Shown here one piece after another: positions 1 through 32,168 of a stretch of DNA of 32,168 bases; positions within the stretch are counted from its first letter, which is position 1; every line of letters begins with the position of its first letter. A program made the translations under genes and the position numbers. The notes beneath the pieces are model-generated. The model was not told the origin of the DNA, did no database searches, and saw only the letters and a program-made list of their open reading frames with translations. The stretch is taken from contig JAHJLI010000292.1 in the NCBI GenBank assembly GCA_018821785.1, forward strand, positions 1-32,168, written 5' to 3'. The DNA comes from Pseudomonadota bacterium (GTDB lineage: Bacteria > Desulfobacterota > Desulfobulbia > Desulfobulbales > Desulfocapsaceae).

Positions 1-1226
1 AGCAGGTTGTCCTGAATGTGCATGACGCAGGTCGGGCAGCCGGTTGCCACATAGTCGACTTCCGCCCGGCGGATATTTTGCACCTTGTGGTTATTGATCT
101 TGATTGCCGTATCATAGTGGGTGATACAGTAGCTGCCGGCACTGCCGCAGCAGACAGCGGCGTCCTTCATTTCCTTGAATTCTACCCCGGGAATCATCTT
201 GATGAGCCTTCGCGGCTGCTCGCTGATGCCTTGACCTCGCACCATGTGGCAGGGATCGTGGTAGGTTACCCGGTAGGGCAGTCGGCCTAGTTCTGCCTCC
301 TTGATATCAAGGTATTTTTCAATAAATTCGTTGATATCGAAGACCTTCTCGGTGAAGGCCTTGAGCTCTCGGCTTGGCTCAATAAACATCTTGATCTCTT
401 TTTTCAGGGCCATACCGCAGGAGGAACAAGCGACGACAATGGCATCAAGGTGATAGTGGCGGAACAGGTCATAATTATGTTGCATGAATAGTTTTGCCCC
501 TTCGTAGTCGCCGTTGGCCAGCACCGGGGTGCCGTTGCACTTCTGCCTTTTCGGAATAACCACCTCATAGCCGTAACCGGTGAGGATATCGACCACCGAT
601 TTCACGACGTTGGTGTAGATGAGATTTCCGGCGCAGCCGGTGAAGTAGTCGATGCGCATCTTCGCCGGGCCTCTTTTGGCGGGGATAATCTCCGGGTACT
701 GGCTCTGGGCGCTTCTGAGGGCCATCTGCGGGAAAAAGCGCCGTTTGGAAAAGCCGAACAGGGGGAAAAGATGACGCACCGGATTGTTCGGGCCGATGCC
801 GAAGAGGGCGCGCTGGGAGATGCCGATGAGCATGGCGGCGAGGGTAATCGGCCATTTGCGCCACAGCAGCTGTCTGAAGATAAGGGCCTTGAAAAAGCCG
901 AGCCCTTCCTGGGTGGTAATGTACCAACGTAACCTGAGTACGACGTGTTCCGGGCTGACGCCGGCCGGGCAGTTAGCCGAGCAGGTTTTGCAGTTGAGGC
1001 ACTCGTTAATGGCGTCCTTGACCCTCTGGGTGATCTGCAGGTCGCCTGAGACCAGTTTTTCTGCAAGTTTGTTCTTGCCGCGGGCAACATACAACTCGTT
1101 GCCCATTTCTTTAAATACCGGGCAGACGCTTCGGCATTTGCCGCATTGCATGCATTTTTGAAATTCCTTGGCGGCTTCCAGGAGATGTTCTTCGGCCTGT
1201 TGTTTGGTGGCGATGTGCATATTCAT
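1..1226 (-). CDS. glcF: GlcF/LldE-type (4Fe-4S) electron-transfer subunit of a 2-hydroxyacid dehydrogenase (3' end off the window)
   Basis: Read on the minus strand from ATG at 1226, which follows a GGGGGGAT ribosome site. The frame stays open to the left edge (about 408 codons), so only a few residues and the stop are missing. Near the N-terminus there are two ferredoxin motifs, CMQCGKCRSVCP (residues 25-35) and CLNCKTCSANCP, as expected for two 4Fe-4S clusters. The C-terminal half has cysteine-rich (CCG) motifs: ACSSCG, CHMVRGQG, CCGSAGSYC and GCPTC. This is the GlcF/LutA/HdrD-like family, which passes electrons from a flavin subunit to quinone or a membrane carrier. It lies 15 bp downstream of the FAD subunit gene in the same operon. 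The substrate (glycolate, D-lactate or another 2-hydroxyacid) cannot be decided from sequence alone. Confidence 0.9.
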   Translation of the reverse strand, partial: MNMHIATKQQAEEHLLEAAKEFQKCMQCGKCRSVCPVFKEMGNELYVARGKNKLAEKLVSGDLQITQRVKDAINECLNCKTCSANCPAGVSPEHVVLRLRWYITTQEGLGFFKALIFRQLLWRKWPITLAAMLIGISQRALFGIGPNNPVRHLFPLFGFSKRRFFPQMALRSAQSQYPEIIPAKRGPAKMRIDYFTGCAGNLIYTNVVKSVVDILTGYGYEVVIPKRQKCNGTPVLANGDYEGAKLFMQHNYDLFRHYHLDAIVVACSSCGMALKKEIKMFIEPSRELKAFTEKVFDINEFIEKYLDIKEAELGRLPYRVTYHDPCHMVRGQGISEQPRRLIKMIPGVEFKEMKDAAVCCGSAGSYCITHYDTAIKINNHKVQNIRRAEVDYVATGCPTCVMHIQDNL

Positions 1227-1241
1227 GGTCTATCCCCCCAA

Positions 1242-2636
1242 TTAAGCTGACTGTTGCTCGGGCATGTCGAACATCTTGCCGGGATTGAGCAGATTGAGGG
1301 GGTCAAAGGTCTTCTTGATATTCTGCAACAGTCTTATGCCTTCAGCGCCCAACTGGTTTTGCAGGAAGGGTTTTTTCTCAAGTCCTATGCCGTGTTCTCC
1401 TGAGATTGTGCCATCTAGATCGATGGCCAGTTGGAACAACTCGGTTACCGCCTTTTCGGTGCGGGCCATTTCATCTTTGTCGCGTTTATCGACAAGAAAG
1501 GTCGGGTGCAGATTGCCGTCGCCGGCATGGCCGAAAATCCCTACCTGGAGCTTATATTTATTGGCGATAGCGGTAATGCCCCGCACCATGTCCGGGAGTT
1601 TTGAGCGCATGACAGTGGCATCTTCGAGAATGAGATTTGGGCGGACGCCGGCCAGTGCATTCAAGGCCACACGACGCCCGGCGAAAAATCGGTCCCGCTC
1701 TTCGCTTGATTGAGCTCTGGTAAAATCGCGGAAATCATTTTTTCTTACCTCGGCCTCGACCTTGGCCATCTCGGCGATGGCTGAGTCTTTTTGGCCGTCG
1801 GTTTCGATAAGCAACACTGCTTCTGCGTCTCTTGGTAGTCCGCAGTCCTTGAAATTTTGGATGGCGTTGATAGTGGCGTTATCCATAAATTCCATGGTTG
1901 ACGGGGTGACCCCGGCGGCGATAATGGCTGCGACCGCCTGAGCGGCGCCGTCGAGGCTGTTGAAAATCGCCAGAGCAGATTCACGGTGCTCGGGAATAGG
2001 CAGTAAGGAGAGGGTTACCTCGGTCATGATGCCGAGCAGTCCTTCGCTGCCGACGAAAATTCCTTCCATATTAAAGCCGGCGACATGTTTTACGCATTTA
2101 TTACCCAGGGTGACGATGTCGCCCTGGGGCAGAACCACCTTCATCATCTTCACATAATCCTTGGTGACCCCGTATTTTAGGCCGCGCAGGCCACCGGCGT
2201 TTTCGGCGACATTGCCACCGATGGTTGAAAAGCCGACGCTGCCGGGATCGGGCGGGTAAAAGAGGTTGGCCTCTGCGGCGATTGGGTCGATATCGGCGGT
2301 GGTCAGGCCGGCCTCAACGGTAATGAGGCGGTTCGCTGGATCGAATTCGATTATTCGTTTCATTCGGTCCATGACCAGGACAATGCCTTTTTTAAGCGGT
2401 ACCGAGCCTCCCGACAGGCCGCTGCCCTGTCCCCTCGGGGTAACCGGGATACGTTCACGGTAGGCAAGTTTCATGAGTAGGCTGATTTGCTCGGTTGTCG
2501 TTGCAAACACCACCGCTTCAGGTTGGATCTCTACGTGAGAAGCATCGTAACTGTATGCTATCATATCTTCGATTTCGGTGAGAACCTTGTCTTTGCCGAA
2601 AATATTTTGCAATTTTTCAATCTGGCTCTTTTTCAT
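1242..2636 (-). CDS. glcD: FAD-linked 2-hydroxyacid dehydrogenase (GlcD / D-lactate dehydrogenase type)
   Basis: A 464-residue protein, the normal size for GlcD/Dld2-type FAD-linked oxidases. The N-terminal FAD_binding_4 (PCMH) domain shows the PRGQGSGLSGG dinucleotide-binding stretch and a PDPGS motif. The C-terminal FAD-oxidase domain shows GHAGDGNLHP and GTISGEHGIGLEKK, the usual family signatures. It oxidises a 2-hydroxyacid such as glycolate or D-lactate to the 2-oxoacid and passes electrons to the downstream Fe-S subunit (glcF). The start at 2636 is supported by AAGGAG just upstream. The promoter carries a PdhR/LldR/GlcC-like operator on its -10, which fits substrate-controlled repression. 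In sulfate reducers such pairs often serve lactate oxidation, so lactate is the favoured but unproven substrate. Confidence 0.9.
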   Translation of the reverse strand: MKKSQIEKLQNIFGKDKVLTEIEDMIAYSYDASHVEIQPEAVVFATTTEQISLLMKLAYRERIPVTPRGQGSGLSGGSVPLKKGIVLVMDRMKRIIEFDPANRLITVEAGLTTADIDPIAAEANLFYPPDPGSVGFSTIGGNVAENAGGLRGLKYGVTKDYVKMMKVVLPQGDIVTLGNKCVKHVAGFNMEGIFVGSEGLLGIMTEVTLSLLPIPEHRESALAIFNSLDGAAQAVAAIIAAGVTPSTMEFMDNATINAIQNFKDCGLPRDAEAVLLIETDGQKDSAIAEMAKVEAEVRKNDFRDFTRAQSSEERDRFFAGRRVALNALAGVRPNLILEDATVMRSKLPDMVRGITAIANKYKLQVGIFGHAGDGNLHPTFLVDKRDKDEMARTEKAVTELFQLAIDLDGTISGEHGIGLEKKPFLQNQLGAEGIRLLQNIKKTFDPLNLLNPGKMFDMPEQQSA

Positions 2637-2772
2637 TTGTGACTCCTTCGACGGCTACAGAGTGGAGATGGTTTTCCACCACGTTGTTGGGGCAGCTTTT
2701 TGATCTTGAGTATTTGGTGAAAATAGCAGCTGCTGTGTTTTTAGATTTTTGCGCGATTTTCTCACCTCGAAA

Positions 2773-2787
2773 ATTGGTACTACCAAT
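2773..2787. promoter_or_regulatory. GntR/FadR-family operator, proximal copy (ATTGGTACTACCAAT)
   Basis: A perfect 7+1+7 palindrome. It matches the known TTGGTnnnACCAA pattern bound by PdhR, LldR and GlcC-type regulators. It overlaps the -10 of the glcD promoter, so a bound protein would block transcription. No such regulator is encoded in this window. Confidence 0.75.
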
Positions 2788-2814
2788 ATTAAAAAATCCC
2801 GACAATCTTGTCAA
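2786..2814 (-). promoter_or_regulatory. Sigma70 promoter of glcDF
   Basis: On the minus strand TTGACA (2814-2809) is followed, after exactly 17 bp, by TAATAT (2791-2786). This is a near-consensus sigma70 promoter. The predicted transcript start, around 2779, lies inside the proximal operator, leaving a leader of about 145 nt before the glcD start. Confidence 0.75.
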
Positions 2815-2900
2815 TGAATATTAAAAACGACAATAATTGTGAAATATATTGTTTAACTTGCTAATATGTATATGTATAATTAAAAGATAGGAATTATGTG

Positions 2901-2917
2901 TATTGGTAATACCAATA
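2901..2917. promoter_or_regulatory. GntR/FadR-family operator, distal copy (TATTGGTAATACCAATA)
   Basis: A perfect 8+1+8 palindrome of the same family as the promoter-proximal site, with centres 129 bp apart. Two matching sites flanking the glcD promoter suggest cooperative or looping repression, or a second divergent target on the plus strand. Confidence 0.7.
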
Positions 2918-3210
2918 AAAATTATGATCCCGATTGGCGTAGAGGGGCAGGAAGGACAGGAGAAGCCTTTTTTTAAGGAGAAAGTGACTCTTGTCGGTGA
3001 AGGGAGGAGGTGGCAGTCTTTGACAATCGATCTGTTAATCTCTATAATGTCCGCGGTTGGTGGTGGGGTTTCAGGGATTAACTTATAATTGTTGGGCCAA
3101 TTGTGCAGATAGTGTGCCTTGCAAATAAAATGCCTACCGGCTTGTTTGCTCAGTGTATTATTTCACAGCATAAAAAACAAGAGTGGCCGGGGTGGCACGG
3201 AGAACAGCTA

Positions 3211-3384
3211 ATGGCAAATTGCAAGAATCATCCGCAGGTGGAAAGTGCTTATTATTGTTCTAAATATAAGTACCACCTCTGCCAGGCATGTATTCGTTGT
3301 GTGGACCCGCAAATCTATTGCAGGTTTAGGACGTCCTGCGTAATTCATTTCCTTGAAAAAGAAAAAAAAGTCCGACAGCCTTGA
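3211..3384 (+). CDS. Small Cys-rich (B-box-like) putative metal-binding protein
   Basis: A 57-residue protein starting at ATG 3211 after a weak GGAGA site. It contains CKNHP near the N-terminus, then YYCSKY, the CQACIRC pair, DPQIYC and a final C before a Lys/Glu-rich tail. The Cys/His spacing resembles a B-box type zinc finger. I recall comparable short proteins in Desulfobacterota, but no function is known to me. Several upstream in-frame start codons would lengthen it, and they lack both a ribosome site and similarity to the Cys-rich core. It is followed by about 440 bp without a convincing gene before acsV. A protein this short could still be spurious, although the ordered Cys/His pattern argues against that. 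Confidence 0.55.
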   Translation: MANCKNHPQVESAYYCSKYKYHLCQACIRCVDPQIYCRFRTSCVIHFLEKEKKVRQP

Positions 3385-3824
3385 GGGCGTTGCACATATC
3401 CAAGTTTTTTTGCCCAATGCCTTCAAGAAATTACCATAATGTGTGAGGTGAAAGGCTCAAAAACATGTTGACGTTTGCGTTAAATGCGCCAATATCTCCT
3501 GATATTGCAGGGATGGGTTGAATGAGTCAAGTATCAAATTCAATTATATGAAATACCATACAATCAAAATACTTATTTCATGATGAATTAAGGAGTGATG
3601 AGGGAAAAAGTACCAATTACAAGTTGTAAGTGTAAAAATATATGATATATTTGGCGGTGTTTTTTAGCCTGCACGAGGGTGATTGTGGAGATGTCTTTTT
3701 TTATTCACCACTGAGTCAATGTTCCGGCAAATGGACAGAGAAATCGGTCCTTGTCGGACGCTGCTGTGATGAATGAAAAAAATGAGAGATTCCAATTATT
3801 TCCCCGGCGTATAAGGAAATCCTC
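3385..3824 (+). other. Intergenic region upstream of the acs cluster, with dyads and a candidate promoter
   Basis: I see no convincing gene in this AT-rich 440 bp. It holds a small dyad AATATC/GATATT (3491-3506), an inverted repeat ATGAAATA (3548-3555) / TATTTCAT (3574-3581), and a 13-bp palindrome at 3617-3629 overlapping the -35 of a plausible promoter for acsV. Confidence 0.5.
3617..3646 (+). promoter_or_regulatory. Candidate promoter of the acs cluster with overlapping palindrome TTACAAGTTGTAA
   Basis: TTACAA (3617-3622) and TATGAT (3641-3646) are separated by 18 bp, an acceptable sigma70 promoter reading towards acsV. The -35 is the left half of a perfect 6+1+6 palindrome (3617-3629), a possible operator. 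The leader before acsV would be about 170 nt. Confidence 0.4.
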
Positions 3825-5780
3825 ATGAGTAATTGCACCGTTACATTTCTTCCCCACAACCGAGTAATTTCTGTTGTCTCGGGAGAGAGCCTGATTCGTG
3901 CCGCACTTCAGGCCGGTGTGCATATTAATGCCTCCTGTGGCGGTGAGGGGGTGTGTGGAAAATGTCGAATCCTTGTTGAAAAAGGTGACGTCTTAGGCGG
4001 CTTAAACGAAAAAATCAAACAGGATGAGAGCGATAAAGGCTACCGTCTCGCCTGTCTTGCCAAGATTTCGGAGGATGTCGTCGTTCGCATCCCGGTAGAA
4101 TCGGCAATGGATAAAAGTGTTATGAATCTGCAGGTTACGCCCAGGCGTACAGCAACGATTCAGCACATGGATTTTGAAAGCCTGAAAGAAGAAGGGCTGT
4201 TCATCCCTCCCGTTGAAAAAATCTTCCTTACTTTGCCACCGCCCGATGCCCAAAACAATATGCCCGATGTCACACGGCTTATTGAATTCCTGAAACACGA
4301 GGCGGGTGAGCACAAACTTGAGCTTACTCTGCCGGTTATCCAAAAATTACCGGGGATTTTGCGAGAAAGTGGTTTTCAGGTAACCGTTACCCTTATCCGC
4401 CCGGTTCGCGACGACGGCAAAAACCTCATTGTCAATGTTCAATCTGGCGACAGAACCGCATATAACTACGCGGTTGCCATGGATATCGGCACCACGACCA
4501 TTTATGGACAACTCATCGACCTCGCTACCGGCAAGTGTCTTGCCGAGGCTGGGGATTTCAATAGCCAGATAAGTTACGGCGAGGATGTCATCTCCCGAAT
4601 AATGTATGCCGAGAAACCGGGCGGCTTAGATAAATTGCATGATGTCGTAGTAGGCACCCTCAACAGCGTACTTGTGAAAATCATACATGCCTCAAAGGTT
4701 GATCGCGAGGATATATCGACGATTACCTTTTCCGGCAATACCACCATGACCCAGTTGTTTTTGCAGGTTGATCCCCGTAATATCCGCCGTGCTCCTTATG
4801 TGCCGGCAGCAGCACTCTATCCGCCATTCAGTGCAAAAATGGTTGGAATTGATATCAATGAGCATGCCATAGCCTTGATTTATCCTCAGATATCAAGCTT
4901 TGTCGGTGGAGACATCGTTGCCGGAGTTATGGGGTCGGGAATGTACCGGCAGGAAGAATTGACTCTGTTCCTTGATATCGGCACCAATGCCGAACTGGTA
5001 GTGGGCAATAAGGACTGGCTGGCATGTACCGCCTGTTCGGCCGGACCGGCTTTTGAGGGTGGCGGTATTGAATTTGGGATGCGCGCCGCCAAAGGCGCTA
5101 TTGAAGATTTTTCTCTCGATCCAGCCACCTACGAGCCGATGCTTTTTACCATCGGCGATGTTCGGCCAAAGGGTATCTGCGGCTCCGGCCTCATTACCAT
5201 GGTTGCTGTCATGTTCGAAATGGGGGTTATTAATAACCGGGGCAAATTCAACCGCGATCTCGGTACGCCGCGGATCAGGGCAACTAATGATATTTGGGAA
5301 TATGTCGTCGCCTGGAAGGAAGTGACACAGCTGGAACGGGACATCGTCCTTACTGAGCCTGATCTTGACAATCTTATTCGGGCAAAAGGAGCCATATACA
5401 GCGGCTGTATGACCCTGCTCGAAGAAGTTGGACTGAACATGGACATGGTGGAACGTATTATCCTCGCTGGAGGTTTCGGCAGCTATATAGATTTAGAGAA
5501 GGCGATGACCATCGGCCTTTTACCGGAGATTGACCCCGCGCGAGTTACCTTTATAGGCAACGGGTCACTCATGGGGGCGCGGATGAGCTCACTCACCAAC
5601 AGGATACGTAAAGATGTGGTCGCTGTGACCCAGAAAATGACCAATTTCGAGCTGTCCGAGACACCATCCTATATGGATAATTATATAGCTGCGATGTTTC
5701 TGCCGCATACGGAGATCGAAAAATTTCCTCGGTTGAAAGCTCGCATGGACGCCCGGATGAAGAAAGAGGTGTTAATTTAA
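3825..5780 (+). CDS. acsV: Reductive activator of the corrinoid Fe-S protein (RACo/AcsV, ferredoxin-ASKHA)
   Basis: A 651-residue protein. The N-terminal 2Fe-2S ferredoxin domain carries CGGEGVCGKC followed by a distal Cys (about residues 38-75), then a linker. The C-terminal DUF4445 ASKHA-type ATPase domain shows the phosphate loops MDIGTTT (around 220), FSGNTTM and LDIGTNAELV, and the GICGSGLI and LAGGFGSYI motifs. Characterised homologues use ATP hydrolysis to drive electrons uphill from the 2Fe-2S centre and reduce inactive Co(II) corrinoid to Co(I). Related proteins reactivate O-demethylase corrinoid proteins, but its place as first gene of the acs cluster, 127 bp before acsD, points to AcsCD as the partner. 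ATG 3825 follows AAGGAAA. Confidence 0.9.
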   Translation: MSNCTVTFLPHNRVISVVSGESLIRAALQAGVHINASCGGEGVCGKCRILVEKGDVLGGLNEKIKQDESDKGYRLACLAKISEDVVVRIPVESAMDKSVMNLQVTPRRTATIQHMDFESLKEEGLFIPPVEKIFLTLPPPDAQNNMPDVTRLIEFLKHEAGEHKLELTLPVIQKLPGILRESGFQVTVTLIRPVRDDGKNLIVNVQSGDRTAYNYAVAMDIGTTTIYGQLIDLATGKCLAEAGDFNSQISYGEDVISRIMYAEKPGGLDKLHDVVVGTLNSVLVKIIHASKVDREDISTITFSGNTTMTQLFLQVDPRNIRRAPYVPAAALYPPFSAKMVGIDINEHAIALIYPQISSFVGGDIVAGVMGSGMYRQEELTLFLDIGTNAELVVGNKDWLACTACSAGPAFEGGGIEFGMRAAKGAIEDFSLDPATYEPMLFTIGDVRPKGICGSGLITMVAVMFEMGVINNRGKFNRDLGTPRIRATNDIWEYVVAWKEVTQLERDIVLTEPDLDNLIRAKGAIYSGCMTLLEEVGLNMDMVERIILAGGFGSYIDLEKAMTIGLLPEIDPARVTFIGNGSLMGARMSSLTNRIRKDVVAVTQKMTNFELSETPSYMDNYIAAMFLPHTEIEKFPRLKARMDARMKKEVLI

Positions 5781-5833
5781 TTTGACACTGGCTTATTTGA
5801 AGGATTTTGTACCTCTTGTTGTTTGGCTAGTTT

Positions 5834-5872
5834 GTGAAAAGGGGAGGTTGTCGGAGCTGTTTTTCACAACCT
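5834..5872 (+). other. Competing hairpins in the acsV-acsD leader
   Basis: GTGAAAA (5834-5840) can pair with TTTTTCAC (5860-5867), and AGGTTGT (5845-5851) with ACAACCT (5866-5872). The two 3' arms share bases, so the stems exclude each other. They lie 36 nt before the acsD start. This could be an mRNA processing or translational control element, and the evidence is weak. Confidence 0.3.
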
Positions 5873-5907
5873 TCGGAGAATAATTACTCACCAGTAAGGA
5901 GGCAAAA

Positions 5908-7446
5908 GTGGGATTTGAATTAAAGAAGGAATCCTATAGTGGCGGCATTAAGGCAATTTCCATCGGCAAGGGTGCTTCCGCCATTACCGTTGGAGGTCAG
6001 ACATGTTATCCTTTCTACACTTTTGAAGGAAATATGCCCAACCAGCCTAAGATTGCTATGGAAATTTGGGACATTGCCCCGGAAGATTGGCCGGAACCGG
6101 TAATGGCCCACTTCAAAGATGTTTTCTCCGACCCAGCAGCCTGGGCCAAAAAATGCGTTGAAAAATTTGGTGCAGAAATAATTGTTCTTCAGCTGAAAAG
6201 CGCTGATCCCAATGACAAAAACGCCAGCCCCGAATCGGTGGCTGAGACCGTATTAAAGGTTTTAAAAGCAATCAATGTTCCTCTCATCGTCTGGGGTTGT
6301 GCCAATCCGGCCAAAGATGAAGCGGTCCTGAAGGTCGTTGCCGAGAAGTGCGAGGGCTACAACCTAGTCATGGGTCCGGTTGAAGAGAAAAACTACAAAG
6401 GCATTGGAGCTGCGGCAATGGGCTATGGCCATGCGGTTATCTCCTCCTCCCCGATCGATGTAAACCTGGCAAAACAAGTCAATATTCTTCTTGAGAATCT
6501 TGGCATGCCTATGGACAGGGTGATCGTTGATCCGACCACCGGCGGTCTCGGTTATGGCATGGAGTACTCCTATTCAGTTATGGAGCGACTCACCATGGCG
6601 GCCATGGTCCAGGGTGATGAGAAACTGCAATTCCCGATGATCAATAATCTTGGCAATGAAGTCTGGAAGTGTAAAGAAGCCAGGCAGAAAGCAGACGATG
6701 CGCCCATCCTTGGCGACCCGGAGAAGCGCGGTGTCATGATGGAGGCCATTGGCGCAGTTTCTTATCTGCTCGCCGGTTCCAGCCTTCTTATCATGCGTCA
6801 TCCTGAGGCTATAAGGCTGACCAAAGAATTTATCAATGCCCTGTCTGGCGGCGGATCTCTGAAAGATTCTGCCGCGATCGCCAAGGTCCTTGCCGAAGCG
6901 AACATTGATTTCGCAGCCCTTGCTCCGACTCCTGACTTGACCATCGCCGCAGAAGAAAAGAAAGCTGCACCAGCCGCTAAGAAGGCAGCCCCTGCAGCAC
7001 CTGCCGCAGCAGCACCTGCCTCTGCAAAGCCAGCTGCAGCCCCAGCACCTTCTGCACCTGTGAAAGAAGAGGCAAAAGCCCCCGCTCAACCTGCCGCAGA
7101 TCCGGCTGCCCAGGCCAAGGCCGAAGCAGATGCAAAAGTAGCTGCCGAAGCGAAAGTGGCCGCCGATGCCAAGGCTAAAGCCGATGCTGAAGTTAAAGCC
7201 AAAGCCGATGAGGCTGCACAAGCAAAGGCCGCGGCCGATGCACTGGCCGCTGATAAAGCTCGCCGTGACGAGGATGAAAAGGCCCTCATGCGATTGCGAG
7301 CTCAGGCCCGCCAGGCCGCTGATGAAGCTGCAGCAAGCAGCCCCGATGCGGATGAGGAAGTAACCATGACTGCCGCTGCGGTACAGAAGGATCAGCAAGA
7401 AAAAATTCTTGACATGCTGGATAGATTTCATCGCAGAAACAGATAA
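5908..7446 (+). CDS. acsD: Corrinoid/iron-sulfur protein small (delta) subunit AcsD/CdhD, with long Ala/Lys/Glu-rich C-terminal tail
   Basis: A 512-residue protein with a GTG start at 5908 after a strong AAGGAGG site. Residues 1 to about 348 are the TIM-barrel AcsD/CdhD domain; motifs include VDPTTGGLGYGMEYSYS and LQLKSADPNDKN. With AcsC it forms the corrinoid Fe-S protein that carries the methyl group from methyl-THF to acetyl-CoA synthase. Typical clostridial AcsD is just over 300 residues. Here a tail from about residue 349 adds roughly 160 residues: first an Ala/Pro/Lys stretch, then a charged Ala/Lys/Glu/Asp helix-prone segment (AKAEADAKVAAEAK and similar), ending in a less repetitive LDMLDRFHRR peptide. 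The tail may be a flexible tether or interaction arm, which is inference. acsA follows 99 bp downstream. Confidence 0.92.
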   Translation: MGFELKKESYSGGIKAISIGKGASAITVGGQTCYPFYTFEGNMPNQPKIAMEIWDIAPEDWPEPVMAHFKDVFSDPAAWAKKCVEKFGAEIIVLQLKSADPNDKNASPESVAETVLKVLKAINVPLIVWGCANPAKDEAVLKVVAEKCEGYNLVMGPVEEKNYKGIGAAAMGYGHAVISSSPIDVNLAKQVNILLENLGMPMDRVIVDPTTGGLGYGMEYSYSVMERLTMAAMVQGDEKLQFPMINNLGNEVWKCKEARQKADDAPILGDPEKRGVMMEAIGAVSYLLAGSSLLIMRHPEAIRLTKEFINALSGGGSLKDSAAIAKVLAEANIDFAALAPTPDLTIAAEEKKAAPAAKKAAPAAPAAAAPASAKPAAAPAPSAPVKEEAKAPAQPAADPAAQAKAEADAKVAAEAKVAADAKAKADAEVKAKADEAAQAKAAADALAADKARRDEDEKALMRLRAQARQAADEAAASSPDADEEVTMTAAAVQKDQQEKILDMLDRFHRRNR

Positions 7447-7545
7447 AGAAGGTGAGTTAATAGAAAAAGTATACGATGTGTCGCTCTTGAGATAATTTAT
7501 CAGTAATTGGTAATCTCAAAAAACTCTTTGAGGAGGAACCTCGAT

Positions 7546-9573
7546 ATGGCAGAAGTAACCACAAAAGTTGAAAAAGTTGTAAAGCTTGCAAACCCGATGG
7601 AAGCATCCATTGAACCGTCGACCCAGGAAATGATTCGCCGCGCCCAGCAACTGGGTATTGAAACGGTCTTCGATCGTGCAGTCACCATGAAACCTTGCGC
7701 CATTGGCCTCCAGGGCATCTGTTGTAAAAACTGTGCAATGGGACCCTGTCGTCTCCCCCTGCCGAAAGATGGTATTCAGGGTGAAGATACCCGTAAAGGT
7801 CTTTGTGGCGCGACCGCTAATACTATTTGCTCAAGAAACTTCGTGCGGATGATTGCCGGTGGGGCAGCTGCTCACTCAGATCACGGCCGTAATGTTGCCG
7901 AAACCTTTTTGGCCGCTGCGAGAAAGCAGACCAAAGACTACACCATCAAGGATCCGGCTAAACTGATTCAGATTGCTCCGTATTTCGGGGTTGCTACCAC
8001 CGTTGAAGTAGACGGGGTGGTCAAAGACCGTGATATATATGAGATAGGTGTGGGCGTCGGCGAAGCTGCTCTGAAAGAGTGGGGCAAGCCATCCGGCACT
8101 CTCGCTTACCTGAAAAGAGCACCGCAGCCCCTTCAAGATAAATGGGTGGCACAAGGTGTTCTGCCCAGAAATATCGATCGCGAGATCGTTGAATGTATGC
8201 ACAGAACGACCATGGGTGTTGATCAGGACTACAAAAACCTGATGAAACAGGGAGTACGAACCTCTCTCGCCGATGGTTGGGGTGGGGCGATGATTGGGAC
8301 TGATCTACAGGACGTGATGTTCGGCAGCCCGACGCCACTGCAATCCGAGGCTAACCTCGGGGTCATGAAAGCTGACCATGTGAACATTATTGTTCATGGA
8401 CATGAGCCACTGCTTTCGGAAATGATCGTGGCCGCTGCCCAATCCCAGGAAATGGTCGAATACGCCAAGTCAAAAGGCGCCAAGGGCATTCAGCTCGGCG
8501 GAATTTGCTGTACCGCCAATGAGATCCTTCAGCGTCATGGCGTTCCACCGGTCGGGACCTTCCTGCAGCAAGAGCTGGCGATTATCACCGGCGCCTGCGA
8601 TGCAATGATCGTTGACGTGCAGTGTATTTTTCAGAATCTTGCCAATGTAGCAAAATGCTTCCATACCAAGCTGATCACCACCCATCCGATTGCCAAGATG
8701 GAACAGGATAATGTTGTTCATATTCAGTTTGATGAACACCATGCCATGGAAGATGCTGTTCGTATAGTAAAAATTGCTATCGACAACTTCTTGAATCGTG
8801 GTGCCGAAGTCATGATTCCTCGCCATAAATCATCGCAAATTGCCGGTTTTGGTGTTGAGTCGATCAGATATCATCTGGGCGGAAGCTTCCGTGGAGATTA
8901 CTTCACCTTGAATGACAACATCATCAATGGTCGAATTCGCGGTATTGCCGGCGTTGTTGGTTGTAATAATGCCCGCACCAAGCATAACGAAGAGCATATC
9001 ACTCTTATAAAAGAGCTGATCAAAAACGATGTTATCGTTTTGACCACCGGTTGTAGCGCCATTGCCTGCGGTATCCATGGTTTGCTTACGCCGGAATCGG
9101 CAGGCGTGTTTTGTGGTCCCGGACTTGCCGAAGTGTGTGAGACGGTAGGTATTCCACCGGTTCTCCATCTCGGATCCTGCGTCGACAACAGCCGAATCCT
9201 CTTGGCCGCCACTGAAGTAGTGAAGGCCGGTGGACTGGGCAACGATATCTGTGACTTGCCGGCTGCCGGTAGTGCACCTGAATGGATGAGTGAGAAGGCT
9301 ATTGCCATTGGACAATATTTTGTCGCTTCCGGCGTCTACACCGTCTTCGGTTATCATATGCCGCTTGAGGGTGCCCCGGTCTTCAAGAATTATCTGTACA
9401 AGGAAATGGAAGATATGTATGGCGGTAAGTGGGATTGTGAGCCCGATCCAATCAAGCATGCCCATAAGATGATTGCCCATATCGACAAGAAACGTAAGGA
9501 ACTCGGAATCGACAAGGCTCGTGACAGGGTACTTATGGATATGGCTGACAGACAAGCCCTTGGAATGGAATAA
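7546..9573 (+). CDS. acsA: Carbon monoxide dehydrogenase catalytic subunit, acetyl-CoA synthase-associated (AcsA/CooS)
   Basis: A 675-residue Ni-Fe CO dehydrogenase that interconverts CO2 and CO and, in the ACS complex, channels CO to AcsB. ATG 7546 is chosen over an upstream in-frame TTG (7507) because GAGGAGG (7530-7536) is well spaced from it. N-terminal cysteines fit the D and B clusters: C51 and C59, then C60, C63, C68 and C87. C-cluster motifs are present in order: VHGHEPLLSE (His ligand), GGICCTAN, VDVQCIFQ, VVGCNNART, TTGCSAIACG and GSCVDNSRI, plus the C-terminal MSEKA...HIDKKR region. It sits between acsD and acsB. A second CODH gene at 15963 is a clear paralogue. Confidence 0.95.
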   Translation: MAEVTTKVEKVVKLANPMEASIEPSTQEMIRRAQQLGIETVFDRAVTMKPCAIGLQGICCKNCAMGPCRLPLPKDGIQGEDTRKGLCGATANTICSRNFVRMIAGGAAAHSDHGRNVAETFLAAARKQTKDYTIKDPAKLIQIAPYFGVATTVEVDGVVKDRDIYEIGVGVGEAALKEWGKPSGTLAYLKRAPQPLQDKWVAQGVLPRNIDREIVECMHRTTMGVDQDYKNLMKQGVRTSLADGWGGAMIGTDLQDVMFGSPTPLQSEANLGVMKADHVNIIVHGHEPLLSEMIVAAAQSQEMVEYAKSKGAKGIQLGGICCTANEILQRHGVPPVGTFLQQELAIITGACDAMIVDVQCIFQNLANVAKCFHTKLITTHPIAKMEQDNVVHIQFDEHHAMEDAVRIVKIAIDNFLNRGAEVMIPRHKSSQIAGFGVESIRYHLGGSFRGDYFTLNDNIINGRIRGIAGVVGCNNARTKHNEEHITLIKELIKNDVIVLTTGCSAIACGIHGLLTPESAGVFCGPGLAEVCETVGIPPVLHLGSCVDNSRILLAATEVVKAGGLGNDICDLPAAGSAPEWMSEKAIAIGQYFVASGVYTVFGYHMPLEGAPVFKNYLYKEMEDMYGGKWDCEPDPIKHAHKMIAHIDKKRKELGIDKARDRVLMDMADRQALGME

Positions 9574-9624
9574 TCTGACTGAAACCAATACGATATTACT
9601 AATCCATTAATAAAGGAGTAAAGC

Positions 9625-11835
9625 ATGTCAAGATTAGTAGCATTTGCAGCTATACAGGGTGGTTATAAGGTGGTATCCCAGGTCGAGGGTGAGCTGGAAA
9701 CAGCCCTTCAGACCTATGACGCCAGCACTAAAATAGGATTCCCCAATACCGCATACTATCTTCCGGTTATCTATTCTCTCACGGGCATTAAATGTGAGAC
9801 CCTCGAAGATCTGAAGAAGCCGATGAAGTTTGCCCGTGGCCTTCTGCCGCCGCATATCAAGGGCAGCAACCATCTTCCCTACCTTGGACCGCTTCTTGAT
9901 GCAGGTATGGCCGGTATCTTCGCCTACGAGGTAAAAGAGGCTCTGCGTATCCTGCGTCAGCCGGATTTCTACGTAGACACTGAAGATCCGGATATCGATG
10001 CCGGAAAGATCTGGGTTGGTCCCGCCAATGACATTATTCTCAGGAAGCGCGGTGTCGAATTCGTTGACGGATCGGCCCCCGGTTTTGCAGCCATCGTCGG
10101 CGCCGCTCCTAACGCCGAGATCGCCAAAATGATCGTCGAGGATTATCAGAAGAAAAACCTCTATATCTTCTGTGCTGCCAACCATAATGGCAAAACCGTC
10201 ATTGAGCAGCTTATTGAAGCCGGAGTACAGATCGGTTGGAATACCCGTATCGTTCCCTTCGGTCCGGATATCTCCTCAGCCATTTTCGCCCTTGGTTTCG
10301 CCAACCGTGCGGCCATGGCCTTCGGTGGCGTGCAGCCGGGTGACTATCGCCGTATGCTCATGTACAATAAAAACCGTATCTTTGCCTTCGTCAATGCTTT
10401 GGGCGACGTCGGTACCGAGTGGGCCGTTGCTGCTGCAGGTTGTGTTAACTGGGGCTTCCCGACCCTTGCCGATACCGATATTCCGGAAATTCTGCCGACC
10501 GGTATCTGCACCTACGAGCATGTTGTTGCCAACGTGCCGCATAACGAAATCTGCCAGAAGTCCGTTGAGGTTCGCGGTCTGAAAATCAATATCACCCAGA
10601 TCGACATTCCATGTTCCTTCGGCCCGGCATTTGAGGGTGAGCGGGTACGTGGCGGTGATCTTTACGGCCAGATGGGTGGTGGTAAGACCCAGTGTACTGA
10701 GCTCGTGAAAATGGCAGAGATGGGCGAGATCGAAGACGGCAAGGTCACAGTAGTCGGCCAAGATCTCAAGGATATGAAGGAAGGAGGAACTTTGTCGCTC
10801 GGAATTTTTGTGCAGATTGCTGGTCGCGAGTTCCAGACCGACTTCGAGCCGATCATGGAGCGTCAGATTCACCATTTGATCAACTACATCCAAGGTGTGA
10901 TGCATATCGGTCAGCGTGATATTGCTTGGGTACGCATAAGCAAGGCAGCTGTCGAAAAAGGCTTCACCCTGAAGGATATCGGCGTTGTTCTCCATGCCAA
11001 GTTCCATCAGGATTTCAAAAAGATTGTCGATAAGGTTCAGGTGACACTCTTTACCAATAAGGAAGATGTCGACAAACTGACTGCCACCGCTCGTGGCGAA
11101 TACAAAACCCGTGACGAGCGTGTCGATAAGATGACTGATGAGGCGGTAGACACCTTCTACTCCTGCAGTCTCTGTCAGTCTTTTGCACCGAGCCATGTTT
11201 GTACCGTCAGTCCAGAGAGAACCGGTCTGTGCGGCGCCTATAACTGGATGGACTGCAAGGCCTCGTTTGAGATCAATCCGACCGGACCCAATCAGCCGAT
11301 TAAAAAAGGCAAGGTCCTTGATCAGGTTCTCGGCCGTTTTGAGGGTGTAGATGAGTTTATTAAGGGTGCTTCCAAAGGTGCCATTGATACCTATAACTTC
11401 TACTCCATGTGCCAGGCGCCAATGACTACCTGTGGTTGCTGCGAATGTATCGCGGCCGTGCTCCCTGCTTGTAACGGGATTATGACCGTTGGCCGCGATT
11501 ACACCGGTGAGACGCCTTCCGGTATGAAGTTTACCACTCTTGCTGGTGTTATGGGCGGCGGTGCTTCTTCACCTGGATTTGTCGGTCACTCCAAGTTCAA
11601 CATTACCCAAGGTAAATTTATCTTAGGTGATGGCGGCTTGCTCCGCATGGTTTGGATGCCAAAGGTTGTCAAGGATGAGATCCGTGATAGACTGAATGCC
11701 AGAGGTGAGGCGATGGGCGTCAAGAATTTCGCCGACATGATAGCCGATGAAACGGTCGGTATCACGGAAGACGAGATTTTGCCATGGCTCAAGGAGAAAG
11801 GGCATCCTGCCCTTAGCATGCCATCTATTATGTGA
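9625..11835 (+). CDS. acsB: Acetyl-CoA synthase, CO dehydrogenase/ACS complex alpha (beta) subunit AcsB
   Basis: A 736-residue protein, close to the Moorella enzyme (729). It condenses CO, a corrinoid-bound methyl group and CoA to acetyl-CoA at the Ni-Ni-4Fe4S A-cluster. The ligands are all visible: C514, C517, C526 and C536 for the 4Fe-4S cube and bridge, and the distal-nickel motif Cys603-Gly604-Cys605 in TTCGCCEC. These are offset by exactly 8 from the Moorella numbering (506/509/518/528 and 595-597). ATG 9625 follows AAAGGAG. The bacterial N-terminal CODH-binding domain is present, unlike the shorter archaeal CdhC. A strong hairpin lies between this gene and acsC. Confidence 0.97.
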   Translation: MSRLVAFAAIQGGYKVVSQVEGELETALQTYDASTKIGFPNTAYYLPVIYSLTGIKCETLEDLKKPMKFARGLLPPHIKGSNHLPYLGPLLDAGMAGIFAYEVKEALRILRQPDFYVDTEDPDIDAGKIWVGPANDIILRKRGVEFVDGSAPGFAAIVGAAPNAEIAKMIVEDYQKKNLYIFCAANHNGKTVIEQLIEAGVQIGWNTRIVPFGPDISSAIFALGFANRAAMAFGGVQPGDYRRMLMYNKNRIFAFVNALGDVGTEWAVAAAGCVNWGFPTLADTDIPEILPTGICTYEHVVANVPHNEICQKSVEVRGLKINITQIDIPCSFGPAFEGERVRGGDLYGQMGGGKTQCTELVKMAEMGEIEDGKVTVVGQDLKDMKEGGTLSLGIFVQIAGREFQTDFEPIMERQIHHLINYIQGVMHIGQRDIAWVRISKAAVEKGFTLKDIGVVLHAKFHQDFKKIVDKVQVTLFTNKEDVDKLTATARGEYKTRDERVDKMTDEAVDTFYSCSLCQSFAPSHVCTVSPERTGLCGAYNWMDCKASFEINPTGPNQPIKKGKVLDQVLGRFEGVDEFIKGASKGAIDTYNFYSMCQAPMTTCGCCECIAAVLPACNGIMTVGRDYTGETPSGMKFTTLAGVMGGGASSPGFVGHSKFNITQGKFILGDGGLLRMVWMPKVVKDEIRDRLNARGEAMGVKNFADMIADETVGITEDEILPWLKEKGHPALSMPSIM

Positions 11836-11851
11836 TAATTTTTCAAGCTGA

Positions 11852-11889
11852 AGGGGAAATGGTTTCCTGCTATTGAGACCATTCCCCCT
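11852..11889 (+). other. Intercistronic hairpin between acsB and acsC
   Basis: Arms at 11852-11866 and 11875-11889 pair over 15 positions, with one mismatch and one G-U, around an 8-nt loop. No U-run follows, so it is more likely an mRNA 3'-stabilising or processing hairpin than a terminator. It could set the AcsB to AcsC ratio. Confidence 0.6.
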
Positions 11890-11925
11890 AACCGGCTGTT
11901 AAATAAAAATAAGGAGACAACACAA

Positions 11926-13266
11926 ATGGCGTTAACAGGAATACAAATTTTCAAACTCCTGCCAAAAACCAACTGCAAGGAGTGTGGGGTTCCGACCTGC
12001 CTTGCATTTGCAATGAACCTCGCTTCAGGCAAAGCCGAACTCGACGCTTGTCCGTACGTATCCGATGATGCCAGGGCGCAGTTGGCCGAGGCTTCTGCTC
12101 CACCTATTCGACCGGTGGCAATAGGCAAAGGTGTTCGGGCTGCAAAAACCGGTGGTGAAACTGTTCTTTGTCGGCATGAAAAGACCTTTTTTAATCCCAC
12201 TCTTTTTGCTGGAACTATTACCTCTGATACCACTGTCGCTGATGTTGAGGCCAAACTTAAGGTATGGAATGCGCTGCAGTATGAGCGTGTCGGTTTGAAT
12301 CTCAGACCGGAACTCGTTGCACTGAAAGATGTCAATGGCGACGGGGTAGCTTTTGCCTCTTTGGCCAAAGTCATCGCTGAGACCTCCGAATTCAACCTCA
12401 TCCTTATGAGTGAGAGTGCGGAAATTATTGGTGGGGGAGTTGCGACCGCTGGTTTTAAACGACCCTTGATTTATGCTGCGACAGCTGCAAATGTTGATGT
12501 TTTTGGTAAAATTGCCCTGGATAACGACCTGCCTTTGGCGGTAAAGGCCGATACAGTTGACGGCCTTATTGCTCTTACCGACAAGTTGGTCGGCATGGGA
12601 GTGAAAGATCTGGTGCTTGATCCCGGTTCACGGGAAGTGAAACAGGCGCTGGAAGATCAGGTTGGAATTAGGCGTGCGGCGCTCAAAGCCGGCAATCGTT
12701 CTCTCGGCTTTCCGACCATCACCTTCCCTTGTGAGATGGCCTCCAATGTCGCAACGGAAGGGCTTATCGCCAGTATGTTCGTTGCCAAATACGGTGGCAT
12801 CGTTGTTATGTCCGATCTCACCACCGAGGTGATCTTCCCGTTGTTACTTGAGCGGCTGAATATCTTTACCGATCCGCAGCGGCCGATGACAGTCGTCGAG
12901 GGTATTTTTGAGATCGGCACACCGAACGAAAATTCCCCGGTACTGGTTACCACCAACTTCGCCTTGACCTACTTTATCGTCTCCGGCGAAATTGAGGCGA
13001 GCAAGGTTCCTGCCTGGTTGTTGATCAAGGATTCTGAAGGACTTTCCGTCCTCACCGCCTGGGCCGCCGGCAAATTTGGCGGCGATGATGTTGGAATGTT
13101 TGTCAAAAAAAGCGGGATTATGGACAAGGTCAAACATACTGAGCTGATCATCCCCGGCTATGCTGCAGCTATCGCTGGTGATGTTGAGGAAGAGTTGCCT
13201 GGCTGGACCATTACCGTGGGTCCAAGAGAGGCGGCCCATCTCGCAGGATTCCTGAGGGCCAGATAA
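11926..13266 (+). CDS. acsC: Corrinoid/iron-sulfur protein large (gamma) subunit AcsC/CdhE
   Basis: A 446-residue protein, the usual AcsC length, starting at ATG 11926 after AAGGAG. The N-terminal domain binds the low-potential 4Fe-4S cluster with C17, C20, C25 and C42 (CKECGVPTC...ACP). A TIM-barrel follows, and the C-terminal domain binds the corrinoid. The cluster passes electrons from AcsV to reset Co(II) to Co(I). The protein pairs with AcsD and accepts methyl from AcsE. It is followed by a hairpin with a U-rich tail and then acsE. Confidence 0.95.
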   Translation: MALTGIQIFKLLPKTNCKECGVPTCLAFAMNLASGKAELDACPYVSDDARAQLAEASAPPIRPVAIGKGVRAAKTGGETVLCRHEKTFFNPTLFAGTITSDTTVADVEAKLKVWNALQYERVGLNLRPELVALKDVNGDGVAFASLAKVIAETSEFNLILMSESAEIIGGGVATAGFKRPLIYAATAANVDVFGKIALDNDLPLAVKADTVDGLIALTDKLVGMGVKDLVLDPGSREVKQALEDQVGIRRAALKAGNRSLGFPTITFPCEMASNVATEGLIASMFVAKYGGIVVMSDLTTEVIFPLLLERLNIFTDPQRPMTVVEGIFEIGTPNENSPVLVTTNFALTYFIVSGEIEASKVPAWLLIKDSEGLSVLTAWAAGKFGGDDVGMFVKKSGIMDKVKHTELIIPGYAAAIAGDVEEELPGWTITVGPREAAHLAGFLRAR

Positions 13267-13280
13267 CATCTTGTGTACGA

Positions 13281-13327
13281 TATTTGCCGGCTTTTTCATG
13301 ATGAAAGAGTCGGCAAAATATTTTTTA
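13281..13327 (+). terminator. Terminator-like hairpin between acsC and acsE
   Basis: TATTTGCCGGCTTTTTCAT (13281-13299) pairs closely with the strand up to 13320 (GATGAAAGAGTCGGCAAAATA), followed by TTTTTT. It looks like a rho-independent terminator or attenuator inside the acs cluster, so acsE may be transcribed at a lower level or partly from its own promoter. Confidence 0.6.
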
Positions 13328-13393
13328 TGTTTTTCAAACCTGGAGCAGTTCAGAACAGTTTGATTACAAAATATTTTTACAAAGGAGAATAAC

Positions 13394-14284
13394 ATGATTC
13401 TGCACGGCGAAAGCCTAAATGTCATTTCCAAGGTTATCGGAAAGGCATATAAAGAGCGTGATCCGAAGCCGATCCAGGCTGAAGCCCTTGAGCAGGAGAA
13501 GCTTGGCATGGATTACATCGACATTAATCTTGGCCCAGCTAAAAAAGATGGTCACGAATTAATGCCGTGGGTAGTTCAGGTGGTACAAGAGGTTGTGCCT
13601 AATATGCCCTTGCTGCTCGACACCTCTAACATTGCCGCAATTGAAGAAGGTCTGAAAGTTATAAAGCCTGCGAGTAAGCCGCATATCGTCAATTCGATCA
13701 TGGCCCGTCCGGAGCGATATACTGTTATGCTGCCAATGGCTGCCAAGTACGAGGCTGATATCGTAGCCCTGATGTGGGGACCGGATGGCTTGCCTCGTGA
13801 TGAAAATGAACGAGCTGCCCTTGCTGTAGAGCTTTTGTACGCTGCAAACGAAGCGGGTATTCCCAACGAGAAAATCTGGGTTGACGGTATCGTTACCCCG
13901 GTGAATATTCAACAGGTGCAGTGTGTTTCACTTTTGAATTTCATGATGATGCTGGAAGATATCGCGCCAGGTAGCAAGTCAACCTGTGGCTTATCCAACA
14001 TTTCCAACGGGCCTCCAGTGCATCTCCGGCCAATTCTCAACACCACTTACATGATCATGTTGGAACGGTATGGGATGAAGGCAGTTATTTCCGATCCGCT
14101 CGATACTACCTTGACTGCTGTCGCAAAGGGCAAGCGTCCTGATATCGTCGAAGTGGTCCACCAGGCCATGGACAGCACAGCACCGAGTCTTTCATCTTTG
14201 TCTAAAGAGCTGGGAGATTATGTGAAAACCGTTCGGGTTATCACCGGAGAAAGTCTCTTTTCTGATTCTTACCTGGATATTTAG
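13394..14284 (+). CDS. acsE: Methyltetrahydrofolate:corrinoid/iron-sulfur protein methyltransferase (AcsE)
   Basis: A 296-residue pterin-binding-family TIM barrel, slightly longer than the Moorella enzyme (262). It moves the N5-methyl group of methyl-THF to Co(I) of the corrinoid protein, linking the methyl and carbonyl branches. Typical motifs are visible: YIDINLGPAKKDG, LLLDTSNIAAIE and IVNSIMA, where the Asp and Asn residues contact the pterin in characterised enzymes, then WVDGIVTPV and CGLSNISNG. ATG 13394 has AAAGGAG upstream. The last bases of its stop codon coincide with the first base of a palindromic repeat (copy A). A strong terminator at 14379-14413 ends the transcript. Confidence 0.93.
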   Translation: MILHGESLNVISKVIGKAYKERDPKPIQAEALEQEKLGMDYIDINLGPAKKDGHELMPWVVQVVQEVVPNMPLLLDTSNIAAIEEGLKVIKPASKPHIVNSIMARPERYTVMLPMAAKYEADIVALMWGPDGLPRDENERAALAVELLYAANEAGIPNEKIWVDGIVTPVNIQQVQCVSLLNFMMMLEDIAPGSKSTCGLSNISNGPPVHLRPILNTTYMIMLERYGMKAVISDPLDTTLTAVAKGKRPDIVEVVHQAMDSTAPSLSSLSKELGDYVKTVRVITGESLFSDSYLDI

Positions 14285-14356
14285 TACCTTAGAAATTCGT
14301 TTCTTGTTTTTTTGAATAAATTTCGTGAAGGTATTTATCCAGTCTTCCGGGGTTAG
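14284..14356 (+). repeat. Dispersed palindromic element, copy A
   Basis: Begins at the acsE stop codon. The left arm GTACCTTAGAAATTCG pairs imperfectly with AATTTCGTGAAGGTAT, followed by the tail TTATCC...CCGGGGTTAG. It shares its left arm and tail with copies at 28411 and 30939. Confidence 0.8.
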
Positions 14357-14378
14357 TTTCCGTTCATTTGTTGTTCTT

Positions 14379-14413
14379 AAGCTCCATCCTTTGCGGGATG
14401 GGGCTTTTTTTTT
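14379..14413 (+). terminator. Rho-independent terminator of the acs operon
   Basis: AGCTCCATCC and GGATGGGGCT form a 10-bp stem (one G-U) around a short loop, followed by nine T. This is a textbook intrinsic terminator after acsE. Confidence 0.9.
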
Positions 14414-14489
14414 GAATGGATCATGGTTACTACTCTTCTAGGTGATGGGTAGGACAATATTATTGAATTCCACTGAACAGAGAGATATC

Positions 14490-14774
14490 ATGACTGAAAA
14501 TACAAAAATAACAGGATGGGTTTACGTTTTTGTCTGCGATCCGGGGGGCAGTGAAAGCTTTCTCGGACTCTATAACGAAGAAAAGGATGTTCATTTTATT
14601 CCGGCATTTCGAACCAAGGAAGAGGCAAATGATTGTTTCTTGAATTTACCGCGAGAAAAGGGAAAAAAATACGAGCTGCAGGCGATTCATATCGAAGAGC
14701 TGTATGAGGATGCGATCAAAAACAATTTTGTCGTAACAATGGTTGACCATGAAGGAAAGGTCATTAGCGAGTAA
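14490..14774 (+). CDS. Small conserved-looking protein of unknown function between acsE and cooC
   Basis: A 95-residue acidic, soluble protein starting at ATG 14490 (GAGAG upstream). An in-frame upstream start at 14442 lacks a ribosome site. No known domain is recognised. It begins WVYVFVCDPGG and continues with FIPAFRTKEEANDC and AIHIEELYEDA, suggesting a compact alpha/beta fold. It has no signal peptide or membrane segment and no metal-binding Cys pattern. It lies 47 bp upstream of cooC on the same strand after the acs terminator, so the two probably share a transcript. The position suggests a CODH maturation or regulation role, which is inference only. Confidence 0.7.
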   Translation: MTENTKITGWVYVFVCDPGGSESFLGLYNEEKDVHFIPAFRTKEEANDCFLNLPREKGKKYELQAIHIEELYEDAIKNNFVVTMVDHEGKVISE

Positions 14775-14821
14775 CTTCGAGGTAGAGAGGAAGTAAATTA
14801 CACTGGAAGGAGAATTCCGAC

Positions 14822-15601
14822 GTGAGTCTAAAAATTGCAATTGGAGGAAAAGGCGGGGTCGGCAAGACCACCGTGACGGCGCTTTTGGCCCGTTGTCTAG
14901 CCGCCGATAAAAATAATAAGGTTATTGCTATTGATGCTGACCCGGTGGCTAACCTCGCGGCCGGTCTTGGTATCCCCGAGGATCAGCCGATCACGCCGAT
15001 CTCTCAGTTGACCGAGCTCATCGAAGAAAGGACTGGGGCAAAGGCAGGCACCATGGGAGGTTTTTTCACCCTCAATCCGAAAGTCGACGATATTCCCGAG
15101 CGATTCTCACTAGAGCGTGACGGTGTCAAATTGCTGGTTATGGGCACCGTTCAGAGTGGTGGTTCCGGCTGCATTTGTCCGGAAAGTACCATACTCAAGG
15201 CCTTGATGAATCACCTGGTACTCTTTAGGGACGACATTGTCATAATGGACATGGAGGCGGGAGTGGAGCATCTTGGAAGAGCGACATCGGCTTCAGTCGA
15301 TGCTCTTATTATCGTCGTCAACCCAGGATCAAGAAGTAGGGCAGCGGCGGACAAAATCCGAAAACTTGGCAGCGATATCGGCATTAAAAACATTATCATC
15401 CTTGGAAATCGGGTGAAAGGGGTTGAGGATGAAGAGTTGATTCGCAGCTCTTTGTCTGATTACCAGATTATCGGCTTTCTTCCCGAGCAAGAGGAAATAG
15501 TTGATGCAGATCGGGCGGCGCGAAGGGCCTTTGATGACATTCACACCGCCCCTCCGGAGCTTTTTGCCATAGTTGAAAAACTTACTGCAATGAAAAAATA
15601 A
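14822..15601 (+). CDS. cooC: CO dehydrogenase nickel-insertion/maturation ATPase CooC
   Basis: A 259-residue MinD/ArsA-like P-loop ATPase with a GTG start at 14822 after GGAAGGAG. The deviant Walker A GGKGGVGKTT is at residues 7-16 and the IDADP switch follows around residue 40. A Cys-x-Cys pair (C117, C119 in GSGCICPES) corresponds to the metal-binding, dimer-bridging cysteines of Carboxydothermus CooC1. Such proteins deliver or insert nickel into the CODH C-cluster with ATP hydrolysis. It sits between the ACS-linked acsA and the second CODH gene and could serve both. A strong intrinsic terminator follows. Confidence 0.92.
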   Translation: MSLKIAIGGKGGVGKTTVTALLARCLAADKNNKVIAIDADPVANLAAGLGIPEDQPITPISQLTELIEERTGAKAGTMGGFFTLNPKVDDIPERFSLERDGVKLLVMGTVQSGGSGCICPESTILKALMNHLVLFRDDIVIMDMEAGVEHLGRATSASVDALIIVVNPGSRSRAAADKIRKLGSDIGIKNIIILGNRVKGVEDEELIRSSLSDYQIIGFLPEQEEIVDADRAARRAFDDIHTAPPELFAIVEKLTAMKK

Positions 15602-15643
15602 TATACTCTCCCACTTTGCTGTTCACGCCTCATTTTTTTCGAA

Positions 15644-15683
15644 AAAAGCCGTCTCCAACAAATTAACGTTGGAGACGGCTTTT
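15644..15683 (+). terminator. Rho-independent terminator after cooC
   Basis: AAAAGCCGTCTCCAAC (15644-15659) and GTTGGAGACGGCTTTT (15668-15683) form a perfect 16-bp stem with an 8-nt loop and a T-run. The symmetric A and T runs could allow it to work in either direction. Confidence 0.92.
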
Positions 15684-15736
15684 CCGATTATTGTTTCCTG
15701 ATTCTGCCCTCTATCCTGTTCATCACTCGCATGAAA

Positions 15737-15757
15737 TTGTGCCTTAGCCCGGCACAA
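15737..15757. promoter_or_regulatory. Dyad upstream of the cooS2 promoter (TTGTGCC-N7-GGCACAA)
   Basis: Perfect 7-bp arms separated by 7 bp, ending 13 bp before the -35. The centre is near -59 from the predicted start, a typical activator position. The spacing differs from the CRP/HcpR TGTGA-N6-TCACA pattern, so the regulator is unknown. A CO- or redox-responsive factor is a guess. Confidence 0.5.
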
Positions 15758-15770
15758 AGCAAACACCCTA

Positions 15771-15798
15771 TTGACAATGCCACAATGTGGTATAAAAT
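15771..15798 (+). promoter_or_regulatory. Sigma70 promoter of cooS2
   Basis: TTGACA (15771-15776) is followed after 16 bp by TAAAAT (15793-15798). It lies downstream of the cooC terminator and reads into the second CODH gene, leaving a leader of about 155 nt. Confidence 0.65.
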
Positions 15799-15962
15799 TA
15801 ATAAAATGGGAATATTTCTCAAAAATGAATCAAGTACCTCATGGAAGTATTAAATTTCCGGATGTGTGAGATGCAAGGTTCATGCCCGGTCTCTGTCTGG
15901 TCGGTTGGGTTTTAACAGGCCAGATATTCAGAATAATATTGTATCCTGCATCAGGAGGTATC

Positions 15963-17924
15963 ATGGCAAAACCACTAGAACTTATCAAGGTTGAGGATTT
16001 GACAATATGCGAATCAACCGCACAGATGATCACTAAGGCGAGAAACGATGGGGTGGAGCTTTTCTTTGATCGGGCTCATGCCATCAAGCCATGCCCGATA
16101 GGCGAGCAGTCTGCCTGTTGCAAGCACTGCTCCATGGGGCCTTGTCGAATGAATGTCAACAGCCCGTATGACCGGGTTGGGGTGTGCGGGGCAACGATCG
16201 ACACGATAGTCGCCAGGAATTTTGGCCGAATGGTTGCAGCGGGGACGGCAGCACATACCGATCATGGCATGGCGATGCTTGAACTGTTTCGTGATGTCAT
16301 TAACGGCAAGGTCAAGGATTTTTCCATCAAAGATCCGATCAAGCTCCTTGAGATTGCGACATCTCTCGATATTCCCACAGAAGGGCGTGAGTTGAAGGCT
16401 GTGGCCCTGGACCTGTATAAAGAGCTTGAGAGAACCTACACTCAGGTAGACGGTGAGATCCCCATGATGAAAAGGGTGCCGCCTAAAACCCTTGAACTTT
16501 GGCGGGCAGCCGGCATTGTGCCGCGAGGAGCAATGCGGGAAATCATGGAGATGATGCACCGTACGGCCATGGGTGTTGATCAGGATTACGAAAATATTAC
16601 CAAACAGATATCGCGTACAGCCCTCGCCGATGGCTGGGGTGGATCGATGGTGTCAACGGATATTTCCGATATCCTTTTCGGGACTCCATCGCCGGTCGAA
16701 ATTGAGTGTGATATGGGCGTGTTGAAGGAAGATCAGGTCAACATCATCGTTCACGGTCATGAACCCATTCTCCTGGAAGCTATGATCATCTCGGCAGCCG
16801 ATCCGACCTTGCAGGGAATGGCCAAGGATGCCGGAGCCAAGGGATTGAATCTGGTTGGTATGTGTTGTTCCGGGCTTGATGTCATGTCGCGGCATGGCCT
16901 GCCGCATGCCGGCAATTTCTCAAGCACAGAGGCGGTTTTGGTCACCGGGGCCGTTGACGCCATGACCGTTGACATCCAGTGCATCAAGCAGGACCTGAAA
17001 AAGGTCGCCGATTTTTATGATACCCCGTTTATCACTACCAACTATCGGGCGAAGATCGAGGGAGCTTTGCACATTCAGCTTGATGAACACGAGCCCTTGA
17101 AGTGCACCGATGAGATTATCATCAAGGCGATCACCAGATTTAAAACCCGGAAAAAACCAATTCAAATCCCCAGAAAAGTGAGCCGTGGTGTGCATGGCTT
17201 CTCCTTTGAGTATATCAACTATATGCTTGGCGGTTCGTTCCGTGGCAGCTATACTCCCCTTAATGATAACATTATTAATGGGCGCATTCGCGGGGTAGCC
17301 GGGGTTGTCGGCTGCACAAATCCACGGTCTAAACAGGATTATTCGCACGTAGAACTGGTTAAGGAACTCATTAAAAACGATGTCCTCGTCCTGCAGACCG
17401 GTTGTTCACAAATGGCCCTGGCCAAGGCGGGGCTCACCGGGCCTGGGGCGGCCGCTCTGGCCGGTCCGGGGCTTGCCGAGGTCTGCGAGACAGTCGGGAT
17501 GCCACCGGTACTTGGTCTTGGGGCCTGTGTCGACAACAGCAGAATACTTATTGCTGCCTCAGAGATGGTGAAGGTCGGTGGGCTTGGTGACTCCCTCGCC
17601 GATTTGCCGGCCGCAGGCTGTGCGCCTGAGTGGATGAGCGAGAAAGCCATTGCTATTGGCCATTATTTCGTAGCCTCCGGCATCTATGTTGTTTTTGGCC
17701 ATACCTTTCCCATGACCAAGGGGACCAAGTTTGAAAAACATCTTTTTGAAGATCTTGAAAAACTAGGGTTTGGCAAGTGGGCCGTTGCTGATGATCCAAG
17801 AGAAATGGCGAGACTGATGATTGCCCATATAGATAAAAAACGACAGCAACTGGGTATCGATAAAACGCGGGAGAGAGTTTTGTCGGATATGGCCGACAGG
17901 CGTGGACTTGATGCATCTGCCTGA
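15963..17924 (+). CDS. cooS: Second anaerobic carbon monoxide dehydrogenase catalytic subunit (CooS)
   Basis: A 653-residue paralogue of the CODH at 7546. ATG 15963 is preferred over an upstream in-frame start at 15882 because TCAGGAGG lies just before it and homology begins there. N-terminal cluster cysteines are present (CPIGEQSACCKHCSMGPC, then GVCGAT), as are the C-cluster motifs VHGHEPILLE, GMCCSGLD, VDIQCIKQD, VVGCTNPRS, QTGCSQMA and GACVDNSRI. No residue required for CO/CO2 chemistry appears lost. It has its own promoter and terminator-bounded unit with two small unknown genes downstream. No hydrogenase (CooH) or CooF gene is nearby, so its electron partner is not evident. It could supply CO to ACS, oxidise CO, or replace acsA under other conditions. 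Confidence 0.93.
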   Translation: MAKPLELIKVEDLTICESTAQMITKARNDGVELFFDRAHAIKPCPIGEQSACCKHCSMGPCRMNVNSPYDRVGVCGATIDTIVARNFGRMVAAGTAAHTDHGMAMLELFRDVINGKVKDFSIKDPIKLLEIATSLDIPTEGRELKAVALDLYKELERTYTQVDGEIPMMKRVPPKTLELWRAAGIVPRGAMREIMEMMHRTAMGVDQDYENITKQISRTALADGWGGSMVSTDISDILFGTPSPVEIECDMGVLKEDQVNIIVHGHEPILLEAMIISAADPTLQGMAKDAGAKGLNLVGMCCSGLDVMSRHGLPHAGNFSSTEAVLVTGAVDAMTVDIQCIKQDLKKVADFYDTPFITTNYRAKIEGALHIQLDEHEPLKCTDEIIIKAITRFKTRKKPIQIPRKVSRGVHGFSFEYINYMLGGSFRGSYTPLNDNIINGRIRGVAGVVGCTNPRSKQDYSHVELVKELIKNDVLVLQTGCSQMALAKAGLTGPGAAALAGPGLAEVCETVGMPPVLGLGACVDNSRILIAASEMVKVGGLGDSLADLPAAGCAPEWMSEKAIAIGHYFVASGIYVVFGHTFPMTKGTKFEKHLFEDLEKLGFGKWAVADDPREMARLMIAHIDKKRQQLGIDKTRERVLSDMADRRGLDASA

Positions 17925-18043
17925 AGTGGATCAATAGCTGCAGTATTTCCTGACGGCTCCTGAAAAAGGAAGGGAGACAGCACATCGAATATGCCGCCTC
18001 TCTTTCGGTTGTCTTCTTGGTAAGAATAGAAAGAGGGAAGAAT

Positions 18044-18481
18044 ATGGCGATTTTTAACGGCCGGTACCGGTGGGATGGCACGAAACAGGATGATCTTGAA
18101 CCTGTTGCCTGGTATCCCGGTGCTTATGATGTCAAGATTCTCGACCGTTCCGGAAGAGAGGGCAAGGTGCAGCACTTGAAACCTTTCATCTGCCTGTATG
18201 CACGAACAGGTGAAGGCCAGTCCATTTCCGCCAATCCTGAAAAGTTTGCCAAACGGATTTGCAGCGACTTCTCCCTGGATATAGATCGTGTACTTTGGGT
18301 TGAGGATCTCCTCACCGAAAATGAACGTTATGATATTATTCTCTTCACTCGAACCGGGAAAATGGGGAAGGGTTTCTTTTATCGAGCCGAAAAACGTCGG
18401 GCTCTCGAAGCCGAAGTGAAAATGATTGAACACGCGTTGAATGATCTGGTTGAAGAATCTCAACTCTTAAAGGGGAAATGA
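18044..18481 (+). CDS. Hypothetical protein downstream of cooS2
   Basis: A 145-residue protein from ATG 18044, preceded by GAGGGAAG. No family is recognised. The N-terminal half is mixed (FNGRYRWDG, VAWYPGAYDVKILD, FICLYARTG), then come a VLWVEDLL stretch and a basic/acidic C-terminal helix (EKRRALEAEVKMIEHALNDL). It is soluble, with no signal peptide and only two Cys, so it is not an obvious Fe-S carrier. It lies about 120 bp after cooS2 and 31 bp before another small gene on the same strand, apparently in the cooS2 transcript. It may be an accessory or regulatory partner of the second CODH, but nothing in the sequence proves this. Confidence 0.65.
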   Translation: MAIFNGRYRWDGTKQDDLEPVAWYPGAYDVKILDRSGREGKVQHLKPFICLYARTGEGQSISANPEKFAKRICSDFSLDIDRVLWVEDLLTENERYDIILFTRTGKMGKGFFYRAEKRRALEAEVKMIEHALNDLVEESQLLKGK

Positions 18482-18512
18482 TCGATAGCTGTTTGGCAGG
18501 AGGATATTGATC

Positions 18513-18716
18513 TTGGAGAGAGACCTAATACAAATCAGGTTGCGCGAATTGGAAGAAGAGATTGCTGAAACCATTCGACGACTTCCTGCCCATTCGGTGA
18601 AACCTCCGGTGATGATAGATCTTTTTGCTTTGGAAGATGAACGTGATATGTTGTTGAAAAAGCTGGGGCCGGATGAACCGGCCCCAGCTAGATTAAAAAC
18701 ACTTTCCAAGCTCTAG
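18513..18716 (+). CDS. Small coiled-coil hypothetical protein
   Basis: A 67-residue protein read from TTG 18513, which is 9 nt after AGGAGG. An in-frame TTG at 18507 is only 3 nt from that site and less likely. The sequence is two charged helices (RDLIQIRLRELEEEIAETI, then a Glu/Asp/Lys-rich segment) around a short PAHSVKPPV linker, typical of a helical-hairpin or coiled-coil adaptor. It is the last gene of the cooS2 unit, and its stop codon falls inside palindromic repeat copy E. Function unknown. Confidence 0.5.
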   Translation: MERDLIQIRLRELEEEIAETIRRLPAHSVKPPVMIDLFALEDERDMLLKKLGPDEPAPARLKTLSKL

Positions 18717-18775
18717 TCCCGAAAAATGGGATAAGTCACTTACAAAAAATGTGGGAATATCTTTTGTAAGCGACT
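18713..18775 (-). repeat. Dispersed palindromic element, copy E (minus orientation)
   Basis: On the minus strand GTCGCTTACAAAA pairs with TTTTTTGTAAGTGAC and is followed by TTATCCCATTTTTCGGGACTAG. It fills the space between two convergent genes and overlaps the stop of the upstream one. The strong stem could also act as a two-way terminator. Confidence 0.8.
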
Positions 18776-18777
18776 CC

Positions 18778-21459
18778 TTATTGTTTTCCCACCCGAACGG
18801 CACACACCTTGGTTTCAGGAATCTTAGCCACAGGGTCCAGTGCTCCACTTGTCAATACGTTGGTAGGTGATTCCGCAAAATGAAAGGTCATGGAAACGAT
18901 CCCCGGCGGACAGATCCTGCTCACCCGGGCTTTTGCAGAGACCTGTCCCCTTCGGGAGCTGATATTTACCATTTCTTTATCAGCGATGCCCAGTCTTTTG
19001 GCATCCTTGGGATTGATGTTCAGTTGCTCTTCACTGTCCAGTTGATTGAGGCCGTCCACCCGGCGGGTCATACTGCCGGTGTGATAGTGGAACAGACTCC
19101 GGTCAGTGGTCAGCAGCAACGGATATGCATCGTCTGGAAGCTCGGCAGACTCGCGGAATGAGAGCGGCATCAGTTTTGCGCGGCCACTGGCCGTTGCAAA
19201 GAGCCCCTTTTCGGCTGCATGAAGGATCGGAGTGCCGGAATGATCCTTAGTCGGGCATGGCCATTGAATTCCACCCTGCTCCAGTCGGTCATAGGTGATT
19301 CCGGCATAACTGGGTGTAACCGAGGTGATTTCCGTCATGATTTCCTGAGGATTAGCATAATCAAAGCCTTGGGACTTCATCCTTTTGGCGATGTCACAGA
19401 CGATCTGCCAATCGGGTCTGGCCTGCCCTTTTGGGGCAATAGCCTGACGAACTCGCTGTATTCGTCGCTCCGTATTGGTAAAGGTGCCGTCTTTTTCTGC
19501 AAAGGTGGCTGCCGGCAGCACTACATCCGCCATTTGCGCGGTTTCTGTCATAAAAATATCCTGTACCACCAAAAAGGGAAGCTTTTCCAGAGCAGCTACG
19601 GCATGGGAGGAATTGGCGTCGCTTATGACCGGATTTTCCCCCACCAGATACAGGGACCGGACGGTGCCGTCATAAATCTTGTCAAAAATCGCCGTGTGGG
19701 TCAGGCCCGGCACAGGCGATAATTTCTTTTGCCAGGCGGTTTCAAATTTTTCCATGGCTTTCGGATCATCCACTTTTTGATATCCCGGGTACACATTGGG
19801 CAATGCCCCCATATCACAGGAACCCTGGACATTGTTCTGGCCCCTCAATGGATTGACACCGGTTGAGGGCTTGCCGATATTGCCCGTGACAAGAGCCAGG
19901 TTGCTGATGGCGAAAACATTGTCAGTGCCATGACTGTGTTGGGTAATGCCCATGCAGTAAAGAATGCTGGCCGGGCTGTTCTCGGCGTACATCAGGGCGG
20001 CTTTTTTGATGAGCGCCGCGGGCACCGAGGTGATCTGTTCAACACGGGCCAGATCAAATTCAGAGAGTGATGCAACGAATTCATCGTAGTTATCACACCG
20101 TTCTTTGATAAACGTGGTGTCGGCAAGTCCCTGATCGACAATGACACGGATCATGCCCATGAGCAGAGCTACATCGGTTCCTGGCCGGTGCTGGAGAAAA
20201 AGAGTGGCATGGCGGCACAGATCGATTTCTTTTGGATTGGCAACAATCAGTTTGGCCCCGTTCCGGGCGGCCTTTTTCACCTGCAGGGCAATGATGGGGT
20301 GAGCCTGGGTCGTATTGGTGCCGATGGCCAGAATGGCTTTGGCGCCGATTATTTCATTGATGGAGTTGGTCATTGCGCCGCTTCCCAAAGTGGTGGCCAG
20401 ACCGGCCACGGTTGGGGAGTGTCAGAGGCGGGCGCAGTGATCAATGGTATTGGTCTCCATCACTGATCGAGTAAATTTCTGAAGTAGATAATTGTCTTCA
20501 TTGGTCATACGGGCCGAGGCCAGGGTGGCAAACCCGTCACCCTTACTCTTGGAAAAGTTGTCAGCAATAAGGTCCAAAGCTTCATCCCAGCTTGCCTCCA
20601 CCAACTTTCCGTCTTTTTTTACCCATGGGGTTTTCAGGCGATCAGGGTGGTTGACAAAGTCGTACCCAAACCGTCCTTTGACACAAAGGCTTCCTTTGTT
20701 TACTGGATTGTTCCGATCGCCCCTGACTGACACAATGCGGTCACCTCGGACTCCGAGGAACAGGCCACATCCCACACCGCAGTAAGTACAGATACTGCTG
20801 ACTTCCCGCATTGGAGCCTGAGCGGTTTTGACGGCTAGCGCTCCAACCGGGCACCGGACCACGCACTCACCGCAGGATTCACACCTGGATTGAGCAATGG
20901 GCTTATTGCCAAGGGTTGCGACAATGCAGGAAACTCCCCGCTGCGCATAATCAATGGCGTTGATGTTCTGCAACTCATCACAGGTGCGGATACAGATGCC
21001 GCACATTATGCATTTGCTGTGATCGATGTCGAAAAATGGGTTGGAGGTATCTTTGGGAATAGTACGTACGGAGCGTCTATAGCGTTTCATTCCCTCCTGA
21101 GTGACCCCCACATAGTGGGCCACACGCTGAAGCTCGCAGTCATTGTCTTTTTCGCAGGTCAGGCAGGTCAATGGATGGTATGCCACTAGGAGTTCCACGG
21201 AACTTTTCCGTATCTGCATAACCTCGGGATCTTCGGTGCTGATGGCCATGCCGTCTTGAACCGGCAATTTGCAGGAGATGGCAATTTTTTTATTATCCAC
21301 TTTGACCACGCAGACCCTGCACAGACCGGCAGGTGCCAGATCCGGGTGGTTGCAAAGGTTGGGGATATACAGACCATTGGCGAGGGCAGCCTGCAAGACT
21401 GTCATTCCGGATCTAGCAGTAATCGCAAGTCCATCTATCGTAATGTTGACGTTATTCAT
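18778..21459 (-). CDS. fdhA: NAD(P)-linked formate dehydrogenase catalytic subunit, selenocysteine-containing (in-frame UGA at codon 346)
   Basis: One 893-residue selenoprotein. The UGA at 20424-20422 sits in HCARL-U-HSPTVAGL, the invariant active-site motif of molybdo/tungsto formate dehydrogenases, and both flanks are in the same frame. A SECIS-like hairpin GTGGCC-GGTCT-GGCCAC follows the UGA by 12 nt, with a GGUCU loop as in E. coli fdhF. Domains: NuoG-type 2Fe-2S (C36, C47, C50, C63), a His-Cys 4Fe-4S (H95, C99, C102, C108), two 4Fe-4S (C150-C160 and C193-C203), the catalytic-domain 4Fe-4S (C224, C227, C231 and a later Cys), and the bis-MGD domain. It interconverts CO2 and formate, supplying the methyl branch of the Wood-Ljungdahl pathway. 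Its start, after GGAGG, abuts the stop of the NuoF-like gene. Confidence 0.95.
20393..20409 (-). promoter_or_regulatory. SECIS apical stem-loop of fdhA
   Basis: On the minus strand GTGGCC-GGTCT-GGCCAC forms a perfect 6-bp stem, with 12 nt between the UGA and the stem. The GGUCU loop matches the known SelB-binding loop of E. coli formate dehydrogenase mRNA. Confidence 0.8.
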
Positions 21460-23346
21460 TTAAGATACCTCCGTCTTTACTCTGGGGGATACACAGTCCA
21501 CAGCACTGAATTTGTTCGGGCATTTTTCCATGCATACCCCGCATTGAACACACAGGGACTGATCAATGACATGGACCTGTTTCTTCTCCCCGGAAATGGC
21601 ATTGACCGGACAGGATTTGGCACAAAGGGTGCATCCCTTGCATTTATCTTCTAATATAACATATGAAATCAATGATTTGCATACTTTTGCCGGGCAGCAT
21701 TTGTCATAAATATGGGCGTCATATTCTGATTTGAAATAGCGAAGGGTTGTCAGCACCGGATTTGCCGCTGTTTGGCCCAGGCCGCATACCGAACCGCCAT
21801 GAACGGAATGGCTCAACTCATAGAGTAGTTCATGGTCTCCTTCCTTTCCCCTGCCCTTACAGATATCTTTTAAAATCTCCAGGAGCTGTTTGGTGCCCAG
21901 CCGACACGGAACACACTGACCACATGATTCGATCTCAGTAAAATCGAGAAAATACCGAGCCACATCTACCATGCAGGTTTTTTCATCCAACACTACCATG
22001 CCGCCGGAGCCCATGATGGAGCCGGCCTCATCCAGGGAATCATAGTCAATTGGGGTATCCAGCAGGGATTCGGGCAGGCATCCGCCGGAAGGCCCGCCGG
22101 TCTGTACGGCTTTGAATTCCCCGCCATCGGAAACACCGCCACCTATATCGTAAATTATTTGACGGAGGGTGATGCCCATAGGCACTTCAATAAGACCGCA
22201 ATTATTCACTTTTCCGGTCAAGGCAAAAATAGCCGTGCCTGTGCTTTTTTCAGTTCCCACACTGGCAAACCATTCAGCACCCTTAACGATGATCATTGGA
22301 GCTGAGGCAAAGGTTTTAACATTGTTCAACAGGGTGGGTTTGTCATAGAGACCGATTTCAGTGGTCCTGGGCCTGGGGGCGACTCGGGGCATGCCTCTTT
22401 TGCCTTCGATGGAAAGGGTCAGGGCTGTGGATTCGCCACAGACAAAAGCACCGGCTCCTGGAAATATGTTGATATCAAAACAAAAATCCGTTCCCAGAAT
22501 GTTTTTTCCCAACAATCCTTTTTCATGGGCCTGTGCAATAGCCATCTCCAGCCGTTTGATGGCCAGGGGATATTCTGCACGGACATAAATGTAGCCGGTT
22601 TGCGAGCCAATGGTATACCCGGCAATGATCATGCCTTCAATGACGGAATGGGGGTCGCCTTCAATGACGGCCCGGTCCATAAAAGCGCCTGGATCGCCTT
22701 CGTCTGCATTACAGACTACGTATTTCGGCGTCCCCTTTGCCTTTAGTCCGGCTTCCCATTTCCTGCCGGCAGGAAAGCCGCCGCCGCCCCTGCCGCGCAG
22801 GCCAGATCTTTTCATAATATCCACGACCTCTTCCTGGGTCATGGTCAAGGCCTTGTTCAGTCCTTCATAGCCTTGGTTGGCAATGTAGTGATTGATATTG
22901 GTGGGGTCAATGACCCCGCAATTGCGAAAGACGCGCCTTTCCTGGGGTTTAAAGGACGGGGTGTCAAGAACTCTGGAAACTCCTTCAATTTTTCCATCGC
23001 CGAAAGTCCCCAATGTATAGTGGGCAAGCGGGTCTTCACCAACCAGGTAAGCGTCTGTTATCTCCGTTACCATGGAAGGGGTCACATTTCTGTAACTGAT
23101 CGTGGGTTTTCCAGGCTTGGCAATGTTCACCAGGGGTTCGGCATAGCAGGGACCTATACATCCGACCTCAGTGATATGGGCGGTGATTCCCTTTTGTTCC
23201 AGCTCTTGTTCAAATGCCTTGACCACTGCCATGGCGCCTGCAGATCGACCGCAGGTAGCCGTTCCGATCATGATTTGCGGGTTGTTGTCATTTCGTAACG
23301 CATTCCACTCTTGCCTGGCATCTTCCTGTAATTGAGTAAAGGTCAT
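21460..23346 (-). CDS. NuoF/HndC-like NADH-binding flavoprotein subunit of formate dehydrogenase
   Basis: A 628-residue protein. The N-terminal thioredoxin-like 2Fe-2S domain has C32, C63 and C67; only one Cys is seen in the first motif (TATCGRSAG), so the cluster may be altered. The NuoF core follows, with GRGGGGFPAGRKW (185-197) for NADH, CNADEGDPGAF (212-222) and GAGAFVCGEST for FMN, then an SLBB domain and the N3 4Fe-4S motif ESCGQCVPC. The C-terminal tail carries two 4Fe-4S ferredoxin motifs (CKGCTLCAKSCP and CVQCGVCMEKCP). The family links NAD(P)H to hydrogenases or formate dehydrogenases. The added ferredoxin domain is typical of soluble, sometimes electron-bifurcating, forms. The start overlaps the stop of the NuoE-like gene by ATGA, and fdhA begins immediately after. 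Confidence 0.92.
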   Translation of the reverse strand: MTFTQLQEDARQEWNALRNDNNPQIMIGTATCGRSAGAMAVVKAFEQELEQKGITAHITEVGCIGPCYAEPLVNIAKPGKPTISYRNVTPSMVTEITDAYLVGEDPLAHYTLGTFGDGKIEGVSRVLDTPSFKPQERRVFRNCGVIDPTNINHYIANQGYEGLNKALTMTQEEVVDIMKRSGLRGRGGGGFPAGRKWEAGLKAKGTPKYVVCNADEGDPGAFMDRAVIEGDPHSVIEGMIIAGYTIGSQTGYIYVRAEYPLAIKRLEMAIAQAHEKGLLGKNILGTDFCFDINIFPGAGAFVCGESTALTLSIEGKRGMPRVAPRPRTTEIGLYDKPTLLNNVKTFASAPMIIVKGAEWFASVGTEKSTGTAIFALTGKVNNCGLIEVPMGITLRQIIYDIGGGVSDGGEFKAVQTGGPSGGCLPESLLDTPIDYDSLDEAGSIMGSGGMVVLDEKTCMVDVARYFLDFTEIESCGQCVPCRLGTKQLLEILKDICKGRGKEGDHELLYELSHSVHGGSVCGLGQTAANPVLTTLRYFKSEYDAHIYDKCCPAKVCKSLISYVILEDKCKGCTLCAKSCPVNAISGEKKQVHVIDQSLCVQCGVCMEKCPNKFSAVDCVSPRVKTEVS

Positions 23347-23798
23347 TCTGTTTTCCTCCCATCGATAATCTCTGCGACCATTTTGGGGGTCAGCTTGGCT
23401 TCAACTTCCTCATCGATCATCACACAAGGAGCCAATGCGCAGCAGCCGATGCAGGCCACCGTTTCAAGCGTATATTGCAGGTCCTTGGTGGTCTCTCCTT
23501 CAACAATGCCTAATGATCTTTCCGCCTCTTCGAGGATTTTCTCAGCACCCCTTACATGACAGGCAGTGCCGCGACATACCAAGAAAGAGTGTTTGCCTCT
23601 GGGGGTGAACCGGAATTGTGCATAAAAGGATGCAACAGCATACACCCGGCTTTCCGAAAGGCCGGTTGTTCGGGCAATTTCCAGCATGGCATCATCAGGC
23701 AGATACCCCAATTCTCCTTGAACTTTCTGCAGAATCGGGATGAGCTGATCCCGCTTTCCTTCATAGGGCGAAAGTATTTCATGTAAGCGTTCTTTCAT
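23343..23798 (-). CDS. NuoE/HndA-like 2Fe-2S subunit of formate dehydrogenase
   Basis: A 151-residue thioredoxin-fold ferredoxin of normal NuoE/HndA length. The 2Fe-2S ligands are C75 and C80 (CRGTAC) and C116 and C120 (CIGCC), the family's Cx4C...Cx3C pattern. It carries electrons within the NADH-dependent module together with the NuoF-like protein. It is first in a three-gene operon ending in fdhA. ATG 23798 follows AAGGAG, and its stop overlaps the next start by 4 bp, indicating translational coupling. A cluster of 12-bp tandem repeats lies 60-95 bp upstream. Confidence 0.92.
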   Translation of the reverse strand: MKERLHEILSPYEGKRDQLIPILQKVQGELGYLPDDAMLEIARTTGLSESRVYAVASFYAQFRFTPRGKHSFLVCRGTACHVRGAEKILEEAERSLGIVEGETTKDLQYTLETVACIGCCALAPCVMIDEEVEAKLTPKMVAEIIDGRKTE

Positions 23799-23856
23799 TG
23801 TGTTCTCCTTATCACCTTTGTTGTCTTATTGTATAAGCCAAATTTGTTTCCAGTCG

Positions 23857-23892
23857 GTGGAAAATACGGATGAAAATATCGTGGAAAATACA
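23857..23892. repeat. Three tandem 12-bp repeats upstream of the formate dehydrogenase operon
   Basis: Units GTGGAAAATACG, GATGAAAATATC and GTGGAAAATACA lie head to tail. The first and third share 11 of 12 bases. Direct repeats at near one helical turn, 59-94 bp before the fdh start codon, look like a multimeric activator or repressor site. Confidence 0.6.
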
Positions 23893-23951
23893 GTATCTGG
23901 TCTAAAATGTAAATATCTCTTATCCTAATATCATCATTGTGAATGCTTCTC

Positions 23952-23967
23952 TGGCAGTTGGTATGCT
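23952..23967 (+). promoter_or_regulatory. Sigma54-like promoter site (TGGCAG-N5-ATGCT)
   Basis: The GG at 23953-23954 and GC at 23965-23966 are separated by exactly 10 bp, as in -24/-12 promoters. It reads towards the zinc-ribbon gene at 24136. The match is good but not perfect (consensus TGGCAC-N5-TTGCT). Confidence 0.35.
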
Positions 23968-24135
23968 TTTAGAAAAACAATAAACTAGAAACTTTGATAA
24001 GCGTCAGTTTGATTTTCTCGGTTTTTTGCTTATTGTTTGAGTGACAGATCAGTGGAGTAAAACAATTCATTCTCAGAATGAAGTTATCTGGCTCATGTGG
24101 CAGGAATCTAACAATTAAGGAAAAGGAGATTCATT

Positions 24136-24312
24136 ATGGCAGATCAACATTGTCCAGGATTTGAGAGCAATAAGACTTTGAGTGAAGTGAAAGTCAAATG
24201 TCCGGAGTGCGGCAAAGAATGGGCGGTTTTCTCTGATGAGCTAGAGAAAACCGTCAAATGTTCTGCTTGCAAAGCCAGTTTTGATGCCAAAGCCTGCAAG
24301 ACCAAATGCTAG
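24136..24312 (+). CDS. Small zinc-ribbon protein
   Basis: A 58-residue protein starting at ATG 24136 after AAAGGAGAT. It has two Cys pairs forming a zinc ribbon or rubredoxin-like knuckle (CPECGK around residues 22-27 and CSACKA around 44-49), plus additional Cys at residues 6, 54 and the last position. It may bind zinc or iron. Its function is unknown. It is a single-gene unit with a possible sigma54 promoter upstream and a strong terminator directly after, which supports a real, separately controlled gene. Confidence 0.8.
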   Translation: MADQHCPGFESNKTLSEVKVKCPECGKEWAVFSDELEKTVKCSACKASFDAKACKTKC

Positions 24313-24338
24313 TTCTGCGTTGCCTCTGACCAGCCACC

Positions 24339-24380
24339 GGCCCTATTGAAATGATGCTTTTTCAATAGGGCCATTTTTTT
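24339..24380 (+). terminator. Rho-independent terminator after the zinc-ribbon gene
   Basis: GGCCCTATTGAAA and TTTTTCAATAGGGCC form a long stem around a short loop, followed by a run of T. Confidence 0.92.
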
Positions 24381-24413
24381 CTGATGACTTTTGTCGATAT
24401 ATTTCTCTCTCGT

Positions 24414-24442
24414 TTTACAAATGCGTTTTTATACCATATAAT
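24414..24442 (+). promoter_or_regulatory. Sigma70 promoter of the chemoreceptor gene
   Basis: TTTACA (24414-24419) and a perfect TATAAT (24437-24442) are separated by 17 bp. The leader before ATG 24551 would be about 100 nt. No flagellar sigma28 promoter was seen. Confidence 0.7.
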
Positions 24443-24550
24443 CAGAGATGTCGATCAGGTTTTGGTCGGTGATAAACGTTTACCAAGATACGGCCTTGTG
24501 CTTTTTGGAGACAGTCTTGCAAATTATAACTCGTTGACAAGGAGGCTGTT

Positions 24551-26272
24551 ATGCTCAACAGATTCTCAGTAAAAGGACGAATGTATTTGATAATCCTTGC
24601 CATCCTGGCCCTCTTTGTGGTCATGGTGTTTTTTACCGTCCAGAGCGGCAACCGTGTCAAAGAGCTGGGGCTTGATAAGACTGGCGAGGTCATGTTGGCC
24701 GATCAAAAGGCCAAATTAAAGGTTGCCAGCCACTCTCTGGCCCTGGCAGTAGGTCATGCAATCGAGAAGCTCGACAACGCCGAGAAGAAGATAGAGGTGA
24801 TTCGGACCCTGGTTGACGACATTCGCTTTGAGGATGACAAGTCTGGATACTTTTTTGTTTATCAAGGAACGACTAATGTCGCCTTGCCCCCAAAAAAGGA
24901 GATGCAAGGAAAGGATATGGGGGAGACCAAGGATAAAAACGGTGTCTTTCTTGTTCGTGAATTACAGGCAAAGGCGCAGGCAGGCGGTGGCTTTGTTGAG
25001 TACATCTGGCCCAAACCGGGTGCGGCAGATACCCCGAAACTGAGCTATGCCGAACTCATCCCAGGAACCGACATGTGGATCGGTACTGGCGTTTATCTGG
25101 ACAATATCGCTGCCTATAAGGGTTCGATGGAAAAAGATATCAACGCCAGGGTTTCCACCAATCTTATCACCATGCTCATTATTGCCGGGGCAATCTTTAT
25201 CGGAATTATCACCTTGTGTCTTGTGATTGTTTTCGGCCTGGTTAAAGCCTTAAAAATGATGATAAGTAATTTCCGGGATATCGCCGAAGGGGAAGGGGAT
25301 CTTACCAGGCGCATTGCCATCGACTCAAAGGATGAAATTGGTGAGTTGGCCTCTTGGTTTAATATCTTTCTTGAAAAACTCCAGGGTGTAATCAGAACGA
25401 TTTCAAGCAATACCGCGTCGCTGGGCAATGAGGCCAGAAACCTTGCGGGCATTGCCTCAAATCTTGCCAGAAATGCTCAGGATACCTCAGATCGATCAAA
25501 TAACGTCGCCACCGCGGCCGAAGAGATGAGTGCCAATCTCAACAATGTCGCCGCAGCCATGGAGGAATCGACAACCAATACCGGCATGGTCGCAAGCGCT
25601 GCCGAAGAGATGACCGCAACCATCAATGAGATTGCCCGGAATTCGGCCAAAGCCAATGAGATCTCTGAAAAAGCGGTGAAGCAGGCGGAGACAACATCGG
25701 TCAGGATGGCAAAGCTCGGAGCATCTGCCGATGCCATCAGTAAGGTCACTGAGACAATCACGGAAATATCGGAACAGACCAATCTGCTCGCCCTGAATGC
25801 CACCATCGAAGCTGCCCGTGCCGGGGAAGCAGGCAAGGGCTTTGCGGTTGTTGCCAATGAAATTAAGGAACTTGCCAAGCAGACTGCAATGGCCACCCTG
25901 GATATCAAGACCAAAATCGATGACGTGCAGCAGACCACTATTGTCACGGTCCGGGATATCGAGGAAATTACCACGGTTATCAATAACGTTAATGAAATTG
26001 TGGCAACTATTACCACGGCGGTGGGCGAACAGTCTAAGGCCACAGAAGAGATTGCCATGAATATCAATCAGGCGGCAGATGGTCTCGGTGAGGTGAATGA
26101 GAACGTCAGTCAGATATCCGTTGTCGCATCGACCATCACCGCTGAGATTGCCTTGGTCAATTCAGCGTCCGGGGATGTCTCGACCAGCAGCACCCTGGTT
26201 GACACCAGTAGCGGCGATCTGCAGAACCTGGCCCAAGCCTTGCAAAAGGCTGTGGGCAGTTTCAAGATATAG
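24551..26272 (+). CDS. Methyl-accepting chemotaxis protein with single Cache sensor domain
   Basis: A 573-residue receptor with ATG 24551 after GGAGG. It has an N-terminal membrane helix (about residues 11-32), a periplasmic single-Cache domain ([12 protein letters not shown], then [14 protein letters not shown], about 45-200), a second membrane helix (about 203-230), a HAMP segment, and a long cytoplasmic coiled coil. The conserved hairpin tip is [21 protein letters not shown], which binds CheA/CheW. Cache domains of this type often sense small carboxylates, but the ligand cannot be read from the sequence. No C-terminal CheR-binding pentapeptide is seen (it ends GSFKI). It stands alone between terminators, with no other chemotaxis genes in the window. 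Confidence 0.95.
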
Positions 26273-26333
26273 TCATCAAGAAAAGAAGAACCTTAATAAT
26301 TGCTCGAAGTATTTAAGGCTCATGGTCCAGCAC

Positions 26334-26364
26334 ATGGCGGTATGGCTTTCATACCGCCATTTTT
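26334..26364. terminator. Two-way terminator between convergent genes
   Basis: ATGGCGGTATG-GCTTT-CATACCGCCAT is a perfect 11-bp stem followed by T's. It lies between the chemoreceptor and the convergent cyclo-ligase gene and can serve both. Confidence 0.9.
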
Positions 26365-26951
26365 TATCTTTTTCCGGAAAGTACCCTGGTTTCTGTGACT
26401 ACCAGATCAAGTATCTGGTCATGTTCACTTAAGGGGGCCTTGTCGATTATTTGCAGTTCAAATGCGAGACCAATGCGGGTGGCTGCCGGATTGCCAGCTA
26501 GGAACCGGTCATAATAGCCACCGCCGTAGCCAAACCTGCCACCCCGTTTGTCAAAAACCGAACCCGGCAACAGGATGGTCTCAATATCTCCCGGGGCAAC
26601 GTGGTTCGTGCGGCAGAGCTCCTCCCTCGGCTCGGGGATCATACAATAGCCTGGTTGAAGGTCCGCCACCGGATTGGTGATGCGGATTGCATCGAGTCTT
26701 TTTTCCCGGACCCGGGTAATGGGCACAGTTACCGTTTTTCCCATATCAATCAGTATATTTATAAGGTCGAAGGTTGCGACCTCGCTGCGAAAACTGACAT
26801 ACACAAAAATCGACTGGCGGGTTCGCACCTGATCAAGGTTCAACAGGACCTGTTGAATTGCCAGTGATTTTACGGCGATCTCTTCCAGGGTGAGTAGGTT
26901 GCGGGCAGCCAAAATGTTTTTTCTCAGGTTAGCGGCTTCAGTCATCTCCAT
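26364..26951 (-). CDS. 5-formyltetrahydrofolate cyclo-ligase family protein
   Basis: A 195-residue protein of normal length for the 5-FCL/YgfA family. It converts 5-formyl-THF to 5,10-methenyl-THF with ATP, returning a dead-end folate to the C1 pool. The family signature GGRFGYGGGYYDRFL lies after LPGSVFDKR in the C-terminal third, and the N-terminal KNILAARNLL segment is usual. ATG 26945 may be the true start instead of 26951, because a GGAG lies about 8 nt before it. In an organism running the Wood-Ljungdahl pathway on tetrahydrofolate, it would support the methyl branch, whose main genes are not in this window. Confidence 0.9.
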   Translation of the reverse strand: MEMTEAANLRKNILAARNLLTLEEIAVKSLAIQQVLLNLDQVRTRQSIFVYVSFRSEVATFDLINILIDMGKTVTVPITRVREKRLDAIRITNPVADLQPGYCMIPEPREELCRTNHVAPGDIETILLPGSVFDKRGGRFGYGGGYYDRFLAGNPAATRIGLAFELQIIDKAPLSEHDQILDLVVTETRVLSGKR

Positions 26952-26989
26952 TTCTCCATTGTGATGGTGGCAAAAAGGGGTGTCAATTA

Positions 26990-27066
26990 GTCACTCACAA
27001 AAAAATATTTGCACGGTTTCTGCGAAGATTTTCGGATATGTGACTTATCCCATTTATCGGGGTTAC
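26990..27066 (+). repeat. Dispersed palindromic element, copy D
   Basis: Left arm GTCACTCACAAAAA, right arm ATATGTGAC, then the shared tail TTATCCCATTTATCGGGGTTAC. It lies between two minus-strand genes. Its stem is the weakest of the five, but the outer GTCAC/GTGAC pairing and the tail are intact. Confidence 0.75.
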
Positions 27067-27084
27067 ATGTTACAGTGGTTGGTT

Positions 27085-28401
27085 TCATAATCGTTGAATG
27101 ATATAGAGAAAAGTGGGCAATCTGCTGAGGATTTTTAGTCGGTTAAATTCAAAGAGACGTGCCCGGGAAGGCTGGTTGAAGGTCAGGGGAGAGAAATAAA
27201 TCGAGCCCTTAGGTTTTGTGCGCACCAGTCTCTCTCTGATTAATTCCATGATTGCCGGATAATGATTAGCCGGCAGTCCTACATCCATAATGAAATTGGC
27301 CGTTATCTCAATTGATCCATAGCGGTCGTTGATCTCTTGCATGCGGGTAAAAGCCTCTTGCACCAATCCGACCGAGATAGGTTTACCGAGTTTGTCGAGG
27401 GTATCTTGGTCAGCGGATTCGAGTCCTATATTGATATAGTGCATCCCCGGCAGTTTTTCCAGATTGGTAAAGAGGTGTTCCGGGGCGTTGACAAGTGAGG
27501 TTGCGGAGCCGAAGAGAAAAGTCTTATGCTCAGCTATATGTGAATCGGCAAAACCGAACTCACGGTACGCCTCCTCAATACCAAAACAGATAAGATCACT
27601 ACCCGCCATCAAAGAATCGTGTTCACCGAGGAAGAGAGCATTGTAGTTGGGCAGATCCGCACCATAAAAGTTTTTCAGGCAGCCGATCTGGTAAGTGATC
27701 TCCATTGCCGTTTTGACTCTGAAAGGAAGGGTGTTTTTTACTTTACAGAATCTGCACTTATGAAGGCAACCTTGGGAAATGGTCAGGGGAATAAGATTGT
27801 AGTCGACATGTCGGGCATCCGGCGGAAGTACGGAGATGCGTCCGCCGATGATTTCTTGCAGCCTTTGCGCCTTTTTTGCCAGGCAGGCAGGGGAGTTGGA
27901 CAATGCATTCACGAGGAAACGGTGAACAGGTTCCGGTGTGTCGGTTATGTTTTCGGCAAGTTGGGTAAGTGTCTGATGCCATGAACTCTTCAAGCCACTG
28001 ATCGCCTTCTCGGAAAATGGATGACCGCCCAAGAGATTATTGGTCGGGTACTCGAAGTTCGGCAGGTAGTATTCGCCGATGGACTCGAATACCCCAGCAT
28101 AACCTCCGGTAGAGTAATAAACCCAGTCGTCACCTTTGGTTCGTTTCAGCCATTCATGGGGGTGTCCCCATTCATTCCCTTTGCCTTTGGCCCGGATAAT
28201 TTCACCACTGAGATTGAAATGGAGTACTGCGCTTGCTGAGCTGATTTCTGAAAATACTCCGCAGTGTAAAGGAAAACTTAACTTTGAGTAGTTGGAGCCC
28301 CCTTTTTTCTCAAGGACGATTTGACAGTTTTTTGTTAAAAAAGAGGCATTCATCAGGGTAGCGAAAATGGGTGTTGGGTGAGTTGTGGCAACTCCGGGCA
28401 T
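27085..28401 (-). CDS. Radical SAM protein of unknown function
   Basis: A 438-residue protein. A radical SAM cluster motif CxxxCxxC is seen at C212, C216 and C219 (SQGCLHKCRFCK), unusually far from the N-terminus. About 200 residues precede it, with no known domain (motifs FPLHCGVFSE and YYSTGGYAGVFES). The downstream barrel shows NIGLESADQDTLDKLGKP, typical of radical SAM strands that contact SAM. ATG 28401 is used. It has an AAGGA site about 11 nt upstream, which lies in repeat copy B; an internal Met at 28353 lacks any ribosome site. The late cluster position suggests a B12-binding or other N-terminal partner domain, but no DxHxxG cobalamin motif was found. The reaction is unknown. Confidence 0.8.
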   Translation of the reverse strand: MPGVATTHPTPIFATLMNASFLTKNCQIVLEKKGGSNYSKLSFPLHCGVFSEISSASAVLHFNLSGEIIRAKGKGNEWGHPHEWLKRTKGDDWVYYSTGGYAGVFESIGEYYLPNFEYPTNNLLGGHPFSEKAISGLKSSWHQTLTQLAENITDTPEPVHRFLVNALSNSPACLAKKAQRLQEIIGGRISVLPPDARHVDYNLIPLTISQGCLHKCRFCKVKNTLPFRVKTAMEITYQIGCLKNFYGADLPNYNALFLGEHDSLMAGSDLICFGIEEAYREFGFADSHIAEHKTFLFGSATSLVNAPEHLFTNLEKLPGMHYINIGLESADQDTLDKLGKPISVGLVQEAFTRMQEINDRYGSIEITANFIMDVGLPANHYPAIMELIRERLVRTKPKGSIYFSPLTFNQPSRARLFEFNRLKILSRLPTFLYIIQRL

Positions 28402-28410
28402 CGATTTATA

Positions 28411-28484
28411 GTTCCTTAGAAATTCGTTTCTTGTTTTGTATCAACGAATTTCGGTAAGGTGCTTATCCCGTTCACCGGGGTTAG
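28411..28484 (+). repeat. Dispersed palindromic element, copy B
   Basis: Left arm GTTCCTTAGAAATTCGTT pairs with AACGAATTTCGGTAAGGTGC, followed by TTATCCCGTTCACCGGGGTTAG. Arms and tail match copies A and C. On the minus strand its left end reads CTAAGGAAC and lies just upstream of the radical SAM start. Confidence 0.85.
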
Positions 28485-28621
28485 CAACATAGCCTCTTTG
28501 GCCTGGTTTTTTGATACTTACAAGATAGCCCCAGGATTGTCAAATCACACGGAATGTGCCGAAACACAAAATATTTTGCCAAGTTAGGCCACGAGCCCGA
28601 CAAGCAAAACTCTGGAAGCCA

Positions 28622-28891
28622 ATGTTTGTGCAGTTAAATTTTGAAAAAATGGAGTTGCCTGTAATCTCTCAAGCCGAGAAGGAGATGCGTCAGGTCAAAA
28701 AAAATCCTTTGCAAAAAAACATACAAAAGGGTTTCTATCAAGAGGTTCCTTGGGTACGGTTTGAAATGAAGACTGGAAAGTGGGTTCGTTTGGCAAAAAT
28801 TTACAGCCCAGTCTTTTCATCCGTGGTTCCTTTGGATTTAAAAAGACGTCAACCAGAGCCTTGCTTTTCATCTAACATTATGAAAATATGA
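28622..28891 (+). CDS. Hypothetical protein, first gene of the dfsP operon
   Basis: An 89-residue basic protein if started at ATG 28622 (weak GGAAG upstream). An in-frame GTG at 28556 would add 22 residues. No family is recognised. Visible features are a Lys-rich middle (VKKNPLQKNIQKG) and an aromatic WVRFEMKTGKWVRLAKI stretch with strand-like pattern. There is no signal peptide or membrane helix, and only one Cys near the C-terminus. Its TGA overlaps the ATG of the next gene (ATGA at 28888), and that gene overlaps the selenoprotein gene the same way. This supports a real, translationally coupled unit. The start site is uncertain. Confidence 0.5.
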   Translation: MFVQLNFEKMELPVISQAEKEMRQVKKNPLQKNIQKGFYQEVPWVRFEMKTGKWVRLAKIYSPVFSSVVPLDLKRRQPEPCFSSNIMKI

Positions 28892-29274
28892 GTGATATTA
28901 TTTCTATTCGAGGGGAAAAGGTAACAGTTGACGATTGTGAGACTGTTATCTCCGTCCCGGAGATTGCTGTAAGTGAGCCTGGCCACATCAAGACCTATTC
29001 GCGCCAAGAGAGTGGGAATGCCAAACATGAGTTCCATGCTCTCGCACAAATGGTGTATTTTCAATTTCAGGATGAAGAGTTGGAGATTATTAAGATCGAT
29101 TCGCCGCTTACAATCAGCGATGGTGCAGAGAGAACCGAACTGCGCGATGGGTTAGTGCTTTGTCGTGATCGGGTGGGAGAATTGCAGGTGCTGGCGATTG
29201 CTGGGAAAAACACAAAAAAGCTGCTTGAGGCGGCCTATCGGTACTGCACCAGGTGGGTTCGTTTGGATATATGA
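28888..29274 (+). CDS. Hypothetical protein, second gene of the dfsP operon
   Basis: A 128-residue acidic protein of unknown function. It is beta-rich, with segments such as IISIRGEKVTVDD, MVYFQFQDEELEIIKI and LQVLAIAG, and no membrane helix. Cysteines (residues 17, about 92 and about 119) are scattered, not in a cluster motif. It begins in an ATGA overlap with the preceding gene, and its stop makes another ATGA overlap with the DUF166 selenoprotein gene at 29271. This tight coupling suggests the three products are made together and may form a complex, which is inference. Confidence 0.7.
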   Translation: MSDIISIRGEKVTVDDCETVISVPEIAVSEPGHIKTYSRQESGNAKHEFHALAQMVYFQFQDEELEIIKIDSPLTISDGAERTELRDGLVLCRDRVGELQVLAIAGKNTKKLLEAAYRYCTRWVRLDI

Positions 29275-29954
29275 AAACGTTGGTGAAGGATGTATCAGTG
29301 AAAGATGATTCTATTGTTGTTCGGCAGCGGCTTATGGTTTTTCAACAAAACGGCAGCGGTGAGCAGAAGATTGCCGGTTTGAGAAAATATGGCGGCGAGC
29401 TTTTCGATCTTGATGTCTTTAACATTGATGAGCCGCTACCTCCGGTTCTAGATAACACCAGCACCTATCTTCCTCAGGATATTTCCTGTGAGTTGGTGTT
29501 GGACTTTTTGCGCCACAATGATTTGTCGACTGATCTTGCTGCTCTTTGTGCCGAAAAAGATATCCCGGTTATTGCCTCGGGTAAAAAGATAACCTGTAAA
29601 GGTTTGGTTACCCCGCCCACCTGATGTGGCCTTCCAAGGCAGGTGGGCCTTGGCAATTATGGTGAACATTTCGGGGCTCCGGAATTTACGGTGGAAATAC
29701 AGGACGGAAAGATCATCGAGGTACAGGTAGTTCGAGGGGCACCATGCGGGGCGACGTGGGAGGCTGCAAGAAGATTGATCGGCCATCCGGTAGAGGATGC
29801 GGTGCGCAAGATCGGTCTTGACACCCAGTTTTACTGTTCGGCAAATCCGGCTGGCTGGGATCCGATTTACGGCAAAAGTCCGGTCCATTTTGCCGGCAAG
29901 ATTCATAGCAAGGAACTGCAGAAAGCAATCGAAAAAGTGCTTTCACTTCTGTAA
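29271..29954 (+). CDS. dfsP: DUF166-family selenoprotein DfsP (in-frame UGA at codon 118)
   Basis: One 227-residue gene read through UGA at 29622-29624. The frame upstream ends TPPT and the frame downstream continues CGLPRQVGLGNYG, giving a Sec-Cys pair in TPPTUCGL. In non-seleno DUF166 homologues I recall a Cys-Cys pair here. The C-terminal half has FGAPEFTVEI, VVRGAPCGATWEAARR and FYCSANPAGWDP, which are DUF166-like. A hairpin with 8-bp outer arms (29615-29622 and 29641-29648) encloses the UGA region and may be the SECIS, though it lacks the usual GGU loop. The activity is not established; the Sec-Cys pair suggests a redox role. ATG 29271 overlaps the previous stop. Reading it as two separate genes would be wrong, because the downstream part has no ribosome site. 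Confidence 0.85.
29615..29648 (+). promoter_or_regulatory. Putative SECIS hairpin of dfsP
   Basis: GCCCACCT (29615-29622) pairs with AGGTGGGC (29641-29648). Inside, GCCTT and AAGGC can pair around a tight loop. The UGA is at the edge of the outer stem. It is a candidate bacterial SECIS of non-classical shape. Confidence 0.45.
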
Positions 29955-29998
29955 AGGGAAGGAAAATATTGCTGGCGTCGTTGCGCGACTACTGAAAG

Positions 29999-30033
29999 AA
30001 AAAGGCCATTGCCTCCAAGGCGATGGCCTTTTC
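29999..30033. terminator. Terminator between dfsP and rubrerythrin genes
   Basis: AAAAAGGCCAT-GCC pairs with GGC-ATGGCCTTTTC around a TCCAA loop. It lies between convergent genes, with A-runs on one side and T-runs on the other, so it can work in both directions. Confidence 0.85.
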
Positions 30034-30034
30034 T

Positions 30035-30610
30035 TTACCAATGCTTCCCAAGTATCGCAAAATACCCCGGTGGTTTAACGCAGGCCGGGCACTTGTCCGG
30101 TGGCGAGGTATCCTCGTGCAGGTATCCGCAGTTGAGGCAGAGCCAGACCACTTTTTCCGCCCGTTTGAAAGCCCGTCCGGAAGCGAGGTTGTCGGCCAGA
30201 GCGCGAAACATCAACTCGTGATGTGCCTCTGCGACGTTGATGGCTGTAAATGTTTCTGCGGCTCTCGGGAAGCCTTCTGCCTCGGCTACCTCTGCAAAAA
30301 CCTTGTACATCTTGTCGTGGACAAAAAGTTCCAGATCTGCTGCGGCGATGAGATTGGCGTGGGTATCTTTAATTACTCCGGACGGGAAAGTTCCAGTAAT
30401 TTCCAGTTCGCCGCCGTTAAAAAATTTAAAAAACCGCAAGCCATGCTCATACTCCTGCTCGGCGGTTTCATCAAAGATCCTGGCTATCTGAATAAGATCT
30501 TCAGCCCTAGCCTGCTCCGCAAAGAAGTTGTAGCGGGTTCGGGCCTGGGCTTCTGCGGAATAGGAGAGAAGCAGATTATGTGCGGTTTTACTGGTGCGAA
30601 AACCGGCCAT
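30035..30610 (-). CDS. Rubrerythrin
   Basis: A 191-residue protein, standard rubrerythrin length. The N-terminal four-helix diiron domain has Glu/His ligand patterns (EAQARTRYNFF, EQEYEHGLRFF, FAEVAEAEGF, NVAEAHHELMF). The C-terminal rubredoxin-like domain binds one Fe through CLNCG and CPAC. Rubrerythrins reduce hydrogen peroxide in the cytoplasm of anaerobes with electrons from ferredoxin or rubredoxin. ATG 30610 follows GGGAGGGG. It is the second gene of an operon, 17 bp after a ferredoxin gene on the same strand, so that ferredoxin is a plausible donor. Confidence 0.93.
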   Translation of the reverse strand: MAGFRTSKTAHNLLLSYSAEAQARTRYNFFAEQARAEDLIQIARIFDETAEQEYEHGLRFFKFFNGGELEITGTFPSGVIKDTHANLIAAADLELFVHDKMYKVFAEVAEAEGFPRAAETFTAINVAEAHHELMFRALADNLASGRAFKRAEKVVWLCLNCGYLHEDTSPPDKCPACVKPPGYFAILGKHW

Positions 30611-30627
30611 GGTGTATGCCCCTCCCG

Positions 30628-30819
30628 TTATTCTTCAAGAGTAATGGCGTTGGCGCCGCATTCAGCCGCAGCCTTCTGTACTATCCCTTCAAGATGCTTG
30701 GGAATTACCTCGAATTTAACTATGGAAAGAAGTTGGTCTTCATCGTACTCAAATACTTCCGGGCAGAGTTTATTGCAATTTCTGTCACCCATACACTGCT
30801 TGGAAATGGTTGCTTTCAT
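30628..30819 (-). CDS. Single-cluster ferredoxin with Asp in the cluster motif
   Basis: A 63-residue ferredoxin. ATG 30819 is chosen because GAGGAG lies just upstream; an in-frame start at 30861 would only add an unrelated leader. The motif CMGDRNCNKLCPEVFE places Asp where the second cluster Cys normally sits (CxxDxxC), and the distal Cys is in ECGANA rather than the usual CP. In Pyrococcus ferredoxin the same Asp change allows [3Fe-4S]/[4Fe-4S] switching. The fold otherwise matches Desulfovibrio-type small ferredoxins. Co-transcription with rubrerythrin suggests a role in oxidative defence. Confidence 0.85.
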   Translation of the reverse strand: MKATISKQCMGDRNCNKLCPEVFEYDEDQLLSIVKFEVIPKHLEGIVQKAAAECGANAITLEE

Positions 30820-30895
30820 TGATTTCTCCTCTTGTAGTTGAAAGATTGAATTGGTAAACAAGTGTTCATTAAAACCACACTTAAGAATGTCACAC

Positions 30896-30924
30896 AGTAT
30901 CTAGCCGGATTCGTGAAATATCAA
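30896..30924 (-). promoter_or_regulatory. Candidate sigma70 promoter of the ferredoxin-rubrerythrin operon
   Basis: On the minus strand TTGATA (30924-30919) and GATACT (30901-30896) are separated by 17 bp, giving a leader of about 70 nt before the ferredoxin start. No obvious PerR box is seen. Confidence 0.5.
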
Positions 30925-30938
30925 GGCAAATGTTACGA

Positions 30939-31020
30939 GTACCTTAGAAATTCTATTTTTTTAAAAAAAGAATTTCCTTAAGGTACTTATCCCGGTTTTC
31001 TGCCAGGTTGCCGAGGTTAG
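30939..31020 (+). repeat. Dispersed palindromic element, copy C
   Basis: Left arm GTACCTTAGAAATTCT and right arm AGAATTTCCTTAAGGTAC form the strongest stem of the family, followed by TTATCCCGG...CCGAGGTTAG. Its tail overlaps the stop codon of the gene at 31017. Confidence 0.85.
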
Positions 31021-31916
31021 TCAAGATCATGAGATGCTTTCAGTACAGTATAAGGAAGCTGGATATATTCAAGAGTTTTCCCGGTTTTTTCCCAACCGTT
31101 CTCTAGCAGTAGTCGGGAGAAATTGAAACTGATGCCTCCGTAGAACGACCGGGTGTCCTCTTCGTCAGCTTCACCATAGCCACGGCTATAATAACCGGCG
31201 CTCAGTTCCAGATATTTAAGAAAGCTGTCCTGGCAAACATCAAACCCGTCGAGTTTCAAGACCATCGAGTAGTACTGATTGGAATAGTCGTCAAAAATCC
31301 CGTTGACAGCGACATTGAAAACATATTCCACCCTGAAGTCGATTTTACGGTCAAGCTCCGGATAATTTTCCATAAGGACACTGGTCAGGGCGCCAAGGGT
31401 ATTGACCACCATATCCTCATAGGAAAAGCCTTGCGACTTACTGGTCGCATCGCCGATTTCCATGGCCGCCTGTACGGTCCATGCTGAAAGTGCAGCATAG
31501 GTGTTGGCTTTGTCAGAAGAATATCCCCAGCTTTTATAAAGACCGGTCAGGGCATCAGAGAAGGCAAAGGTTGACCAGAAATGGCCCACTTTGTCTGCAC
31601 CACCGTACTTGGAATCCTTTTCGAACCAACCCTCGTCGGCTTTGTTCCAGCCCTCTGAACCGTAATCCCATTCAATGAGTCCCCAAACTCCAATGAGGGC
31701 CGCCGCAGTTAAGTTTGTATAAAGCAGCTTCGTTTCTTTGGGTTGACTGGTCCACCAACCCTCCTCCACCGCAGAGTTGGAGGTGATCGGTGGCGGGGCA
31801 GGAATGGCAAGGGGCTCTGTTCCCTGGCTGGCTTGGGAAAAAGCGGTAGCCGGACTGAATGGTGAGAGAACTGCGAGGGTCAGAGCGGTTTTACTGATCA
31901 GTTTTTTCAGGTTCAT
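31017..31916 (-). CDS. Exported DUF2279-like (YfiM-like) protein
   Basis: A 299-residue protein from ATG 31916, chosen because it begins directly with a signal peptide (MNLKKLISKTALTLAVLS, then an AFSQA cleavage-like site). Upstream in-frame Met codons reach 32003, but that first one lies inside a palindrome and none has a good ribosome site. The region YGGADKVGHFWSTFAFSDAL (about residues 105-124) and the following helices resemble the DUF2279/YfiM family, where an Asp-Lys-xx-His segment is conserved. The C-terminal part is beta-rich with alternating aromatics (YYSMVLKLDGF, YLELSAGYYSRGY), suggesting an outer-membrane or periplasmic location. Function unknown. Confidence 0.75.
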   Translation of the reverse strand: MNLKKLISKTALTLAVLSPFSPATAFSQASQGTEPLAIPAPPPITSNSAVEEGWWTSQPKETKLLYTNLTAAALIGVWGLIEWDYGSEGWNKADEGWFEKDSKYGGADKVGHFWSTFAFSDALTGLYKSWGYSSDKANTYAALSAWTVQAAMEIGDATSKSQGFSYEDMVVNTLGALTSVLMENYPELDRKIDFRVEYVFNVAVNGIFDDYSNQYYSMVLKLDGFDVCQDSFLKYLELSAGYYSRGYGEADEEDTRSFYGGISFNFSRLLLENGWEKTGKTLEYIQLPYTVLKASHDLD

Positions 31917-31995
31917 GGCAAGTTGGGAGTTGAAGTTATGACGACTCATTGGGAGCAAAAGAAAACGGTAAAGCATCCTTTTGTTCATTATTATT

Positions 31996-32012
31996 TGCGA
32001 CATAATGTCGCA
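31996..32012. promoter_or_regulatory. 17-bp palindrome TGCGACATAATGTCGCA, probable operator
   Basis: A perfect 8+1+8 palindrome between the DUF2279-like gene and a gene starting at the right edge. A weak minus-strand promoter (TTGACG at 32042-32037 with TAGTAT, 15-bp spacing) lies just upstream of it, so a bound protein would overlap the transcript start. The regulator family is not recognised. Confidence 0.5.
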
Positions 32013-32163
32013 GTGATACTATAGTTGATAAGTTTTCGTCAAGTATTGGTTGAGGGAAAAGACAAAGAGATGGAAAGTCGGCCGATGCGACGTCATTGTG
32101 CGATATACAGAGCTTCTGAGGGAGATAGATTTTACACCGACATGAGAAATGGGAGGAGATACA

Positions 32164-32168
32164 ATGGC
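32164..32168 (+). CDS. Start of a gene cut by the right edge
   Basis: ATG at 32164 is preceded by GGGAGGAGAT with good spacing. Only the first codon and two bases lie in the window, so the product cannot be named. It is transcribed divergently from the DUF2279-like gene. Confidence 0.5.

What the first reader, a model, noticed from the sequence alone, without database searches (positions are those of the whole stretch)
14284..31020. Five-copy intergenic palindromic element with changing stems and a constant tail
Copies at 14284-14356, 18713-18775 (minus), 26990-27066, 28411-28484 and 30939-31020 share one design: a long stem-loop starting GT and closing AC, then TTATCCC, a short spacer and CGGGGTTA(G). 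Copies A, B and C have one stem sequence (ACCTTAGAAATTC), while D and E have another (GTCRCTTACAAA) with matching right arms. Base pairing is therefore kept while the sequence changes, and the tail stays fixed. The CCCG...CGGG tail can form a second small hairpin. All copies sit at gene boundaries, several overlapping stop codons. This points to a mobile REP/MITE-like element or a structured RNA family that I cannot name.
Basis: partly seen in the sequence, partly recalled or inferred. Interest (0 to 1): 0.75.

Follow-up and report, generated by a model that had tools for sequence, protein, structure and literature searches.

The report
Tiny double-hairpin jumping DNA element
The five look-alike sequences are copies of a roughly 70-letter mobile DNA element made of two hairpins, repeated about 150 times in this bacterium and scattered through related bacteria, that inserts next to the letters TTA (often at gene stop signals) by means of a transposase we could not find.

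Summary
A covariance model built without window copies finds all five and lists 149 genome matches. Across 42 copies from many genomes, 14 of 21 base pairs show changes on both sides while the second hairpin stays nearly fixed. Relatives lack the element at ten aligned sites; two are base-exact on both sides. Anatomy: TTA–hairpin 1 (GTACC…GGTAC)–TTA–hairpin 2 (TCCCG n5 CGGGG)–TTA, beginning with an element-borne G. The left junction is an in-frame TAG stop in 26 of 140 intergenic copies, against 35 of 2800 background TTAs. It is a non-autonomous mobile element, best (not surely) explained as a single-strand, IS200/IS605-like miniature element. It is not a GTAG-REP, and has no terminal inverted repeats. 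Only 2 of 78 Y1/Y2 transposase loci held carry a copy, so the mobiliser is unknown. No Rfam family reached its gathering score in the window.

The parts
14284..14352 (+). Copy A, type-1 stem (G..GGGG); left TTA 14281-14283, right TTA 14353-14355; decayed pairing
   Evidence: model hit 14279-14357; orthologous site without the element in two relatives
14282..14284 (+). TAG stop codon of ORF 13394-14284 (Pterin_bind); TA from the target, last G is the element's first base
   Evidence: orthologues in the two relatives also end in TAG
18717..18774 (-). Copy B, type-2 stem; left triplet GGA, right triplet CTA (18714-18716); starts 3 nt after the stop of ORF 18778-20409
   Evidence: model hit 18712-18779; folds at z -6.68 as DNA
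26990..27062 (+). Copy C, type-2 stem; left TTA 26987-26989, middle TTA 27045-27047, right TTA 27063-27065
   Evidence: model hit; absent from the aligned relatives (edges imprecise)
28411..28480 (+). Copy D, type-1 stem; left triplet ATA, middle TTA 28463-28465, right TTA 28481-28483
   Evidence: best window hit 28406-28485; absent from one relative (edges imprecise)
30939..31016 (+). Copy E, type-1 stem; left triplet CGA, middle TTA 30987-30989, longer loop in hairpin 2, right TTA 31017-31019
   Evidence: model hit 30934-31021; absent from two relatives (edges imprecise)
31017..31019 (-). TAA stop codon of ORF 31017-32003 formed by copy E's right TTA

Best explanation
A non-autonomous mobile DNA element, mostly 68-77 nt, that moves as folded single-stranded DNA in the manner of IS200/IS605-type (HUH, single catalytic tyrosine) elements, using a transposase supplied in trans. 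SHOWN: relatives lack it at the same intergenic places; where edges are exact it sits at a pre-existing TTA, leaving TTA-hairpin 1-TTA-hairpin 2-TTA; its first base is G and it ends GGGG(TTA); pairing of hairpin 1 is kept by changes on both sides; hairpin 2 and the central TTA are nearly fixed. INFERRED: hairpin 1 is the recognised folded structure; the central TTA acts as the guide, because it can pair (T-A, T.T, A-T) with the left target TTA and with the right TTA and so would choose both cleavage sites; the fixed hairpin 2 is the other recognition part. Because the element supplies G after TTA, landing in a T-TA(G/A) stop codon leaves a TAG stop, so such insertions would be harmless, which would explain the copies at stop codons. 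The mobiliser is not identified.
For: Sites without the element, base-exact on both sides for A and L014, exact on the left for L076; the model finds no copy at the aligned sites in 14 relative loci (its hits there lie elsewhere). In L001 and L066 the relative has TTAA where the filled right end also reads TTAA, so the base after the right TTA follows the target. Boundaries at the triplets in 150 full copies: left TTA in 135, right TTA in 131, G after the left triplet in 143 (this filter favours intact ends; with anchors that leave the ends out, but are noisier, the left four-mer is TTAG in 90 of 210, next TGAG and TTTC 7 each). Central triplet TTA in 140 of 150. Left triplets TCA/TGA stand beside a right TTA in 5 of the 7 young copies with a non-TTA left triplet, 4 independent since L040 and L048 share a left flank. 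Covariation score 0.402 against 0.106 shuffled, 0 of 500. A copy beginning at the TTA of an older copy: clearest L026 and L165 among 7 regex candidates; nested composites L147/L169. Stop-codon enrichment.
Against: No transposase gene was found bounded by these ends: 2 of 78 Y1/Y2 loci held carry a copy (L029, L385). TnpB has no match in 8 of 10 carriers, a weak sub-cut-off match in G000 and a clear one in G063. One young copy, L095, has TTG at both ends, as a target duplication would give; two other young copies (L365 TAA/TTG, L072 TTA/CTG) fit neither simply; right triplets also vary in older copies (19 of 150). In near-identical type-3 copies the base after the right TTA is not G in 11 of 44, above the body mean of 3.6%, but two body positions vary as much (29% and 27%). 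The replication-strand orientation expected of single-strand transposition is weak: 66 of 108 (p 0.026), and 43 of 75 (p 0.25) where skew is strong. The guide role is read from sequence only.
Confidence: 0.47

Rival explanations
1. A MITE-like element mobilised as double-stranded DNA by a DDE transposase that makes a 3-bp TTA target duplication.
For: TTA flanks both sides in 119 of 150 copies; L095 carries TTG at both ends; the exact sites without the element hold one TTA (G001 for A, G004 for L014).
Against: The ends are unrelated (GTACC.. and ..CGGGG), so there are no terminal inverted repeats; 5 of 7 young copies with a non-TTA left triplet (4 independent) read TCA or TGA left and TTA right; the central TTA and fixed hairpin 2 have no role in this model.
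Confidence: 0.22
2. A REP-type palindrome spread by a RAYT (TnpA-REP) gene of the host, with an atypical foot.
For: Y1_Tnp genes occur in every carrier searched: G000 (6), 7 of 7 and 10 of 10. Atypical structures beside some Y1 subclasses are described in PMC6006769 (passages).
Against: No GTAG/GTGG foot; the Y1 loci held are not flanked by the element; by eye, not by a tree, no one Y1 group was common to all carriers among the proteins extracted.
Confidence: 0.18
3. A retained structured RNA or terminator-like regulatory element that happens to be multicopy.
For: Changes on both sides of pairs in hairpin 1; positions at gene ends.
Against: Absent from orthologous intergenic regions of close relatives; patchy and high copy number; near-identical copies in different loci; no Rfam match at gathering level in the window, and of three carrier loci only L163 gave matches, all below gathering score.
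Confidence: 0.05
4. An RNA-mediated (SINE-like) element copied by a reverse transcriptase that recognises the constant 3' tail.
For: Constant 3' end with variable 5' part; matches lacking the left end outnumber those lacking the right end (35 against 12 of 232, but most loci were fetched by the tail).
Against: Both ends are present in most matches (172 of 232 by the sorting); the truncation count is biased by how loci were fetched; no reverse transcriptase was looked for.
Confidence: 0.05

Closest known systems
IS200/IS605 family and its non-autonomous derivatives
   Same: Hairpin ends, fixed short target on the left flank, asymmetric ends without inverted repeats, possible guide-to-cleavage-site pairing (rule as described in PMC6006769 and PMC8266576, passages).
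   Different: No tnpA or tnpB found inside or beside it; only about 70-75 nt; hairpin 1 abuts the target without a separate left guide; one central TTA would serve both ends; a triplet rather than a tetranucleotide is conserved.
REP elements with RAYT/TnpA-REP (REPtrons)
   Same: Short, high-copy, extragenic palindromes, often just after stop codons (PMC12306157, passages); Y1 genes in the same genomes.
   Different: No GTAG/GTGG foot, two hairpins and a longer unit, TTA junctions defined by sites without the element, no Y1 gene flanked by copies among the loci held.
CGTC-tagged repeats (PMC3733652, passages)
   Same: Palindromic repeats without a flanking dedicated transposase.
   Different: Tag is CGTC there; here TTA triplets and a fixed second hairpin.
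Class 3 and subclass 2.6 Y1-associated atypical structures (PMC6006769, passages)
   Same: High-copy atypical hairpins in bacterial genomes.
   Different: Those lie beside their Y1 genes, class 3 with a CnGA foot; here TTA and no such gene found nearby.
Multicopy intergenic sequences of Geobacter genomes (PMC2700814, PMC2996986, passages)
   Same: Palindromic intergenic repeat families in deltaproteobacteria.
   Different: The sequences are in supplements I could not read, so identity is untested.

Membership tests
REP/RAYT (REPtron) | GTAG or GTGG tetranucleotide at the 5' foot of the hairpin | tested here: not met
   Foot is TTA|G; central TTA
REP/RAYT (REPtron) | RAYT gene flanked by copies | tested here: not met
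   78 Y1/Y2 loci held (66 Y1, with up to about 1.5 kb on each side), 2 with a copy; loci were returned for 30 of 39 rows and 30 of 60
IS200/IS605-type element | Inserts 3' of a fixed short target, no inverted-repeat ends | tested here: met
   Sites without the element and end profiles
IS200/IS605-type element | No target duplication (left flank target-borne, right end element-borne) | tested here: inconclusive
   Of 7 young copies with non-TTA left triplets 5 agree (4 independent), L095 disagrees, L365 is neither
IS200/IS605-type element | Autonomous relative with tnpA sharing the same ends | tested here: not met
   No left/right pair bracketing a transposase in the held loci scanned (L239-L346 left out); the IS200-type TnpA loci inspected carry other hairpins or none like these; partial search of the genomes only
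IS200/IS605-type element | Single-strand cleavage by a HUH enzyme | not testable with these tools
   Needs biochemistry
MITE (DDE type) | Terminal inverted repeats | tested here: not met
   Ends GTACC.. and ..CGGGG; alignment A2
MITE (DDE type) | Target-site duplication | tested here: inconclusive
Rfam RNA family | Covariance-model match above gathering score | tested here: not met
   0 matches in the window; of three carrier loci only L163 gave matches, all below gathering score
Integron attC site | Paired R boxes and integrase | not tested
   Considered from memory only; the TTA junctions do not seem to fit

The most novel reading that the evidence does not exclude
A separate class of single-strand mobile element in which one central TTA triplet, shared by two hairpins, addresses both ends and the target, while the first hairpin is free to diverge between lineages because it co-evolves with an undiscovered trans-acting enzyme and the second hairpin stays universal; its leading G makes it a stop-codon-safe inserter.
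Probability: 0.25. Interest if true: 0.72.

Novelty: new variant of a known kind. Interest (0 to 1): 0.5.

Why it matters
Short extragenic palindromes are widespread but their movement is rarely caught. Here junctions, sites without the element and the target triplet can be read to the base, stems covary across several bacterial groups while a tail stays fixed, and stop codons are a preferred landing place. That makes it a clean test system for how such repeats move without a neighbouring transposase, and it annotates about 150 intergenic features in one genome and more in its relatives.

Tried and rejected
Y1 transposase as a resident partner: 6 in G000, 39 rows in 7 carriers, 60 rows in 10 more. 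Loci were held for 66 of these; a copy lay within the locus in 2 (L029, L385). My own estimate from G000's density (149 in 5.47 Mb) would put about half a copy in its six Y1 loci by chance, so one is no signal. The IS200-type TnpA loci inspected have other end hairpins. IS91-type Y2 genes are in 7 of 8 carriers; 12 loci checked, no copy. TnpB: 2 of 10 carriers, one below the cut-off. Elements with a gene between the two halves: two candidate pairs, L016 and L154, neither convincing (L239-L346 left out). Replication-strand bias: weak. An early reading that the element always ends in TTAG was dropped because L001 and L066 have TTAA in filled and relative sites; note that L001's right flank does not align beyond the first bases. 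An idea that L001 turned a TAA stop into TAG was dropped because its gene lies in another frame (my reading of the sequences; the frame printed is not the conserved one). A first stop-codon count lost 28 of 66 copies through poor anchoring and was replaced. Viral contigs 0, plasmids none, phages none. At site C a third relative (G003, L258) has unrelated sequence of similar length, not the element. Candidate sites with larger gaps (rows L054, L056, L062) were not followed, and B gave no usable orthologous site. Literature, listings only unless said: REP-associated tyrosine transposase + Deltaproteobacteria + palindromic, 0 papers; CGGGGTTAG, 34 papers with 20 listed, unrelated by title; IS200 + TTA + hairpin + Geobacter + miniature, 0; others (29 papers, 25 listed; 165, 15 listed; 19, 15 listed; 3) named no such family in titles or abstract starts. 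Papers seen as passages: PMC6006769, PMC3733652, PMC8266576, PMC12306157 (its table counts 2,529 REPs in Desulfotalea psychrophila without showing sequences in what I saw), PMC3739170, PMC2996986, PMC2700814. Supplements were not readable. On rechecking, the count of exact sites went from three to two and the independent discordant triplets from five to four; I lowered the single-strand reading from 0.50 to 0.47 and raised the duplication rival from 0.20 to 0.22.
Full report
What was checked. The five copies are at the stated places. A and C are decayed and as single-stranded DNA fold no or little better than shuffles; B, D and E fold strongly. A covariance model built from 42 other copies finds all five. 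The window is contig C41 of a 5.47-Mb, 315-contig genome. A same-genus relative, G008, has a contig of 357,964 bases, the length of the record of Desulforhopalus sp. IMCC35007, so the organism is probably Desulforhopalus-like (inference).

Extent. The exact tail pattern has 26 places in the genome and 0 for the reversed control. The left arm with up to one mismatch has 135, control 6. The model lists 149 matches at E up to 0.01, with only 150 of 3841 first-look candidates scored, so this is a lower bound; the list holds four of the five window copies, B being missed there. The tail occurs in 11 of 57 genomes, the own genome included. A stricter pattern occurs in 8 of 395 genomes drawn from the phylum, own included. 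No copy was found in viral contigs, plasmids or phages with the queries used.

Structure. In 42 copies from many genomes 96.8% of cells pair (shuffled 80.4%), 14 of 21 pairs have changes on both sides, and the covariation score is 0.402 against 0.106, with 0 of 500 shuffles reaching it; sliding by one column drops it to about 0.08. Thirteen of these 14 pairs lie in hairpin 1. Hairpin 2 (TCCCG n5 CGGGG) is nearly fixed. Lineages carry different stems: GTACCTTAGAAATTCG.., GTGCCTTACAGATTATTTTC.., GTACCTTAGAAATAATATTCTGC.., GTAAGTTAGAAATTATTTTCTGC.., GTCACTTACAAA... Longer variants of about 110 nt whose stem appears, by eye, to branch occur in a few genomes.

Mobility and junctions. Sister genomes lack copy A: the filled site reads GGATATTTAG-element-TTAGTTTCC, the relative G001 reads GGATATTTAGTTACC and G004 GGAAATCTAGTTACC. 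L014 is also exact on both sides; L076 on the left only; L001 and L066 align less well, and there the relative has TTAA where the filled right end has TTAA. For C, D, E, L067 and L095 the element is absent but the edges are imprecise. That makes ten sites aligned, all without the element in the relative; the model finds no copy at these places in the 14 relative loci rechecked. B could not be assessed. Thus the element starts with its own G after a target TTA and ends GGGG followed by TTA. Among 150 full copies out of 232 unique matches, left TTA occurs in 135, right TTA in 131, both in 119, and G follows the left triplet in 143. The set contains the model's training copies and the match filter favours intact ends; with anchors that leave the ends out the left four-mer is TTAG in 90 of 210, with more misplacement. 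The base after the right TTA is G 98, A 35, T 12, C 5, against T 1132, A 728, C 621, G 298 after background non-ORF TTAs, so either TTA|G is the preferred target or the G is partly element-borne. In 44 near-identical copies this base differs from G in 11 while the body averages 3.6% mismatches, though two body positions vary as much. I read it as mostly target-borne. The central triplet is TTA in 140 of 150. Elements that begin at the right TTA of another copy are clearest in L026 and L165 (among 7 regex candidates), and nested composites occur in one MAG (L147, L169).

Target duplication or not. In 55 young copies (up to 3 substitutions) 7 have a non-TTA left triplet. Five read TCA or TGA left with TTA right, of which L040 and L048 share a left flank and count once; one reads TAA left with TTG right; one (L095) reads TTG on both sides. 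One further copy (L072) reads TTA left and CTG right. The first group fits a target-borne left triplet and an element-borne right triplet, as in IS200/IS605 elements; L095 fits a duplication. I lean to the former without certainty.

Stop codons. Of 140 full copies not inside an ORF, 26 have the left junction TAG as the in-frame stop of the upstream ORF (background 35 of 2800 TTAs), and 18 have the right TTA as the TAA stop of the opposing ORF (background 143 of 2800) (ORFs called mechanically). At the 26 sites the next base is G or A in 23, so the original codon would also have been a stop. Window copies A and E are examples. Target preference and selection against harmful insertions could both contribute.

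Mobiliser. Among 78 Y1 and Y2 transposase loci held, 2 carry a copy; TnpB was found in 2 of 10 carriers, one of them a weak match below the family cut-off; no gene-carrying version was found among the held loci scanned. The enzyme is therefore inferred to act in trans, or to be lost from the genomes seen, or to be of a kind not searched for.

How it probably works. On the single strand the central TTA can pair with the left TTA to extend hairpin 1 and with the right TTA to extend hairpin 2 (T-A, T.T, A-T). Published work on IS200/IS605 and TnpA-REP describes cleavage sites chosen by pairing with a short guide at a hairpin foot (PMC6006769, PMC8266576, passages). The same logic with a single shared guide would explain the three TTA triplets, the asymmetric ends and the free divergence of hairpin 1. 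This step is inference.

Novelty. No Rfam family reached its gathering score and the paper searches made named none in their listings, but supplements of the Geobacter papers could not be read and the REP survey PMC12306157 counts REPs in a related genus without sequences in what I saw, so an unnamed earlier sighting is possible. I rate it a new variant of a known kind: non-autonomous palindromic mobile elements.

Noticed in passing
window 7507-9573 and 15882-17924: Two ORFs share DNA repeats (224 nt at 75% identity, 95 nt at 73%); the second matches Prismane/CO dehydrogenase in Pfam.
   Followed up: no
window 15644-15683: Perfect 16-nt inverted repeat with 8-nt loop just after ORF 14822-15601, terminator-like.
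   Followed up: no
window 28888-29274 and 30023-30841: Two ORFs between copies D and E have no Pfam match at E up to 1e-5.
   Followed up: no
L106, L118, L123, L126, L165, L046: Long (about 110 nt) variants with the same tail and a stem that appears to branch into two inner hairpins.
   Followed up: partly
L147 and L169: Composite in one Syntrophobacterales MAG: a second element, with a different hairpin 2, apparently inserted at the central TTA of a first one.
   Followed up: partly
L154 7230-7304: The constant tail follows a quite different, long stem (GGTTCAGGCATCCGGCC..GGCCGGATGCCTGAACC).
   Followed up: no
L093 1079-1530 (G000:C246): Degenerate IS200-type transposase fragment followed within about 120 nt by a truncated type-1 left half.
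   Followed up: no
L040 and L048 (both in G018): Two copies share the same left flank but have different right flanks, as after a one-sided duplication or recombination.
   Followed up: no
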